Assembly: GCF_023822045.1 (NCBI RefSeq)
Contig: NZ_CP084712.1
Coordinates: 806,001-870,000 of the forward strand
Direction of reading: 5' to 3'
Length of the DNA stretch: 64,000 nt
Source of the DNA: Sphingopyxis sp. USTB-05
GTDB taxonomy: Bacteria; Pseudomonadota; Alphaproteobacteria; Sphingomonadales; Sphingomonadaceae
Shown here: positions 1 to 64,000 of the stretch, piece by piece
How the letters are laid out: every line of letters starts with the position of its first letter
Numbering within the stretch: position 1 is the stretch's first letter
Notes under the pieces: model-generated
What the model was told of the DNA's origin: nothing
Databases searched by the model: none
What the model saw: only the letters and a program-made list of their open reading frames with translations
Made by a program: the position numbers and the translations under genes

Positions 1-1674
1 ACGGTGGTCGCCACCATCGTGGTCAATACGCTCGCGCTTGCGACATCGCTCTACTCGATGCAGGTTTATGATCGTGTCATCCCTCGTGGCGGTTTCGCTA
101 CCCTATGGGTTTTGACGGCCGGGATCGGCTTCGCGCTGCTAATCGATTTCGTGATGCGCGTGATCCGGGCGTTAATGGTCGGGCGCGAAGCGATGGCCAT
201 CGATGCGGAGGTGTCGGAATATTTCTTCGATCGCATGCAGGCCGTCCGCCTCGACGCGCGGCCGCCGGGGATCGGAACGATGGCGGCACAATTGCGCGGG
301 CTGGAACAGGTGCGCCAGATTTTTTCCTCCGCCTCGATCTTCGTCATGGCGGATCTGCCGTTTGCGCTGTTGTTTCTGGTCGTGATGGCCGTGATCGGCG
401 GGGTTATCGCGATCGTGCCGCTGGCGATATTCGCGCTCTCGCTGCTGCTCGCCGTCATATTTTCACGCGGCATCCGCGAACATGCGGACAGGACGCAGGT
501 CACGGGCAATCGCAAGAATGGCCTTTTGGTCGAAGCGCTCGACGCATCGGAAACGATCAAGGCCAATCGGGGCGGATGGCATATGCTCGCCGCGTGGAAC
601 GACCTGATCGACGCGGTCAATGGGCATGATGTGAAGGTTCAGCGCTGGTCGGTGTTCGCCAGTCAGACCTTCTCCTTTCTTCAGCAGGTCGCCTATGTCG
701 GCATCGTCGTGTGGGGCGCCTATCGCGTCAATCAGGGCGACATGACGATGGGCGGACTGATCGCGTGCACGATCATCAGCGGCCGGATAAATGGCCCCCT
801 CGTCGCCGCGCTGCCCGGCTTTGTCGTTCAATGGGGCTATGCCCGCGCATCGCTGCGCGCGCTCGACCAATTGCTGGCGATGCCGAGCGATCAGCCGCTC
901 GATACGCAGAAGATTCGCCCCGACACGCTTTCCTCGGTCTTGAAGGCAGAAAATGTCGCCTTTTCACATGGGGAATCGCGCTTCGGCCTCGCCGTTCCGA
1001 AACTGGAAATCGGACCGGGGGAGCGCGTTGGAATCATCGGATCGGTCGGCGCGGGCAAATCGACTTTGCTCCGGCTGCTGGCCGGGCTGGTTCCGCCTCA
1101 GAAGGGGCATATGCTCCTCGGCGGCATCGCGCTCGACCAGATTGCGGAAGACAATCTGCGGCGCGAAATCTGCTATTTCCCCCAGGATTATCGGCTCGTG
1201 TCGGGCACCTTGCGGGACAATCTCACGATGGGCCTGCCGACCCTTTCGGACGATCACCTGCTCGAAGCGGCGTCGCGGACAGGGCTCGACGACTTGATAC
1301 GGACGCACCCCAAGGGGCTCGATCTTCCGGTTTTCGAAGGCGGCGGCGGACTGTCGGGGGGGCAGCGCACCATGGTCGGCCTGGCCCGCGTCTTCCTTCT
1401 CAAGCCCCGATTCCTGCTGCTCGACGAGCCGACGTCCAATCTGGATCAGGAGAATGAGGCACGCGTTCTGGCTTTCCTCTCCAAGCTCAGCGATCCGTCG
1501 ACGTCGGTCGTCATCGTCACGCACAAGCTGCAATTCCTTGGCGCTATGTCGCGCCTGCTCGTGATGCAGGCGGGACGCGTCGTGCTGGATGGCGACACGG
1601 CTTCGGTACTGGACAAATTGCGCCGTGGGGAAAAGGCGGCTTCCGCCGTTCAGCAGTCTCGGACCGGGAGCTAG
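1..1674 (+). CDS. Type I secretion ABC transporter, permease/ATPase (5' partial)
   Basis: This is the inner-membrane exporter of a type I secretion system (LapB/HlyB-like), which couples ATP hydrolysis to export of a protein through an HlyD adaptor and a TolC-like pore. The reading frame is open to the left edge, so the N-terminus is missing. The visible part starts inside the membrane domain: hydrophobic segments in the first ~290 residues, then a nucleotide-binding domain. That domain has a Walker A motif GSVGAGKST (near nt 1040), signature LSGGQR and Walker B FLLLDEPTSNLD. The HlyD-type gene follows after 2 bp, so the two are one operon. No secreted RTX-type substrate and no TolC gene are in the window. 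The family is clear; the substrate is unknown. Confidence 0.9.
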   Translation, partial: TVVATIVVNTLALATSLYSMQVYDRVIPRGGFATLWVLTAGIGFALLIDFVMRVIRALMVGREAMAIDAEVSEYFFDRMQAVRLDARPPGIGTMAAQLRGLEQVRQIFSSASIFVMADLPFALLFLVVMAVIGGVIAIVPLAIFALSLLLAVIFSRGIREHADRTQVTGNRKNGLLVEALDASETIKANRGGWHMLAAWNDLIDAVNGHDVKVQRWSVFASQTFSFLQQVAYVGIVVWGAYRVNQGDMTMGGLIACTIISGRINGPLVAALPGFVVQWGYARASLRALDQLLAMPSDQPLDTQKIRPDTLSSVLKAENVAFSHGESRFGLAVPKLEIGPGERVGIIGSVGAGKSTLLRLLAGLVPPQKGHMLLGGIALDQIAEDNLRREICYFPQDYRLVSGTLRDNLTMGLPTLSDDHLLEAASRTGLDDLIRTHPKGLDLPVFEGGGGLSGGQRTMVGLARVFLLKPRFLLLDEPTSNLDQENEARVLAFLSKLSDPSTSVVIVTHKLQFLGAMSRLLVMQAGRVVLDGDTASVLDKLRRGEKAASAVQQSRTGS

Positions 1675-1676
1675 GC

Positions 1677-2834
1677 ATGGGGTTTCCCAGATTCTTATTC
1701 CGGCGCTCCAGCATGGTCATCAATGTGACCGCTATCGCGCTTGCCGGCCTCCTCGTCTGGGCGGGGTTCGCGGAGATCGATCAGGTCAGCCGCGCGACGG
1801 GACAGGTCATTCCCGCGGGCCGGGTGCAGGTGATCCAGAGCGCCGACGGCGGCGTGATCGGTGAAATCCTGGTGCGCGAAGGCGATCGCGTCCGTCGCGG
1901 GCAGAAACTCGTCGTCCTCGACCCCGTCCGCATTCAGGCGGCGGTGGAGGAATCGCGCGCTAAGGTCGCGAGCTATCGGACGATCAAAAGCCGGGTCGAG
2001 GCCGAACTGTTCAATCGTCCGCTGGTCTTCACGGACGATGTTCAGTCGTTTCCGGAGTTCGTCACCAATCAACGGCAACTCTACAGTCGCAGGCGCACCG
2101 CGCAGGCCGAGGACATCGGCACATTGCGGAACATGCAGGCGATCGCCCGCCGCGAGCTTGAAATGAATATGCCGCTGCTCGAATTTGGCGACGTCAGCCG
2201 CAGCGAGATCATGCGGCTGCAAAGGTCGGTTGCGGACATCGAAGGGCAGATTGCGAACCGGCAGAACAAATATCTTCAGGATCTACAGGCCGAATACAGC
2301 CGCACCGAAGAGGAGTTGGTTGTCGCCGAGCAGACGCTGAAACAACGGATCGCCGCGCTGGATGCGGCGATCCTTTTTGCGCCGACGGATGGCGTAGTCA
2401 AAAATGTGCGCTTCACGACGATCGGGGCTGTCCTGCGTCCAGGCGACGAGGTGTTGCAGATCGTCCCGACGGGCGACAAACTCATCATCGAGGCCAAGGT
2501 GTCGCCGGTCGATATCGCGTATCTGCGGGTCGGTCAGGACGCTTCAGTGAAATTCGATGCCTATGATTCCTCGATTTATGGCTCCGCAAATGGCCGGGTC
2601 ACCTACATCAGCCCCGACACGCTGACCGAGCAAAAGCCAACCGGCGAGCAGATATTCTATCGCGTCAATGTCACGGCCGACGCGCGTTCGCTACGGCCCA
2701 GGGCAGGTGAAAAGATCGAGATTCAGCCGGGCATGACCGCCACTGTCGAGATCAAGACGGGGCGGAACACCGTGCTCAGATATCTGCTGAAGCCCATATC
2801 CAAGACATTCGGCGATTCCATGGGCGAACGCTGA
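1677..2834 (+). CDS. HlyD-family type I secretion membrane fusion protein
   Basis: This is the periplasmic adaptor that links the upstream ABC exporter to an outer-membrane channel. The protein has 385 residues. It has a short cytoplasmic N-terminus, one membrane segment around residues 13-30 and a barrel/lipoyl half (GGVIGEILVREGDRVRRGQ). A long helical hairpin spans roughly residues 90-220, followed by the second lipoyl half (APTDGVVKNVRFTTIGAVLRPG) and the C-terminal beta domain. The start lies 2 bp after the exporter stop, so translation is probably coupled. The length is near the usual 390-480 residues, with a rather short coiled coil. Nothing shows which protein is secreted. Confidence 0.92.
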   Translation: MGFPRFLFRRSSMVINVTAIALAGLLVWAGFAEIDQVSRATGQVIPAGRVQVIQSADGGVIGEILVREGDRVRRGQKLVVLDPVRIQAAVEESRAKVASYRTIKSRVEAELFNRPLVFTDDVQSFPEFVTNQRQLYSRRRTAQAEDIGTLRNMQAIARRELEMNMPLLEFGDVSRSEIMRLQRSVADIEGQIANRQNKYLQDLQAEYSRTEEELVVAEQTLKQRIAALDAAILFAPTDGVVKNVRFTTIGAVLRPGDEVLQIVPTGDKLIIEAKVSPVDIAYLRVGQDASVKFDAYDSSIYGSANGRVTYISPDTLTEQKPTGEQIFYRVNVTADARSLRPRAGEKIEIQPGMTATVEIKTGRNTVLRYLLKPISKTFGDSMGER

Positions 2835-3095
2835 GGGCGAGCCCCTCGATCGAAGGCAGCCGTTTCGGCAATGACCCTCGCGGCTGCGCGCATGTGCGCC
2901 GTCGTCCTGCGCCGCTCCGAATTAAACTCGCCTAACTCAAGACGTTGGCCAGCGGCGGTTCGGAGCCGCTGGAGGTATAGGGAATCGATATAGAAGGAGC
3001 CTGCAATATTATTTTTATTATAGGGCTCAGCTTCGCACTCTTGAGGCCGAACGGTTGTGACGGGACGCATGGCCCGGTCCGGGAGGGGCGAGAAA

Positions 3096-5396
3096 ATGAA
3101 AAAAACGACTGCTGGAAATAGGGCTTTTCTGTTGCTGGGGGCGATGTCCGTCCTGACGGTGCCCGATATGGCGCTTGCGCAGGAGAAGGAAACATCCGGT
3201 GGCGGGCTCGAAGAGATCGTCGTCACCGCGCGGAAACGCGAAGAGAATTTGCAATCGGCGCCGCTGTCGGTCGCGGCAATCGGCGGTGATACGCTCGAAA
3301 AGGCCGGAATCGACGAATTTTCGGAAATCGCGAGCCGCGTGCCGGGCTTTACCTTCAACCCCGACAACGTGTCCGAACCGAATATCTTCCTGCGCGGCAT
3401 CGGCACCGATATCGAAAGCGCCGCGTCGAACCCGGCGATCGGCTTTTTCCTGAACGACGTCTATCTGTCACGCGCGCAGGGCACCGCGATCGAATTGTTC
3501 GACCTTGAACGCGTCGAGATCGTCCGCGGGCCGCAGGGCACGCTCTATGGCAAGAATGTCGTCGGCGGCGCGATCAACTTCATCACCCGCAAACCGACCG
3601 ACGAATTTCGTGCGGGGGCAGAGGCGGGCTTCGGCAATTATGGCAGCTTCGAGGTCAAGGCGAACGTCGCGGGCGGGCTCGGCGACGGGCTGTCGGGCAG
3701 CATCGCCGCGAGCGCGCGGCATCATGACGGCTATGCGCGCAACACGTTCACCGGCAACAACGTCGAGGATCTCGACGCCTATGGCGTGATGGCGCAGCTC
3801 CGCTACCAGCCGGACGACCGGCTCGACATTTTGCTGACCGGCGACCTCACGCGGCGGCGCGGCGGTGGTAAGTGGGTCGATATCCAGACGCCGTCGGATC
3901 ATAATATCCCGTTCGTGAACCCCGAACGGCGGCGCGGCCCGAACAATATCGACGGCAAGCAGGATGCCGATCTGGGCGGTGTCCATTTGAGCGCAAATTA
4001 CGACACCGGCTCGGGCACGATCACGTCGGTGACCGCGTATCGCGAAGGCAAGTTCGCGTCGGTCAACAATGATGCGGGCAGCTTCATCGATTTCACGAAG
4101 ATGATCTATGGCGCGGACGGCCGCATCGATTTCGGCGCGATCGACCATTCGCTGTTCAACGATGATTATTATATCAACGACAAGGATGAAACCGCGAAGA
4201 GTTTTTCGCAGGATCTGCGTTTCCGGTCGGACTTCGACGGACCGTTCAATCTGCTCGCGGGGCTCTACTACCAGCACGAGAGCGTCGATCGCACCGAGAT
4301 CGCCGACTATATCTTCGTCGAATTCTATGCGCAGGGCAAAGAGATCGCCGAAACGCGGCTGAAGAGCGATACCTGGGCGGCGTTCGCCGAAGGCACGTTC
4401 GACATCACCGACACGCTGGGGGTGACTGCGGGCATCCGCTACACCAAGGACCGGAAGCGCTTTTCGGTCTATCGCGAGACGATCGGCGATTTCCTCGGCG
4501 CCGAGTTCGAGGATGAGAACGGCAATTTCACCCGCGCCTTTTCGGCATCGAGCAAGCAGAGCTGGGACGCATGGACGCCCAGCGTCAACCTGCACTGGCA
4601 GCCGGCAAAGGACGTCTATGTCTATGGCCTCGTCTCGAAGGGCTATAAATCGGGCGGCTGGAACGGCGAGAATGCCACCAACCCGGGCGAGGCGCGCCTC
4701 GCTTACGATCCTGAATATGCGTGGAATTACGAGCTCGGGACCAAGACGACCTGGCTCGACAACCGGCTGCGTTTCAACGTCACCGGCTTCTGGACCGAGT
4801 ATAAGGACCTGCAGACGCAGCAGTTCGTGATCTTCGACCCGAACTTGCCCGCCGACAATGTCATCTCGAACGCCGGCAAGGCGCGGGTGAAAGGGATCGA
4901 ACTCGAAACCGCGCTCGCTCCGGTCGACGGCGTGACGCTCTTCGCCAACTATACCTATATGGATGCAAAGATCACCGGCGACCTCATCAGCACCGAACTG
5001 CAATATGACCCGAGCTGCTTCTGTTCGGTGCCGGTGCCGACGAACTTGAAGGGCAACCGGTTGCGGCGTTCGCCCAAAAACTCGTTCAGCGTGGGGGGCG
5101 ACGTGACGGTGCCGGTCAGCAGCCGGATCAACGCTTTCGTGCGCGCCGACTATAACTGGACCGACGATTTCTTCTTCGACAATGAGAACAGCCCGCGCAC
5201 GCGGCAGAAATCGGTCGGTGTGCTGAACGGGTCGATCGGCATTGCGACCGAGGACGACAAATGGGAATTGCGCCTCTGGGCCAAGAACCTGACCAACGAA
5301 CTCTATGAATCGGGAAAGAGTGACGTGATCGGCTCGGTCCTCGTCTCGTACAATCCGCCGCGCACCTATGGCGTGACGCTTCGCTGGAAATATTGA
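3096..5396 (+). CDS. TonB-dependent outer membrane receptor (TBDR 1)
   Basis: This is an outer-membrane beta-barrel with an N-terminal plug that takes up a substrate with energy from TonB. The 766-residue product starts at ATG 3096, behind GGGAGG, and has a clean signal peptide ending MALAQ. A GTG 39 bp upstream in the same frame would spoil the signal peptide. A TonB-box-like EIVVTARKREENLQ is followed by plug motifs (FLRGIGTD, RVEIVRGPQGTLYGKN) and a barrel ending in an aromatic residue (RWKY). It resembles TBDR 2 of this window (position 9652), with matching plug text such as DLERVE and VVGG. It is translationally joined to the aspartate-dehydrogenase-like gene. The ligand is unknown; the context suggests an aromatic or amino-aromatic compound, which is inference. 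Confidence 0.93.
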   Translation: MKKTTAGNRAFLLLGAMSVLTVPDMALAQEKETSGGGLEEIVVTARKREENLQSAPLSVAAIGGDTLEKAGIDEFSEIASRVPGFTFNPDNVSEPNIFLRGIGTDIESAASNPAIGFFLNDVYLSRAQGTAIELFDLERVEIVRGPQGTLYGKNVVGGAINFITRKPTDEFRAGAEAGFGNYGSFEVKANVAGGLGDGLSGSIAASARHHDGYARNTFTGNNVEDLDAYGVMAQLRYQPDDRLDILLTGDLTRRRGGGKWVDIQTPSDHNIPFVNPERRRGPNNIDGKQDADLGGVHLSANYDTGSGTITSVTAYREGKFASVNNDAGSFIDFTKMIYGADGRIDFGAIDHSLFNDDYYINDKDETAKSFSQDLRFRSDFDGPFNLLAGLYYQHESVDRTEIADYIFVEFYAQGKEIAETRLKSDTWAAFAEGTFDITDTLGVTAGIRYTKDRKRFSVYRETIGDFLGAEFEDENGNFTRAFSASSKQSWDAWTPSVNLHWQPAKDVYVYGLVSKGYKSGGWNGENATNPGEARLAYDPEYAWNYELGTKTTWLDNRLRFNVTGFWTEYKDLQTQQFVIFDPNLPADNVISNAGKARVKGIELETALAPVDGVTLFANYTYMDAKITGDLISTELQYDPSCFCSVPVPTNLKGNRLRRSPKNSFSVGGDVTVPVSSRINAFVRADYNWTDDFFFDNENSPRTRQKSVGVLNGSIGIATEDDKWELRLWAKNLTNELYESGKSDVIGSVLVSYNPPRTYGVTLRWKY

Positions 5397-5416
5397 TCGC
5401 GCGGGGGCGGGCGGCG

Positions 5417-6184
5417 ATGCGTATCGGGCTGATCGGTTTCGGTTTCATCGGAGCCGAGCTCTACCGGCGCATCGCCGCTAGCGACCGGCGGGACGAGGTC
5501 GTCTTCATCCACTCGCGTTCGCGCGAGCGACTGGCGGGATTGCCAGAGGAGGTGATCCTCGACGACCTGTCGGCCGCGCCCGACCGATCCCCCGACCTGA
5601 TCGTCGAAATGGCGGGGCCGGAAGTCAGCTGCCAATATGGCACGGCTTTCCTGGCCTTTGCCGACTATATGCCACTGTCGCTGACCGCGCTCGCCGACGA
5701 GGCGCTGTGCGACCGCCTGACCGACGCGGCGGGGCGATCGGGGCGATCGCTGCTCGTTCCGCATGGGGCGCTTGTGGGTCTCGACAGCCTCGTCGAATGG
5801 CGCGACATGTGGGACGAGGTCTCGATCAGCTTTCGCAAGCCGCCATCGAGCCTTGGGGTGACAGGGGCGGGGGCAATGCAAGAGACTATATTGTTTGACG
5901 GCAGCGTTCGCGACATTGCGGCGCGTTATCCGCACAATGTCAACGCGATGGTCGCCTGCGCGCTGGCCACGACCGGCCTCGACCGCTGCCGCGCACGGCT
6001 CATTTCCGATCCCGCCATCGATTGCCTCGAACTTGCAGTCGAGGCGCGCGGGCATGACGGCTCGCGCCTGTCGATCTGTCGCCGCCAACCCGCACGCGGT
6101 GTTTCGGGAAGCGAAATGGCCGCCGCCGTCCATGCTTCGGTATGCCGGGTGGGCGGCCGCGCGGACGCGATGGCGTTCGTATGA
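5417..6184 (+). CDS. Aspartate-dehydrogenase-like NAD(P)-binding protein, divergent
   Basis: The 255-residue protein has an N-terminal Rossmann motif (GLIGFGFIGAEL) and the overall plan of the L-aspartate dehydrogenase (NadX) family, including a PHNVNAM block near residues 172-178. ATG 5417 is preferred because it begins directly at the Rossmann strand; the frame is open back to a TTG at 5393. In the second family member of this window (position 40584) the block after the shared Asp-Pro reads NTHRI and contains the His expected in aspartate dehydrogenases. Here that stretch reads DCLEL, so the usual aspartate activity is doubtful. It overlaps the MFS gene by ATGA and sits 20 bp after TBDR 1. 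A dehydrogenase for another amino acid or imine is possible, but the substrate is unknown. Confidence 0.75.
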   Translation: MRIGLIGFGFIGAELYRRIAASDRRDEVVFIHSRSRERLAGLPEEVILDDLSAAPDRSPDLIVEMAGPEVSCQYGTAFLAFADYMPLSLTALADEALCDRLTDAAGRSGRSLLVPHGALVGLDSLVEWRDMWDEVSISFRKPPSSLGVTGAGAMQETILFDGSVRDIAARYPHNVNAMVACALATTGLDRCRARLISDPAIDCLELAVEARGHDGSRLSICRRQPARGVSGSEMAAAVHASVCRVGGRADAMAFV

Positions 6185-7503
6185 CCATCGACGAAAGCGG
6201 TCCCGTCCCGATCCAGCCGGTTGTCGACCGGCTTGCGTTCGGCGCTTTTCATGCGCGCGTGCTCGCGCTCGTCGCAGGGGTCATCCTGCTCGACGGGTTC
6301 GACATCCAGCTTGCCGCCTTCGCCGCGCCCGCAATCCTCGCCGACTGGCAGATTGGCTCGGCCGCGCTTGCCCCCGTCATGGCCGCGTCGCTGCTGGGCA
6401 TGGCGGTGGGAACTAGCGTCGGCGGCCGGATCGGCGACCGTTACGGACGGCGCAGGGCATTGATCGGCGCGGCCTTCTGGTTCGGCGCGACCGCGATGCT
6501 CACCGCGCTTTGCCGCGATGTGACGAGCTTTTCGGTGCTTCGCTTCATCACCGGCCTCGGCCTTGGCGCGGCGGTCCCGAACGCGACGGCGCTGGTCGCC
6601 GAATGGATGCCGGAACGCGCGCGCAACTACGCGCTCACAATCATTTCGGTCGGGGTGCCGTGCGGCGGCATTGTCGGCGCGGGGCTCGCCTCCTGGCTGA
6701 TCCCCGCCTATGGATGGCCCGCCGCCTTTCTGGTGGGCGGGGGATTGCCGCTGCTGCTTGGCATCCTGATGATCGGCGCGCTCCCCGAATCCCCGATATT
6801 GCTCGCGCGGCGCGGCGATGCCGATGCACGGATCGCGGCGCTTGTTGCGCAAGCGGGCGGCACGGCGACGGGGCCGTTCGCGCCGCCGCCCGTCGTTGCG
6901 CAGGGCGGGCATGTTCTTTCGCCGTCGCTGCGGCGCTCGACGATCGGGATGAGCATCGCCTTCTTCGCCGCGCTGATGGCCGTCTATGCGTTGCTTAGCT
7001 GGGTCCCCGTGCTGTTGACGGGGGCGGGGTTCGAAATGGCGAGCGCGATCCGTGGAGCGATGATCCTCAACCTGTCGGGGGTCGCGACCTCGTTCGCGCT
7101 CACCTGGCTGATGCTGCGTATCGGGTCGCGGCGTACGATGATCGGAACGATCTGCGCGGGTCTTGCCGCGCTGGCTTTGTGGGCCGTGCTGCTCCACACG
7201 CCCGGCGTTCCGCATGGCGCGATCCTGTTCGGTCTCGCGCTCGCCGGAGCGGGGGTGTTGTCGCTTCAGGTGCTGTTGCTCACCCTGTCGGCGCATGTCT
7301 TTCCGGTCGAGTGCCGGTCCGCGGGCATCGGCTATTCGATCAGCGTCGGACGGCTTGGTGCGATTGCCAGCGCGTTCGGCGCGGGCTTCCTGCTCGCGCG
7401 TCCGAACGGGCTGCTGCTCTATTTCGGGCTGGTCGCGGCGGCGCTAATGTTGCTGGCCGCCGCGATGCTCCTCGTCGACCGCCACCTGCCGCCGCGCGAT
7501 TAG
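6181..7503 (+). CDS. MFS transporter, aromatic acid:H+ symporter (AAHS)-like
   Basis: This is an inner-membrane secondary transporter of 440 residues with 12 predicted membrane segments. The LLDGFDIQ motif in the first helix (an acidic residue in a DGFD context) and the GRIGDRYGRRR loop between helices 2 and 3 are typical of the AAHS group, which imports aromatic acids with protons. The start at 6181 overlaps the preceding stop by four bases. Together with the TBDR and the dehydrogenase-like protein it forms a small uptake-and-oxidation operon. A convergent gene starts less than 100 bp downstream, with a hairpin in between. An aromatic carboxylate substrate is inferred from the family and from the neighbouring 3-hydroxyanthranilate pathway. 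Confidence 0.85.
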   Translation: MTIDESGPVPIQPVVDRLAFGAFHARVLALVAGVILLDGFDIQLAAFAAPAILADWQIGSAALAPVMAASLLGMAVGTSVGGRIGDRYGRRRALIGAAFWFGATAMLTALCRDVTSFSVLRFITGLGLGAAVPNATALVAEWMPERARNYALTIISVGVPCGGIVGAGLASWLIPAYGWPAAFLVGGGLPLLLGILMIGALPESPILLARRGDADARIAALVAQAGGTATGPFAPPPVVAQGGHVLSPSLRRSTIGMSIAFFAALMAVYALLSWVPVLLTGAGFEMASAIRGAMILNLSGVATSFALTWLMLRIGSRRTMIGTICAGLAALALWAVLLHTPGVPHGAILFGLALAGAGVLSLQVLLLTLSAHVFPVECRSAGIGYSISVGRLGAIASAFGAGFLLARPNGLLLYFGLVAAALMLLAAAMLLVDRHLPPRD

Positions 7504-7536
7504 GGTGTGACGATCGCTTTCTGAATAGGAAGGCCT

Positions 7537-7561
7537 GTGCCCCTGCCTTCGCGGGGGGCAC
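7537..7561. terminator. Hairpin between convergent genes
   Basis: GTGCCCC at 7537-7543 can pair with GGGGCAC at 7555-7561 around a short GC-rich loop, between the stop of the MFS gene and the stop of the convergent LVIVD gene. There is no long T run on either side, so it may be a weak bidirectional terminator or only a transcript-end stem. Confidence 0.4.
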
Positions 7562-7592
7562 GCAGTTTCTTCAATCGAAGTCGGACAGCACC

Positions 7593-9377
7593 CTAATCGC
7601 GTGGCGGCCAGGGCTTCGCAGGCGCCTTGAACGAGGGCGTGCCGATCAGCGGCGACGACAGCGCGTAGAAGCCGTGATTGGTGAAAGCCCACAGGATGTT
7701 GCGGTCATATTCGGCGAAGATGCCATAGGTCAGATTACCCTGCGACTGGCCGCCGGTTTCGGCCTCGGTCGGGAAGCGCGGGACGAAATAGCCGGCAATC
7801 GACGGCTTGGTCGGATCCTTCACGTCGAAAATCTGAACCCCGCCGTTGTAAAAGGCATAGGCGACCACGCCGTCGCGAAAGCGGCCGGGTTGCGTGAGGT
7901 AACCCGACCGTTTGGGGCCAAAGCTGCCGCGCCGTTGGCAGAAATCGGTGAAGGCGGCGTCGGCGGGCGGGATGGGGCGGGGGAATTTGGCGGCGATTTT
8001 CAGCTTCGCCGGGTCGCGCGCATCGACGACCAGTATGTCCTTGTACGGCTCATAACATTCGTCGTTCATCGGATAGCCGTTGGTGAAGATATAGCCGGTC
8101 CGCTCATATTGGCTGAGGTCGACATTATCGAATTCTGTTCCCGCGAATTTCGGGACCTGATTGACGTGCCCGACGATCCTGATGTCGGCGGGATTGCTGA
8201 TGTCGAGCGAATAGAGGCCGAGCCCCGCCATCGCGCCAAAGGCGATCTTGCCGCCCTCGTCGGGCGCCTTGGTCATGAACGGGGGCATGCGCGATCCGAA
8301 CCAGGAGGTGCGATTGCCCGCGCGTGGGTTCATCAGATAGGCCGCTTCATGGCCCGGATCGCCGAGGATTTGGCCGGGCGCGGCGAACTGGCTGACGAAG
8401 GTCGGGTTCGCGGGATCGGTCATGTCCCAGACCTGATAGCCCGGGGTATAAATATAGTCGGCGAATTCCGTCAGCATGAAACGGTCGTCGGGCGCGGCCG
8501 ACAGGAACATATATTTGCCCCCGTTCCATGCCGGGATGTCGAGCACGCCCGATCCCTGCTGTTGGCCCAGGGGGGCGTCGGGATGGCGATAGTCGCTCGT
8601 CCGCTCGGCAACGAGCTTCCACTGGTCGGGCAACGGACCGTCCATCACATAGACGCGAAAGCCCTTGAGGCCCTTCCAGTGCTTCAGCGTCTCTACGCCT
8701 TCGGGTTCGCGATATTTTTCGTCCATGATGCCATAGCGCGGGACCTCGAACGCCTGCACCATCACATATTTGCCGAGCCCCTTGTGCCACGAGATATTCG
8801 CGGCGCCAAAGCCTTCGCCCTTGCCATAGGGATTGACGATGTCGGGCTTGCCATGGGCGCCGATGCGCTGGCCGCGGCGATAGACGAGCTTCGCCTTGCG
8901 CGGATCGGTGATGTCGAACACGCCGACGCCCGACCGGTAATAGGTGTACATATAGCGTTTGCCGCCAAAGTCGGCGATCGACTGCCACGTGTGTCCGGTC
9001 GACGGAATGAAGCCCGTGAAGCTCAGGACCTCGACATTCTTTTTATAGCTCTTCTGGTCCCAATGATCGAGTTGGCCGGGGAAGTTCGGCGCCGTGCGGA
9101 CGAGCGGCGTCGCCTTGGGGTGGACGAAATGGCCGGTCGCCGCGTCCATGCCATAATCCTTGCCCGGCACCGGCGGCTCGGGCTTGCGGTTATAGGTCAG
9201 GTTCCACCAGGCGCGGATGTCGGGATCGGGAATGTCGCTTTCCTGCGCCGTCAGCGGCGGGACTGGCTTCGCCGCGGCTTCCGCCGGTTCGTCAGCGAGC
9301 GACGGAGCTGCGAGCCCAGTCAAAAGAAGGGCCAGAACGCCCACCGACGCCGTGCGCATGACAAGATTGTGCCGCAT
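7593..9377 (-). CDS. Secreted LVIVD-repeat protein (copy 1)
   Basis: The 594-residue protein has a signal peptide (hydrophobic core VGVLALLLTGLAAPSLA, then Asp) and repeated LVIVD-type blades such as GVFDITDPRKAKLV, VWDMTDPANPTFV, SLDISNPADIRIV and IFDVKDPTKPSIA. Such repeats are expected to build a beta-propeller in the periplasm or at the cell surface. Several Cys residues and the CYEPYKD and CQRRGSFGPKRSG blocks are shared with copy 2 at 12042. The start is ATG 9377 behind GGGAGG. It is divergent from TBDR 2 across a 274-bp control region. The family has no established function. Repeated pairing with TBDRs here suggests a role in substrate capture or processing, which is inference. Confidence 0.85.
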   Translation of the reverse strand: MRHNLVMRTASVGVLALLLTGLAAPSLADEPAEAAAKPVPPLTAQESDIPDPDIRAWWNLTYNRKPEPPVPGKDYGMDAATGHFVHPKATPLVRTAPNFPGQLDHWDQKSYKKNVEVLSFTGFIPSTGHTWQSIADFGGKRYMYTYYRSGVGVFDITDPRKAKLVYRRGQRIGAHGKPDIVNPYGKGEGFGAANISWHKGLGKYVMVQAFEVPRYGIMDEKYREPEGVETLKHWKGLKGFRVYVMDGPLPDQWKLVAERTSDYRHPDAPLGQQQGSGVLDIPAWNGGKYMFLSAAPDDRFMLTEFADYIYTPGYQVWDMTDPANPTFVSQFAAPGQILGDPGHEAAYLMNPRAGNRTSWFGSRMPPFMTKAPDEGGKIAFGAMAGLGLYSLDISNPADIRIVGHVNQVPKFAGTEFDNVDLSQYERTGYIFTNGYPMNDECYEPYKDILVVDARDPAKLKIAAKFPRPIPPADAAFTDFCQRRGSFGPKRSGYLTQPGRFRDGVVAYAFYNGGVQIFDVKDPTKPSIAGYFVPRFPTEAETGGQSQGNLTYGIFAEYDRNILWAFTNHGFYALSSPLIGTPSFKAPAKPWPPRD

Positions 9378-9443
9378 TCAAGCCTCCCAAAACGAAATCC
9401 GGTATTGCTTGTCGGCCCGCCGGCCATGGCGATCCAATATTCG

Positions 9444-9510
9444 ATAGCCGGGGTGCTATAATCTTTCATGGATAGCCGGGCGCAGTCGGTCTTCGTCAAT
9501 CTGCTATAGC
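9444..9510. promoter_or_regulatory. Candidate LysR-type control region with ATAGC motifs
   Basis: This lies in the divergent region between LVIVD copy 1 and TBDR 2. A perfect inverted repeat ATAGC-N6-GCTAT lies at 9444-9459. A further ATAGC is at 9472-9476, and the palindrome GCTATAGC is at 9503-9510. The same ATAGC half-site occurs three times in the control region of the LysR and ACMS decarboxylase genes (22237-22286). This fits a binding site for the LysR regulator encoded at 21214-22206, but it rests on motif inspection only. Confidence 0.4.
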
Positions 9511-9651
9511 CAAATCAGAATAGAGATATCCTCATAATCTATTATATAGATATATGGAGATGACTAGGTTTCGGCCGTCCAATCGTTCAGGCCGATACGG
9601 AACCTTCCCGCAAGAGGACAAGGTGCGTCCGGCCGCTGGGGAGGCTATGTA

Positions 9652-12024
9652 ATGCGAATGAACCGAAACTGGCGCTGCGCCTTGCTCGTAACCGCCGCAG
9701 CATGTGCGCTGCCCGGAACTGCCGAAGCGCAGTCGGCGCCCGCCGCCGAAGGCTATGGCGACGAGATTGTCGTAACCGCACGCAAGCGCGAGGAAACTCT
9801 GCAGGATGTGCCGATTTCGGTGCAGGCCTTCAGCAGCGCGGCTCTCGAACGCTCGGGCATCAAGGACTTTTCGGAAATCGCCTATCGCGTTCCCGGGCTG
9901 AAGCTCAGCGCCGAACGCGCTGTCGACACCGAGCTTTTCATTCGCGGCATCGGCTCTGACATCCAGGGTGCGGGCGCCGACGGTGCGGTCGGTATCTTCC
10001 TCGACGGTGCCTATATGTCGCGCGGCACCGGGTCGCTGCTCGATCTTTACGATCTAGAGCGCGTCGAGGTGCTGAAGGGGCCGCAGTCGCTGCGCTTCGG
10101 CAAGAGTGTTGTCGGCGGCCTCATCAACTATGTGACCAAAAAGCCGGGCAAGGAATTCGAGGGGCGCTTCGAGGCGACCTATGGCAATTACAACAGGCTC
10201 GACGCCGCGGCCTCGGTTCGCGGTCCGGTGTCCGACACGCTCGGGCTCGGGCTGACGGTCAGCTCGCGCAAGCATGACGGCTATGCGACCAACACCCGCG
10301 GCGGTGACGAGGAGGACCAGAATGTCCAGTCGGTCCGCGGCCAACTTCGCTGGCAACCCGATGCGACGCTCGATATCAACCTGTCGGCCGATTATACGCG
10401 GCACCGCGACGGCGCGCGCTGGGTCGATATCATCGTCCCCGGCGACAGCGAGGAAGTGACCTTCAACAGCTTCTTCGCGCCGCCGATCGCAAGCTTGCCG
10501 GGCTTTGTCCTGCCCGACCGCAACGCACCGTTCCGCAGCGCCGAGCGCCGCCGCGGCGCGCATAATTTCACCGGCTTCCAGAATTCGGACATGTACGGTC
10601 TCAGTGGCTCGATCGAATGGCAGGCGAGCGACGCACTCAGCATTGTGTCGCAGACCGCGTGGCGCGATTCCTCGCTCGCGGCGCGCGAGGACGGATCGGG
10701 CATGTTTTTCAACTTCGCGATCGATCCCGCGACGGGCGCGCCCGACATCACGCCGGCAATGCTCGCCGGGCTCGACACTTATCTCGCGACCGTTCCGGAC
10801 AGCTATTTCGACAGCGGCAAGGCGGAGGATGTGCGCCAATTCTCGCAGGAACTGCGCCTGCGCTGGAACAATGGCGGCCCGCTCCAGATCGAAGGCGGGG
10901 TCTTTTACATGCGCGAGAAGATCCGCCGCGCCGAGGACGTGAATTTCCTCTTCGCCGATTTCTCGTCGATCACCGAATTCGCCTTTTCGATGGCATTCGG
11001 CGGCACTCCGGCATCGCCTTTCCCAGGCAGCAATCACACCGTCACGACGTCGAAGAACGACAATATCGGCGTCTTCGGCGAACTCAGCTACAGCATCACC
11101 GATCAGCTCACGTTCGAGGCGGGGCTCCGCTACGCCTACGACCGCAAGAATTACACCAATGATCGGTCGGGCGTGTCGTTCGAGGGCGCCCCGGTCGATT
11201 TCACCGTTTCGGACAAGCAGAGCTGGGACGCCTGGCTGCCGAGCGCCACGCTGCGCTACGAGCCGAGCGACAATGCGACCTTCTATGCCCGCTATGCAAA
11301 GGGGTACAAACCCGGCGGCTGGACCGGCGAGGACGCCAACACCCCCGCCGAGGCGCTGGTATCGTTCGACCCCGAAACCGCCGACAGCTTCGAACTGGGC
11401 GCCAAGCTCGCGCTTGCCGACCGGCGGCTCTTCGTCAACGCCGCGGCCTATTATACGCTCTATGACAATCTGCAGACCAACCAGTTCCTGTCGCCCGGGC
11501 CGGGCCTGCCGCCCGACAATTTCGTGTTCAACGCGGCGAACGGCACGCGCGCCTATGGCCTCGAACTCGACATTCAGGCGCGGATCAGCGACGCCTTCAC
11601 CCTGTCGGGCAACTACGCCTATTCAAAGTGCAACTTCACCGGCGAACTGATCATCGATGACGACGGCACCGACCTCGACGGCAATAGCTGCCGCCGTACT
11701 CCGAAACATGCATTCGGCATCGCGGCGAACCTTGACCAACCGATCAGCGAGAGCCTTGTCCTCGTCGCGGGCAGCGATTTTCAATATACCGGCGCCAATT
11801 TCTTCGACAATCCGAACACTCCGATCCTGAAGTTCGACAGCGAAATCCTGCTGAATGCCCGCATCGGCGTGCGCGACGTTGACGACAAATGGGAACTGAC
11901 CGCGTGGGCGAAGAACCTGACGAACGAGCTCAATTATACGAGCAAGCTCGAACTGTTCGGCACGATATACGGCACTTACATTCCGCCGCGCACCTATGGC
12001 GTGACGGCGCGATTCCGGTTCTGA
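9652..12024 (+). CDS. TonB-dependent outer membrane receptor (TBDR 2)
   Basis: This is a 790-residue TonB-dependent outer-membrane transporter with a signal peptide (ALLVTAAACALPGTAEAQ). It has a TonB-box-like EIVVTARKREETLQ, a plug (FIRGIGSD, RVEVLKGPQSLRFGKSVVGG) and a barrel ending in Phe (ARFRF). The start ATG 9652 follows GGGGAGG. Plug and barrel text match TBDR 1 closely (FSEIA-RVPG, TARKREE-LQ, WDAW-PS near the middle of the barrel), so the two are probably paralogues. It reads into LVIVD copy 2 with a 17-bp gap, so receptor and propeller protein are co-transcribed. The plug variant LRFGKS replaces the common LYGKN. The ligand is not identifiable from sequence. Confidence 0.93.
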   Translation: MRMNRNWRCALLVTAAACALPGTAEAQSAPAAEGYGDEIVVTARKREETLQDVPISVQAFSSAALERSGIKDFSEIAYRVPGLKLSAERAVDTELFIRGIGSDIQGAGADGAVGIFLDGAYMSRGTGSLLDLYDLERVEVLKGPQSLRFGKSVVGGLINYVTKKPGKEFEGRFEATYGNYNRLDAAASVRGPVSDTLGLGLTVSSRKHDGYATNTRGGDEEDQNVQSVRGQLRWQPDATLDINLSADYTRHRDGARWVDIIVPGDSEEVTFNSFFAPPIASLPGFVLPDRNAPFRSAERRRGAHNFTGFQNSDMYGLSGSIEWQASDALSIVSQTAWRDSSLAAREDGSGMFFNFAIDPATGAPDITPAMLAGLDTYLATVPDSYFDSGKAEDVRQFSQELRLRWNNGGPLQIEGGVFYMREKIRRAEDVNFLFADFSSITEFAFSMAFGGTPASPFPGSNHTVTTSKNDNIGVFGELSYSITDQLTFEAGLRYAYDRKNYTNDRSGVSFEGAPVDFTVSDKQSWDAWLPSATLRYEPSDNATFYARYAKGYKPGGWTGEDANTPAEALVSFDPETADSFELGAKLALADRRLFVNAAAYYTLYDNLQTNQFLSPGPGLPPDNFVFNAANGTRAYGLELDIQARISDAFTLSGNYAYSKCNFTGELIIDDDGTDLDGNSCRRTPKHAFGIAANLDQPISESLVLVAGSDFQYTGANFFDNPNTPILKFDSEILLNARIGVRDVDDKWELTAWAKNLTNELNYTSKLELFGTIYGTYIPPRTYGVTARFRF

Positions 12025-12041
12025 GCGGCAGGGAGGCCAAT

Positions 12042-13796
12042 ATGAAGAGCGGTAGCAAATATTGGGCGGGCGGCGCGGCGATGCTGGCGGCATTGCTTTA
12101 TCCCGCAATCCTGGCTGCCGCCGATTGGTCGGGCGGCCATGAGCCCGGCCCGATAGACGTCCGCGATCCATGGTTAAAGGCGTGGCAGGATGCGACGCCC
12201 GAAAACCCGCCCGCCGATCCGGTGCCCGGGGTCGATTACGGCATGAACTCCAACGGCAGCTTCCGCCATCCCGCCTCGACGCGCCTGACCACTGATGTTC
12301 CGGGCTTTCCCGGCCAGCTCGATGGGTGGGATCAGAACAGCTATGCAAAGAATGTCGAGGTCGTCGCTTTCTACCCCGCGGTAACCTCGCCGTGGCACGC
12401 CTGGGCGAATGTCGTCGATTTCGGCGGGCGTCGTTATCTTTACACGCACGACCGCGACTATCTGCGCATCCTCGACGTCACCGACCCGCGACAAGCGAAG
12501 ATCGTCTGGTCGAAGGGCGGGGTATGGGATGCAAAGGGATCGAGCGAGGATTGGGACGCGTCGGCGGTCACTGATTATTTCGGCGGCGTCACCATCGCGT
12601 GGAACAAGAAATTACAGCGCAACGTGCTGATCGCCTCCTACGAGATCGGGCGCTTCGGGCTGCTCGAGGATAAACGGCGCCAGCCCGACAAGGTCGCGGC
12701 GCAGCGCCGCTATAACTCGCTCAAAGGGTTCAAGGTCTTTGTGATGAACGGGCCGACGCCCGACAGATGGGACCTGATCGCGACGCGTACGACCGACTAT
12801 AAACATCCCGAAGCGCCCATCGGCGAGCAGCAAGGGTCGGGCGCACTCGACGCGGTGACCTGGTGGGGCGGAAAATATATGCTGCTCTCCGCGGCGCCCG
12901 ACGACAGCTACGGCCTGACCGAATATCCCGATTATCTCTATTCGCCGGGCTATCAGGTCTGGGACATGGACGATCCTGCGAACCCGAAGTTCGTTTCGCA
13001 GATCACCGTGCCCGGGCAGGTGCTTGGCGACAAAGCGAGCGAGGCCGCCTATCGCGCCAATCCGCGCGCGGGCAACCGGACGAGCTGGATGGGATCGCGC
13101 AACCCGATCGTGCTGACCAAGCCGGTTGAGGGCGGCGGCCGGATCGGCTTCGGCGGCATGGGAGGGCTCGGCTTCTATACCTTCGATCTCAAGAATCCGG
13201 CGCAGCCGAAAACGCTCGGCCATCTCAGCGTCCCGCCGAGCTTTGCCGGGACCGAGTTCGATAATGTCGACGTCAGCCAATATGACCGCACCGGCTTCGT
13301 CTTCTCGAACGGCTATCCGATGAACGAGAGCTGTTACGAGCCCTATAAAGATATTTTCTCGATCGATGTGCGCGATCCGGCGCATCCGAAGGTCGCGGCA
13401 AAGTTCCCACGGCCGGTGCCGCCGCCCGGCGCTGGCTTCACCGACTATTGCCAGCGCCGCGGCAGCTTCGGGCCGAAGCGTTCGGGCGGGCTGGGTCAGC
13501 CTGAGCGCGGACGGCAGGGGCTCGCCATCTATGCTTTCTATAACGCCGGTATCCAGATCTTTGATGTGAAGGATCCGGCGAAGCCGACGATTGCGGGCTA
13601 TTTTGTCCCGCGTTTCCCGACCGACAAGGAATTGCCGAGCTATACGTTCGGTAACTCGACCTTCGCGGTCTATACCGAATATGACCGCAACATCATCTGG
13701 GCATTTTCGGTGAACGGCGTCTACGCCTTGTCGAGCCCGCTGCTCGGCAAGCCCAATCTTGGCGCGCCGAAGACGATCTGGCCCGAACGCCGCTGA
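12042..13796 (+). CDS. Secreted LVIVD-repeat protein (copy 2)
   Basis: The 584-residue paralogue of the protein at 7593-9377 has a signal peptide (GGAAMLAALLYPAILAAA) and the same run of LVIVD blades (ILDVTDPRQAKIV, VWDMDDPANPKFV, TFDLKNPAQPKTL, IFDVKDPAKPTIA). Long blocks are almost the same in both proteins, including GTEFDNVD-SQY, GYPMN-CYEPYKDI and YCQRRGSFGPKRSG (F in copy 1 for the first Y). ATG 12042 is chosen because it follows GGGAGG and begins the signal peptide; the frame is open further upstream only through TBDR 2. It is probably extracytoplasmic and acts with TBDR 2. Its biochemical role is not established. Confidence 0.85.
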   Translation: MKSGSKYWAGGAAMLAALLYPAILAAADWSGGHEPGPIDVRDPWLKAWQDATPENPPADPVPGVDYGMNSNGSFRHPASTRLTTDVPGFPGQLDGWDQNSYAKNVEVVAFYPAVTSPWHAWANVVDFGGRRYLYTHDRDYLRILDVTDPRQAKIVWSKGGVWDAKGSSEDWDASAVTDYFGGVTIAWNKKLQRNVLIASYEIGRFGLLEDKRRQPDKVAAQRRYNSLKGFKVFVMNGPTPDRWDLIATRTTDYKHPEAPIGEQQGSGALDAVTWWGGKYMLLSAAPDDSYGLTEYPDYLYSPGYQVWDMDDPANPKFVSQITVPGQVLGDKASEAAYRANPRAGNRTSWMGSRNPIVLTKPVEGGGRIGFGGMGGLGFYTFDLKNPAQPKTLGHLSVPPSFAGTEFDNVDVSQYDRTGFVFSNGYPMNESCYEPYKDIFSIDVRDPAHPKVAAKFPRPVPPPGAGFTDYCQRRGSFGPKRSGGLGQPERGRQGLAIYAFYNAGIQIFDVKDPAKPTIAGYFVPRFPTDKELPSYTFGNSTFAVYTEYDRNIIWAFSVNGVYALSSPLLGKPNLGAPKTIWPERR

Positions 13797-13819
13797 CTTT
13801 ATAGCTGGAGGATAGATTT

Positions 13820-14737
13820 ATGCGCGCATGGAATATGGCGCTGGCGGGAGCATTGCTCCTTGCCGGATGCTCGAATTCGCCCGCCGAAAAGGCGGCGCAA
13901 AAACCCCCCGAACCCGCGGGCGACAATATCCTGCACATCAGTTGGGGCGGGATTGCAGAGGCCGATGCGGGCGAGGCGAAGCGGCATTGGTCGACCTGGG
14001 CGATCAACCTTGTCGACGGCGGCGCAGCTTATGGCTGGCTTTCGGACAAGGGCGCCACGCTGCCGCACGCGCTGAACTTCGAGCTCGCGGGCAATGGCAA
14101 GGTTACGGCGGTCGCGCTCGACAACCGTTTCGAACCCGTCGTGCGCGAGGATGGGTCGATGTCGCAGACCGCCGAAGGATCGCCGGTGCGGCGTTTCGCA
14201 CTGCTCGGTTCGACCAAGGGACCCGAGGGGCCGTTCGAAACGCTCGTCGAGGGCGAGGCGAAGGCCGACGCGCAGACGGTGGTAAAGCTGCCCAAGGAAG
14301 CTTCGGCCCGCTGGCTGCGGCTGCGCATCGACAGCAATTGGGCGGGCAGCGGGCAGACGCGCCTGTCGGACCTCGCGGTCCTCGGCACGCTCGATCAGCG
14401 CGGCGCGGCGGCGGTCACCGATGCGAGCGGCATCTACGCCCATGAATATGGTCCAATTGCGCTGCGGCAGCAGGGCAGCGAGATTTTCGGTTGCTACAAC
14501 GACGGGCTCGGCACGCTGCGCGGGACGGTCTTTGGCCGCATCATGCGCTTGGCCTGGTTCTCGAAAGAAGAAGGCAGCATCGGCGCGGCAACGCTGGTCG
14601 CGGCGAACGGCAAGCTCTATGGCTTTTGGTATCGCCCCGAAGACAAGATGGGGAGCCCGTGGAATGCGGTGAGGGAAGGCGGCCTTGACGGCACCGACCT
14701 CAGCAAATGCCGCGCGGCGCTCTATCCGCCAGCCTGA
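13820..14737 (+). CDS. Putative lipoprotein of unknown function
   Basis: The 305-residue product has a clear lipobox (GALLLAGC, lipidated Cys about residue 18), so it is expected to be anchored to a membrane facing the periplasm or outside. The central part ([25 protein letters not shown]) resembles the end of a discoidin/F5-8C-like carbohydrate-binding domain. The C-terminal part ([18 protein letters not shown]) does not match a family I recognise. It lies 23 bp after LVIVD copy 2 and 16 bp before a FAH-family gene, so it belongs to the same operon. It might work with the receptor and propeller proteins at the cell surface. The function is unknown. Confidence 0.7.
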
Positions 14738-14753
14738 CGCCAAGGATTCAGTG

Positions 14754-15437
14754 ATGAGCCCCAAATTTTCCGTTGCCGCGCCGACCGTGGAGATCGCGGG
14801 GAGCGATGATCGCTTCCCCGTTCGCCGTATCTTCTGCGTGGGACGGAATTATGCCGAGCATGCGCGAGAGATGGGCGGCGCACCCGACCGTGAACCGCCC
14901 TTTTTCTTTGCCAAGCCCGCCGATGCGGTCATCGGCGCGGCGGCTGAAATTGCCATGCCGCCGCGTACCGCCAACCTTAATCACGAGATCGAGCTTGTCG
15001 TCGCGCTCGGCAGCGGCGGCCGCGACATCGCACAGGATGCCGCGATCGAGACAGTGTTCGGCTATGCCGTCGGCAACGACTTGACGCGCCGCGACCTGCA
15101 GGCCGAGGCAAAGGGTGCGGGGCGGCCATGGGATATGGCAAAGGGCTTCGACCATAGCGCGGTCATCTCTCCGATCCGCCCCGCCGACGCGATCGGCCAT
15201 CCCGCAAACGCGCGCATCTGGCTGTCGGTCAACGGTGTCTTGCAGCAAGAGGGCGACATTGCCGACATGATCTGGCCCGTGGCCGACATCATCGCCGAAC
15301 TGTCGACCTATGTCGAACTCAAGGCCGGCGACCTCATCTACACCGGGACGCCGGCGGGCGTCGGCCGGATCGTTCGGGGCGACCTGGTCGAGGGCGGCGT
15401 CGAGGGCGTCGGGACGATCGCAAACCGTTTCGTCTGA
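14754..15437 (+). CDS. Fumarylacetoacetate hydrolase family, fumarylpyruvate-hydrolase-like
   Basis: The 227-residue cytosolic enzyme belongs to the small FAH family that hydrolyses acylpyruvates such as fumarylpyruvate, or isomerises/decarboxylates related keto acids. The N-terminal [18 protein letters not shown], the [12 protein letters not shown] block, metal-site text [11 protein letters not shown] and TGTPAGVG near the C-terminus match fumarylpyruvate hydrolases (NagK-like). ATG 14754 aligns with the family start; an upstream start would overlap the lipoprotein gene. It is the last gene of the TBDR 2-LVIVD-lipoprotein group. Its role in a 3-hydroxyanthranilate route is not obvious, so it may serve a side branch with an acylpyruvate intermediate. 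Confidence 0.82.
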
Positions 15438-15449
15438 TCGATTCCTATA

Positions 15450-15460
15450 ACTCTTAGAGT
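15450..15460. promoter_or_regulatory. Inverted repeat upstream of the TPP enzyme operon
   Basis: A perfect inverted repeat ACTCT-T-AGAGT lies in an AT-rich stretch (CCTATAACTC...AGAGTATATC) between the FAH-family gene and the TPP enzyme. It is the only clear non-coding gap on this strand between 14.7 and 21.3 kb, so it is a likely promoter/operator for the TPP-aldehyde dehydrogenase-kynureninase-permease operon. It does not contain ATAGC, so a different regulator is possible. Confidence 0.35.
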
Positions 15461-15549
15461 ATATCAGGGCAGTCATTCGGTATTATTTGTTTATGGCGCG
15501 CGCGCTTAGGCCGGTGGCCAGAGGACGGCTCTCGCATGAAGGATCGCGC

Positions 15550-17178
15550 ATGAAATCGACCAATGTTGCCCGCAATGTCGTGGGGGCGCTCCGCGACATG
15601 GGCGTGCGTCACATCTTCGGCGTCCCCAGCGGCGGCTGGGTCGACTATATGGAGGCGATCCGCACCACCGACGGCATCGACTTCGTGCTCGCGAGCCACG
15701 AGGGCGGGGCGGGTTTCATGGCCGATATCTGCGGGCGGCTGACCGGTGCCCCGGGCGTGTGCTTCGGCACCTTCGGCCCCGGCGCTACCAACCTTGCGAC
15801 CGGGGTCGGTGGTGCGACGCTCGACCGTTCGCCGATGATTGCGCTGACCGACGAAATGCCCGCATCATTGCGCGGCCGCACGGTGCAGATGGCAATCGAT
15901 CACCAGGCCCTGTTTGCGCCGCTCACCAAGGCGACGATGCGGATCGAGGCCGATAGTGTGGTCGCGACACTTGCCGACGCGGCGCGTATCGCGCTGTCGG
16001 GGCGACCCGGCGCCGTGCATGTCGGGCTGCCGCAGGGGATGAGCGCGGTGGCAGTCGAGCAGGCGACCGTAGGCTCAATTGTCACGGATCCTGTACCCGC
16101 TCCGGCTGCGTCCGATGTCGACGCCCTTGTCGCGGCCTTCGCGGCCGCCGAAAAGCCGGTGCTCGCGATTGGCCTCGGGGCCGTCCATGCTGGGGTGCAG
16201 GACCGCATCGTTGCGCTCGCGGAGCGCTTCGGTTTGCCGGTGCTGCTGACCCCGATGGCGAAGGGTATGGTGGCCGAGGATCATCCCAACTATGCTGGTG
16301 TCCTGTTCCACGCGCTGTCCGACATGGTCGGCAAGACGCATGCCGAGGCCGATTTGGTCGTCGCGGTCGGCTATGACCCGATCGAGTTCAATTACGAAAG
16401 CTGGATGAAGGACGGGCTCACGCTTGCGAGCATCGACGTCGCGCCTGCCGACATCGATCGCGACAAGCATCCAGTTGCCGCCGACGTCGTCGGCGCGATT
16501 GCGCCCGCGCTCGATGCGCTGCTCGCGCTGCCCGCGGCGGCCAAGCGCTGGGACCTCGAAGCTCTTGCCGAGCGCAAGGCCGCCATGTTCGCGAAACTTG
16601 CCGGACGCGACGGGCCTTTCGGGCCCTGTGCGGCGCTCGACGTACTGCGCGACGTACTGCCCGACGACGGCATCATGACGTGCGATGTCGGCGCGCATAC
16701 GCACCTCATCGGCCAGCATTGGCGGACGCCGAAGCCGGGCACGCAGATCATGACCAACGGTTGGTCTGCAATGGGCTTCGGCCTTCCTGCCGCAATCGCC
16801 GCGAAACTCTGTCGCCCCGATACGCCCGTGTGCTGCGTGCTGGGCGACGGTGGCTTCCTGATGACGGTCGGCGAGCTAGCGACCGCAGTGCGCGAGAAAT
16901 TGCCTATCGTGATCGTCGTCTTCACCGACAACGACCTCGCACTGATCCGCATAAAGCAGGAAAGAAAGCAGAACCCGATCTATGGCACGCCAGTGCGCGC
17001 CGAAGGGACGATCGGCGGGCCGTCGCTGTTCGGCGTGCCGGTGACGGTCGCGCGCGATCCGGCCGAGTTCCGCGCCGCGCTCGAAGCAGGCTTTGCGGCG
17101 GGCGGCCCGGTCATCGTCGAGGCCCTGCTCGACAGCCGCGAATATGACGAGTTGGTGCTGCGCAAGGACAAGCCATGA
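15550..17178 (+). CDS. TPP-dependent enzyme of the acetolactate synthase / 2-keto acid decarboxylase superfamily
   Basis: The 542-residue protein has the three-domain layout of thiamine pyrophosphate enzymes. The N-terminal Pyr domain carries the activating Glu51 in SHEGGAGFMAD, followed by a middle domain and a C-terminal PP domain. The cofactor motif begins GDGGFLMTVGELATAVRE near residue 432 and ends TDND. ATG 15550 is used because it precedes the conserved N-terminus; the frame is open further upstream, but that text is not conserved-looking. The stop overlaps the aldehyde dehydrogenase start (ATGA). That coupling suggests 2-keto acid -> aldehyde -> acid, as in benzoylformate or indolepyruvate metabolism. 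A carboligase (acetolactate synthase-like) is the alternative. The substrate cannot be read from sequence. Confidence 0.82.
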   Translation: MKSTNVARNVVGALRDMGVRHIFGVPSGGWVDYMEAIRTTDGIDFVLASHEGGAGFMADICGRLTGAPGVCFGTFGPGATNLATGVGGATLDRSPMIALTDEMPASLRGRTVQMAIDHQALFAPLTKATMRIEADSVVATLADAARIALSGRPGAVHVGLPQGMSAVAVEQATVGSIVTDPVPAPAASDVDALVAAFAAAEKPVLAIGLGAVHAGVQDRIVALAERFGLPVLLTPMAKGMVAEDHPNYAGVLFHALSDMVGKTHAEADLVVAVGYDPIEFNYESWMKDGLTLASIDVAPADIDRDKHPVAADVVGAIAPALDALLALPAAAKRWDLEALAERKAAMFAKLAGRDGPFGPCAALDVLRDVLPDDGIMTCDVGAHTHLIGQHWRTPKPGTQIMTNGWSAMGFGLPAAIAAKLCRPDTPVCCVLGDGGFLMTVGELATAVREKLPIVIVVFTDNDLALIRIKQERKQNPIYGTPVRAEGTIGGPSLFGVPVTVARDPAEFRAALEAGFAAGGPVIVEALLDSREYDELVLRKDKP

Positions 17179-18617
17179 TGCATTCCGCTTTGGGGGCGGG
17201 CCGGTCGTTGTTGATCGGCGGCCGCTGGGAAGCGGCGGACGATATGATGCCGGTGACCAACCCCTGGTCGGGCGAGGCGCTCGGTGCGGTTGCCTGCGCC
17301 GACGCAGGCCACGTCGAACGCGCGGTGGCGAGCGCGCTGCGCGGTGCGGCGGCGATGCGCTTGCTGTCGACCGGCGAACGATCGCGCATTCTTCATGCCG
17401 CCGCGGCGGCACTCGAAGCCGATAACGAGCGCTTTGCCGCCGCGATCACCACAGAGACCGGCAAGCCGATCCGTGCCGCACGGCGCGAGGTTGCACGCGC
17501 GGTCAACACGCTGCGCCTTTCGGCCGAAGAAGCGGTGCGGCTCGCGGGCGAGACGATCGCCTTCGACAGTTTTCCGGGCGGCGAGGCGCGTTCGGGATAT
17601 TATGTCTATGAACCTGTCGGCGTGATCGCCGCGATCACGCCGTTCAACGACCCGCTCAACCTCGTCTGCCACAAGCTCGGCCCCGCTTTCGCCGCAGGCA
17701 ATTCGGTGGTGCTGAAGCCCGCCGAGCAGGCGCCGCTCGTCGCGATCATGCTCGCGCGGCTGCTGCTGGCGGCAGGGCTGCCGGAGGAGGCACTTTGCCT
17801 GCTGACCGGGCGCGGTAGCGATTTTGGTGATGCGCTGACGGGGCATGCCGACGTCGCGATGGTCAGTTTTACCGGCGGCGCGCACGTCGGCGAGGCGATC
17901 TGCCGCGCGGCGGGGATTAAACGGCTGGCGATGGAACTGGGCGGCAACGGCCCCGTGATCGTGATGGATGATGCCAATATCGAAAAGGCGGCCTCGGCAT
18001 GCGTCGCCGGCGCCTTTGGCGCGGCGGGGCAGAATTGCATCGGGGTTCAGCGCATCTATGTCCACGATACCGTTTTCAACGCGTTTCAGGCTGCGCTCCT
18101 GGCGGCGCTTAAGGCGCTGCGCGTTGGCGATCCGATGGACGGCGAAACCGACGTCGGCCCAATGATCGGCGCTACCGAGGCCGAGCGCATGATCGCCTGG
18201 ACGGTCGAGGCGGTATCGCGCGGCGCGACGCTGCTCGCGGGCGGCGAGCGCGCGGGGACGCTCGTGCGGCCGACATTGCTCGCGAATGTCCCGGACGATG
18301 CAAGCATTGCCTGCCATGAGGCATTCGGGCCGGTCGTCAGCCTGTTCCGTTTTACCGACCTCGATGCGGCGATCGACGCGGCCAATCGCGCCGACTACGC
18401 GATCCATGCCGCGCTGTTCTCCGAATCGCTCCGCACGGTCCGCTACGCGGCGGCCCGCCTGCGCGCCGCTGGGGTGATGATCAACGACTCGACCGACTAT
18501 CGCCTCGACGCCATGCCGTTCGGCGGCGCGGGCCGGGGCAATATGGGCCGCGAGGGCGTGCGCTATGCCGCGCGCGAAATGTCGCAGACAAAGGTAATAT
18601 GTTTCCATGACGCTTGA
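17175..18617 (+). CDS. NAD(P)-dependent aldehyde dehydrogenase
   Basis: This 480-residue aldehyde dehydrogenase oxidises an aldehyde to the acid. The general base is Glu254 in MELGGNGP and the catalytic nucleophile Cys288 in GQNCIGVQRIYVH. The cofactor region has TPFNDPLNLVCHK, and the C-terminus has MPFGGAGRGNMGREG. The GQNCIGVQRIYVH text resembles the lactaldehyde/glycolaldehyde/sulfoacetaldehyde group rather than the 2-aminomuconic semialdehyde enzyme found at 46594. It overlaps the TPP enzyme by four bases and kynureninase by 11, so all three are in one operon. It probably takes the aldehyde made by the TPP enzyme. The exact substrate is unknown. Confidence 0.87.
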   Translation: MMHSALGAGRSLLIGGRWEAADDMMPVTNPWSGEALGAVACADAGHVERAVASALRGAAAMRLLSTGERSRILHAAAAALEADNERFAAAITTETGKPIRAARREVARAVNTLRLSAEEAVRLAGETIAFDSFPGGEARSGYYVYEPVGVIAAITPFNDPLNLVCHKLGPAFAAGNSVVLKPAEQAPLVAIMLARLLLAAGLPEEALCLLTGRGSDFGDALTGHADVAMVSFTGGAHVGEAICRAAGIKRLAMELGGNGPVIVMDDANIEKAASACVAGAFGAAGQNCIGVQRIYVHDTVFNAFQAALLAALKALRVGDPMDGETDVGPMIGATEAERMIAWTVEAVSRGATLLAGGERAGTLVRPTLLANVPDDASIACHEAFGPVVSLFRFTDLDAAIDAANRADYAIHAALFSESLRTVRYAAARLRAAGVMINDSTDYRLDAMPFGGAGRGNMGREGVRYAAREMSQTKVICFHDA

Positions 18618-19860
18618 AGCCGCCAACCTCGACCGTGCCGCCTGCGAGGCGATGGATGTCGCCGACCCGCTCGCGCTGTTGCGCGCGCATTTCCATCTGC
18701 CTGACGGGATGATCTATCTCGACGGCAATTCGCTTGGTGCGATGCCGAAAGGGGCGAGCGAGCGTGCTCATGATGTGGTGACGCGCGAATGGGGCGCCGA
18801 CCTCATCAAGAGCTGGAACAGCGCGGGCTGGTTCGATCTGCCGGTGCGGCTTGGCGACAAGCTCGCACCGCTTATCGGCGCCGCGCCAGGCGAGGTCGTG
18901 ATCTGCGATTCGACGAGTCAGAACCTGTTCAAAGTGCTTTCGGCGGCGGTCGCGCTGCGCCCTGATCGCAGTGTGCTGATCCTCGAAGGCAGCAATTTTC
19001 CGACGAACAATTATATCGCGCAAGGCGTTGCGGCGGCGACCGGCGGACGGGTCAAGGTCCGGCTCTGCGAGAAGGACGAGATCGCGGGTGCGATCGACGA
19101 AGACACGATTGCGGTCGCGATCACCCATGTCCATTACAAGACCGGTCATATCCACGACATGGCGGCAATCACTGCGCGTGCACATGATGCGGGCGCGCTT
19201 GCAATCTGGGACCTGTGTCACAGCGCGGGGGCGATGCCGGTCGACCTGAATGGCGCGGGCGCGGATTTTGCGGTCGGCTGCACCTATAAATATCTGAACG
19301 GTGGCCCAGGCTCGCCTGCCTTCCTGTTCGCGGCCAAACGCCATCAAGGGCAGGGCTTGCAACCTGTCACCGGTTGGTGGGGTCACGCTGCGCCCTTCGC
19401 TTTCGAGCCCGACTATCGTCCGCAGCACGACATTCGCCAGTTCCTCATCGGAACCCAGCCGATCCTGTCTATGGCGCTCGTCGAGGTCGGGCTCGACATC
19501 CATCGCGCGGCTGACATGGAGGCGGTCCGTGCCAAGTCGATGGCGCTTACGGACCTCTTCATTCGCTTGGTCGAGGCGCGCTGCGACCGGCACGGTTTCA
19601 CGCTCGCCTCGCCGCGCGACGCGGCGGCGCGCGGCAGTCAGGTGTCGTTCGCGCATGCCGAGGGCTATCCGATCATGCGTGCGCTGATCGCGGCAGGGGT
19701 GATCGGCGATTTTCGCGCGCCCGACACGGTGCGCTTCGGCTTCACGCCGCTCTATGTCGGCTATGCCGACGTGTGGGATGCGGTCGACCGGCTCGTCCAC
19801 ATCATGGACGGTGACATCTGGAGACAGCCTGAATATCAGGCGCGCGAAGCTGTCACCTGA
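18607..19860 (+). CDS. kynU: Kynureninase
   Basis: This PLP enzyme cleaves L-kynurenine or 3-hydroxykynurenine to anthranilate or 3-hydroxyanthranilate plus L-alanine. The 417-residue length is typical. The motifs are MIYLDGNSLG at residues 36-44, LILEGSNFPTNNY (substrate/PLP region, 124-136), WDLCHSAGAMPVDL with the PLP-binding Asp202, and CTYKYLNGGPGS with the Schiff-base Lys228. The start ATG overlaps the aldehyde dehydrogenase end by 11 bp, so translation is coupled. Neither tryptophan dioxygenase nor kynurenine monooxygenase is nearby. The dioxygenase that takes 3-hydroxyanthranilate is about 30 kb away (49306), so 3-hydroxykynurenine is the more useful substrate here, which is inference. 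Confidence 0.95.
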   Translation: MTLEAANLDRAACEAMDVADPLALLRAHFHLPDGMIYLDGNSLGAMPKGASERAHDVVTREWGADLIKSWNSAGWFDLPVRLGDKLAPLIGAAPGEVVICDSTSQNLFKVLSAAVALRPDRSVLILEGSNFPTNNYIAQGVAAATGGRVKVRLCEKDEIAGAIDEDTIAVAITHVHYKTGHIHDMAAITARAHDAGALAIWDLCHSAGAMPVDLNGAGADFAVGCTYKYLNGGPGSPAFLFAAKRHQGQGLQPVTGWWGHAAPFAFEPDYRPQHDIRQFLIGTQPILSMALVEVGLDIHRAADMEAVRAKSMALTDLFIRLVEARCDRHGFTLASPRDAAARGSQVSFAHAEGYPIMRALIAAGVIGDFRAPDTVRFGFTPLYVGYADVWDAVDRLVHIMDGDIWRQPEYQAREAVT

Positions 19861-19879
19861 CGGACGGCAAGGGGGATTC

Positions 19880-21262
19880 ATGGACGAACAGGCCTATATC
19901 GACCGCGAAGCGGGGCTCGAACGCGGGCTGACCAAGGCGCAGATCATCATGATCGGTCTGGGCGGCGCGATCGGCACCGGCCTCTTCATGGGGTCGGGCA
20001 TCGCGATCGGCTATGCTGGCCCCGGCGTGCTCGTCAGCTATTTGATCGCAGCGCTGATTGCCGTGATCATGGTGTTCAGCCTCTCCGAAATGGCGGTCGT
20101 CCATCCGACCGCGGGTTCGTTCGGTACTTATGCCGAAATCTATCTCGGCCCGCTGATGGGTTTTGTCGTCCGCTACACCTATTGGATCCAGCAGATGCTG
20201 TTGATCGGCAGCGAAGCGGTCGCGGTCGGCATCTATATGAGCTGGTGGTTCCCCGACATGCCGGTGTGGATGTGGGCACTCGGCAGTGCGGTGACTGTCG
20301 TCTGGGTGAACACGCGGGCGGTCCATAATTTTGGCTCGGTCGAATATTGGCTGACCGTGATCAAGGTCTCTGCGATCGTCGCCTTCATCGTTGTCGGTTT
20401 GAGCCGTATCTTCGGCATCGTCGGCGATCCCGTCGGGCTCCACAATGTGACGGGGCTTCCCGGCGGTTTCCTGCCGAACGGCTTCTCGGGCGTATGGCTG
20501 GCGGTGCTGATGGCGCTCTTTTCATTCATGGGGCTGGAGTTCGTCGTCGGCACGGCAAGCGAAGCCAAGGATCCGAAGACCGCGATCCCGGCGGCGCTGC
20601 GCACGATGGCGGGGCGCTTGTTCCTTTTCTACATTCTCGCGCTCTTCATCATCGTCGCCTTCCTGCCATGGACCGAGTCCGGCGCGAAGGTGGTCACCGA
20701 AAGCCCGTTCGTGAAGATGTTTGCGAGCGCAGGCATCCCCTACGCGGCGGGAATTATGAACTTCGTCGTCGCCTCGGCGGCGCTGTCGGCGATGAACACC
20801 AGCATCTATTTGGGCTCGCGCATGCTCTTCTCGCTTGCGCGCGGTGGCTATGCGCCGAAGAAGCTCGGCGAGCTCAACGCGCAGCATGTGCCGATGCGGG
20901 CCACGATCGTTACCGGTATCGGCATTCTGGCCGCCGCCTCGCTGTCGATCCTGACGCCGCTCGCTTATAACTATCTCTTCGGCATCGTGCTGTTCGGCGG
21001 GCTCCTCGTGTGGAGCGCGATCCTCGTCAGCCATCTGCGCTTCCGCCGCAAACATCGGTCGGCCGACCTCCCGGTGCGGATGCCCTTCTTTCCTTATGCG
21101 CAGATATTGGGGCTCGTTCTACTTGGAGCGATCACGGTGACGATGGCGATCGACGCCGACTGGCAGGTCGCAGTCTTCGCGGGCGGGCCGTGGCTGGTTG
21201 CGATCGTGGCTGCCTATTTCGTCTGGCGTCGCGTGTCCCGCGGTTCGGCCAGCGCTTCCTGA
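19880..21262 (+). CDS. Amino acid permease (APC superfamily, AAT-type)
   Basis: The 460-residue inner-membrane permease has 12 predicted helices. The N-terminal block LERGLTKAQIIMIGLGGAIGTGLF is the classical substrate-site motif of the AAT amino acid transporters, and FMGLEFVVGTASEAKDP is the matching helix-6/7 motif. ATG 19880 is chosen for its AAGGGGG ribosome site and correct family start. It is the last gene of the kynureninase operon and its 3' end overlaps the convergent LysR gene by 49 bp. Uptake of kynurenine, 3-hydroxykynurenine or tryptophan is a reasonable inference from the context. Confidence 0.88.
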   Translation: MDEQAYIDREAGLERGLTKAQIIMIGLGGAIGTGLFMGSGIAIGYAGPGVLVSYLIAALIAVIMVFSLSEMAVVHPTAGSFGTYAEIYLGPLMGFVVRYTYWIQQMLLIGSEAVAVGIYMSWWFPDMPVWMWALGSAVTVVWVNTRAVHNFGSVEYWLTVIKVSAIVAFIVVGLSRIFGIVGDPVGLHNVTGLPGGFLPNGFSGVWLAVLMALFSFMGLEFVVGTASEAKDPKTAIPAALRTMAGRLFLFYILALFIIVAFLPWTESGAKVVTESPFVKMFASAGIPYAAGIMNFVVASAALSAMNTSIYLGSRMLFSLARGGYAPKKLGELNAQHVPMRATIVTGIGILAAASLSILTPLAYNYLFGIVLFGGLLVWSAILVSHLRFRRKHRSADLPVRMPFFPYAQILGLVLLGAITVTMAIDADWQVAVFAGGPWLVAIVAAYFVWRRVSRGSASAS

Positions 21263-22206
21263 TCCTGTCCCAGTTCGCCGCGGATTTCCGCGGCGACCTC
21301 ATGGACGACGCTCATGAAATAGGCGGCGGCCGCCGACAGCTCCACATTCGCGTGCGTCGTCGCGCCGATGCGCGAACCCGCGCCTTCGAGCGTCACCGGC
21401 AGCGCGACGAGCCCCGCCTGGCTGAGGCCCACCTGATGCGGCATCGCGGCGAGCATGTCGGTGCTTACCAGCAGCGCATGGTTGGTGAGGATCGACACCG
21501 ACTCGATCACGTCGAGCGGCGGCTCCAGATTTTCGTGGCGAAAGGCCTGGTCGATCTGTCGGCGGAGCGAGGTTTGCGTCGGTGGCATCACCCACGCTTG
21601 TTCGACCAGGTCGGCGAGAGTGAGTGAACCTCGTTCGGTCAGCGGATGCCCTTCGCGCACCATGATCGATACCGTGTCGAGATAGAGCACATCCTGCTTC
21701 AACCCTTCGCGCTCGCGATATTCGGGCAGGCGGCCGAGCACGACGTCGATGTCCCCGGTGCGGAGCCCCGGCATCAGCCGGTCGATCGTCCCCTCGGCGA
21801 CCGTCACCGCGATCCCCGGGCGCCGTTCGCGCAGCCGGGCGAGCGCACGCGGTAACAGCGATGTCGACGCCGCAAGCAGCGTGCCGACATGGACGCGCCC
21901 CGACAGGCCTTCCTCGAGCGACTGCAACTCCTCGCCCGCATGGCGAAGCTGCGCGAGGATCAGCTTGGCGTGTTTGATCATCACCGTTCCGAAATCGGTC
22001 GGCGTCACTCCGCGCGACGAGCGTTCGAAAAGCTGGACGCCCAGCGCGTCTTCGAGCTCCTTGATGCTCTTCGTCGCGGCGGGCTGGGCGATATTCAGCG
22101 CCTGCGAGCCCTTTAGCACCGTGCCTTCGTCGGCGATCGCCGTGAGGAGGCGAAGCTGGCGCAGCTTCAGCCGGCTGAGAAGGAAATTCTCGTGAAACTT
22201 AGGCAT
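21214..22206 (-). CDS. LysR-family transcriptional regulator
   Basis: The 330-residue regulator has an N-terminal winged helix-turn-helix at about residues 15-75 (LRQLRLLTAIADEGTVLKGSQALNIAQPAATKSI is its core region). A linker helix and a periplasmic-binding-protein-like effector domain follow. The text is of the GbpR/PcaQ-like subgroup that controls sugar and aromatic catabolism. It is divergent from ACMS decarboxylase across 161 bp containing three ATAGC sites, the usual layout for a LysR activator of its neighbour. The 3' end runs 49 bp into the permease gene on the other strand. A pathway metabolite as co-inducer is likely but unproven. Confidence 0.93.
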   Translation of the reverse strand: MPKFHENFLLSRLKLRQLRLLTAIADEGTVLKGSQALNIAQPAATKSIKELEDALGVQLFERSSRGVTPTDFGTVMIKHAKLILAQLRHAGEELQSLEEGLSGRVHVGTLLAASTSLLPRALARLRERRPGIAVTVAEGTIDRLMPGLRTGDIDVVLGRLPEYREREGLKQDVLYLDTVSIMVREGHPLTERGSLTLADLVEQAWVMPPTQTSLRRQIDQAFRHENLEPPLDVIESVSILTNHALLVSTDMLAAMPHQVGLSQAGLVALPVTLEGAGSRIGATTHANVELSAAAAYFMSVVHEVAAEIRGELGQDQEALAEPRDTRRQTK

Positions 22207-22236
22207 GCTGATCCTCCGCCCCGATTTTTGGAGGTT

Positions 22237-22286
22237 ATAGCCATTTTGTAATAGCTAGGGCAAGTCTCGGGATTATTGTTGATAGC
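22237..22286. promoter_or_regulatory. ATAGC motifs in the LysR / ACMS decarboxylase divergent region
   Basis: ATAGC occurs at 22237-22241, 22251-22255 and 22282-22286 in an AT-rich stretch between the divergent regulator and catabolic gene. The first two are 14 bp apart, and TAGC...GCTA forms a loose inverted repeat. The same half-site recurs as a perfect ATAGC-N6-GCTAT upstream of TBDR 2. It is a likely LysR binding region, by layout. Confidence 0.4.
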
Positions 22287-22367
22287 TGACGCTCGTTACT
22301 CAACCTCATGGCCCGCACGCATTGGCGACCGGCGGGCGCGTGACGAGACAGGGGTGCGGCGAAAATC

Positions 22368-23384
22368 ATGACTGACAATGGCGCGAAACAGGTGGCCGTG
22401 ATCGACATGCACAGCCATTTCTTCCCTGCGATGGATGATGCCTATCGCATGCGCGCAGAGGCGGAGGGGCTACCTTGGCTGCGCGATGCCGGCGGCGGTA
22501 GAGGGTTCATCATGCAGGGCGCGAAGGAATTTCGCCCCGTCGACGATATTCTCTGGGACCCCGCGCGGCGCGTGGAGGCGCTCGACGAGCAGGGGATCGA
22601 CCTGCAGATCATCTGCGCGACGCCGATCATGTTCGGCTACAGCCGTCCGGCGGAGCAGGCGCTTGAATGCGCGCAGCGCTTCAACGACGCGGCGCTCGAA
22701 TTTTGCGGGCATGCACCCGAGCGGATGAAGGCGCTCGCGCAGGTGCCGCTGCAGGATATCGACCTGTCGTGTCGCGAGGTCAGCCGTGCGATGGAAAGCG
22801 GCCATTTGGGCGTCCAGATCGGCAATCACATGGGGCTGCGCAATCTCGACGACGAAGGAATATTGACCTTCCTCACCCACTGCGCCGAGGTTGGTGCGGC
22901 GGTGCTGGTCCACCCGTGGGACATGATGGCGCGCGAGCGCATGCCCAAATATATGCTTCCCTGGCTCGTTGCGATGCCGGCGGAGACGCAGCTTTCGATC
23001 CTCTCGCTGATCCTGTCGGGGGCGTTCGACCGTCTGCCGAAAAATTTGCGCATCTGTTTCGGTCATGGAGGGGGCAGCTTTGCGTTTCTGCTCGGCCGCG
23101 TCGAGAATGCATGGAAATATCGCGACATCGTTCGTGTCGACTGCCCCAATCCGCCGTCGACCTACGTCGATCGCTTCTTCGTCGATTCTGCGGTGTTCGA
23201 TCCGCGTGCGCTGACCCTGCTGATCGACGTGATGGGCGAGGATCGCATCCTGCTCGGTTCGGATCATCCCTTTCCGCTCGGCGAGCAGGACATCGGCGCG
23301 TTGGTGCGCGAGCATGACGGGCTGTCGGGCGCGCAGAAGGCGAAAATCCTCAGCGGCAATTCGCGAACCTTCCTGAATTTGTAG
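22368..23384 (+). CDS. nbaD: 2-amino-3-carboxymuconate-6-semialdehyde decarboxylase (ACMSD)
   Basis: This zinc amidohydrolase decarboxylates ACMS, the ring-cleavage product of 3-hydroxyanthranilate, to 2-aminomuconate semialdehyde and so keeps ACMS from closing to quinolinate. In the 338-residue protein the metal ligands are His15 and His17 (DMHSHFFP), His182 (VHPWDMM), His233 (FGHGGGSF) and Asp299 (GSDHPFP). The spacing is the same as in the Pseudomonas fluorescens enzyme (9, 11, 177, 228, 294). Arg56 and Arg244 sit where its substrate-binding arginines 51 and 239 fall. The block [17 protein letters not shown] is diagnostic. It is transcribed alone here, apart from the other steps at 46-52 kb, and is divergent from the LysR regulator. 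Confidence 0.95.
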
Positions 23385-23802
23385 CTGTCGCCGATGTCGG
23401 TTTGGGGGTGGTGAGCGGACGTTGCCCTCTTTGGACATCGCCCGGCTAGATATTCCAAAGTTCAGTAAAGTTCAGCCCTATGAGCGCCCCGATTTGCCCG
23501 TCGCGGCGTGTTGGATGTGCGCGGCACGTCCGATCGTGGTCGTACCCGCAAGCCAGGCAGCGACCAGCTTTTTGTTCACCGAATGAAAGAGCCGGATGAA
23601 GGCTGGCACGGCCGAATAATGTAGGAAAGACCTAATTGAAGGCGATGTTTGTTTTGGGGTGGGGAGCGGACATCCCGTCATCCCGGGCTTGACCCGGGAT
23701 CCCGCTTTTTGACGCACTTACTGGCTTCGACCTCAAGCGGGACCCCGGGTCAAGCCCGGGGTGACGAGGAGAGAATCTGTCTGCAATCAGTCGCTTCCAA
23801 CC
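23385..23802. other. Non-coding gap between catabolic block 1 and the core block
   Basis: This 418-bp gap holds two related leader sequences (TTTGGGGGTGGTGAGCGGAC at 23401-23420 and a close variant at 23653-23671). The second leads directly into a long inverted repeat at 23676-23766. No convincing gene is present; short open frames through the palindrome are by-products of the repeat. Confidence 0.7.
23676..23766. repeat. 91-bp palindromic repeat element (copy 1)
   Basis: Two 30-nt arms (23676-23705 and 23737-23766) are nearly perfect reverse complements (CGTCATCCCGGGCTTGACCC... against ...GGGTCAAGCCCGGGGTGACG, two mismatches) around a 31-nt spacer. The same structure lies at 39167-39257, with the same spacing and a related spacer. 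The core CATCCCGG-CTTGA-CCGGGATCCCGC type is a common dispersed palindrome in sphingomonads. It is a REP-like element rather than a terminator, because the arms lack a T tract. Confidence 0.85.
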
Positions 23803-24375
23803 TCAGCCCTGCGGCAACTCGTCATCCGTCTTGTCCTTCGCTGCGCCGGTCGCATCGGCAGCCAGCGAACGCATCTTCGCTTCGGCGGCGGCTTCCTTGC
23901 CGCTTAACACCAGCCACGCCATCACCGCCGCCGCGATCAGCGACAGCAGCGCCAGCCAATATCCGATTTCCCAATCGACCTGGATCATCGCGAGCGCGGC
24001 CTGATCCATGCCGCCATTCTGGCTATTTTTGGCGGCCTCGGCGAGGATCGCATCCTTGCTGTATCGATATGTGCCGATGAAGATCAGCGCCAGCGCGGCA
24101 ATCGACGTGCCGAGAACCAGCTTTGCGGCTTCACGCCCTTTCAGGAAAAGCAGCGCCAGTCCGCCGGCAATCGCGAGCAGCGCCAAGATCAGCCAGATAT
24201 TCAGCGAGGCACCGTCGCCTGCCTGCGCCGCTTGGCCCATCGCGGTAACGCGGCCAAAGGCGAGGCCGAAGCCGCTCGCTTCGACAAGTTTCTGGTTGGA
24301 ACAGCTAACGGTCATCCACGGCAGCAAAAAAGCCAGCAGCGCGATGCCCTTGGGAACCCGGATCCATTTCCACAT
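23803..24375 (-). CDS. Hypothetical membrane protein
   Basis: The 190-residue protein has about four hydrophobic segments: one near the N-terminus (GIALLAFLLPWMTVSC), two in the middle (LNIWLILALLAIAGGLALLFL and LVLGTSIAALALIFIGTY) and one near the C-terminus (YWLALLSLIAAAVMAWLVL). A charged Lys/Glu/Asp-rich tail follows. ATG 24375 is preferred because AAGGGGG lies just upstream. I do not recognise the family. It follows rpoH on the same strand by about 85 bp and could be read with it. No enzymatic motif is visible. Confidence 0.7.
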   Translation of the reverse strand: MWKWIRVPKGIALLAFLLPWMTVSCSNQKLVEASGFGLAFGRVTAMGQAAQAGDGASLNIWLILALLAIAGGLALLFLKGREAAKLVLGTSIAALALIFIGTYRYSKDAILAEAAKNSQNGGMDQAALAMIQVDWEIGYWLALLSLIAAAVMAWLVLSGKEAAAEAKMRSLAADATGAAKDKTDDELPQG

Positions 24376-24460
24376 GATATTTCCCCCTTCGTCCAAGCCG
24401 GGGGAAGGCTAGTCCTTTGCGCCCGCGAGTCAAATCACGGACGCAAAGGCCAAGGGCGGA

Positions 24461-25363
24461 TCAGGCGCCCACCAGTCGCCGGTCGCCCGCGAGCTTCAGC
24501 ATCGCCTTTTGCAGCTTTTCGAACGCGCGGACTTCGATCTGGCGGACGCGTTCGCGGCTGACGTCATAGACCTGGCTCAGGTCTTCGAGCGTCTTGGGAT
24601 CGTCGGTCAACCGGCGTTCGGTCAGGATATGGCGCTCGCGCTCGTTGAGCGTTTCCAGCGCTTCGCTCAGCAGCGAATGACGCACGTCACGCTCCTGCGC
24701 TTCGGCCACGCGCTCGTCCTGCAACGGGCCTTCGTCGCCCAGCAGGTCCTGCCATTGGCTGTCGCCATCCTCGCCCATCGGGACGTTCAGCGACGTGTCG
24801 CCGCCCATCGCCATGCGGCGGTTCATGCTGATGACCTCGTCCTCGGTGACGCCGAGATCGGTCGCGATCTTGGCGACATTTTCGGGCGACAAGTCGCCGT
24901 CCTCGAACGCCGCGAGGTTGTTCTTCATCCGGCGGAGGTTGAAGAACAGCTTCTTCTGGGCAGCCGTGGTGCCCATTTTGACAAGGCTCCACGAGCGCAG
25001 GATGAATTCCTGGATCGAGGCGCGAATCCACCACATCGCATAGGTCGCGAGGCGGAAGCCGCGTTCGGGGTCGAATTTCTTCACGCCCTGCATCAGGCCG
25101 ATATTGCCTTCGCTGATCAGCTCGCTGACGGGCAGGCCATAGCCGCGATAGCCCATCGCGATCTTTGCGACGAGGCGAAGGTGCGAGGTGACGAGCTGCG
25201 CCGCAGCTTCATTGTCGCCATGCTCCTGGAATCGCTTCGCGAGCATATATTCCTGCTCGGGGGTGAGCAGCGGAAACTTGCGGATTTCGGCCAGATAGCG
25301 GTTCAGGCTCGCCTCACCGCCGAGTGCGGGCACTGTTGCCGGAACATTGCTTTTGTTAGCCAT
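24461..25363 (-). CDS. rpoH: RNA polymerase sigma-32 factor (heat shock)
   Basis: This is the alternative sigma factor for heat-shock promoters. The 300-residue length is typical. Region 1.2/2.1 has LNRYLAEIRKFPLLTPEQEYMLAKR. Regions 2.2-2.4 have HLRLVAKIAMGYRGYGLP...LISEGNIGLMQGVKKFDPERGFRLATYAMWWIRASIQEF, with the RpoH-box-like KLFFNLRRMKNNL following. Region 4 has the C-terminal helix-turn-helix LEDLSQVYDVSRERVRQIEVRAFEKLQ. The start ATG lies 8-10 bp after AAGGGAAG. It is divergent from nothing nearby; the pseudouridine synthase lies upstream on the same strand. It is a core gene, unrelated to the flanking catabolic blocks. Confidence 0.96.
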   Translation of the reverse strand: MANKSNVPATVPALGGEASLNRYLAEIRKFPLLTPEQEYMLAKRFQEHGDNEAAAQLVTSHLRLVAKIAMGYRGYGLPVSELISEGNIGLMQGVKKFDPERGFRLATYAMWWIRASIQEFILRSWSLVKMGTTAAQKKLFFNLRRMKNNLAAFEDGDLSPENVAKIATDLGVTEDEVISMNRRMAMGGDTSLNVPMGEDGDSQWQDLLGDEGPLQDERVAEAQERDVRHSLLSEALETLNERERHILTERRLTDDPKTLEDLSQVYDVSRERVRQIEVRAFEKLQKAMLKLAGDRRLVGA

Positions 25364-25443
25364 TGGTAGAAACTTCCCTTATTTTCAGAGGAGAAATATG
25401 CCGCGGTTGAGTCCGGCGGTCAAAATAGATTTTCATTCGAAAC

Positions 25444-26400
25444 CTAAACGCGCAATTCATCGATCAGTTCCCGCATGTCGCCTGGGAGTTCGCTGTCGAG
25501 CGCGATGTCGTTACCGGTCACCGGATGAATAAAACCCAAATGGGCGGCGTGCAACGCCTGACGTACGAAATTCCGTGCCCGGAGTATATCAGACAAAGGT
25601 TTACGTGAGCGACCATAGACGGGGTCACCGACAAGCGGATGGCCGATGTGCGCCATATGGACTCGGACCTGGTGCGTGCGTCCGGTTTCGAGTCGGCATT
25701 CGACCAGCGTCGCGTTCTTCAGCGGCTCGATCGTCCGGTAATGGGTGATCGCATGCTTGCCGCGGCCTTCGGCGACAACGGCCATTTTCTTGCGGTTCGT
25801 GCTCGACCGGCCCAGCGCGGCATCGACGGTGCCGTTTGCGGGGATCGGGCGTCCGGTTGCGATCGCGAGATAGCGGCGGTCGATGCTGTGCGCGGCAAAT
25901 TGTTTCGCCAGGCCTTCGTGCGCCTTGTCATGCTTTGCGGCGACGATCAGCCCGCTCGTATCCTTGTCGATACGGTGAACGATCCCGGGGCGCGCAACCC
26001 CGCCGATGCCCGATAGCTGGCCCGCACAATGATGGAGCAGCGCGTTCACCATCGTACCGTCAAGATTGCCCGCGGCCGGGTGGACGACCATGCCCGCCGG
26101 CTTGTCGACGACGATCAGATGTTCATCCTCATAAGCGATGACCAGATCCATATCCTGCGCGACATTATGTGCGGGCGTGGCGACGGGCAGGCGGACCTCG
26201 ATCGTCGCGGGCGCGGCCGCCTTGGCCGACGGATCCCACAGAATATTGCCGCCGGCGTCGACGACGCGTCCGCCCTTGATCAGCGTCTTCACTCGTTCGC
26301 GCGATAGATTGGGGAGGGCTTCGGCAAGCGCGCGGTCGAGCCGCAGCCCGGCCGCACTGTCCTGCAGCGTCACACTCAGTATTTCGTCGTCCCCCAACAT
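25444..26400 (-). CDS. RluA-family pseudouridine synthase (RluD-like)
   Basis: This enzyme converts uridines of 23S rRNA to pseudouridine. The 318-residue protein has an N-terminal S4 RNA-binding domain (LDRALAEALPNLSRERVKTLIKGGRV) and the RluA catalytic domain. The active-site block is GIVHRIDKDTSGLIVAAK, with the catalytic Asp in RIDKDTSG. LVECRLETGRTHQVRVHMAHIGHPLVGDPVYG is the second family signature. The layout fits RluD (positions 1911/1915/1917 in E. coli numbering), but RluC or another paralogue cannot be excluded. The ribosome site is weak. It precedes rpoH on the same strand, separated by 80 bp. Confidence 0.92.
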   Translation of the reverse strand: MLGDDEILSVTLQDSAAGLRLDRALAEALPNLSRERVKTLIKGGRVVDAGGNILWDPSAKAAAPATIEVRLPVATPAHNVAQDMDLVIAYEDEHLIVVDKPAGMVVHPAAGNLDGTMVNALLHHCAGQLSGIGGVARPGIVHRIDKDTSGLIVAAKHDKAHEGLAKQFAAHSIDRRYLAIATGRPIPANGTVDAALGRSSTNRKKMAVVAEGRGKHAITHYRTIEPLKNATLVECRLETGRTHQVRVHMAHIGHPLVGDPVYGRSRKPLSDILRARNFVRQALHAAHLGFIHPVTGNDIALDSELPGDMRELIDELRV

Positions 26401-26467
26401 TGATCAGAATGTGGTTTCAGGGTGCCGAAATTCAAGGGGAGGGATGCCGCTGCAATCTTCGCATTAT

Positions 26468-26495
26468 CATCATCCCGGCCTTCGCCGGGATGATG
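26468..26495. repeat. REP-like perfect hairpin
   Basis: CATCATCCCGGC (26468-26479) and GCCGGGATGATG (26484-26495) form a perfect 12-bp stem with a 4-nt loop CTTC. It lies in the divergent region upstream of both the pseudouridine synthase and chpT, so it cannot be a terminator for either. It shares the ATCCCGG/CCGGGAT core with the larger palindromes at 23676 and 39167. Confidence 0.75.
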
Positions 26496-26599
26496 GGCGC
26501 TTGAGGAGGGTTATCGCGCTTGCTCTGGACGGGTTCGGTGCCGTAGGAGCGGCGCACGCCGGAAATATCCGGCTTCTGCGCTGGGGAGCCCGTTTGTCC

Positions 26600-27244
26600 A
26601 TGTCCGACGATCGCGTCGATTTTGCCTCGATGCTGGCTTCGCGCCTGTGTCATGATCTGCTGAGCCCCGTCGGCGCTTTCGCCAACGGCCTCGAACTTCT
26701 CGCCGACGAGAAGGACCCGGCGATGCGCGAGCGTTGCTTCGAACTGCTCGAACAGAGCGCGCGGACGTCGGCGAACAAGCTCAAATTCTTTCGCCTGGCG
26801 TTCGGTTCGGCGGGCGGGTTCGGCGAACTTGTCCCGGCGGATGAGGCGAAGTCGGCGATCCATGGCATCATCGGCGACCGCGCGATCGAACTTAATTGGA
26901 TGATCGGGACTGATCCGCTGCCCAAGCCGGCGGTGAAGATCATCCTCAACCTGTCGCTCCTCCTCGTCGATGCGCTGGTGCGCGGCGGCCGGCTCGATGT
27001 CGGCTGTGAAAAGCAAGGCGAAGGGATCGAAATCGCGCTTCACGTCGAGGCCGAGCGCATCTTCCTTGATGCCGATGTCGAACGCATCCTGGCCGAGGGT
27101 GAAGGCGCAAGCCCGATGACCTCGCGCACCGCGCCCGCGGTACTGGTCCAGGCGGTCGCACGGCAGAATGATGGGACGGTCATGCTGGCCCGCGAAACCC
27201 CGACATCCTTGCTGGTCGGGGCAGTTCTGCGCGGCCGCGGGTAA
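26600..27244 (+). CDS. chpT: Histidine phosphotransferase ChpT
   Basis: ChpT passes phosphate from the CckA kinase to CtrA and CpdR in the alphaproteobacterial cell-cycle relay. The 214-residue protein has the phosphorylated His18 in ASRLCHDLLSPVGAFANGLELL. Its pseudo-histidine-kinase fold has a degenerate ATPase-like half (AVKIILNLSLLLVDALVRGG). ATG 26600 is used because it begins just before the His helix; the frame is open much further upstream through repeat-containing DNA. Its position just upstream of cheA is seen in other sphingomonads. It could equally serve the general stress or motility relay. Confidence 0.88.
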   Translation: MSDDRVDFASMLASRLCHDLLSPVGAFANGLELLADEKDPAMRERCFELLEQSARTSANKLKFFRLAFGSAGGFGELVPADEAKSAIHGIIGDRAIELNWMIGTDPLPKPAVKIILNLSLLLVDALVRGGRLDVGCEKQGEGIEIALHVEAERIFLDADVERILAEGEGASPMTSRTAPAVLVQAVARQNDGTVMLARETPTSLLVGAVLRGRG

Positions 27245-27307
27245 AGCCACTTTTAACCATTGTCGGCCATGGTGGAACCTCAGTTTTTGGGGCGCACCGG
27301 TACCGCG

Positions 27308-29701
27308 ATGGACGATCTGCTGAATGACTTTCTTGCCGAAACGGCGGAAATCCTTGCCGAGGCTGGCGGGGCCATCGTTGCGTGGGAAGCGGATCCCGCC
27401 GACCGCGCGCAGCTCGACGCGATTTTCCGCTCGGTCCATACGATAAAGGGAAGCTCGGGTTTTCTGGCGCTGCCGCGAGTGACCGCACTGGCGCATGCTG
27501 CCGAAGACGCGCTCGATCAGGTGCGGCGCGGCAACCGGGTGGCGAATGCCGCGCTCGTCACCGGCGTGCTGGGCATCATCGATCGCCTGAGCGATCTTTG
27601 CACGGCACTGGGACAGAAGGGCGCCGAACCCACCGGCGACGACCGCGATGTGATCGGCGCGCTATCGGAGCATAAGACGTCCGACGATGCGCCGTTCGAG
27701 GTTGCCGGCGTGCCGCTCCGCCGCGAAGATGATTTCGGCGCCGAGATGCAAAGCTGGCGTTCGATCCGCGTGCCGCTCCCGCTGCTGGACAGCGTCATGA
27801 CCGGCGTTACCGACATCGTGCTCGCTCGTAACGAATTTGCCCGGATGTTGCGGGAATCGGGTGCCGATCTGTCGGTCATCGCGTCGTTCGACCGCCTGTC
27901 CGATTCGATCGCCGGGATGCGTCAGTCGGTCAGCCAGATGCGTATGCAGCGGATCGACAAGCTGTTCGCCCCGCTGCCCCGCATTGTCCGCGACCTCGCG
28001 CAGGAGATGGGCAAGAAAATTGCGTTTCAGACGAGCGGCGGCGAAGTCGAGCTCGATCGCGAAATGATGGAAAATATCCGCGATCCGTTGATCCACATCG
28101 TCCGCAACGCGATCGACCATGGCGTCGAACCGCTCGAGGATCGGGTCGCGGCGGGCAAGGATATAACCGCGACGATATCGGTCTCGGCGCGCCAGTCGGG
28201 CAATCAGATCGAAATCGAGGTGCGCGACGACGGCCGCGGACTTTCGCCCGACACCATCACAGCAAAGGCCATCGCCTCAAGAATCCTAACCACCACCGAA
28301 GCCCGCGCTCTCGGGCCCAAAGAGAAGCTCGATTTGATCTTCCGGCCCGGCTTTTCGACCGCGGCGAAAGTCACATCGATATCGGGCCGCGGGGTCGGCA
28401 TGGATATCGTGAAAGCGAATGTCGAACGGATCGGCGGCGTCGTTGAACTGCGCAACGATGAAGGGCGGGGGCTAACGATACTGCTCCGCGTGCCGATGAC
28501 GCTGACGATCATATCTGGGCTGATGGTCCGCGCCGCAGGGCAGTATTTTGCGATTCCGCGCGGAGCCGTGCGAGAGATTCTACTCGAAAGCGGCGATACG
28601 GTGCGGATCGACCAGCTTGGCGGCGGCGAACTAGCGACCGTCCGCGGCGAACAGTTTCCGCTCCTCCGCCTCGAGAATATATTGGGCCGCGAGCGCGACG
28701 ATTCCGACGACAGCGACGATCGCGCGTTGGTGATCGTCCGGCCGGGGCAGGGGCAAAGCTATGCGCTGAGCGTTGCGGCGATCCACGATCATGAAGAACT
28801 GGTGATCAAACCCGCGGCGCCGATGATTATGGCAACGGGCCTCTATGCAGGCACGACGCTGCCCGACAATGGCCGTCCCGTCCTGCTGCTCGATGTTCAA
28901 GGTTTGCTGGCCATCGCCGCGATCGACGCCAGCGAAGCCGGCCGCAGCCACGACCGGATGGCCGAGGCCGAAGCCGAGGCCGCGGCGGCGCGCAACGCTG
29001 TCCAACTGTTGCTGTTCCGCGATATGAACCACCGTGTCCGCGGGGTTCGCCTGTCTGTCATCGAACGGGTCGAGGAAGTTCCGGCATCGGCGCTGTTCGA
29101 AAGCGCCGGCCGGGTGCAGGCGCAGATCGGAGACGATATTTTCCCAGTCCACGCCGCGGTGCTGCCGGGCGGCGAGGGGACGCTGAAACTCCTGCGCCTT
29201 TACGACGGTCAGTCGGTGCTCTGTTATCCGATCGCCGAGGTGATCGACATCGTCCGTCTGCCCGATGTCGTGCAGCCGTCGGCGGCGCCGGGCCTGATCG
29301 CGGGTGTCGTGCTTGTCGGCGGAGATCCGGTCGAACTGATCGACCCCTTCTGGCTGATGGAACAATATGCCGCGGGCACGCCGGTATCGGCGTTGCGCCA
29401 ACCGCTTTGCCGTCTTGCTGACGACCATGACGGTTGGGGCGACAATTTCCTTGCGCCGATCTTGCGAAGCGCCGGCTATCGCGTGATTTCGAGCGACGAT
29501 ACTTCGGGTGAGACGCCCGATGTGCTGCTGTATCTTACCGAGACCAGCGCGGCCGACAGCGATGCCGACAGCGAAGTGCCGGTGATCCGTCTGCGCACGT
29601 CGGTCGCGGCAACCGGACCCGACGACGAAACCGTCTATCGCTACGACCGTCAGGCTCTGCTCGATGCGCTGCAACGCCGTGTTGGAGGAGACGTCGCATG
29701 A
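27308..29701 (+). CDS. cheA: Chemotaxis-type histidine kinase CheA, with extra C-terminal domains
   Basis: CheA phosphorylates CheY and CheB in response to chemoreceptors. From ATG 27308 the protein has 797 residues. It contains an HPt domain with phospho-His44 (RSVHTIKGSSGF), hardly any P2 domain, and a dimerisation helix. The HATPase domain has HIVRNAIDHGVEP, VRDDGRGL and SGRGVGMDIV, and a CheW-like P5 domain (LMVRAAGQYFAIPRGAVREI) follows. A second CheW-like unit comes next (QLLLFRDMNHRVRGVRLSVIERVEEV), then a tail like a decayed receiver (SAGYRVISSDD...PDVLLYLTE...VPVIRL). The start could also be ATG 27269; neither has a strong ribosome site. The stop overlaps cheW (ATGA). Confidence 0.93.
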   Translation: MDDLLNDFLAETAEILAEAGGAIVAWEADPADRAQLDAIFRSVHTIKGSSGFLALPRVTALAHAAEDALDQVRRGNRVANAALVTGVLGIIDRLSDLCTALGQKGAEPTGDDRDVIGALSEHKTSDDAPFEVAGVPLRREDDFGAEMQSWRSIRVPLPLLDSVMTGVTDIVLARNEFARMLRESGADLSVIASFDRLSDSIAGMRQSVSQMRMQRIDKLFAPLPRIVRDLAQEMGKKIAFQTSGGEVELDREMMENIRDPLIHIVRNAIDHGVEPLEDRVAAGKDITATISVSARQSGNQIEIEVRDDGRGLSPDTITAKAIASRILTTTEARALGPKEKLDLIFRPGFSTAAKVTSISGRGVGMDIVKANVERIGGVVELRNDEGRGLTILLRVPMTLTIISGLMVRAAGQYFAIPRGAVREILLESGDTVRIDQLGGGELATVRGEQFPLLRLENILGRERDDSDDSDDRALVIVRPGQGQSYALSVAAIHDHEELVIKPAAPMIMATGLYAGTTLPDNGRPVLLLDVQGLLAIAAIDASEAGRSHDRMAEAEAEAAAARNAVQLLLFRDMNHRVRGVRLSVIERVEEVPASALFESAGRVQAQIGDDIFPVHAAVLPGGEGTLKLLRLYDGQSVLCYPIAEVIDIVRLPDVVQPSAAPGLIAGVVLVGGDPVELIDPFWLMEQYAAGTPVSALRQPLCRLADDHDGWGDNFLAPILRSAGYRVISSDDTSGETPDVLLYLTETSAADSDADSEVPVIRLRTSVAATGPDDETVYRYDRQALLDALQRRVGGDVA

Positions 29702-30135
29702 TGGAGAAACTCTATCTTATCGCGCGCATCGCCGACACGCGCGTCGCGCTTCGCAGTCGTGCGATCAATTCTGTCGTGACCGTCGGCACGCCGGTCGAAG
29801 TTCCGGCCGCGCCGCCGCATGTTGCGGGTCTCTTCGCGCTGCGCAGCCGGGTCTTCACCCTCATCGATCCGCATGTCGTGGTCGGCCTGCCTGCAGTGCC
29901 TGTGGTGCCGGGGCAGCGGGTGATCGTCGTCGATGTTGCCGAGCATGGCTATGCGCTGCTCGCCGACGAGATTGAGGACGTCTGTTTCATCGAGGCCCCC
30001 GAGACGCGCGTCGCCGGAAAACTGCTGCCCGGCTGGGCGCGCGTCGCCGATGCGATGATCGAGCATGACGGCGCTTCGCTGCTCGTTGTCGATCCATCGC
30101 ATTTTATCACGCTACCGACCTTAAAGGCGGCGTGA
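29698..30135 (+). CDS. cheW: CheW-like coupling protein
   Basis: This 145-residue single-domain CheW couples chemoreceptors to CheA. It has the expected beta-barrel signature: LYLIARIADTRVALRSRAINSVV at the N-terminus, VAGLFALRSRVFTLIDPHVVVGL in the middle, and VIVVDVAEHGYALLADEIEDV. The start overlaps cheA by four bases. It is followed by cheY after 76 bp. Its sequence is divergent from flagellar CheW proteins, which fits an alternative Che pathway. Confidence 0.87.
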   Translation: MMEKLYLIARIADTRVALRSRAINSVVTVGTPVEVPAAPPHVAGLFALRSRVFTLIDPHVVVGLPAVPVVPGQRVIVVDVAEHGYALLADEIEDVCFIEAPETRVAGKLLPGWARVADAMIEHDGASLLVVDPSHFITLPTLKAA

Positions 30136-30211
30136 TTTCGACCGTTTATTAACGGGGTGCACACGCCTTCACGATAAACATGCCCAAATCCCGGGGGTCG
30201 GAGTTAATTGA

Positions 30212-30586
30212 ATGTCGAAATCTTGTCTGGTGGTCGATGACAGCAAAGTCATTCGGAAGGTTGCTCGGCATATTCTTGAGAGCATGGCCTTTGCTGTGGA
30301 CGAAGCGGCCGACGGGCAGGAGGCGCTGACCTTCTGTCGCGCCAACCGTCCCGACGTTATCCTGCTCGACTGGAATATGCCGGTGATGAGCGGAATGGAG
30401 TTTCTGGGGGCGTTCAACGACCTTGATTATGGTCATGAAGAGCGCCCGCGTGTCGTTTTCTGTACCACCGAAAACAGCATCGATCATATCCGCGCGGCGA
30501 TCGAAGCCGGTGCGGACGAATATGTCATGAAGCCGTTCGACCGCGAAACGCTTGAAGGAAAGCTGCAGCTCGTCGGCATTGCTTGA
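30212..30586 (+). CDS. cheY: CheY-type response regulator
   Basis: This 124-residue stand-alone receiver has acidic residues Asp9 and Asp10, phospho-acceptor Asp53 (VILLDWNMPVMSG), the switch residue Thr86 (VVFCTTENS) and Lys107 (YVMKPFD). No output domain is present, so it signals by binding a partner. It sits between cheW and cheB with its own short upstream gap and a GGGTCGGAG ribosome site. The CxTTEN text after strand 4 is typical for CheY of alphaproteobacterial Che clusters. Confidence 0.93.
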   Translation: MSKSCLVVDDSKVIRKVARHILESMAFAVDEAADGQEALTFCRANRPDVILLDWNMPVMSGMEFLGAFNDLDYGHEERPRVVFCTTENSIDHIRAAIEAGADEYVMKPFDRETLEGKLQLVGIA

Positions 30587-30597
30587 GGTTTTTTTAG

Positions 30598-31698
30598 GTG
30601 GCCCGTCCACAACCCCTGATACCGGATCCCGAGCCAACGGCGCGGACCGTGCGCGTGATGCTCGTCGACGACAGCCTTGTCGTCCGCAGCATCCTTGAAC
30701 GCATCGTCGATCAGCGGCCGGGACTCAAAATCTGCGCCTCGGTCGCCTCCGCGCACGACGCGCTCGAGTATCTGGCGCGCGAGCCTGTTGATGTCGTCGT
30801 GCTCGATATCGAAATGCCGGGGATGAACGGCATCGACGCCCTGCCGCACATATTGGAGCGCGCCGAAAAGGCCCGCGTTCTCATTCTTTCGTCGAATTGC
30901 GTTGAGGGCGGCCCGGCTGCGATCGATGCACTCGCGCTCGGTGCCAGCGATACGCTGGCCAAGCCGGGACGGGGCAGTTTTTCGGGGCGTTTCGCCGAAG
31001 TTCTGACCGAGAGGATCATGACACTCGGCCATCAGCGCGACTTCCCGGCGCCGGTTCCGATCACCGAGCGACCGGTGCCTTCGACGGCCGCACTTGCGAT
31101 CGACACCGATCAGCCCATTGAATGTATCGCGGTCGCGGCATCGACGGGCGGTATTCCCGCCTTCGCCAATTTCCTTGCGAACCTCGACCCGCGGATCACC
31201 GCGCCGATCCTGCTGACGCAGCATCTGCCCGATGCCTTCATGGAATTTTACGCGAAGCAGATCGCGACGATGACAACGCGCCGCGTCCGGGTCGCCGCGG
31301 CAGGAATGACCGTCGAGCGGGATTGCATCTACCTTGCGCCCGGCGACGCACATCTGATCGTTGCCGCCAACGGCGGCAGGGTGGAAATCGCGCTCGATCG
31401 CCGCGCCATGGACAATGGCTGCTGCCCCTCGGCCGATCCGATGCTCGATTCGGTCGCTGACGTCTATGGCAAGGGCGGAGTGGCCGTTATCCTCAGCGGC
31501 ATGGGACGCGACGGCGTGATCGGCGCGGCGCGGCTGAAGGACGCTGGCGGGACGATTTTCGCGCAGGCGCCCGAAAGCTGCGTGATCTGGGGGATGCCGG
31601 GGGCGGTTGCTAAAGCAGGCATTGCCGCCGCGACGCTCAACCCCGACGCGATTGCGCTGATGCTGGGCAGCTTCCTTCCCGGGCGCCGCAAGCCATGA
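30598..31698 (+). CDS. cheB: Chemotaxis response regulator protein-glutamate methylesterase CheB
   Basis: CheB removes methyl groups from (and deamidates) chemoreceptors. The 366-residue protein has an N-terminal receiver with Asp24/Asp25 and phospho-Asp70 (VVVLDIEMPGMNGID). A linker leads to the methylesterase domain with catalytic Ser in AASTGGIPAF, His in LLTQHLPDAFM and Asp in GMGRDGVIG. The start is GTG 30598, 11 bp after the cheY stop. The stop overlaps cheR by ATGA. Domain order and length are standard. Confidence 0.94.
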   Translation: MARPQPLIPDPEPTARTVRVMLVDDSLVVRSILERIVDQRPGLKICASVASAHDALEYLAREPVDVVVLDIEMPGMNGIDALPHILERAEKARVLILSSNCVEGGPAAIDALALGASDTLAKPGRGSFSGRFAEVLTERIMTLGHQRDFPAPVPITERPVPSTAALAIDTDQPIECIAVAASTGGIPAFANFLANLDPRITAPILLTQHLPDAFMEFYAKQIATMTTRRVRVAAAGMTVERDCIYLAPGDAHLIVAANGGRVEIALDRRAMDNGCCPSADPMLDSVADVYGKGGVAVILSGMGRDGVIGAARLKDAGGTIFAQAPESCVIWGMPGAVAKAGIAAATLNPDAIALMLGSFLPGRRKP

Positions 31699-32567
31699 TG
31701 GGCGCGAGCGCCAGCGAGTCGGCGTATCGCGTCCTGATGGGGGTGCTGGAATCGCGCACCGGACAGACGCTGTCGCCGAACCGTATCTGGCGGATCGAAA
31801 TGTCGCTGAAGCCGGTGATGCAGCGCCACGGTATCGCCGACCTCGACGCACTCGTCGCGGCGCTCGTCACGTCGAACAGCCGGCAATTGCTCGACGATAC
31901 GGTCGATGCGATGCTGAACAACGAAACCTATTTTTATCGCGAATATAGTGTCTTCGATGAAATAGCTGCGACCGCGCTTGAGCAAATCCGCGAGATCAAC
32001 AAGCTGCGCCGCCGGCTGACCATCTGGCATTGCGGCGTGTCGACGGGGCAGGAAGCCTATTCGATGGCGATGCTGATCGCCGAGCAGGGCGTGAAATGGG
32101 CGGGCTGGCAGGTCGATATCGTCGGCACCGACGTCAGCTATCACGCGATTTCGCGCGCGCGCGTCGGGCTCTATAGCCAGTTCGAGATCCAGCGTGGCCT
32201 TCCCGTGCAGCGCATGGTGCGCTGGTTCGACCAGACCGAAGGCGGCTGGCTCGCCAAGGCAGACCTGCGCCGCCGGATCGATTTTTCGGTACAGAATATG
32301 CTCACCGACCGGCCTCCGTTGGCGAGCCCGGCCGACCTCATCTTCTGTCGCAACCTGCTGCTCTATTTTTCGGCGCCGATGCGGCAGAAAGCCTTTGCAC
32401 GGCTCCGTGCGATGGCGGCGCCGCAGAGCTTCCTCGTCCTCGGCGCGGGGGAAACCGTGCTTGGGCAGACCGACCAATTCGTCGCGAGCCCGCGCTTGCG
32501 TGGTCTTTACGAGCCCGCCGACCAGCAGGTGCGTCGCCCCCCGATCTCATCCTCATTGGCCGCCTGA
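31695..32567 (+). CDS. cheR: Chemoreceptor methyltransferase CheR
   Basis: CheR methylates receptor glutamates with S-adenosylmethionine. The 290-residue protein has an N-terminal helical domain and LLDDTVDAMLNNETYFYRE, which corresponds to the NET-x-F-R block. The SAM-binding motif is WHCGVSTGQEAYSMAM, with IVGTDVSYHAISRAR and ADLIFCRNLLLYF following. The start overlaps cheB by four bases. No chemoreceptor gene lies in the window, so the sensors must be elsewhere. CheD and flagellar genes are also absent here. Confidence 0.93.
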   Translation: MMGASASESAYRVLMGVLESRTGQTLSPNRIWRIEMSLKPVMQRHGIADLDALVAALVTSNSRQLLDDTVDAMLNNETYFYREYSVFDEIAATALEQIREINKLRRRLTIWHCGVSTGQEAYSMAMLIAEQGVKWAGWQVDIVGTDVSYHAISRARVGLYSQFEIQRGLPVQRMVRWFDQTEGGWLAKADLRRRIDFSVQNMLTDRPPLASPADLIFCRNLLLYFSAPMRQKAFARLRAMAAPQSFLVLGAGETVLGQTDQFVASPRLRGLYEPADQQVRRPPISSSLAA

Positions 32568-32634
32568 CCTTGCTTTTTGCGCGCCACTGGCGCAATCGAC
32601 GGATTGGCAAGCACAGGACGGGTCCCCGGAGCGC

Positions 32635-33336
32635 ATGAGCGATTTTATCGAACGCTGGTCTCCCAATTTCGACGAACGCGCGCTGCCTGTCTCGATGATC
32701 GTGCTCCATTATACCGGTATGAAGAGTGGTGCCGAAGCCCTTGATTGGCTTGCCAATCCCGAGGCAAAAGTGTCGGCACATTATGTCGTGGCGGAAGACG
32801 GCCAGATCACGCACATGGTCCCCGAGGACAAGCGCGCCTGGCACGCGGGCAAGTCTCATTGGCGTGGGGTCAGCGACATCAATTCGGCGAGCGTCGGGAT
32901 CGAGATCGTCAATCCGGGCCACGAGTGGGGTTATGTGCCCTTTCCCGATGCGCAGGTCGCCTCGGTCGTGCGGCTGGTGCATCTGATCAAGGACCGTCAC
33001 GCGATCACGCGCGGCAATGTGGTCGGACATTCGGATATCGCGCCGACGCGCAAGCAAGACCCGGGCGAACTGTTCCCGTGGGAAGAGCTTGCGCGCCGCC
33101 GCCTCGCGCTGCCGCGTCCGACCAAGAAGCTCACCGATCCCTTGTGGACCGATGCGGGCTTCCTGCTCGCGCTCGAACGCTTCGGCTATGACGTAACCGA
33201 TGGATTCGCGGCGACCGTCGCTTTTCAGCGCCGTTTCCGGCCAGAACTGATCGACGGCACCATCGACGGCGAATGCCGCGCGATCCTGCTTGCGCTGCTG
33301 TTGCCGCAACCTGAAGGTGAATCCCAGAAACCCTAA
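32635..33336 (+). CDS. N-acetylmuramoyl-L-alanine amidase (AmpD/AmiD family)
   Basis: This zinc amidase splits the lactyl-peptide bond of muropeptides. The 233-residue protein has metal-ligand blocks MIVLHYTGM (first His), VGHSDIAPTRKQDPGELFPW (second His and the Asp), and the substrate-side SVGIEIVNPGHEWG. The C-terminal ~60 residues (FGYDVTDGFAATVAFQRRFRPELIDGTIDGECRAIL) look like a peptidoglycan-binding helical domain, as in AmiD. There is no signal peptide, so a cytosolic recycling role like AmpD is possible. ATG 32635 is chosen for family alignment. Confidence 0.9.
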   Translation: MSDFIERWSPNFDERALPVSMIVLHYTGMKSGAEALDWLANPEAKVSAHYVVAEDGQITHMVPEDKRAWHAGKSHWRGVSDINSASVGIEIVNPGHEWGYVPFPDAQVASVVRLVHLIKDRHAITRGNVVGHSDIAPTRKQDPGELFPWEELARRRLALPRPTKKLTDPLWTDAGFLLALERFGYDVTDGFAATVAFQRRFRPELIDGTIDGECRAILLALLLPQPEGESQKP

Positions 33337-33555
33337 GGGAAAAGCCGGAAAGCCATGCGCCCTTTGCATCTGGCTGTCTTAAAGCTGTTGCAAATAGGTC
33401 ACAAAACAGAACGAAAATCGGCTGCCGGGCCAAAATCCCTTTACGGACTCACGTCAAAGGACCATCGCCGCGACCGGGAGGGCGACGCTTAGGTTGAAAC
33501 CTTCCAAGTGCCGTCCTTGCCGATTCTGCCATGAAGCAGCGAGGAATACTGCACC

Positions 33556-36420
33556 GTGAAACAAAATTATCTTCCCCTTTTGAAATTGACCGCCGCCCCC
33601 TTCGTGCTGGGCGCCGCGATGATTTCGATGCCTGCTTATGCGCAGGATGCCGACGCTGCCGATGATGCCGGCGCGGATACGATCGTCGTGACCGGTTCGC
33701 GCATCGCGCGCCCCGATCTCAGCTCGTCGGTTCCCGTTTCGGTTATCGGCCAGGAGCAGATCCAGCAGACCGGTGCCGCCAACATTCAGGACGTGCTGAC
33801 GGAACTGCCGTCGGTCGGTCAGAATATCAGCCGTACCTCGTCGAACTTCTCGACGACCGGTAACGGCATCGCGACCGTCAACCTGCGCAACCTCGGCTCG
33901 GTCCGTACGCTGGTTCTCGTCAATGGCCGCCGTTTCGTCGCCGGCCTGCCGGGTACGTCGATCGTCGACCTCAACACCATCCCGACCGACCTGATCAAGG
34001 ACGTCCAGGTCGTGACCGGCGGCGCGTCGGCGGTCTATGGTTCGGAAGCGATCGCGGGCGTCGTCAACTTCATTCTCGACGACAAGTTCGAAGGCATCCG
34101 TTTCCATGGACAGGGAACGATCAGCGACGAGGGTGACTCGGGTCGCTACCTCGCCAGCCTGACTGCGGGTACGGCATTTGCCGACGGCCGTGGCCACATC
34201 GTCGTCAACGGCAGCTATGACCGCGACAACGGCCTGCGTTCGCGCAACCGCGAATTTTCGGCGCATGACATTCCGAACCGCAGCTCGTTCGCTTCGCAGG
34301 GCCTCTTCAGCCCGGGCGGCACGTTTGCTCCGGGCGCCGGCACCTTCACCTATGGCCCGGGCAATGTCCTGAAGCCGTACGAAGGCGCCAACATCGACGG
34401 GTACGACCGTAACCAGGATCGCTACCTCGGTGTTCCGGTCGAGCGTTATCTGGTCACCGGCCTCGCCAGCTACGAGCTGTCGGACAACGCAACGCTGTTC
34501 TTCGAAGGCAGCTATGCGAAGAGCAAGTCGCGTTCGAGCCTGGAGCCGCAGGCCGTTGCCGATACCGACCTCGTCAATGCCGACGGCACGCCCTATGCGG
34601 GCATTCCCATCACGAACCCGTTCCTTCCGACGGCAATTCGCGATGCGATGATCGCGGAAGGCGTCACCTCGCTGCCGTTCCGTCGCCGTTCGAACGACAT
34701 TTTCGATCGCAGCAACAAGAACGACCGCGAAACCTGGCGCGCCGTTGCCGGCCTGCGCGGCAGCTTCGCCGAAAAGTTCGACTATGAACTTTATTACGGT
34801 CATGGCGAAACCAAGGATTACACCCGTTCGGGGACGATCTTTGGTCCGCAATATGTCAACGCGCTGAACGCCGTTGCGGGTCCGAACGGCCCGGTTTGCA
34901 GCATCAACGTCGACGCCGATCCGAACAACAATGACGCGGCGTGCGTGCCGATCAACATCTTCGGCTTCAACACGGTTTCGGCCGCGGCTGCCGACTATGT
35001 GACCCGTGGCGGTCAGCTTTCGGAATATCGCGCGAAGGTGAAGCAGGACGTCTTCTCGGCATCGGTCTCGGGCGAAGTATTCGAGCTTCCGGGCGGCGCG
35101 CTGAGCTTTGCGACCGGCTTTGAATATCGCCGCGAATCGAGCAGCGAAGATTTCGACGAGGCGACCAACCTCGGCCAGACGCTCGGCAACCTGCTGACCG
35201 ACACGCGCGGCAAGTATAATGTGAAGGAAGGCTTCCTCGAAGTCGTCGCGCCGATCCTGTCGGAACGTCCGTTCTTCCATTATCTCGGCCTCGAAGGCGC
35301 CGTCCGCTATGCCGACTATTCGACGGTCGGTGGCGTGTGGAGCTGGAAGGCCGGCGGCGAATGGGCCCCGATCCCGGATATCCGTTTCCGCGGTATCTAT
35401 TCGGAAGCGACCCGCGCACCGAATATCTCGGAGCTTTTCTCGGCTCAGAGCGAAACCTTCCCCGCGATTGTCGACCCGTGCGACCAGCGCGAGGGCGAAG
35501 GCGACGGCGCCCCGATCTCGGTTCCGGCGGGCAGCCTGTCGGCAGCCTGTCTCGCGATCCCCGCAATTGCGGCGGCCGCGAACAATGGTGGCTTCGTCTA
35601 TTCGACGGCGCAGATCCAGACGATCAACGGCTTCCTTGGCGGTAACCCGGACCTTCGCGAAGAAAAGGCAAAGACCCTGACGCTCGGTGCGGTGTTCCAG
35701 CCGCGCTTCGCTCGCGGTCTCAGCCTGACGGTCGACTATTACCGGATCAAGGTGAAGAACGCGATCGGCATCATCGGTCAGCAGACGTCGCTCGACGAGT
35801 GCATGACCGGCAACGGCGATGCGCTGTTCTGCGACAATATCACGCGCGATGCGACCGGCCGGGTCACGCAGGTTGACGCGTTCAACCTGAACACCGGTTC
35901 GTTCCTCGTTTCGGGTATCGATACGCAGGTCAAGTACAGCACCAACTTCGGCGAAAGCGGTCGTTTCGATCTGTCGGCCTTCTGGACGCATCTGCTCAAG
36001 CAGCAGCAGACGTCGTATCCGGGCGGTCCGACGCAGAAGGAAGTCGGCCAGCTCGATTGCTATAGCTGTGGCCGTCTGGGCACCGGTTTCCGCGACAAGG
36101 TCAATGTGTCGGCCACGATCGGCTGGGACAATGTGTCGCTTAACTGGCGCGTGAACTATCTGTCGGCGGTCGTCGACGATCTGACCGATCCCGACCGCAC
36201 GAGCACGGGTGCCTATTGGTACCACGATGCGCAGCTGCGCTTCGCTCTCGACGACAAGAAGAAGTATGAGTTCTACCTGGGCGTCGACAATGTGTTCGAC
36301 AAGAAGCCGCCGGTGTTCGGTGACACGAACCCTGTGACCTTCCCGGGTGCGCAGACTTCGGCAACGACGTACGACCTTTATGGCCGTCTGTTCTATGCCG
36401 GCGTGGACTTCCGTTTCTAA
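33556..36420 (+). CDS. TonB-dependent outer membrane receptor (TBDR 3, large)
   Basis: This 954-residue TBDR is typical of the large sphingomonad/Caulobacter receptors. It has a signal peptide (PFVLGAAMISMPAYAQ), a TonB-box-like TIVVTGSRIARPDL, a plug with NLRNLGSVRTLVLVNGRR and GGASAVYGSEAIAGVVNFI, and a barrel ending in Phe (YAGVDFRF). The start is GTG 33556. It lies alone behind a 219-bp upstream gap, with a strong terminator after it. Codon choice looks unusually biased (many CTG, CGT and TTC codons), which suggests high expression. No neighbouring gene hints at the ligand. Confidence 0.93.
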   Translation: MKQNYLPLLKLTAAPFVLGAAMISMPAYAQDADAADDAGADTIVVTGSRIARPDLSSSVPVSVIGQEQIQQTGAANIQDVLTELPSVGQNISRTSSNFSTTGNGIATVNLRNLGSVRTLVLVNGRRFVAGLPGTSIVDLNTIPTDLIKDVQVVTGGASAVYGSEAIAGVVNFILDDKFEGIRFHGQGTISDEGDSGRYLASLTAGTAFADGRGHIVVNGSYDRDNGLRSRNREFSAHDIPNRSSFASQGLFSPGGTFAPGAGTFTYGPGNVLKPYEGANIDGYDRNQDRYLGVPVERYLVTGLASYELSDNATLFFEGSYAKSKSRSSLEPQAVADTDLVNADGTPYAGIPITNPFLPTAIRDAMIAEGVTSLPFRRRSNDIFDRSNKNDRETWRAVAGLRGSFAEKFDYELYYGHGETKDYTRSGTIFGPQYVNALNAVAGPNGPVCSINVDADPNNNDAACVPINIFGFNTVSAAAADYVTRGGQLSEYRAKVKQDVFSASVSGEVFELPGGALSFATGFEYRRESSSEDFDEATNLGQTLGNLLTDTRGKYNVKEGFLEVVAPILSERPFFHYLGLEGAVRYADYSTVGGVWSWKAGGEWAPIPDIRFRGIYSEATRAPNISELFSAQSETFPAIVDPCDQREGEGDGAPISVPAGSLSAACLAIPAIAAAANNGGFVYSTAQIQTINGFLGGNPDLREEKAKTLTLGAVFQPRFARGLSLTVDYYRIKVKNAIGIIGQQTSLDECMTGNGDALFCDNITRDATGRVTQVDAFNLNTGSFLVSGIDTQVKYSTNFGESGRFDLSAFWTHLLKQQQTSYPGGPTQKEVGQLDCYSCGRLGTGFRDKVNVSATIGWDNVSLNWRVNYLSAVVDDLTDPDRTSTGAYWYHDAQLRFALDDKKKYEFYLGVDNVFDKKPPVFGDTNPVTFPGAQTSATTYDLYGRLFYAGVDFRF

Positions 36421-36461
36421 ACGGCGTCCGGTCCCGGTTCGCCGGGACCTGTAGAAAAGAG

Positions 36462-36490
36462 AAGGGGCGGCTCCTTGCGGGCCGCCCCTT
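36462..36490. terminator. Rho-independent terminator after TBDR 3
   Basis: AAGGGGCGGC (36462-36471) and GCCGCCCCTT (36481-36490) form a perfect 10-bp stem with a 9-nt loop, followed by TTTCTTT. It ends the TBDR 3 transcript 42 bp after its stop, and could also act on the convergent dipeptidase gene. Confidence 0.9.
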
Positions 36491-36501
36491 TTTCTTTGGC
36501 T

Positions 36502-37620
36502 TCAGCCGAGTATGTCGGTCAGCACGCGCCGCCAATTTCCGCCCATGATCTTGTCGACATCGCGCGAACGAAAGCCCGCCTTGTCGAGCGTGGTGGCGAT
36601 CGTCGCCATGCGGTTTATATTGTTGAGCTGCGGGATCACCACATGCTCGGGAGTCCAGTCGAAACCGGCGATCTTCTGTTCGCGCATCGCCTGCCACCAG
36701 GGCAAATATTCCTTCACGCCCTCTGCATTGTCATTGTTCAGCGCCACCAGATTGGTCTGGCCCGCCATTGGGAAATCGTTCGAGATCCCGACCGCGTCGA
36801 TGCCGGCGACATTCGCGACATGGCGTATTTGCGCGATCAGGTGATCGACCGTCGGAACCGCGTCGCGCGTCAACCAGAAGCTCATCATAAAGATGCCCAT
36901 CATGCCGCCCTTGTCCGCGATCGCCCTGATCACGGTGTCGGACGCGCAACGGGGATGATCGACGATCGCTTTGCACGCACCGTGCGACAGCAGGATCGGC
37001 GTCGTGCTGCGCTGGGCAGCTTCAAGCATCGTCGGTTCGGACCCGTGCGAGACGTCGGGAACGATACCGACGCGGTTCATCTCTGACAGCCCCTCGATGC
37101 CGAGCGGGGTGAGGCCGCTCCATTCACGTTCGAGTGCGCCGCCGGCGAACAGATTGTTGTTGTGATGGGTGAATTGGAGGACGCGGAGGCCGCGGCGATG
37201 GAAATCGGCGATGCGCGCCAACTCGGTGCCGACGGGTTCGCACGACTGGAATTGCAGAAAGGTCGCGCAACCCGGGCGTGAGCCGATGTCGGAACCCTTG
37301 AGTGCGACGAATGCCTCCGGCCGATCGGCGAGCTTCTTTGTGGTCGCATCGAGCGCCGCGCTGCATTTTTCGAAAGTCCGAAGATAGCGGGGGACATTGT
37401 CCTTGTCGCGAACCTCCTCGATTTCGGAAATGTCGCAGATCATTCCGCCGAGGCCCGCTGCCCGGAGCTCGGCGAGGTCCTCGGGCAGGAAGCTGAGGCC
37501 ATCCATCATCAATCTGGGCTCTTTGGCCGCGTGCGCGCCGAGGCTGTGCGCCGCCGCAATGGCGGCGCCGGCGGCAAGGAACGATCTGCGGTTCATCATG
37601 GGGAGGTGGGGGCGCGTCAT
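36502..37620 (-). CDS. Membrane dipeptidase (peptidase M19 family), Tat-exported
   Basis: This 372-residue zinc-dependent dipeptidase of the renal dipeptidase family has a twin-arginine signal (MNRRSFLAAGAAIAAAHSLGAHA), so it is expected to be folded before export to the periplasm. Family text includes LQFTHHNNNLF, GLTPLGIEGLSEMNRVGIVPDVSH, PILLSHGACKAIVDHPR and GIDAVGISNDFP (usually GIGSDFDG, here altered). ATG 37620 lies behind AGGAG and is used, although ATG 37596 would also start at the Tat motif. It hydrolyses dipeptides, possibly with D-amino acids. It is convergent with TBDR 3. Confidence 0.88.
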   Translation of the reverse strand: MTRPHLPMMNRRSFLAAGAAIAAAHSLGAHAAKEPRLMMDGLSFLPEDLAELRAAGLGGMICDISEIEEVRDKDNVPRYLRTFEKCSAALDATTKKLADRPEAFVALKGSDIGSRPGCATFLQFQSCEPVGTELARIADFHRRGLRVLQFTHHNNNLFAGGALEREWSGLTPLGIEGLSEMNRVGIVPDVSHGSEPTMLEAAQRSTTPILLSHGACKAIVDHPRCASDTVIRAIADKGGMMGIFMMSFWLTRDAVPTVDHLIAQIRHVANVAGIDAVGISNDFPMAGQTNLVALNNDNAEGVKEYLPWWQAMREQKIAGFDWTPEHVVIPQLNNINRMATIATTLDKAGFRSRDVDKIMGGNWRRVLTDILG

Positions 37621-37728
37621 TATTCACTCCTGTACGGTCTTATGGCCGGATTGGTGGCCGTTCCTTACGACCGCCGACGGGTAAAGCGCGAGGCCTTTCG
37701 TCGCGCTCGCAAATGGCCGGCAATATGC

Positions 37729-37734
37729 TATAAC
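37729..37734 (+). promoter_or_regulatory. Putative -10 element of the RNase P RNA gene
   Basis: TATAAC lies 6 bp upstream of the first base of the P1 stem of the RNase P RNA. The -35 position (37706-37711, CTCGCA) matches the consensus only partly. The distance fits a sigma-70-type promoter. Confidence 0.5.
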
Positions 37735-37739
37735 GGATG

Positions 37740-38128
37740 TGCCAGAGGGTCGGGCGATCGCCGCTTTCGCAAGAAAGGGGAGGAAAGTCCGGGCTCCACG
37801 GAAATCACGGTGCCGGATAACGTCCGGCGGATCGGGCTTTGGCCAGGTTCAGGGAAAGTGCCACAGAGAGTAGACCGCCAAAGGCTTCGGCCCGGCGAAA
37901 GGTGAAAGGGTGCGGTAAGAGCGCACCGCGCGGACGGTAACGGACGCGGCATGGCAAACCCCACCGGGAGCAAGGTCGAATAGGGATGGTACGAGGCAAC
38001 TCAGGGCTGATTCCGGCCCAGCCGTCCGGGTTGACTGCTTGAGCGTTCGGGTAACCGTTCGCCTAGAGGAATGATCGCCCATCCCCGGCAACGGGGTGGA
38101 CAGAACCCGGCTTACAGACCCTCTGGCA
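37740..38128 (+). ncRNA. rnpB: RNase P RNA (bacterial type A)
   Basis: This catalytic RNA matures the 5' ends of tRNAs. The P1 stem TGCCAGAGGGTC (37740-37751) pairs perfectly with GACCCTCTGGCA (38117-38128). Universal RNase P landmarks appear in order: GAGGAAAGTCCGGGCTCCAC, ACAGAGAGTAGACCGCC, GGTGAAAGGGTGCGG, AAACCCCACCGGGAGCAAGG, TAGAGGAATGATCGCC and ACAGAACCCGGCTTACAGACC. The size of about 390 nt is usual for an alphaproteobacterium. The precise 3' end could extend a few bases beyond P1. Confidence 0.97.
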
Positions 38129-38204
38129 CTCTCTCCCTGAAAGCCGCGCGGGAACCGTGCCGCGACGGGCCGCGTATTAGGCGGACCAGAAAAGGAGACG
38201 AACC

Positions 38205-38360
38205 ATGAAAGTCGTCGATGACCATGTCGAGGTGACCGAGACCGAGGCGAGCAGCGGGGTAAAGGGACATAATGTCCGTTATGTCCTGGCCTTTTCGCTG
38301 ATCGCGGTGATTATCGTCCTGTCTGCGATCTGGATTATTCCGGTATTGTTGCAACCCTGA
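38205..38360 (+). CDS. Small single-pass membrane protein (51 aa)
   Basis: A 51-codon gene starts at ATG 38205 behind AAAGGAGACG. It has an acidic hydrophilic N-terminus (MKVVDDHVEVTETEASSGVKG) and one membrane helix (YVLAFSLIAVIIVLSAIWII) near the C-terminus, ending VLLQP. The orientation is likely N-in/C-out. It lies about 75 bp after the RNase P RNA. The good ribosome site and the organised protein support a real gene. I do not recognise the family. Confidence 0.75.
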   Translation: MKVVDDHVEVTETEASSGVKGHNVRYVLAFSLIAVIIVLSAIWIIPVLLQP

Positions 38361-38372
38361 TCGCGCCGCGGG

Positions 38373-39029
38373 CTATTTCGCCCTCGTCACACTGACGAGT
38401 TCTTCCTCTGCGCCTGGCGTATCCTCCATATAGATGGTCCGAACCGGCCGTTTGAACTTGCGCGTATACTGCTTGTCATACCCCCGGTCGCCGCTTGTCG
38501 CGAGCTTCAGCAGGCTGGTTATCGTGTCGCCGGTCGCGACGTTCCAGCTCATTTCATTGCCGTCATGGGCATAGGTGCGGCTGTACACCGTGGCGTCGAG
38601 CCCGATCAGCCGCATTCGAGGGCCGCCCTTCGTCGTCGCGGCGCGGTAGCGATAGGTCGCGGACATCGCGGTCGTGCCGCCTGTCAGGTCGCGGATCGTC
38701 AGCACGCCCTTGCTGATCGTCAATGCGGCCGCGCCAAGTCGATCGGGTTCGAGCTTGAAACTCCCCGCGGGCTCATGGCCCAGGTCGACCTCGCTGCGAT
38801 AGCTGAGCAGGACGTGCAGTGTCCGCGTATCGGGGCTCGCAACAACATAGACGGTGTCAGGATCGCCATCGCCGTTCAGGTCGCCATCGGCGCGCGTTTC
38901 GATCTCCTCGCCCAATTCGAGCCAGTCGTTCAATATCGCGTCCGAGATCGGTTGCATCGGCTCGCGTGCAAGCGCTCCGTGCGTGGTGCTCCCTATTAAA
39001 AGCGCGGCGATCAACCCCAAGCTTCGCAT
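38373..39029 (-). CDS. Hypothetical secreted protein with an EF-hand-like DxNxDG motif
   Basis: The 218-residue product has a signal peptide (LGLIAALLIGSTTHGALA). Near residues 48-59, ADGDLNGDGDPDTVYVV looks like the calcium-binding loop of FG-GAP/dockerin-type repeats. The rest is beta-rich with no recognised domain, and the C-terminal EEELVSVTRAK carries no anchor. It is probably periplasmic and might bind calcium. It is convergent with the 51-residue membrane protein, 12 bp away. Confidence 0.7.
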   Translation of the reverse strand: MRSLGLIAALLIGSTTHGALAREPMQPISDAILNDWLELGEEIETRADGDLNGDGDPDTVYVVASPDTRTLHVLLSYRSEVDLGHEPAGSFKLEPDRLGAAALTISKGVLTIRDLTGGTTAMSATYRYRAATTKGGPRMRLIGLDATVYSRTYAHDGNEMSWNVATGDTITSLLKLATSGDRGYDKQYTRKFKRPVRTIYMEDTPGAEEELVSVTRAK

Positions 39030-39166
39030 CGTGATCCTCCCACCCGTTGCGGCCAGATTATCACCTGCTAGCGCGACGTCCAGCGGCTGTCGGTGACCGC
39101 GCGCACAGTTTTGTCTTGAGCAATGGCGGGTTCGGGGTGGTGAGCGGGCGCGCAGTCACCAACTTC

Positions 39167-39257
39167 CGTCATCCCGGACTTGATCCGGGATCCCGCTTCC
39201 TTGCGCATCGACCGCCTTCGACCTCAAGCGGGACCCCGGATCAAGTCCGGGGTGACG
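39167..39257. repeat. 91-bp palindromic repeat element (copy 2)
   Basis: The arms at 39167-39196 and 39228-39257 are near-perfect reverse complements (CGTCATCCCGGACTTGATCC...; GGATCAAGTCCGGGGTGACG). The 31-nt spacer contains the same CCTTCGACCTCAA text as copy 1 (GCTTCGACCTCAA). It is preceded at 39131-39149 by the TTCGGGGTGGTGAGCGGGC leader also seen before copy 1. The same orientation and size as copy 1 show one dispersed element. Confidence 0.85.
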
Positions 39258-39305
39258 AGGGTAGAGAGGGCAGCAATCGGTCGAAAATTCAGAAACGGGC
39301 CAAGA

Positions 39306-39752
39306 TCACGCCGGCGGCGGCGCGCCCTTGAAGCTGTCGGTTCCGGCCCAGCCACGTTCGGACACGTCGACCATCACATTCTCGGGCCCGGCCATCTTAT
39401 ACTCGGCATTGTCCTTGGCGGGATTCTTGCCAAGGCCCTGGGCCAGGTTGACGTCGTGGCGCGGCGCATAGCCCGAATTTTCGAACCGTTCGACGACTTC
39501 GGCAATGTCGTCGCACTGAAAGCCGATGTGGTGGAGCCCGGTATAGCCCTCGGGAAACTCCATCCCCGCAGCAGGACGGTTCTTGAAGCAGAGCAGCGCG
39601 ATATTGATGTGGCCGTCGGTGACATAATAGCCGCGCGCGTTGCGGCTATCGATCTTTCCGGCGACCGTCCAGCCGAGCACATCGGTGAAGAAGCCTACCG
39701 AATTGTCGGGGTCGGCGGAAGCGATCGCCACATGGCGCAGGCGAGTGGTCAT
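39306..39752 (-). CDS. VOC-family protein (glyoxalase/dioxygenase fold), copy 1
   Basis: This 148-residue single-module protein has the vicinal oxygen chelate fold: LRHVAIASADPDNSVGFFTDVLGW at the N-terminus (first His ligand), GLHHIGFQCDDIAEVVERFE in the middle (second His) and an acidic residue near VMVDVSERG. Members include glyoxalases, epimerases, resistance proteins and extradiol dioxygenases, so the reaction cannot be named. It is downstream of and on the same strand as the second aspartate-dehydrogenase-like gene (29-bp gap), so the two form one operon at the edge of catabolic block 2. Confidence 0.82.
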   Translation of the reverse strand: MTTRLRHVAIASADPDNSVGFFTDVLGWTVAGKIDSRNARGYYVTDGHINIALLCFKNRPAAGMEFPEGYTGLHHIGFQCDDIAEVVERFENSGYAPRHDVNLAQGLGKNPAKDNAEYKMAGPENVMVDVSERGWAGTDSFKGAPPPA

Positions 39753-39780
39753 AGGTCGGGCCTTTCTGTTTACAGTAAAT

Positions 39781-40584
39781 TTAGGTGCCGATGCGGATCG
39801 GGCTGACGAGGTCGTTCAGCGCCGCGACGATGCTTTGCGCGGTGATCCGGCCGGTGCCGGGGTTTTCGAGCGTCGGAATATTCTCGATCGCGAGTTCGAA
39901 GCGCGCGCTGTCGGAATCGACGACGATGCGGTGGGTGTTGCGTTCGAGTGCTGGGTCAGCCCAGATTTCGAGGCGCGTCCGTTCGGGCCCGACACCCGCC
40001 ATGCCCAGGGCCGCGGCGACGTTTACATTGGCGGGAAAGGCGATCGCGCCTTCGAGAGCGCTGCCCTCGAAAATCTTCAGCGGTTCGGTAAGGCCGTTGA
40101 GGTCGATGTTATTGCGCACGACATGTTCAGCCTTAACCAGCGATTTCACCGGCTTGCGCGTCACCATCGTCACCGAATGGATCGTGCCGATCGCCGCCGC
40201 GCGCACGGCATCGAGCCCGAGCAGCGCGCCAGTCGCAAGGACGATGCGTCCGCCATGCCGACGCGCGATCTCGGTGGCCTCTGGCCATTGCATCAGCGCC
40301 GCGCCGCTGACCGTGACGAGCGTCTTGCCGGCGCTGAGCGTTGCGGTGGCGATATCGCGGAATGCCGCCGTCGGCGCGCTGTCGACGATGACGTCGGACA
40401 GGGCGACGAGTTCGGCGGTCTCGACGATCGGCACCGGCTGTTGCAGCGCCGCCATCGCCGTCTCGGCGCGCGCGCGGTCGCCTGCAGATACGGCCGCCAG
40501 CGTCAGCGGCAGCGCGCTTGCTTCGATATGGCTCGCGACGACGCGGCCGATGGTGCCGAAACCGGCGATGCCCACTTGTGTCAT
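39781..40584 (-). CDS. Aspartate-dehydrogenase-family protein
   Basis: The 267-residue protein has an N-terminal Rossmann motif VGIAGFGTIGRVVASHI. It has the NadX-family blocks TGALLGLDAVRAA (118-130), FPANVNVAAALGMAG (183-197) and NTHRI with His218, the residue expected in the aspartate dehydrogenase active site. That family oxidises L-aspartate to iminoaspartate with NAD(P). ATG 40584 is chosen because it opens directly on the Rossmann strand; the frame extends further upstream into AT-rich control DNA. It is paired with a VOC gene and divergent from the long operon at 40767. An amino acid dehydrogenase role in nitrogen recovery is possible. It may instead act on another amino or imino acid. 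Confidence 0.82.
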   Translation of the reverse strand: MTQVGIAGFGTIGRVVASHIEASALPLTLAAVSAGDRARAETAMAALQQPVPIVETAELVALSDVIVDSAPTAAFRDIATATLSAGKTLVTVSGAALMQWPEATEIARRHGGRIVLATGALLGLDAVRAAAIGTIHSVTMVTRKPVKSLVKAEHVVRNNIDLNGLTEPLKIFEGSALEGAIAFPANVNVAAALGMAGVGPERTRLEIWADPALERNTHRIVVDSDSARFELAIENIPTLENPGTGRITAQSIVAALNDLVSPIRIGT

Positions 40585-40766
40585 GGGGGCCGGGCTAGGT
40601 CGTCTTTTATATATAGGAAAATATTGTTTGAGGATCTTGATATCTAAAAAATCATATATCGTGCTCGATGGCGATATGTATTTTTGATTATAGGAATACC
40701 CTGTTTCTATCTTTGACGGCATATGCAGCGCGTCCCACAAGGAAGGCCGAACCTTGGGGGAAACCG
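40585..40766. promoter_or_regulatory. AT-rich divergent control region of catabolic block 2
   Basis: This 182-bp gap separates the divergent aspartate-dehydrogenase-like gene and the start of the 13-gene operon. It is strikingly AT-rich against GC-rich surroundings, with runs such as TTTTATATATAGGAAAATAT, GATATC and ATTTTTGATTATAGG. It must hold promoters for both directions. No ATAGC site was seen, so control may differ from block 1. Confidence 0.55.
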
Positions 40767-41594
40767 ATGCCGGACGTGCTGAACGGAGATATGCTGACGC
40801 TTGCTGCGATGATGCTGCTGACCGGCGCCGCGGGCGGCGTGATCGCCGGTATGCTCGGGGTCGGTGGCGGCATTGTTATCGTGCCGGTACTCGACCTCGT
40901 TCTTTCGGCGCTGGGCATCGACGCCGACGTGCGGATGCATGTGACGGTCGCGACATCGCTCGCGACGATCATTCCGACCGCGATCTCATCTTCGCGCGCG
41001 CACGAAGCGAAGGGTGCTGTCGATCACGCCCAGCTCCGCCGTTGGGGGATCGCGATCTTCCTGGGGGCGATTGCAGGGGTGATCCTCGCGAGCCGGGTAT
41101 CGGGGGACGTGCTGTCGGCGGTATTCGGCATCGTCGCGTTGATTGTCGCGATCAAGATGCTGCTGCCGCTTGAGGGAAAGCATATCGCCGAAGCCATCCC
41201 GGGCGGCGTGACAGGGCAGGCCATTCCCTTTGCGATCGGCGGCATTTCCAGCATGATGGGGATCGGTGGCGGCACGCTCAGCGTCCCGGTGATGACGCTG
41301 TTCAACGTTCCGATCCACCGCGCGGTCGGCACCGCGGCGCTGTTCGGTTTGCTGATCAGCGCGCCTGCGACCGTCGCCTTCATTATTGCGGGCTGGAATG
41401 TCGAGGACCTGCCGCCCGGTAGCCTCGGCTACGTCAACCTGGTCGGCTTCGCGATTATCGCGCCGGTATCCTATCTAACCGCGCCGTGGGGCGCGCGGAT
41501 CGCGCATGCGCTTTCCAAGCGGGGGCTCAGCCTGATGTTCGGCCTGTTCCTCACCGTCGTCGCGGTGCGGATGCTGATCCGGGCCTTTGGGTGA
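40767..41594 (+). CDS. TauE/SafE-family membrane permease
   Basis: The 275-residue inner-membrane protein has about eight helices and the internal repeat of the TauE/SafE family: GAAGGVIAGMLGVGGGIVIVPVL in the first half and GGISSMMGIGGGTLSVPVMTLF in the second. Family members export sulfite, sulfoacetate or other small organic anions. ATG 40767 follows CTTGGGGGAAACC. It is the first gene of the long operon that ends at 52562. It may export a dead-end anion or take part in uptake; the substrate is not evident. Confidence 0.85.
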   Translation: MPDVLNGDMLTLAAMMLLTGAAGGVIAGMLGVGGGIVIVPVLDLVLSALGIDADVRMHVTVATSLATIIPTAISSSRAHEAKGAVDHAQLRRWGIAIFLGAIAGVILASRVSGDVLSAVFGIVALIVAIKMLLPLEGKHIAEAIPGGVTGQAIPFAIGGISSMMGIGGGTLSVPVMTLFNVPIHRAVGTAALFGLLISAPATVAFIIAGWNVEDLPPGSLGYVNLVGFAIIAPVSYLTAPWGARIAHALSKRGLSLMFGLFLTVVAVRMLIRAFG

Positions 41595-41600
41595 GATGCC

Positions 41601-42677
41601 GTGTCCAATCTCACCGCGCCCCGATCCTATAAGAAAATCGGTCCTTCCTATGCGCAACGCATATTGGATCGCCGCGCCGCGCTCACGCAGATCGGGGGCG
41701 CCATTGCGCTCGGCTGCGCAGCCCCGGCGCTCGCCCGTCCCATCGGAAAGAAAGATCGACGCATGACCTGGTTTGCCCTTGCCACCCGCGCCACCCCCGA
41801 AGGCCCGCGCCCGACGATCCAGGTGGGAGACAGCTTCCACGACCTGCACGCCGCCGCCGCGGCGCTTGGCCATACCGCAGTCGTCGGCGACGTCAGCGCG
41901 ATCATTCGCGACTGGGATGCGCGGCGCGAAGGGCTGTTCTCCCTCGCGCGCGGGCTGGGTAGCGCATCGGGTGCGATCGCCGCGCCAAAGCTCATGGCGC
42001 CGTTCGAGCCGCGCCGCATCTTCGCCGCCGCGTCGAACTTCATCGAACATGCCGAGGAAATGCAGACCAAGCTCGCTGCAAAGGCTGACAGCGAACCCTA
42101 TATTTTCCTCAAGACGATCGAAAGCGTCGTCGGGCCCGGCGACACCGTGGTTGTGCCGCCACAGGTGTCGCGCCCCGACTGGGAGGTCGAACTGGGCGTC
42201 GTCCTTGGCAAACCGGGCAAGAACGTCGCGGTCGATGACGCGCGCGACCTGATCGCCGGCTATACCATCGTCAACGACGTGTCCGCGCGCGACCGCACGC
42301 GCCGGACCGACTTTCCCTTCTCGCACGACTGGTTCCGGGGGAAGAGCTTCGACAGCTTCACGCCTTTGGGACCGGTCTTCGTGCCGCGCGACTGCCTCGG
42401 CGATCCACACGACATTCGCTTGGGGCTCAGAGTCAACGGCGAGACGATGCAGGACGGCAACACGTCCGAGATGATTTTCAACATCTACGAACAGATCGCC
42501 TATCTCTCGACGATCCTCGAACTCAAGGCGGGTGACCTGATCGCGTCGGGCACGCCTGCGGGGGTCGGCATGGGACGCGGGGTGTTCCTGAAGGACGGCG
42601 ACACGATGTCGGCGTGGGTCGACGGGGTCGGCGAACTCGTGAACCCGGTTTCCGCGCCGCACCTGCCGCGGAGCTGA
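41601..42677 (+). CDS. FAH-family protein with an N-terminal leader
   Basis: The 358-residue product from GTG 41601 has a standard FAH-type catalytic domain: FLKTIESVVGPGDTVVVP, the metal-site text DWEVELGVVLGKPG, TIVNDVSARDRTRR and ASGTPAGVGMGR. Before it is a ~54-residue leader with DRRAALTQIGGAIALGCAAPALA, which resembles a twin-arginine export signal with an A-x-A cleavage site. An internal ATG at 41763 (MTWFALATR) could make a leaderless cytosolic form. It is 6 bp after the TauE-type gene and just before the ABC importer genes. Such enzymes hydrolyse or isomerise acylpyruvate-like compounds. Location and substrate are open. Confidence 0.8.
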   Translation: MSNLTAPRSYKKIGPSYAQRILDRRAALTQIGGAIALGCAAPALARPIGKKDRRMTWFALATRATPEGPRPTIQVGDSFHDLHAAAAALGHTAVVGDVSAIIRDWDARREGLFSLARGLGSASGAIAAPKLMAPFEPRRIFAAASNFIEHAEEMQTKLAAKADSEPYIFLKTIESVVGPGDTVVVPPQVSRPDWEVELGVVLGKPGKNVAVDDARDLIAGYTIVNDVSARDRTRRTDFPFSHDWFRGKSFDSFTPLGPVFVPRDCLGDPHDIRLGLRVNGETMQDGNTSEMIFNIYEQIAYLSTILELKAGDLIASGTPAGVGMGRGVFLKDGDTMSAWVDGVGELVNPVSAPHLPRS

Positions 42678-42680
42678 GCG

Positions 42681-43721
42681 ATGGTCGCCTTTCATCGCCG
42701 TTCGCTCGTCGTGCCGCTACTCGTGGTCGCCGCGATCGCCGCACTTACCTTGTGGAGCGCTTTCGGCGGCAATGCGCCGCGCACGGCACAGGCGGACAAT
42801 GCGCGCAGCGTGCGGTTCAACATGGCGTGGCTGCCGCAGGGCAGCATGGCGGGCATCTTCGTCGCGATCGACAAGGGCTATTTCGCGGACGCGGGAATCG
42901 CCGTCGAGCCGGTGCGCGGCTTTGGCGGCATGCGCACCGCGAACGAACTCGATCAGGGCATGTTCGAATTTGCCTATATCGACCCGCTGTCGGTCGCGCT
43001 GAACCGCTCGAAGGGCGGCAAGGTGCGGATGATCGGCGGCATCAACATGCGACTTCCCGCGGGTGCTTGCTTCGTCAAGGAGCGACACAAGATCGAGAAG
43101 CCGGCCGATCTTGCGGGACTGCGGTTCGGTGCCGGGCAAAGTTCGATGATCCAGGCGCTGCTTCCCGCCTGGCTGAAGGACAATGGCGTCGAGCCCGCGC
43201 GCGTCGAGCAGATCCAGCTCGACCCCGCGATCGTCGTCTCGTCGCTCGTCGAGGGGCGGATCGACGCCGCCGAATGCTGGCTCGGCAATTCGCTCGCGCT
43301 GTTTGACAAGGCAGCCAAGGCAAAGGGCGTGACGATCGGACGCATCGGCTATGCCGATTTCGGGCTCGACGTCTATGGCAGCGGTTTCGCGACGCAGGAC
43401 GGGCTGATCGAGAAAGATCCCGAACTGGTGCGCGCCTTTCTGAAAGCGGCCTATCGCGGCTACGCCGACGCGGCGCGCGATCCGAAAGCCGCGCTCGCAA
43501 TCATCCGCAAATCCTATCCGCTGCTCGACGAAGCGGTGACCGAACGCCAGATCCGCGAGACCGCGGCGTTGATGGCGGACGAGGGTGGATCGCACCGGCT
43601 GAAGCCCGAAAAGGTCGAGCGTACCGTCACCTATCTGCAGGCGAGCGGCCAGCTTCAGGGTTTCGACCAGGCGCCGCAGCTCTTCACCAACGCCTTTATT
43701 CCGATGGGGAATCAGCCATGA
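42681..43721 (+). CDS. ABC transporter substrate-binding protein (NMT1/SsuA-like)
   Basis: The 346-residue periplasmic binding protein has an N-terminal membrane/signal segment (LVVPLLVVAAIAALTLW). Family text includes FNMAWLPQGSMAGIFVAIDKGYFADAGIAVEPV and FEFAYIDPLSVALNRSKGGKVRMIGG. NMT1/SsuA relatives bind thiamine precursors, alkanesulfonates, riboflavin or pyrimidines, so the ligand here may be a small aromatic or amino acid. The stop overlaps the VOC gene, and it sits 3 bp after the FAH-family stop. It belongs with the permease at 44272 and the ATPase at 45021. Confidence 0.87.
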   Translation: MVAFHRRSLVVPLLVVAAIAALTLWSAFGGNAPRTAQADNARSVRFNMAWLPQGSMAGIFVAIDKGYFADAGIAVEPVRGFGGMRTANELDQGMFEFAYIDPLSVALNRSKGGKVRMIGGINMRLPAGACFVKERHKIEKPADLAGLRFGAGQSSMIQALLPAWLKDNGVEPARVEQIQLDPAIVVSSLVEGRIDAAECWLGNSLALFDKAAKAKGVTIGRIGYADFGLDVYGSGFATQDGLIEKDPELVRAFLKAAYRGYADAARDPKAALAIIRKSYPLLDEAVTERQIRETAALMADEGGSHRLKPEKVERTVTYLQASGQLQGFDQAPQLFTNAFIPMGNQP

Positions 43722-44275
43722 CCGATCCCGCTTCCTACCGTCCGCGTCCGACGCGGCTTGGCCATCTTGTGCTCAAGGTGCGCGATATCGACCGCAGCCT
43801 GGCTTTTTATGCGGAGGTTGTCGGGCTTACCGTGTCGGACTGGATCGACCATCATATGGTCTTTCTACGCGCGGGTGAGGATCATCACGACCTGGCGCTG
43901 CTCCAACTTCCGCCGGGGCACACGGCAATCCCTGAGGGGCATTACCCTGCGGTCGAGCATTTCTCCTATCGTCTCGAAACGATCGGCGAGATGGAGCAGG
44001 TCGCCGCGATGCTGGTCGCGCGCGGCATCACGATCGACCGCGGTATCGGCAAGCACGGCCCGGGGGCGAACAGCTTCCTCGTCTTCCGCGATCCCGACGG
44101 TAACAATGTCGAATTCTACACCGACATGACGCAGATCACCGCCGATGATCCTTATGCGCCGTCGGTGTGGGACGGGAAGGATATGGACACCTTCGACCGC
44201 TGGCATCTCGATCGCTTTCTCGTGCCGCCGCCCGCGCGCATTCAGGCGCTGCTGGAAAAGGACGGTGACGCGTGA
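43718..44275 (+). CDS. VOC-family protein, copy 2, inside the ABC importer genes
   Basis: The 185-residue protein of the vicinal oxygen chelate superfamily resembles extradiol-type dioxygenases: RLGHLVLKVRDIDRSLAFYAEVVGL with the first His, AVEHFSYRLETIGEMEQVAAML with the second His, and FLVFRDPDGNNVEFYTD with Glu as the third ligand. The H-H-E triad is what a metal-dependent extradiol enzyme needs. It overlaps the binding-protein gene and the permease gene by four bases each, so it is firmly inside the importer operon. The substrate is unknown. Confidence 0.85.
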   Translation: MTDPASYRPRPTRLGHLVLKVRDIDRSLAFYAEVVGLTVSDWIDHHMVFLRAGEDHHDLALLQLPPGHTAIPEGHYPAVEHFSYRLETIGEMEQVAAMLVARGITIDRGIGKHGPGANSFLVFRDPDGNNVEFYTDMTQITADDPYAPSVWDGKDMDTFDRWHLDRFLVPPPARIQALLEKDGDA

Positions 44276-45024
44276 GCCGCCTGTTCAATCGCGACACCGC
44301 GATCAGCGTGGGCTTTTTTCTCGTTCTGGGGTTTTTGTGGGAGTATGGCGTTCGCTGGTCGGGAGTGCAGTCGTATCTGTTGCCGCCACCGAGCGCGATC
44401 CTGGGCGAATTATGGACTTCGCGCGGACCGATCCTCGCGCAGAGCCTCGTCACGCTGACCGAGGTTTTCTGGGGATTTCTCATCGCTGTCGCGCTTGGCG
44501 TGCCGATCGCGGCGCTGATCTATTTCTCGCGCACCGCGAAGCGCACCGTCTATCCGCTCTTCGTCGCGCTGCAGAGCATCCCGAAGATCGGGCTTGCGCC
44601 GCTGATCGTCGTATGGTGCGGCTATGGCCTGACGTCGAAGCTGATCATGGCGTTTCTCTTCGCCTTTTTCCCGATCATCATCGCGACGCTCGGCGGACTG
44701 GCGAGCACACCCGCGCATCTTGAGGAGCATTTTCGCGCGCTGCGGGCGACCCCGATGCAAAGCTTCTGGCGCCTTCGCGTCCCGGCGGCGCTGCCGAGCT
44801 TCCTCGACGGTTGCAAGGTCGCGATGCCGCTTGCGGTGATCGGCGCGGTGGTCGGCGAGTTCGTCGGGTCGAACGACGGACTGGGCAATCTGATCCTGAC
44901 GGCGTCGGGATCAGGGCACACGACGCTGACCTTTGCGGCGCTGATCGCGGTGACGATCCTGTCGCTCCTTCTCTTCTACGGCGTGGCCTATTGGGAACGC
45001 TTCATCTGGTGGCGTGCAGCATGA
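44272..45024 (+). CDS. ABC transporter permease (SsuC/TauC-like)
   Basis: The 250-residue inner-membrane subunit has about six helices and the cytoplasmic coupling loop EEHFRALRATPMQSFWRLRVPAALPSFLDG, which contacts the ATPase. The C-terminal GEFVGSNDGLGNLILTASG is the typical SsuC/TauC/ThiX pattern. The start is GTG 44272, overlapping the VOC stop, and the stop overlaps the ATPase start (ATGA). With its neighbours it makes a complete three-part importer. Confidence 0.9.
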   Translation: MSRLFNRDTAISVGFFLVLGFLWEYGVRWSGVQSYLLPPPSAILGELWTSRGPILAQSLVTLTEVFWGFLIAVALGVPIAALIYFSRTAKRTVYPLFVALQSIPKIGLAPLIVVWCGYGLTSKLIMAFLFAFFPIIIATLGGLASTPAHLEEHFRALRATPMQSFWRLRVPAALPSFLDGCKVAMPLAVIGAVVGEFVGSNDGLGNLILTASGSGHTTLTFAALIAVTILSLLLFYGVAYWERFIWWRAA

Positions 45025-45770
45025 AATCGGTTATCTCCCTTTCCGGCGCAGGCAAGCGTTTCGACGGCCGGCAAGTCCTGCAGGGCGTCAGCGCCGAGAT
45101 CGGCGCGTCAGAGTTCGTCTCGATCCTCGGCCCCTCGGGCTGCGGCAAGAGCACGCTCTTGCGCTTGATCGCGGGTCTGGTCCCCTTTGAGGACGGCAGC
45201 ATCCGTTTCGGCGGCGCCGAGGTCGAGGAACCCACGGCCGAGATGGGCTTCGTCTTTCAGACCTCGAACCTGCTTCCCTGGCTGAATGTGCGCGACAATC
45301 TGCTGCTCGGGGTCGACCTTGACCCGCAGACGCAGCGCCCTGACGAAGCGGCATTCGCGGCGCTCGTCGAGACACTGGGCCTGACGGGTTTCGAGGCAAG
45401 CTATCCCAGCCAGCTTTCGGGCGGGATGCGTCACCGGGTCGCGATCGGGCAGGCGCTGGCACGCGGACCACAGGTGCTGCTGATGGACGAGCCCTTCGGC
45501 GCTCTCGACGCGCTGACGCGCGACCGGCTCAACATGGAATTGCTGCGCATCTGGCAGCGCGACCGCAAGACGGTGCTGCTTGTCACGCACAGCATTTCGG
45601 AGGCGGTGTTGCTGTCCGACCGGGTGCTCGTGATGTCGGAGCGGCCGGGGACGATTATCGAGGATGTCCGCATCGACCTGCCGCGCCCGCGCGATCCCAG
45701 CACGACGCGCGAGGACCCGGCGTTCGGCGACTATGTCGTGCGGCTCAGCAAATTGATGGGGGTTTCGTGA
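45021..45770 (+). CDS. ABC transporter ATP-binding protein (SsuB/TauB-like)
   Basis: The 249-residue ATPase has Walker A GPSGCGKST at residues 37-45, Q-loop FQTSNLLPWL, signature LSGGMRHRVAIGQAL, Walker B VLLMDEPFGALDA and the H-loop His in LLVTHSISEA. The signature has M-R-H in place of the more frequent Q-R-Q, which is tolerated in this family. It drives the importer formed with 42681 and 44272. The start overlaps the permease, and the alpha/beta hydrolase begins at its stop. Confidence 0.92.
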   Translation: MKSVISLSGAGKRFDGRQVLQGVSAEIGASEFVSILGPSGCGKSTLLRLIAGLVPFEDGSIRFGGAEVEEPTAEMGFVFQTSNLLPWLNVRDNLLLGVDLDPQTQRPDEAAFAALVETLGLTGFEASYPSQLSGGMRHRVAIGQALARGPQVLLMDEPFGALDALTRDRLNMELLRIWQRDRKTVLLVTHSISEAVLLSDRVLVMSERPGTIIEDVRIDLPRPRDPSTTREDPAFGDYVVRLSKLMGVS

Positions 45771-46597
45771 TGGAAAGCGGTGTGCTGGCGACTGCGGGCG
45801 CCGAGATATATTGGCAGGCGCATGGGGCAGGGCCGGCGATCGTGCTCGCGCACGGTATCGGTGGCAATCATGCGATCTGGTATCGCCAGCTCGACGCGCT
45901 TTCGCGTTCGAACCGCGTCATCACTTTCGACCATCGCGGTTTCGGCCTGTCGCAGGACCATGACGGGCGCGGGCGCGATGCCTTCGTCGATGATCTGGTC
46001 GCGCTGCTCGATCATCTTGGCGAGGCGAAGGTCGCACTCGTCGGGCAGTCGATGGGGGCGGGAACCTGCATCGGTTTTGCGCATCGTGCGGCCGAGCGCG
46101 TTGCCGCGCTTGCCATCTGTGACAGCCTGCACGGTATCGCGGAATCAAGCGAAGTGAAGACGATCATGGATGATGCGCGCGCGAAGACCGCGGCGATGGG
46201 GCAGGTCGAACGCGTGCTCGGTGCGGGCGCACCGCGCGAACTCGCGGCGCTTTATCGCCAGATCGCAAGCTTCAACGCCGTCGATCGCCACAGCCTGGCG
46301 GGCAGCTTCGATGCGCGTCCGGCGGCCGATCTCGGCGGCAAGGGCTTTCCGACCCTGTTCCTTTCGGGCGTCGATGATATCCTCTTCCCGATCGAAGCCG
46401 TACGGCTCGCACAGGCGGAGGTCCAGGGCTCCTTCCTTGTGGAGGTCAACGACGCGGGCCATTCGGCATTCCTTGAAGCGCCAGTGCAATTCAACGACAC
46501 CATATTGTCGCTCCTCCAGATGGCGGGGCATGTCGGCAAGGCGGGCGCCGCGCACAGCAATGCCGCGGGTTATGTCGCGGTCGGAGGTGCGGCATGA
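45770..46597 (+). CDS. Alpha/beta hydrolase
   Basis: The 275-residue alpha/beta-fold enzyme has the nucleophile elbow GQSMGAG with Ser94, oxyanion text LAHGIGGNHAIW, acidic residue in LSGVDDILFP and His in NDAGHSAFLEAP. ATG 45770 overlaps the preceding TGA; GTG 45767 is an alternative. It lies between the importer and the 2-aminomuconate pathway genes. It may be a meta-cleavage-type C-C hydrolase, an esterase or an amidase that releases the aromatic amine from a conjugate. Formylkynurenine formamidase is a less likely option because the fold signature differs from KynB. Confidence 0.85.
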   Translation: MESGVLATAGAEIYWQAHGAGPAIVLAHGIGGNHAIWYRQLDALSRSNRVITFDHRGFGLSQDHDGRGRDAFVDDLVALLDHLGEAKVALVGQSMGAGTCIGFAHRAAERVAALAICDSLHGIAESSEVKTIMDDARAKTAAMGQVERVLGAGAPRELAALYRQIASFNAVDRHSLAGSFDARPAADLGGKGFPTLFLSGVDDILFPIEAVRLAQAEVQGSFLVEVNDAGHSAFLEAPVQFNDTILSLLQMAGHVGKAGAAHSNAAGYVAVGGAA

Positions 46598-48072
46598 CGG
46601 ACGCAGCCTATCCTTTCGCCGAACGCCCGGTGCTCAACTATGTCGACGGTGCCTTCGTCGAGGGCGAGCGCTGGTTCGACAATGTGAACCCCGTCGACGG
46701 CAGCGTAGCCGGTCGGGTGTCTCAGGCGAGCCGCGACCTCGTTAACCGTGCGGTCGCCGCCGGGCGCGCCGCGCTCAAGGGGCCGTGGGGCAAGATGTCG
46801 CAGGCCGAACGGTGCAAGCTTCTCGTCCGTATCGCCGAAGGGATCGAGGCGCGGTTCGACGAGTTCGCTGCCGCCGAGATCGCCGACACCGGCAAGTCGC
46901 TGCATCAGGCGCGCACGATCGACATTCCGCGCGGTGCCGCCAATTTTCGTGCCTTTGCCGCGATCGCCGAAGCGCGCGCGATGCCAAGCTTTCGGACCGA
47001 CCTGCCCGACGGGCGCAGCGCGATCAATTATGCGATCGCACGGCCGCTGGGCGTCGTCGCGATCGTGTCACCGTGGAACCTGCCGCTGTTGCTGATGACG
47101 TGGAAAGTGGCGCCCGCGCTTGCGTGCGGCAATGTCGTCGTCGTCAAACCCAGTGAGGAAACCCCCTCGACCGCGACGCTGCTTGCCGAGGTAATGGATG
47201 CGGCGGGCGTGCCGCCGGGCGTATTCAACCTCGTTCACGGTTTCGGCGCGGAGTCGACGGGCGAGTGGCTCACCGCCAACCCCGATATCGACGCGATCAC
47301 CTTCACCGGGGAATCCGCGACCGGCGGCGCGATCATGCGCGTCGCTGCCGCCGGCGTGAAGCCCGTCTCGTTCGAACTAGGTGGCAAGAATGCGGCGCTC
47401 GTCTTCGCCGACTGCGACTTCGACGAGGCGGTTGCGGGAACCGTGCGCTCGGTCTTCTCGAACTGCGGGCAGGTGTGCCTCTGCACGGAACGCGTCTATG
47501 TCGAACGGCCGATTTTCGACCGTTTTGTGAAGGCGCTCGCCGAACGGGCAAAGGCGTTGACCGTCGGCGATCCGTGGTCGGGCGCCGACATGGGACCGTT
47601 GATCTCGCATGGTCACCGCGAGAAAGTGCTCTCATATTATGCTCTTGCGCGCGAGGAGGGCGCAACGGTGGTAACCGGCGGCGGCGTTCCCGAACTGAAC
47701 GGCACGCTAGCGAGCGGCGCGTTCGTCGAGCCAACGATCCTGACCGGCCTGGGGCAGGATGCGCGCTGCGTGCGCGAAGAGATATTCGGGCCCGTCTGCC
47801 ACGTCGCGCCCTTCGACAGCGAAGCGGAAGCCGTCGAACTCGCCAACGATACAGACTATGGTCTCGCCGCCGCCATCTGGACGCGCGACGTCGGCCGCGC
47901 GCATCGCGTCGCGGCGCAGATGGAAACGGGCATAGTCTGGGTCAACGAATGGTTCCTGCGCGACCTGCGCACACCGTTCGGCGGCATGAAGCTGTCGGGC
48001 ATCGGACGCGAGGGTGGCGAACATTCGCTGGGCTTCTATTCCGAACCGACCAATATTTGCGTGAAACTGTAA
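46594..48072 (+). CDS. nbaE: 2-aminomuconic 6-semialdehyde dehydrogenase
   Basis: This NAD enzyme oxidises 2-aminomuconate semialdehyde, the ACMSD product, to 2-aminomuconate. The 492-residue protein has catalytic Cys295 (GQVCLCTERVYVERP), general base Glu261 (FELGGKNA), Asn162 (SPWNLPLL) and Arg113 (IPRGAANFR). Their spacing agrees with Cys302, Glu268, Asn169 and Arg120 of the characterised Pseudomonas enzyme (offset of 7), and the arginine marks the substrate specificity. It overlaps the hydrolase by four bases and is followed after 9 bp by the decarboxylase. The alternative 2-hydroxymuconic semialdehyde dehydrogenase is less likely, given the pathway context. Confidence 0.94.
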   Translation: MTDAAYPFAERPVLNYVDGAFVEGERWFDNVNPVDGSVAGRVSQASRDLVNRAVAAGRAALKGPWGKMSQAERCKLLVRIAEGIEARFDEFAAAEIADTGKSLHQARTIDIPRGAANFRAFAAIAEARAMPSFRTDLPDGRSAINYAIARPLGVVAIVSPWNLPLLLMTWKVAPALACGNVVVVKPSEETPSTATLLAEVMDAAGVPPGVFNLVHGFGAESTGEWLTANPDIDAITFTGESATGGAIMRVAAAGVKPVSFELGGKNAALVFADCDFDEAVAGTVRSVFSNCGQVCLCTERVYVERPIFDRFVKALAERAKALTVGDPWSGADMGPLISHGHREKVLSYYALAREEGATVVTGGGVPELNGTLASGAFVEPTILTGLGQDARCVREEIFGPVCHVAPFDSEAEAVELANDTDYGLAAAIWTRDVGRAHRVAAQMETGIVWVNEWFLRDLRTPFGGMKLSGIGREGGEHSLGFYSEPTNICVKL

Positions 48073-48081
48073 GAGGAACCT

Positions 48082-48857
48082 ATGGCAGACATTGCCGCCA
48101 TTGCCGCAAGGCTCGACACCGCCGCCAGCGAGGCAAGGGCGATCCCGCAGATCACCGGCGAGGCGGGCGACCTGCCGCTTGCCGACGCTTATGAAATTCA
48201 GCGCGCCGCGATCGACCACCGGCTTTTGCGCGGTGCGACCCTGGTTGGCGTGAAGATGGGCTTCACCAGCGAGGCCAAGATGGCCCAGATGGGGCTCACG
48301 GATCAGATATGGGGCCGGCTGACCTCCGATATGGTCGTCACCAATGGCGCGGCGATCGACCGCGCGCGCTTTATCCATCCGCGCGTCGAGCCCGAGGTCG
48401 CGGTGCGGCTGAAGGCGCCGCTGGCGGGCGAGGTGACGCGCGAAGAGGCGTTCGCTGCGGTCGATGCGGTGGCTGCGGCGCTGGAAATCATCGACAGCCG
48501 CTACGAAAATTTCCGCTTCGCGCTTGGCGACGTGATCGCCGACAATGCGTCGTCTTCCGCCTTTGTCGTCGGACCCTGGCTTGCCGCCGACACCGATGTT
48601 TCGGACGTTGCGATGACGATGCGCGTCGACGATGCCGTCGCCGAGACGGGGACAAGCGCGGCGATCCTCGGCGATCCGTTCCGGTCGCTCGTCGCCGCGG
48701 CGCGGCTCGCGGGGGCGGCGGGACTGGTGCTTCAGCCGGGCTGGACGGTGATGCTGGGCGGCGCGACCGCTGCGGCGGCGATTGGCGAGGCGCGCACCGT
48801 GTCGCTCGACGCGGGGCATCTCGGCCGTGTCGGGTTCACGATTGAGGGAGGCGCGGC

Positions 48858-48861
<4 letters not shown>
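48082..48861 (+). CDS. nbaG: 2-oxo-3-hexenedioate (4-oxalocrotonate) decarboxylase
   Basis: This 259-residue member of the hydratase/decarboxylase family decarboxylates 4-oxalocrotonate to 2-oxopent-4-enoate. Key text: [17 protein letters not shown], the metal-binding [12 protein letters not shown] (two Glu), [30 protein letters not shown]. The MGFTS/YENF pattern fits the decarboxylase subgroup; the hydratase paralogue at 49827 has GLT/DWK instead. It begins behind AGAGGAA, 9 bp after nbaE, and overlaps nbaF by ATGA. Both enzymes often work as a complex, which would fit their place in one operon. Confidence 0.93.
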
Positions 48862-49826
<965 letters not shown>

Positions 49827-49827
<1 letters not shown>

Positions 49828-50606
49828 TGACCGCGACCCACGAAGCCGTCGCCCGCCGCCTGCGCGATGCCTATTCCGGCGGAGTTGTCGCGCCGCTGCG
49901 CGATGTGCTCGATCCGACCGACGCGACAGGCGCCTATGCGGTACAGACGATCAACACGCGGTTCTGGGAGGCGCAGGGGCGCCGCATCGTCGGACGCAAG
50001 GCCGGGCTGACCGCTAAAGCAGTGCAGGCGCAGCTTGGCGTCGATCAGCCCGACTTTGGCGTGCTCTTTGACGATATGCGCGTCGCCGACGGCGGTATTC
50101 TCGATCCCGCACGGGCGATCCAGCCGAAGGCCGAAGCCGAGATCGCTTTCGTGCTCGGCGCCGACCTGCCCGATACAGCGACGACAGTTGAGCAGGTCGC
50201 AGCGGCGGTGGTGAGCGTCCATGCCGCGATCGAGATTGTCGACAGCCGTATCGCCGACTGGAAGATCACATTTGCCGATACTGTGGCCGACAATGGCTCT
50301 TCGGCCTTCTTCGTGCTGGCTGACGCAGGATTGCCGCTTGCGGGGCTCGACCTCGAAGGGGCGGCGATGGAAATGCGCGTGAACGGCGCGTCCGCCTCGA
50401 CCGGGATAGGCGCCGCGGCGCTCGGAAATCCGCTGAACGCCGCCGCCTGGCTCGCGCGGACCCTTGCGGGTCGCGGTGAACCACTGAGGGCGGGTGACGT
50501 CCTGCTCGCGGGGGCGCTGGGGCCAATGGTCGCGCTGACACCGGGCGATCATGTCGTCGCCGACATCGCCGATATCGGCACCTGCAGTTTTACCTACAAG
50601 GCGTAG
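49827..50606 (+). CDS. nbaH: 2-oxopent-4-enoate hydratase
   Basis: This 259-residue hydratase adds water to 2-oxopent-4-enoate to give 4-hydroxy-2-oxovalerate. It is a paralogue of the decarboxylase at 48082. Relevant text: [29 protein letters not shown], the metal site [18 protein letters not shown] and [29 protein letters not shown]. The DWK sequence and the lack of MGFTS place it in the hydratase branch (MhpD/DmpE type). Its ATG overlaps the TGA of nbaC. The acetaldehyde dehydrogenase follows after 4 bp. Confidence 0.92.
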
Positions 50607-50610
50607 CGAG

Positions 50611-51540
50611 ATGGCGAAAACCAAAGTCGCGATCATCGGGTCGGGCAACATCGGCACCGATCTGATGATCAAGATCATGCGATTGTCGGACGTGCTCGAA
50701 ATGGGCGCCTTCGTCGGCATTGATCGCGAGTCGGATGGCCTCAAGCGTGCCGAGCGCCTTGGTGTGCCGATCACCGCCGATGGCCTCGACGGCTTGGTCG
50801 CGATGCCCGGCTTCGCCGATATCGGGATCGTCTTTGATGCGACCTCTGCCGGGGCGCACAAGCGGCACAGCGAAGTGCTGATCACCCATGGCAAGCGCGT
50901 CGTCGACCTGACCCCGGCGGCGATCGGTCCCTATGTTATACCGCCGGTCAACGGCGATGCGCACCTCGACGCACCGAATGTGAACATGGTGACCTGCGGC
51001 GGCCAGGCGACGATCCCGATCGTTGCCGCGGTGAACTGCGTCGCCAAGGTGCATTATGGCGAGATCGTCGCCTCGATCGCGTCGAAGAGCGCGGGCCCGG
51101 GTACCCGCGCCAACATCGACGAGTTTACCGAGACGACGAGCCGGGCGATCGCAGAGGTCGGCGGCGCGACGCGCGGCAAGGCGATCATCGTCCTCAACCC
51201 CGCCGAACCGCCGCTGATCATGCGCGATACGGTCTATTGTCTCTGCGACGACGGCGACCGCGCGGCGATCGCGAAGAGCGTCGAAGCGATGGTGGCGGAG
51301 GTGCAGGCCTATGTCCCCGGATACCGGTTGAAGCAGGCGGTGCAGTTCGAAAGCATCGGCGGCAATGCGCCGCTACGCATCCCTGAAATGGACGGCAGCT
51401 TTACCGGGCTGAAGGTCAGTGTCTTCCTCGAGGTCGAGGGTGCGGCGCATTATCTGCCCGCCTATGCCGGCAACCTCGACATCATGACCTCTGCCGCGCT
51501 GAAGACCGCCGAGAAGATCGCGGAAAGGATGGCCGCATGA
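50611..51540 (+). CDS. nbaJ: Acetaldehyde dehydrogenase (acylating)
   Basis: This enzyme converts acetaldehyde to acetyl-CoA with NAD and CoA. The 309-residue protein has the N-terminal Rossmann motif [18 protein letters not shown] and the catalytic Cys129 in [36 protein letters not shown] and [16 protein letters not shown] are family signatures (DmpF/MhpF type). It forms a channelling complex with the aldolase in homologous pathways. The aldolase start overlaps its stop by four bases. ATG 50611 opens on the Rossmann strand and is favoured over an upstream in-frame start. Confidence 0.95.
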
Positions 51541-52562
51541 GTTTCGATCCCGCGACGACCAAGCTCTATATTCAGGACGTGACGCTCCGCGACGGCATGC
51601 ACGCGATCCGCCACCAATATGGGCTGGATCATGTGAAGGCGATCGCGAAGGCGCTCGACCGTGCGAAGGTCGACGCGATCGAGGTCGCGCACGGCGATGG
51701 CCTGCAGGGGTCTAGCTTCAACTATGGCTTCGGCGCCCATACCGACTGGGACTGGATCGGAGCGGTTGCCGAAGTGCTGGAGCACAGCATACTCACGACT
51801 TTGCTCCTCCCGGGCATCGGGACGATCCACGACCTTAAACATGCCTATGATATGGGCGTGCGTTCGGTGCGTATCGCGACCCATTGCACCGAGGCCGACG
51901 TCGCGAAGCAGCATATCGAATATGCGCGAGGGATCGGCATGGACGTATCGGGTTTTCTGATGATGAGCCATATGTCGGAGCCCGAGGCGCTCGCAAATCA
52001 GGCGAAGCTGATGGAGGAATATGGCGCGCATTGCGTCTATGTTACCGACAGCGGCGGCGCGCTGACGATGGATCAATATGCGGCGCGGCTGCAGGCGTAT
52101 GACCGGGTGCTGAAACCCGAAACGCAGCGCGGCGTGCACGCGCACCACAATCTTTCCCTTGGCGTCGCGAACAGCATCGTCGCGGTGCAGAATGGCGCGA
52201 TACGCGTCGACGCGAGCCTCGCCGGCATGGGGGCGGGGGCAGGCAATGCGCCGCTCGAAGTCTTCATTGCCGCGGCGGACGTTTACGGTTGGAACCACGG
52301 CTGCGACCTGTTCGCGCTGATGGACGCGGCCGAGGAACTGGTGCGCCCGCTGCAGGACCGCCCGGTTCGCGTCGATCGCGAGACGCTGACGTTGGGATAT
52401 GCGGGGGTCTATTCGAGCTTCCTGCGCCATGCCGAAAAGGCGGCGGCCGATCACGGGCTCGACACGCGGGCGATCCTCGTCGAGCTCGGGCGACGCAAGA
52501 TGGTCGGCGGGCAAGAGGATATGATCGTCGACGTCGCGCTCGATATGCTCGCGTCAGGCTGA
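51537..52562 (+). CDS. nbaI: 4-hydroxy-2-oxovalerate aldolase
   Basis: This metal-dependent class II aldolase splits 4-hydroxy-2-oxovalerate to pyruvate and acetaldehyde. The 341-residue protein is of the DmpG/MhpE family, with [19 protein letters not shown] at the N-terminus (Arg and Asp of the active site). Further matches are [31 protein letters not shown] and [18 protein letters not shown] with metal-binding histidines. It passes acetaldehyde to nbaJ. It is the last gene of the operon and is convergent with the TetR gene 52 bp away. Confidence 0.95.
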
Positions 52563-52614
52563 TCAAACCTCCAGTTGGTTCAGTCGGCGGCGAGATCCCT
52601 AGGGCGGGTCTTGT

Positions 52615-53334
52615 CTAGAGATCGTCGATTTGCCGATGCAGGACCTGGGTGATGAGGCGCAATTCTGCCTCGCCAATTCGGGGCCATTCCATCGCCCTTT
52701 GTGCAACGACCCTGCGGGTGTGAAGCGAGGGAAGGCTCGACACCAGCAGGATGGCCTGCATACGCGTCTCGGCTGAAACTTGGGCTTCGGACTTGATCAA
52801 GGAGATCAGCCGCGAGTTCCGCTCGATACCGGGCAGCCACAATCGGTTATAGAAAATCTCGAATGCCGGGCCCGGCTCCGCCAACTCGCGGGCAATGATT
52901 CCGTTACCCAATATATAGGCGTCGCTGCCGAGAATCAGCTCGACCGATGCCGCCATCAAATATTTGAGCGTTTCGCGCGCCTCCTCCGGTCCCGATGGTG
53001 ACTCGATAACCCCTTTTGCTCTTGTGACGGCATCGCGGGTCGCGTGCCCGTAGCGTTCGACTATCTCCTCGGCGCAGGCCCGATAGAGCCCTTCCTTGTT
53101 GCCGAAATAATAGCTGAGAGGGGGCAGCGTCGTATTGGCCCGTTCCGCTATGCGGCGCGTGGTCGTGGATTTGAAACCCGCCGCCCCAAACTCGACCAGC
53201 GCAGCCTCCAATATGCGTTGACGCGATTGGTCGCCTTTGCGCGAAGCGTTCGATACCGCGTCCCTTCCGGGTTGCGCAACGGGTGCCTCGACCGATTCTC
53301 CCATCGCCATGATCGACCTCGAACCCTCCGTCAT
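52615..53334 (-). CDS. TetR/AcrR-family regulator with a CecR-like C-terminal domain
   Basis: The 239-residue repressor from ATG 53334 has an N-terminal TetR helix-turn-helix at about residues 35-80 (RQRILEAALVEFGAAGFKSTTTRRIAERANTTLPPLSYYFGNKEGLY). The C-terminal domain (VIESPSGPEEARETLKYLMAASVELILGSDAY...) matches the CecR/DUF1956 group. ATG 53334 follows AAGGGG; the frame remains open to TTG/ATG further upstream. It is divergent from TBDR 4 across a 216-bp region with a palindrome at 53463-53474. It probably regulates the TBDR-sulfatase operon, which is inference from layout. Confidence 0.88.
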   Translation of the reverse strand: MTEGSRSIMAMGESVEAPVAQPGRDAVSNASRKGDQSRQRILEAALVEFGAAGFKSTTTRRIAERANTTLPPLSYYFGNKEGLYRACAEEIVERYGHATRDAVTRAKGVIESPSGPEEARETLKYLMAASVELILGSDAYILGNGIIARELAEPGPAFEIFYNRLWLPGIERNSRLISLIKSEAQVSAETRMQAILLVSSLPSLHTRRVVAQRAMEWPRIGEAELRLITQVLHRQIDDL

Positions 53335-53462
53335 TTTGTGCGCCCCTTGGGTAAAGCAAATCTCCGTCCCTTGGCAAATTTCTGATTTGTGCCGGATTTC
53401 CGTGGTTTTGATAGTTCTCAAAAAATACTTAGAATGCTATTGATCTTGCTCGGCTCAAAATA

Positions 53463-53474
53463 TATCAATTGATA
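53463..53474. promoter_or_regulatory. Perfect palindrome, candidate TetR operator
   Basis: TATCAATTGATA is a perfect 12-bp palindrome in the AT-rich region between the divergent TetR and TBDR 4 genes, 77 bp before the TBDR 4 start. Its place and symmetry fit a TetR-dimer site, but no related copy was found elsewhere by eye. Confidence 0.45.
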
Positions 53475-53550
53475 CATAATGAAGACGGTCATGGAGTCGA
53501 GAAGCGAAAATGCGCCTTTCGACCGGTGGCTGCGAACGAGGGAGAGAGGG

Positions 53551-55824
53551 ATGAAACGCCACCATCGAGCCGTAACGGCACTTGCCACCGGAGCCCTGAT
53601 GATGGCTGCCGCCGTCCCGGCGGCGGCACAGGAAGCCGAAGCGACCGGCGCGAATGATGCGACCAGCGCGGCGGGCAGCGAAGATATCATCGTCACCGCG
53701 TCGCGCCGTCCGCAAACGCTGCAGGAAGTGCCGATTTCGGTCGGCGTCGTCACGGGTGCCGCGATCGAGCAGCAGGGGCAGCGCCTGTTCACCGACCTCC
53801 AGTCGTCGGTTCCCAATCTTCAGATCGACAATACCAACGGCAATTACGCGATCACGATCCGCGGGCTCGGATCGGGCGCAAACAATCTGGCATTCGAACA
53901 ATCGGTCGGTCTGTTCGTCGACGGTGTCTATTCCAGCCGCGCGCGTTCGCTGCAGGTGCCGTTCCTCGACGTCGAACGCATCGAAGTCGTTCGCGGGCCG
54001 CAGGGCGCGCTTTTCGGCAAGAACACAAATGCCGGCGCGATCAGCATGGTGACGCGCCGGCCGACCCGGGATTTCGAGGCCGAGTTCCGCGCCGGCACCG
54101 AACTCGCCGAAGGCGGCATGAATTTCAGCGGCTATCTGTCGGGCCCGATCAGCGACACGCTGAGCGTCCGGCTGAGCGGCGGCGCAGGGCAAGCGGATGG
54201 CTATATCGAAAACCGGCTGACGGGGTTCGACGACAATGGCTCGAAATACCGGTCGGGGCGTGCCCAACTCTTGTGGGAGCCGAGCGACGATCTGGAGGTC
54301 CTGTTCAAGGTTGAGGGTTTCCGGAACGAGATCAACGGTTCGAACGCGGTCTACAACAATATCGGCAACGCCAACTGCAACCTGTGCAACGTCATTCGAA
54401 ACGCCAGCGGCGGTGCGGCGGCGCAGGACAAGCCTGGTTTTTGGCGGTTCAGCCGCGGCTTTCCTAAGGAATATGACGTAACCAAATCGCGGACCGGCGC
54501 AATGACGGTCAACTGGACGCCGGGCGATTGGACGATCGGGTCGGTCACTGCCTATCAGGCCGTGGATTCGGAACGGACATTCAACACCATTCCGGGGCCG
54601 ATCAATCTGCTCAATACGCTGCAGGCCGAGGAGAGCAGCCAGTTTTTCCAGGAATTGCGCGTCTCGCGCGACGTCGCGGCGGGCATCAATCTCGCGTTCG
54701 GCGCCACCTATACCGATGCCGATCTCGATATCCTGCAACTCATCAGTTACAACGGCAATCTGGTGGGGACGACGTTGCCTCAGGCCGAAGGGAAGCGCGG
54801 CTTCACCCAGACTTCCTGGTCGCTTTCGCCCTTTGCAATCGTCGAGGCGGAACTGACCGATGCGCTGACCTTCAGCGGCAGCCTGCGCTACAGCTACGAA
54901 AAAAAGGAAGCGCGCGGGACCAGCACCAACGTCGGCCCACGCATCCCCGCGAACAATCTCGACTTCGACATCACCGGCAAACGGACTGAAAAGCTTTGGG
55001 ATTATTCGCTGCGTCTTCGCTATGAATTCAGCCCGCAGGTCTCGACCTATGTCAGCTATGCGACGGGAACGAAGGGTGGGGGCTTCCTGTCGAACGACGG
55101 CCTGCTGCTGTATAACATCCGCAACAACAACGGCCGGTTCGACTTCGACGACGAACGGGCGCGGGCATGGGAACTTGGCACCAAGATGCGCTTGTTCGAC
55201 CGCCGGCTCGACCTCGACATCGCGCTGTTCCGCACGCGTTTCGCCAATCTTCAGGTCTCGTCGTATAACGGCACCGCCTTCATCACCGGCAACGCTGCCA
55301 AGGCGACCGCGCAGGGTGTCGAGGTCGAGGCCCGCTATCGTCCGAATTCGGTCGTCAGCCTCGGCGCGACAGGGGCGTATCTGGACGCGAAATATAATGA
55401 CTATCCAGGCGGTCCCTGCCTGTACAACGCCCCAGCGACCTGCACGCCCGCGACGAACAACCTTTCGGGCGTGCGCCTGACGCGCGCGCCCGAATGGAAG
55501 GCGTCGGGATATGTGCAGTTCGACGTGCCGGTGAGCGATCACCTGATCGTCAGCGCTCGCGGCGCCGCCGACTACACTTCGACCTCCTATTTGCAGGGTG
55601 ACATGAACCCGCTGAACGCGCAGCCGGGTTATACCAAGTTCGACGCCCGCCTCGCGATCCGCAAGGAAGACGGCGCCTGGGAACTTGCGCTGGTCGGGCG
55701 CAACCTGACGAACGAGGTGACGTTCAGCCAGGCGATCAACACGCCGCTGCTGAACGGGAACAGCCATGTCGTGATGATCAATCCGCCGCGGACGGTCAAT
55801 CTCGAGGCGGTTCTTCGCTTCTAG
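53551..55824 (+). CDS. TonB-dependent outer membrane receptor (TBDR 4)
   Basis: The 757-residue receptor has a signal peptide (VTALATGALMMAAAVPAAAQ), a TonB-box-like DIIVTASRRPQTLQ, and plug motifs TIRGLGSG and RIEVVRGPQGALFGKNTNAGAI. The barrel ends in Phe (VLRF). A GNANCNLCNV segment and PCLYNAPATCTP give possible disulfides in extracellular loops. ATG 53551 follows GAGAGAGGG; an in-frame start 72 bp upstream lacks a signal. It precedes the sulfatase by 33 bp, so both form one operon. A sulfated ligand is plausible from this pairing, which is inference. Confidence 0.93.
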   Translation: MKRHHRAVTALATGALMMAAAVPAAAQEAEATGANDATSAAGSEDIIVTASRRPQTLQEVPISVGVVTGAAIEQQGQRLFTDLQSSVPNLQIDNTNGNYAITIRGLGSGANNLAFEQSVGLFVDGVYSSRARSLQVPFLDVERIEVVRGPQGALFGKNTNAGAISMVTRRPTRDFEAEFRAGTELAEGGMNFSGYLSGPISDTLSVRLSGGAGQADGYIENRLTGFDDNGSKYRSGRAQLLWEPSDDLEVLFKVEGFRNEINGSNAVYNNIGNANCNLCNVIRNASGGAAAQDKPGFWRFSRGFPKEYDVTKSRTGAMTVNWTPGDWTIGSVTAYQAVDSERTFNTIPGPINLLNTLQAEESSQFFQELRVSRDVAAGINLAFGATYTDADLDILQLISYNGNLVGTTLPQAEGKRGFTQTSWSLSPFAIVEAELTDALTFSGSLRYSYEKKEARGTSTNVGPRIPANNLDFDITGKRTEKLWDYSLRLRYEFSPQVSTYVSYATGTKGGGFLSNDGLLLYNIRNNNGRFDFDDERARAWELGTKMRLFDRRLDLDIALFRTRFANLQVSSYNGTAFITGNAAKATAQGVEVEARYRPNSVVSLGATGAYLDAKYNDYPGGPCLYNAPATCTPATNNLSGVRLTRAPEWKASGYVQFDVPVSDHLIVSARGAADYTSTSYLQGDMNPLNAQPGYTKFDARLAIRKEDGAWELALVGRNLTNEVTFSQAINTPLLNGNSHVVMINPPRTVNLEAVLRF

Positions 55825-55857
55825 CCAATATGGATTTTGACATGGAAAGGTCGCGAG

Positions 55858-57558
55858 ATGGTCTGGACTGTTGATCGCCGCACATTTGTTGGCGGCATGG
55901 GCGGGGTCGGGGCACTCGCGGCGTCAGGCGCGCGGGCGAGCGCGCGCGGGGCGGACGGACGCAGGCTCAACGTCCTGATGATCGTCACCGATCAGGAGCA
56001 GAGCATCGCTAGCTTTCCGCCCGGATTGCTGGAAAAATTGCCAGGGCACCGCGAACTCATGGCGCGCGGGCTGCTCGTCGAAAATTATCATGTCCAGACG
56101 ACGCCGTGCAGCCCGTCGCGCTCCACGATCTTCACCGGGCATCACACACAGCGCACCGGAATCTATCTGAATTCGAGCGGCGCCGACGATCCCGTGCTGC
56201 CTACCGACCTGCCGACGCTTGGCCATATGATGCGCGCCGCGGGATATTACACCAGTTACAAGGGCAAGTGGCACCTCTCGCCCATCAACGAAAAGCGGAA
56301 CTGGAATCAGGTGTCGGGCATGATCTATCCCGCCACCGAGAAGGCCATGGAGGAATATGGTTTCGACGATTACGGTTTCGACGGAGAGGCGGTCGGTCTG
56401 ACCTGGGACGGATACCGGCACGACCAATATATCGCGGCGGACGCTTCGCGCAGCATCCTCGACTTCAAGGGGCAGGGCAAAGCCGGGGGCAAGCCGTGGT
56501 TCATGGTGGTCGGTCTGCTCAATCCGCATGACATCATGTTCTATGACGCGACTGGAAAACAGACTGAGACGCGCGCGCACCCCTATCTTCTGGGCCCACT
56601 TCGCCGCGAACCGGGCGACCCGCTCTATGCCGAAGACAATGGCTTCGAACTTCCCGCGAGCTTCTACCGCGACGATCTGAGCGGAAAGCCCGAGGCGCAC
56701 CGGGCTATCGCAGCGTCGAATGTTCGCACCTATGGAACGATGGATATTGACGACGAGGCATCATGGCGCCGCTTCCGTAACTATTATTACAACTGCATCC
56801 GCGACGTCGACCGCCGGATCGGTCAGCTTTTGTGGGCGCTCGAGACGAGCGGCCAGCTTGAGAACACGGTCATCGTCTACACCTCCGACCATGGCGAGCG
56901 TGCCGGGGCGCACGGGATGCGGCAAAAGGGCGGCACCATCTACCGCGAAGAGACCAACGTGCCGATGATCATCGTCCACCCCGACGTTCCAGGAGGCCGC
57001 CGTTCCCGCCGCCTGATGAGTGCGATCGATATCGCGCCGACGCTGCTCGCGCTCGGCGGCAAGGATGCGGGCTGGCGGAAAGAACATTATCCGGATCTGC
57101 CGGGCGTCGATGCGACGCCGCTGCTCGCCGATCCCGAGGCGCGGACGGAGCGCGACATCCGGGGACATCTGTTCAACTATGCGGTTGCCTATGGCTGGGC
57201 CCCAAAGGCAGGCCAACCTGCGACCGCTCCATTCACTGACCGTTTCGACCTGTCACGCCGACGTTTGCACCGCGGCGTCCACGACGGCCGCTGGAAGTTC
57301 GCGCGCTATTTTGCGCCCGAGCATCATCAGCACCCGCGAAACTGGAAGGAATTGTCGGGGAACAACGACCTGGAACTATATGATACGCAGGCCGACCCGA
57401 ACGAATTGATCAATCTTGCGTCGCGTCCGGATCAACGGCGCAACCTGTTGCGCCTGAATGCCATGGTCAATGCGCTAATTGCCCGAGAGGTCGGAAGAGA
57501 CGACGGAAGGGAATATCCGGGACCGGTGGATCTATATAATCGCGCCTTGCCCATCTGA
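55858..57558 (+). CDS. Sulfatase with Tat signal
   Basis: This type I sulfatase has 566 residues. Its twin-arginine signal is VDRRTFVGGMGGVGALAASGA. The active-site motif is CSPSRSTIFTG (C-x-P-x-R-x4-T-G) at Cys84, which must be converted to formylglycine. Other calcium/sulfate-site text: IVTDQEQ at residue 43, YYTSYKGKWHLSP, VYTSDHGERAGAHG and the C-terminal WKFARYF. It hydrolyses sulfate esters, and the Tat signal places it in the periplasm. ATG 55858 is preferred over an upstream TTG. No formylglycine-generating enzyme is in the window. The family subtype (arylsulfatase-like, or choline-sulfatase-like because of the DQ pair) is not settled. Confidence 0.9.
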   Translation: MVWTVDRRTFVGGMGGVGALAASGARASARGADGRRLNVLMIVTDQEQSIASFPPGLLEKLPGHRELMARGLLVENYHVQTTPCSPSRSTIFTGHHTQRTGIYLNSSGADDPVLPTDLPTLGHMMRAAGYYTSYKGKWHLSPINEKRNWNQVSGMIYPATEKAMEEYGFDDYGFDGEAVGLTWDGYRHDQYIAADASRSILDFKGQGKAGGKPWFMVVGLLNPHDIMFYDATGKQTETRAHPYLLGPLRREPGDPLYAEDNGFELPASFYRDDLSGKPEAHRAIAASNVRTYGTMDIDDEASWRRFRNYYYNCIRDVDRRIGQLLWALETSGQLENTVIVYTSDHGERAGAHGMRQKGGTIYREETNVPMIIVHPDVPGGRRSRRLMSAIDIAPTLLALGGKDAGWRKEHYPDLPGVDATPLLADPEARTERDIRGHLFNYAVAYGWAPKAGQPATAPFTDRFDLSRRRLHRGVHDGRWKFARYFAPEHHQHPRNWKELSGNNDLELYDTQADPNELINLASRPDQRRNLLRLNAMVNALIAREVGRDDGREYPGPVDLYNRALPI

Positions 57559-57581
57559 AACGGCCGACCGCTACCTATCGA

Positions 57582-59120
57582 TCAGACTTCATCGCCCAAT
57601 ATCTGCGCCCGAATTTCACGTTTCAGGACCTTGCCTACTTTCGATCGCGGCAGGTCGGGCCAGATTTCTAGTTCCTTCGGCGCCTTGACGCTGCCGATTG
57701 CCGTTTTGACATGCGCGATGATCTCGTCCGCACCAGCGCTTTGTCCTGTGCGGAGCTGGACGACTGCGCACACGCGCTCGCCCCATTTGTCGTCGGGCAG
57801 GCCGAACACCGCGCCGTCCTGAACCGCCGGATGCGACAGCAGCGCTGCCTCGACCTCGGCCGAATAGACGTTGAAGCCGCCGGTGATGATCATGTCCTTG
57901 GCGCGGTCGACGATATAGAGGAAATTGTTGGGGTCGAGGTAGCCGATGTCGCCGGTGCGGTGCCAGCCGTTCAGCGTCGCCTCTGCGGTGGCCTCCGGGT
58001 TCCGGTAATAGCCGTCCATCACCAGGCTGCCCTTGACGACGATCTCGCCGCGCTCGCCCTGCGGCAATTCGCTGCCGCCTGCATCGACGATCGCGACGCG
58101 GACGAGCGGCCCGGGCTTGCCCGCCGACGACAGGCGATGGCGCGCGACGGATCCGTCGGGGTTCAGGTGATCCTTCGGCGCCATCATCGAAATCATCATC
58201 GGGGCTTCGGTCTGACCGAAGAGCTGCGCCATCACCGGGCCAAGCTTGTCGATCGCTTCCTCCAGCCGCGCGGGCGATATCGGAGCGGCGCCGTACCAGA
58301 AGCACTGCATCGCCGAGAGGTCGGTAGCGGGCAGCGCGGGATGGTCGAGCAGCATGTAGATGAGCGTCGGCGGCAGAAAGCTGTGCGTCGCGCGGTGCCT
58401 TGACGCCAGCGCCAGAAATTCGCCGATATCGGGGTATGGCATGATCACGATCTCGCCGCCATGCGCCATGATCGGGAAAGCGAGCACCCCGGCCGCATGG
58501 GTGAGCGGCGCCATCGCCAGATAAACGGGCCGGCCCTCGAACGGATAGCCCATCAACGTCAGTGCGGTCATCGCCTCGAGATTGCGATTGGTGAGCATCA
58601 CGCCCTTGGGATGCCCGGTCGTGCCGCCGGTGCCGGGAAGCATCGCAAGGTCGCTGACGGGCGCTGCCGTGAATGGGACGTCGGCGACGCCCGCCAGCCA
58701 CTGGTCGAGCGATGGTGCGAAGGGCTGTTCGGCGTCGAGGCAGACGAGCAATTCGAGTTTCGGCAGCTCCCTTCGCAGCACATCGACGAGGTCGGCGAAC
58801 TTCGAATGAAAGAACAGCGCCGCGCAGTCGAAATTGTCGAGCACGAAGGCGTTTTCGGCCGCTTCGTTGCGCGGGTTGATCGGGCACCACACCGCGGCGG
58901 CGCGCGAAATCGCGAAGACGCAGGCAAAGGCGACGGGGTCGTTGCCCGACAGGATCGCAACATGCTTGCCGGGCACGATGCCCGCCGCGTGCAATCCGCG
59001 CGCGACGCGGTGGGTCAGAGCTTGCACCTGCCCATAGGACAGGCTTTCGCCGTCCATCGTCAGGCAGGGGGCATCGGGACCCAGCGACGCCCCCTTGTCG
59101 AGCCAGTCAACCAGCCGCAT
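57582..59120 (-). CDS. AMP-dependent synthetase/ligase (acyl-CoA synthetase-like)
   Basis: The 512-residue ANL-family ligase from ATG 59120 activates a carboxylic acid with ATP to an acyl-adenylate and then a CoA thioester. Motifs in order: P-loop GTGGTTGHPKGVML, YGAAPISPARL, LFGQTEAPMM, YRNPEATAEATLNGWHRTGDIGYLD with the hinge Asp, DRAKDMIITGGFNVYSAEVE, and C-terminal LPRSKVGKVLKRE with the catalytic Lys. An in-frame TTG lies 18 bp upstream. It is downstream of the saccharopine-dehydrogenase-like gene by 14 bp on the same strand. The acid is unknown; fatty, cinnamate- or benzoate-type are all possible. Confidence 0.9.
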   Translation of the reverse strand: MRLVDWLDKGASLGPDAPCLTMDGESLSYGQVQALTHRVARGLHAAGIVPGKHVAILSGNDPVAFACVFAISRAAAVWCPINPRNEAAENAFVLDNFDCAALFFHSKFADLVDVLRRELPKLELLVCLDAEQPFAPSLDQWLAGVADVPFTAAPVSDLAMLPGTGGTTGHPKGVMLTNRNLEAMTALTLMGYPFEGRPVYLAMAPLTHAAGVLAFPIMAHGGEIVIMPYPDIGEFLALASRHRATHSFLPPTLIYMLLDHPALPATDLSAMQCFWYGAAPISPARLEEAIDKLGPVMAQLFGQTEAPMMISMMAPKDHLNPDGSVARHRLSSAGKPGPLVRVAIVDAGGSELPQGERGEIVVKGSLVMDGYYRNPEATAEATLNGWHRTGDIGYLDPNNFLYIVDRAKDMIITGGFNVYSAEVEAALLSHPAVQDGAVFGLPDDKWGERVCAVVQLRTGQSAGADEIIAHVKTAIGSVKAPKELEIWPDLPRSKVGKVLKREIRAQILGDEV

Positions 59121-59134
59121 CGCCACGCTCTCCC

Positions 59135-60256
59135 TCAATCGTCGACCGTGACGATCGGCTTGAGCACCAGTCCGAACTGGCGCAGCACGCCGAGGATTTC
59201 ATGGTGACCGAACGCCTGACACGCCGATGCGAAACCGACGCGGCGTGGCGGCTGCTGGAGCAGGTTCATCGCGCACCAGGCCTGCATCAATCCCGTCTGC
59301 TTGTAATTGCTATTGCCGTGGATCAGCACATGCGCGCGGCCGAGCGGGCCGGAGGCGTGGACCGAATCGATGCTGGTGTTGAGCCGCGGATTTTCGCGCG
59401 GCGGCATGTCGCCCTGCACCGATTCCGCCATCTTCGCGAGCGCCGCTTCCTGTTCCTTGAAGGGGAGTGGCTTGATGTCGGTATCGATCATCTTGGTCAT
59501 CGCGACGACATTGTCCATGACCTCGCGCGCAAAGACGCCGCCATAGACCTTCACGGTCGAAACGCGCGGATCCTGCTTGAACCAGATCGGGTGCGAGGTA
59601 CCGCCCCACGGCAGGGTCAGCGCGGTGGCGTGCTGGCCCGGCACATGGCATTCGGTCGCGGTCAGCGTCGGCCATTGGACATATTGGTTGTTCTCGAGAT
59701 AATACCAGTCGGCCTTCAGGATCGTGAAGATCGTCTGGACCGAGGCATAGGTCGGGAAGCCCTTCCACAGCACGAGCATGTCGAGCGTATCGAGCCCGGG
59801 CGCCTGTTCGAGTGCGATATTCGCCGCAATCTCGCCGGTCGTGTACATTTGCGCAACGCAGGGAGAGAGGAGCAATCCCTTCTTCGCAAAGGCGTCGCCC
59901 CATTTTTCCTGTGCCAGCAGCATCCAGTCCTGCTCGCCGGTGGTGTCGAGATAATGGACGCCGGCGGCAAGGCAGGCCTCGACCGTCTCGGGACCATATT
60001 TGATGAAGGGCCCGACCATGTTGCACACGACCTTTGCGCCCTTGAACAGCTTGGTCAGTGCCGCGACGCTATGCTCGACCTCGACGACCTCATAATCGGC
60101 GGTCTCGATGCCGGGGACCTTGTCCATCACCTCCTGCACGCGTTTCTTATCGCGCCCGGCGGCGATGAAAGGGATGCCGAGTTCGCGTAGATATTCGCAG
60201 ACGAGGCGGCCGGTGTAGCCCGAGGCGCCATAGACGATGACCGGTTTCTTGCTCAT
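59135..60256 (-). CDS. Saccharopine-dehydrogenase-like NAD(P)-binding protein
   Basis: The 373-residue protein has an N-terminal Rossmann motif VIVYGASGYTGRLVCEYLRELG and the saccharopine dehydrogenase NADP-binding family text VVCNMVGPFIKYGPETVEACLAAGVHYLDTTGEQDWM. The long C-terminal half (SVHASGPLGRAHVLIHGNSNYKQTGLMQAWCAMNLLQQ) fits no family I can name. Similar proteins act as trans-acting enoyl reductases in other bacteria, but that role is not shown here. ATG 60256 opens on the Rossmann strand. It stands between the SDR and the ligase on the minus strand. Confidence 0.8.
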   Translation of the reverse strand: MSKKPVIVYGASGYTGRLVCEYLRELGIPFIAAGRDKKRVQEVMDKVPGIETADYEVVEVEHSVAALTKLFKGAKVVCNMVGPFIKYGPETVEACLAAGVHYLDTTGEQDWMLLAQEKWGDAFAKKGLLLSPCVAQMYTTGEIAANIALEQAPGLDTLDMLVLWKGFPTYASVQTIFTILKADWYYLENNQYVQWPTLTATECHVPGQHATALTLPWGGTSHPIWFKQDPRVSTVKVYGGVFAREVMDNVVAMTKMIDTDIKPLPFKEQEAALAKMAESVQGDMPPRENPRLNTSIDSVHASGPLGRAHVLIHGNSNYKQTGLMQAWCAMNLLQQPPRRVGFASACQAFGHHEILGVLRQFGLVLKPIVTVDD

Positions 60257-60285
60257 TTCCCAAATTCCCTCTGAATGATTGGCCC

Positions 60286-61056
60286 TCAAACGGCCGTGTA
60301 GCCGCCGTCGACGATCAGTTCGCTGCCACACATGTAGGCGGCGTCGTCGCTGGCGAGGAAAAGCAGCGGGCGCGCAATCTCGCGCGTGGTCGCCATGCGG
60401 CCGAGCGGGATCGCGGCGGCTGTTGCGGCGGCGAAGCCCGCCGCTTCGTCGCCGAGCGCGCCGACCGCGTCGGCAACCAGCTTGGTCTCGCAATAGCCGG
60501 GGTGGAGCGAATTGATCCGCACCGGCCAGCCCTTGCGCGCGCAATCGACCGCGACCGCCTTGGTCAGCATCGCGACGCCGGCCTTGCTGGCGTTGTAAGC
60601 GGGGAAGAGCGGCTCGGCGACGTTCGCGGCGATCGAGGCGACGTTGACGATCACGCCGCCCTTATCCTTCATCGCCTCGATGCCGGCGCGAACGCCGAGG
60701 AAGACACTCTCCAGATTGACGGCCATCAGCCGCTGCCATTCGGCGAGATCGGTATCGACGACCGATTTCAGGAAGCCCATTCCAGCGTTGTTCACAAGGA
60801 TATCGAGCTTGCCCTCGCGTGCGATGACGTCCGCGACCAGTGCGGCCCACCCTGTCTCGTCGGCGACATCCTGCTTTCGGGCTTCGGCCTTGTGACCGTC
60901 GGCGCGGATCGCGGTCGCCGCCGCTTCGGCTTCGTCGCCATCGATATCGGTGATCGTTACAGACGCGCCTTCGCGAGCGAACTCCTGCGCGGCTGCCAGT
61001 CCGATCCCGCGCGCGGCGCCGGTGATCAGCACGCTCTTACCGGTAAAACGCATCAT
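60286..61056 (-). CDS. SDR-family oxidoreductase
   Basis: The 256-residue classical short-chain dehydrogenase has the cofactor motif ITGAARGIGLA at residues 11-21, NNAGMGF, the active-site Ser in IVNVASIAAN, and PAYNASKAG with the Tyr-x3-Lys pair. The C-terminal SDDAAYMCGSELIVDGG closes the fold. Asp41 and Asp43 after strand 2 (VTITDIDGD) suggest NAD preference. ATG 61056 has GGAG upstream; TTG 61068 and ATG 61053 are alternatives. It probably reduces or oxidises a hydroxy/keto intermediate of the same unknown pathway as the ligase and receptor. Confidence 0.9.
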   Translation of the reverse strand: MMRFTGKSVLITGAARGIGLAAAQEFAREGASVTITDIDGDEAEAAATAIRADGHKAEARKQDVADETGWAALVADVIAREGKLDILVNNAGMGFLKSVVDTDLAEWQRLMAVNLESVFLGVRAGIEAMKDKGGVIVNVASIAANVAEPLFPAYNASKAGVAMLTKAVAVDCARKGWPVRINSLHPGYCETKLVADAVGALGDEAAGFAAATAAAIPLGRMATTREIARPLLFLASDDAAYMCGSELIVDGGYTAV

Positions 61057-61143
61057 GACATGCTCCAAAATTATGGGGTCAGCAACAAATCGGGGACGGC
61101 GGGCTGAGGGAGGGGGCGCCCGCCGGTCCCCTGGCGTCGGCGA

Positions 61144-63741
61144 TCAGAACTTGAACGTCGCCTCGACGCCGTAAGTGCGCGGTGTCCCGCGGTTCAGATA
61201 ATCGAGCCCGAAGACATCGATATTGAGGCCGTAGGTGTAATAATATTTGTTGGTCAGATTCTTGACCCACGCGCTGACCGACAGATTTGCGTTCGCCTGA
61301 TAGGTCAGCCGACTGTTGACCAGCCAATATCCCGGATTGCCGCAGGTAAAGGCGACGCCCGCGGGGCGAACGGCCCCTGGCGCTCCGGGGCGATCGCAGG
61401 GATCGAGCCCGTAATCGCCAAAGGCGTCGAAATAATATTTGCCCATATAGCTCGCGTCGCCGCGCAGGGTCAGCTTGCTGTCGCTTTGCTCGAAAATATC
61501 CCAGTCGAACCCGGCGTTGAAGGTGACCTTTGGCGCGTTGGGGAACGGGTTGCCGTTCACGTTGCGCGTGAATTGGGTCGCCGGATCGTTCGGGTCGACG
61601 ACATTGCCCTTATATTTGCTGTTGAGATAGCCGAAGGCCGCATTGAGCTGCAGCCCATCCATCGGAACGACGGTCAGCTCGGCCTCGCCGCCCCAGACGC
61701 GGCCGTTGGCGCTGCGCGTAAACGTCGTCGCGCCGACGACCTGCGTCGTCTGCTGGTTCGAATAATCATAATAGAAACCGGCGAGGTTGAGCTGGACGCG
61801 GCGATCGAGGAACTGGGTTTTGATGCCGCCTTCATAGGCGTTCACCTTTTCGGGCTTGATATAATAGACCTGATTGGTTCCCTGATAGGCGAGGCCGTTG
61901 TAACTGCCGCTGCGATAGCCGCGGCTATATTGCAGATAGCCCATGATATCGTCGGCGAACTCATAGCTGATGTTCGCGCGACCGGTCAGGCGGTTCGCCT
62001 TTTCCTGCATGTTCATCTTCGGCAAATTGGGGTTGTAGGTGGCCGAATAGGGGATCAGATTGGTGGCTGGCGTTACCCCGTCGAGCGCATAGATGAATGT
62101 GCTGCCGTTGCGGAACTGGACCTTGTCCATCGTGTAGCGGAGACCGACGGCGACGGTCAGTCTGTCGGTCGCCTTCCAGGTCAGGTCACCATAGATGGCC
62201 TTGGATGGGCGGCGGACGTCGAAATTCTGTTCGCCCAGGATCGGGCCAAAGGGTCCGGCGCCTGCGGCCAGACATCCTTGATAATAGGCGCCGCCCGCCG
62301 GAAAATTGCCCGTGTTGTTGATCGCGGCGTCGGTCTGGTACGCGACCAGCGTGCGGGCATCAAAAAAGCCGTTCGGGTTGACGACGACCGGGGCGCAGAA
62401 GCCCGGCGACGTCGGGGTGAGCGTCGGGTCGAGCGCGAAGGCAGGCAAGGTGCGGATGGAGTCTGGGGTGCCGATAGCGGCATTATTGTAACCGCCCGGA
62501 ACGCCGAGCCCCAGCAGCATCGGCCGGAGCGCCCCAAAGAAGTCTGGTTGATTCCGGGTCTTGATGGTGTCCCGACCATAATAGAGCCCCCCGACGAAAT
62601 CGATGCTGTCGTCGGAATAGTTCAAGCGCAGATCTTGGTTGAAATTCTTGCTCGTGCTATTGAATCGGATCGAGCACACGTCCAGCGGCGAACCGTCGCA
62701 ATCATTGGGGGAAATGCTGTATTTGCCGGTGTCATATCCGGTGATCGAGGTCAGCGTGAAATAGTCGTTGAGTTCCATCGCGATGTTGAGCGCGACACCT
62801 CTGGATGAGGAGAGCGACTTGCCGCCCTGATCGGCGGATACCTCATTCTTCCCTAGCGCGCGGCCACCGTTCTGGGCCGGATTGAAGCGCGAATAGCCCA
62901 CAATATCTTCGCCATTCGCGAACTGGCCGAGCGAATAGGCGTTGGCCGTCCACGGATCGTCCTTGGCGGCATAGGCCTTGAGGTTGATGTCGAGCGTGTC
63001 GCTGGGCTTCCAGCGCAGCGAAATGCGGCCCGCGATCGAATCGGTGGTAGCGACTTTTCGATCCTGCGCCGGATTATATTGCCAGCCACCGCCCTTCGCG
63101 ACGGTTCCGGCCACGCGCACACCCAACACGTCGGGGATAAGCGTCTTGTCGAAGCCGCCTTCGATCGTCTTGGTGTTATAATTGGCATAGCCGAGCGTGA
63201 AATAGCCTTCGTCGCCCGACAGTCCCGGCCTTTTGGTAAAGAAGCTGATCGCGCCGCCGGTCGTGTTGCGGCCGTAGAGCGTGCCCTGCGGTCCGCGCAG
63301 CACCTCGACGCGGTCGATGTCGTAGAGCTGCCCACCATGGCTGGCGCGGAAGCTCTGATAGACTTCGTCGACATAGACGCCGACCGGGGACGCCGTGGAC
63401 GCCGAAAACTCATTGGCGACCGAAATTCCGCGCAGCGAGAAGTTCGGCTGCGTCTTGCCATAGGGTGTCGAGATTTGCAGGCTCGGTACCGCGCCCATCA
63501 GGTCGGAGGTCTCGTTGATCCCGCGTGCCTCCAAAGCATCGCCGCCGATGGCCGAGACCGCGGCGGGAACGTCCTGAAGATTCTGCGCTCGTTTCTGTGC
63601 AGTTACGACGATTTCGGCGATCCCGCCGCTGTCAGAGGTTCCGCCGTCTGCGGGCGGCGCTTCCTGCGCCGACGCGGCAGCGGGCCATCCGATCAACATG
63701 GTGGTGGACAGGCAAGTCGCCAGAAAAGCCTTGTTGGTCAC
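61144..63741 (-). CDS. TonB-dependent outer membrane receptor (TBDR 5)
   Basis: The 865-residue receptor has a signal peptide (ATCLSTTMLIGWPAAASAQ), a TonB-box-like EIVVTAQKRAQNLQ, and plug motifs SLRGISVAN and RVEVLRGPQGTLYGRNTTGGAISFF. A long barrel ends in Phe (ATFKF). The start is GTG 63741 behind GGGAGAG; the frame extends a little further upstream. It opens the minus-strand group with the SDR, the saccharopine-dehydrogenase-like protein and the ligase. The pair of cysteines CDGSPLDVC lies in the barrel part. It is most like receptors next to aromatic or steroid catabolic genes by eye only, and the ligand is unknown. Confidence 0.93.
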   Translation of the reverse strand: MTNKAFLATCLSTTMLIGWPAAASAQEAPPADGGTSDSGGIAEIVVTAQKRAQNLQDVPAAVSAIGGDALEARGINETSDLMGAVPSLQISTPYGKTQPNFSLRGISVANEFSASTASPVGVYVDEVYQSFRASHGGQLYDIDRVEVLRGPQGTLYGRNTTGGAISFFTKRPGLSGDEGYFTLGYANYNTKTIEGGFDKTLIPDVLGVRVAGTVAKGGGWQYNPAQDRKVATTDSIAGRISLRWKPSDTLDINLKAYAAKDDPWTANAYSLGQFANGEDIVGYSRFNPAQNGGRALGKNEVSADQGGKSLSSSRGVALNIAMELNDYFTLTSITGYDTGKYSISPNDCDGSPLDVCSIRFNSTSKNFNQDLRLNYSDDSIDFVGGLYYGRDTIKTRNQPDFFGALRPMLLGLGVPGGYNNAAIGTPDSIRTLPAFALDPTLTPTSPGFCAPVVVNPNGFFDARTLVAYQTDAAINNTGNFPAGGAYYQGCLAAGAGPFGPILGEQNFDVRRPSKAIYGDLTWKATDRLTVAVGLRYTMDKVQFRNGSTFIYALDGVTPATNLIPYSATYNPNLPKMNMQEKANRLTGRANISYEFADDIMGYLQYSRGYRSGSYNGLAYQGTNQVYYIKPEKVNAYEGGIKTQFLDRRVQLNLAGFYYDYSNQQTTQVVGATTFTRSANGRVWGGEAELTVVPMDGLQLNAAFGYLNSKYKGNVVDPNDPATQFTRNVNGNPFPNAPKVTFNAGFDWDIFEQSDSKLTLRGDASYMGKYYFDAFGDYGLDPCDRPGAPGAVRPAGVAFTCGNPGYWLVNSRLTYQANANLSVSAWVKNLTNKYYYTYGLNIDVFGLDYLNRGTPRTYGVEATFKF

Positions 63742-63919
63742 GCTTTCTCTCCCGTCGTTCGACCCCGTTCTGTGCGGCGTCTTCGTCAACGGACGCTATG
63801 GCGCGCGTCCGTTCGGCGACAGGCAAGGCGGCGGGGGGAGCGATGGGGGGGATGCGCAGCTCTGCTTGCCCCCGGAAGTTCAAGGCACTAGCCTTGGCGC
63901 AACAATTCGGAGGACAGCG

Positions 63920-64000
63920 AATGACCGTCCAGCCGGGATCGAGGACAGAGCCCACAGCCCTTTTGCGCGCGGTGCCGAGCGACGGCATCATGCCGCCGCC
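63920..64000 (+). CDS. Start of a gene cut by the right edge
   Basis: ATG 63920 follows GGAGG by 7 bp, and the frame is open to the end of the window (27 codons, MTVQPGSRTEPTALLRAVPS at the start). It is divergent from TBDR 5 across about 180 bp, as expected for a start. Too little is present to name a product. Confidence 0.6.

Follow-up and report, generated by a model that had tools for sequence, protein, structure and literature searches.

The locus raises the question of what supplies a pathway for 3-hydroxyanthranilate (3-HAA) degradation in Sphingopyxis sp. USTB-05. A preliminary description of the 64,000-nucleotide stretch analysed here (the window; positions 806001-870000 of a complete, one-contig genome of 4.68 Mb) listed a 3-HAA meta-cleavage route lacking the upper kynurenine enzymes and proposed that the cell may live on an external precursor. 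Profile matches and matches to solved structures indicate that the kynureninase, the ACMS decarboxylase and the meta-cleavage operon are real, and five TonB-dependent receptors were likewise confirmed in the window. The kynureninase (KynU; 18607..19860, forward strand), one of two in the genome, scored 326 bits with TIGR01814 (cut-off 246) and 505 bits with kynureninase 1qz9. The ACMS decarboxylase (ACMSD; 22368..23384, forward) gave no NCBIfam match and aligned over nearly its whole length with the solved ACMSD 2hbv (484 bits; best non-ACMSD relative, 69 bits), with the metal residues reported for it in place (H15, H17, H182, H233 and D299). The 3-hydroxyanthranilate 3,4-dioxygenase (HAO; 49306..49827, forward) exceeded both NCBIfam cut-offs, scored 289 bits with 1yfu, and has its iron ligands within the reported set H51, E57, H95, C125, C128, C162 and C165.

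By spacing, the dioxygenase operon begins at 40767 rather than at 46594, as first described, and comprises fourteen forward-strand genes with gaps of -4 to +9 bases; ACMSD lies outside it. The first seven genes, assigned from profile matches, encode a TauE/SafE transporter (40767..41594; PF01925), FAA hydrolase family protein 2 (41601..42677), an ABC importer consisting of an NMT1-type substrate-binding protein (42681..43721), a permease (44272..45024) and an ATPase (45021..45770; open reading frame from 44811), a VOC protein whose extradiol-dioxygenase-like matches fall below cut-off (43718..44275), and an alpha/beta hydrolase (45767..46597). These are followed by 2-aminomuconate (2-hydroxymuconate) semialdehyde dehydrogenase (46594..48072; TIGR03216, 829 bits, cut-off 693), a 4-oxalocrotonate decarboxylase-like protein (48082..48861; TIGR03218, 196 of 351 bits), a RidA-type protein that is the probable 2-aminomuconate deaminase (48858..49301; 80 of 106 bits), HAO, a 2-oxopent-4-enoate hydratase-like protein (49827..50606, open reading frame from 49671; 298 of 350 bits), acylating acetaldehyde dehydrogenase (50611..51540, open reading frame from 50551; above the TIGR03215 cut-off) and 4-hydroxy-2-oxovalerate aldolase (51537..52562; above the TIGR03217 cut-off). 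Since the decarboxylase, deaminase and hydratase scored below their NCBIfam cut-offs, their activities were assigned by context. As judged from sequence, KynU, ACMSD and the last seven proteins of this operon, from the semialdehyde dehydrogenase to the aldolase, make up the known 3-HAA route to pyruvate and acetyl-CoA.

The operon belongs to a cluster B (39.3-52.6 kb), which also includes, on the reverse strand, aspartate-dehydrogenase-like protein 2 (39781..40575; above the NF009825 cut-off) and VOC family protein 2 (39306..39752; profile matches), whose gene directly follows that for ACMSD in two other Sphingopyxis. The remaining pathway genes form cluster A (3.1-23.4 kb), on the forward strand unless noted. 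It starts with TonB-dependent receptor 1 (3144..5396, open reading frame from 3057; PF00593, PF07715), conserved in loci L036, L040, L043 and L044, whose gene overlaps by 4 bases that of aspartate-dehydrogenase-like protein 1 (5393..6184; PF01958, below every NCBIfam cut-off), followed by an MFS transporter of the aromatic acid/H+ symporter type (6181..7503; profile match below cut-off). TonB-dependent receptor 2 (9652..12024; profile match) ends 17 bases before the gene of an exported beta-propeller protein discussed below. Downstream are a putative lipoprotein recognised by eye (13820..14737; weak F5/F8-type C match, E 0.0056), found in 12 of 77 propeller loci, FAA hydrolase family protein 1 (14754..15437, open reading frame from 14685; PF01557), an acetolactate-synthase-like ThDP-dependent enzyme (15550..17178, open reading frame from 15487) and an aldehyde dehydrogenase (17175..18617), both below cut-offs, KynU, an amino acid permease (19880..21262, open reading frame from 19754; PF00324 and NCBIfam), a reverse-strand LysR regulator (21214..22206; profile match) and ACMSD. 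By sequence, the TonB receptors, the ABC importer and the amino acid permease are uptake-related. A 15.9-kb block separates the two clusters here, and in two other Sphingopyxis they are contiguous; A and B probably represent one ancestral catabolic cluster for an externally taken compound yielding 3-HAA.

No match to tryptophan 2,3-dioxygenase (TDO), cyclase-type formamidase or kynurenine 3-monooxygenase (KMO) was found in the window. An upper pathway clustered elsewhere, together with growth only on tryptophan, had been named as the sign of an ordinary split tryptophan pathway, and half of this was observed: TDO, a cyclase-family formamidase candidate and the second KynU are clustered at 1338-1341 kb of the genome. 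KMO was not found. The TDO scored above the cut-off of PF03301 (193 bits) and below that of TIGR03036 (357 bits, cut-off 391), and the formamidase candidate, between TDO and KynU, is a family-level match to the PF04199 cyclases. Because these kynABU genes run on into genes for a nitrilase-like protein, a double-cupin protein and an FAA hydrolase, the sequence suggests another fate for anthranilate, to which tryptophan itself is probably degraded by this separate kynA-kynB-kynU cluster. A verified KMO query, which gave matches in 12 of 398 other genomes, gave no match above 26 bits (86 residues) in the complete genome. Only three of the 16 PF01494 matches in the genome span most of the model, with KMO-query scores of 19-26 bits; L004, the one compared with the PDB, has 6-hydroxynicotinate 3-monooxygenase as its nearest solved relative (229 bits). 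The HpaB-type hydroxylase family was also not found in the complete genome, and with neither hydroxylase detected, a split tryptophan pathway appears to be completed by no known route.

The preliminary description overlooked two exported beta-propeller proteins beside the TonB receptors: paralogue 1 (12042..13796, forward; gene call, with a 21-residue Beta_propel match as its only Pfam hit) and paralogue 2 (7593..9359, reverse; gene call and homologues, with LVIVD at E 0.04 as its only Pfam hit). Neither matched NCBIfam, and both lack a family assignment. The predicted structure of paralogue 1 (AF2 pLDDT 89.8) has as its best Foldseek match Sb-PTE (5hrm), the haloalkylphosphorus hydrolase/phosphotriesterase of Sphingobium sp. 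TCM1 (E 2e-15; next unrelated match, 1e-8), at 15% identity, a TM-score of 0.48-0.57 and an rmsd of about 9. The profile match between the two is weak (36 residues, E 0.0096), and Sb-PTE is absent from the 50 best VIA-align matches, which are mostly WD40 propellers. In an alignment of 45 sequences no histidine is fully invariant, H119 being nearly so.

Relatives of the propeller accompany the 3-HAA pathway in many Pseudomonadota, mostly next to a porin or TonB receptor. HAO lies within about 10 kb in 26 of the 77 propeller loci, and for the other 51 it was found elsewhere in 47 of the 49 genomes searched; thus 73 of the 75 loci examined are in HAO-bearing genomes, against a background of 26 in 398 genomes. 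KMO was present in none of 49 propeller genomes examined. The 398-genome sample of Pseudomonadota contains HAO in 26, KMO in 12 (all with HAO) and the propeller in four genomes, the Sphingopyxis genome included, all four with HAO and without KMO; HAO occurs without KMO in 14 of the 26, four of which carry the propeller. No HAO was found in two Sphingopyxis draft genomes with the propeller, many Burkholderiales have the propeller adjoining a VOC/FAA-hydrolase module with HAO not nearby, and several loci (e.g., L047, L048, L109 and Salinivibrio) have none of the pathway, VOC or FAA-hydrolase genes in the vicinity. On a Streptomyces plasmid, kynU, the propeller and an amino acid permease gene follow a complete 3-HAA route. 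We tentatively suggest, as a possibility that falls short of an even chance, that the propellers are a new exported enzyme family acting on an extracellular pigment or conjugate to set free 3-HAA or 3-hydroxykynurenine, and define a widespread, unnamed scavenging system of Pseudomonadota and Actinomycetota that as a rule lacks KMO. Such sources might include a dimer resembling an ommochrome, or 3-hydroxykynurenine in ester or sulfate form.

The full 3-HAA set, the missing precursor-making enzyme and the co-travelling exported protein point to feeding on a ready-made external hydroxykynurenine-like compound. We consider it somewhat probable that uptake and periplasmic processing of such a compound, or of another that yields 3-HAA, feeds the route. 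The substrate would cross the outer membrane through a TonB receptor (a porin in many other Proteobacteria) and be cleaved or captured by the periplasmic propeller protein; the freed amino acid, 3-hydroxykynurenine or a close analogue, would enter via the permease and be cleaved by KynU to give alanine and 3-HAA. Three further products of the HAO operon, the alpha/beta hydrolase, the VOC protein and FAA hydrolase 2, would probably act on the remaining half of the substrate or on an alternative form of it. We counted the tight spacing of the dioxygenase operon and the contiguity of A and B in favour of this explanation, and against it the TDO and formamidase-family protein in the genome, the two Sphingopyxis drafts with the propeller in which no HAO was found, and the propeller loci without HAO or other pathway genes nearby. 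The original proposal of external feeding is partly supported: it is strengthened by the lack of a detectable KMO in the genome and by conservation of uptake genes and propeller with the pathway, and weakened by the TDO, formamidase-family protein and KynU elsewhere and by the residues of KynU. At the positions equivalent to human-type H102/S332/N333, which we take to mark a 3-hydroxykynurenine-specific kynureninase, this enzyme has W and GT, as do most of the propeller- or HAO-linked kynureninases examined (GT in 39/39, W in 37/39); KMO-linked kynureninases have SN in 7/7 and W in 0/7. The W/GT combination reportedly (Lima, 2009) goes with a preference for kynurenine over 3-hydroxykynurenine, and would partly argue against 3-hydroxykynurenine itself as the substrate.

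These residues count in favour of an ordinary split tryptophan pathway, in which TDO, KynB and KynU elsewhere make anthranilate or kynurenine and an unrecognised hydroxylase supplies the 3-hydroxy compound to HAO. The cluster at 1338-1341 kb and the unassigned flavoprotein monooxygenases of the genome (e.g., L002 and L004) are in keeping with this; nevertheless, the search for the two hydroxylase types KMO and HpaB found neither, L004 is closest to a 6-hydroxynicotinate enzyme, the kynABU genes continue into other functions, and KMO is missing from all 49 propeller genomes, making this reading unlikely. We judge similarly improbable a feed of non-amino-acid 3-HAA precursors, either a quinoline such as xanthurenate, whose ring would be opened to give an acylpyruvate for cleavage by FAA hydrolase 2 into pyruvate and 3-HAA, or nitro- or N-acyl-3-HAA, with KynU as a side entry. 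FAA hydrolase 2, which resembles acylpyruvases and HpcE/diketo-deoxyrhamnonate hydrolases, shares the HAO operon with the VOC protein and alpha/beta hydrolase, mostly with 4-base overlaps, and with the NMT1-type importer, which speaks for such a feed. However, no quinoline-ring hydroxylase was identified, and the KynU and permease genes are neighbours here and lie near each other in a Streptomyces operon with no annotated VOC protein or ABC importer. Finally, quinolinate can form by cyclisation of the HAO product, but a role of the branch in NAD synthesis is very improbable, given that HAO is accompanied by ACMSD and the catabolic set and that KynU is not paired here with KMO, as it is in 7 of the 8 KMO loci retrieved.

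The nba pathway, earlier taken to start from tryptophan, begins at 2-nitrobenzoate, with the nitroreductase NbaA and the mutase NbaB as its upper part, and Colabroy and Begley reportedly described a 3-HAA meta-cleavage route in B. cepacia J2315 in 2005. The Sphingopyxis locus shares with the nba/B. cepacia J2315 route HAO, ACMSD, the semialdehyde dehydrogenase, the deaminase-, decarboxylase- and hydratase-family proteins, the aldolase and the acylating dehydrogenase. It differs in that KMO was not found in the genome, in that the operon adds an ABC importer and VOC, FAA and alpha/beta hydrolase genes, and in the exported propellers and TonB receptors that accompany the pathway. In Cupriavidus metallidurans CH34, too, HAO and KynU have the propeller, a VOC protein and an FAA hydrolase next to them. 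The available part of an account of that strain describes an onb 3-HAA pathway with kynU annotated as the entry for 3-hydroxy-L-kynurenine, separate from the kyn genes for tryptophan (PMC8879955), the same split as in Sphingopyxis; that part mentions neither the exported protein, uptake nor a missing KMO, and reports no test of 3-hydroxy-L-kynurenine. Our findings point to bacteria that consume the hydroxykynurenines of animals, insects, fungi or other microbes rather than their own tryptophan, and they offer a role that can be tested for a widespread family of exported proteins called hypothetical in databases. Such scavenging could account for part of the genomes that carry a 3-HAA dioxygenase without KMO.

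The genes of the 3-hydroxyanthranilate (3-HAA) route described earlier are real and correctly placed in the window, and the lower route they encode is the known 3-HAA meta pathway. The 3-HAA 3,4-dioxygenase (HAO; 49306-49827), kynureninase (18607-19860), semialdehyde dehydrogenase, acylating acetaldehyde dehydrogenase and aldolase exceeded curated NCBIfam cut-offs, and the decarboxylase, deaminase and hydratase fell in their expected families with scores under the cut-offs. ACMS decarboxylase (ACMSD; 22368-23384) had no NCBIfam match and aligned over almost its full length with solved ACMSDs (484 bits). The active-site residues named for HAO and ACMSD in the preliminary description are also present. 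Fourteen genes, the first TauE (40767) and the last the aldolase (52562), stand in a row with intergenic distances of -4 to +9 bases, and thus an ABC importer, FAA hydrolase 2 (41601-42677), a VOC protein and an alpha/beta hydrolase are most likely co-transcribed with HAO, a point that the preliminary description does not make. An N-terminal extension of FAA hydrolase 2 (41601-41762), with an RR motif and a hydrophobic stretch, appears Tat-like by eye and was not seen in most Burkholderiales copies examined. Downstream of the operon (55837-61068) are a sulfatase, an AMP-binding enzyme, a DUF5938 protein and an SDR flanked by two TonB receptors.

The two gene groups at 3.1-23.4 kb and 39.3-52.6 kb are probably one cluster rather than two, being contiguous in two other Sphingopyxis. 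In Sphingopyxis sp. H073 and a second Sphingopyxis genome (G530), the gap after ACMSD is at most about 200 bases and leads into VOC protein 2, aspartate-dehydrogenase 2 and the TauE operon; for H073, the final three operon genes were not found 3' of HAO within the stretch fetched. A 15.9-kb block (23385-39305) separates ACMSD from VOC protein 2 in the window. This block contains a sigma factor, a pseudouridine synthase, chemotaxis genes, an amidase, a TonB receptor and an M19 peptidase.

The earlier list of components missed a pair of paralogues, 588 and 584 residues long, encoded between TonB receptors at 7593-9359 (minus strand) and 12042-13796 (plus strand), whose N-termini read by eye as putative signal peptides. 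Neither matched NCBIfam, Pfam gave only short, weak matches to propeller-type repeats, and homologues with names, among the 120 listed of 600, were "hypothetical" or LVIVD-repeat proteins. A structure model from 45 sequences (pLDDT 89.8, pTM 0.88) reads as a beta-propeller. The top Foldseek match in the PDB was the phosphotriesterase 5hrm (E 2e-15, 15% identity, TM 0.48-0.57, rmsd about 9), followed by WD40 proteins at 1e-8; VIA-align did not single out 5hrm, and in a profile search it was a weak match (E 0.0096) ranked below Mpf2Ba1. The latter PDB entry weakly matched the C-terminal part (alignment profile positions 493-567; E 7.6e-5 over 75 residues). No histidine was fully invariant among the 45 sequences, and H119 was conserved in at least 90% of them.

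A genome scan confirmed 152 propeller relatives, the best of which were returned as 77 loci; the closest, in Sphingopyxis sp. H073 (91%), has an identical gene order across the 3.1-23.4 kb group, which makes Sphingopyxis the most likely host genus. No more than about 10 kb from the propeller at these best 77 loci (tblastn, E 1e-10, half the query length), we found kynureninase at 29, ACMSD at 27 (one with only 26% identity), HAO at 26, the amino acid permease at 33, VOC at 36, FAA hydrolase 2 at 35 and the NMT1 protein at 30. Also conserved at these loci are a DHDPS-like protein, an HSL-type hydrolase and a D-2-hydroxyacid dehydrogenase (35 each) and a GntR regulator (29). The counts are not independent events, because the loci were selected for having the propeller, contigs are often truncated and closely related strains weigh too heavily among them. 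A porin-type family, so named because annotated plasmid relatives carry a porin adjoining the propeller, occurs at 44 of the best 77 loci, mostly immediately 5' of the propeller gene; the single member scanned had no NCBIfam match. A putative lipoprotein gene (13820-14737) lies directly 3' of the propeller gene in the window and is present at 12 of the best 77 loci, 11 with the Sphingopyxis-type arrangement plus L096.

A less biased test used one sample of 398 Pseudomonadota genomes (propeller threshold E up to 1e-40), in which HAO was present in 26, kynurenine 3-monooxygenase (KMO) in 12 and the propeller in four. HAO accompanied KMO in all 12 genomes; all four propeller genomes, our own included, had HAO and none had KMO. 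HAO was lacking nearby at 51 propeller loci; 49 of their genomes were searched and 47 carried it elsewhere, the two in which it was not found both being Sphingopyxis drafts. With the 26 loci bearing HAO added, 73 of 75 propeller loci are in HAO-bearing genomes, or 72 of 74 genomes, since L046 and L107 share one MAG name. KMO was found in none of the genomes of 49 of the best 77 loci (at 1e-20), nor in any of 289 genomes belonging to the same class. The query itself works, since it detects KMO in the 12 Pseudomonadota genomes, though KMO may simply be rare in these lineages.

The preliminary description had found no tryptophan 2,3-dioxygenase (TDO), formamidase or KMO in the window. Across the genome, a single 4.68-Mb contig (completeness 100), this held for KMO only: TDO (PF03301), a cyclase-family formamidase and a second kynureninase are adjacent at 1338-1341 kb, TDO scoring above the Pfam cut-off and below that of NCBIfam (357 versus 391 bits). 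At this locus (6175-12012 of L020; 1338-1344 kb), kynA-kynB-kynU run on into genes for a nitrilase-like protein, a double-cupin protein and an FAA hydrolase, which suggests an unusual fate of anthranilate. Of 16 PF01494 matches, only three cover most of the model, and the one compared with the PDB (L004) gave 229 bits to 6-hydroxynicotinate 3-monooxygenase versus 40 bits to KMO. A KMO query verified against the PDB hit the same three places, scoring 19 to 26 bits across alignments of 40 to 86 residues. HpaB-type hydroxylases were absent as well; for these two hydroxylase types, to which the statement is limited, none was detected in the genome.

The arrangement extends to a Streptomyces cyaneofuscatus plasmid, where a divergent LysR gene, semialdehyde dehydrogenase, two FAA-family proteins, RidA, HAO, an amidohydrolase, acetaldehyde dehydrogenase, aldolase, kynU, the propeller and an amino acid permease form one run, and the annotation of the 21.6 kb shown lists no TDO, formamidase or KMO. 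Plasmids of Phaeobacter, Tritonibacter, Roseateles, Diaphorobacter, Ensifer and Shinella likewise carry kynU at most about 10 kb from the propeller, and a Salinivibrio plasmid does not. At four loci from rhizobia, a roseobacter and Roseateles sp. XES5 (L030, 10014-16360; L031, L033 and L126), HAO is coupled to DHDPS-family, aspartate-dehydrogenase-family and SSADH-like proteins, possibly an alternative lower route for 3-HAA; no ACMSD is annotated in the stretches shown.

Entry through 3-hydroxykynurenine is not a new idea, since a genome reconstruction of Cupriavidus metallidurans CH34 already lists kynU as the entry for 3-hydroxy-L-kynurenine, with separate tryptophan-kyn genes (PMC8879955). 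Within the literature searched, the new elements are an exported propeller with a porin or TonB partner, its tight link to HAO and the lack of KMO across the tested genomes.

In the window kynureninase, W and GT occupy the positions that hold H and SN in the human enzyme. Among 39 kynureninases linked to the propeller or HAO, GT is present in all 39, W in 37 and H in two, and the seven KMO-linked enzymes all have SN and never W. Kynureninases of the W/GT type reportedly favor kynurenine. Judged from these residues, such enzymes would either still serve 3-hydroxykynurenine or have another compound as their real substrate. It is mainly because of the W/GT residues that we regard an external substrate yielding 3-HAA as only somewhat probable.
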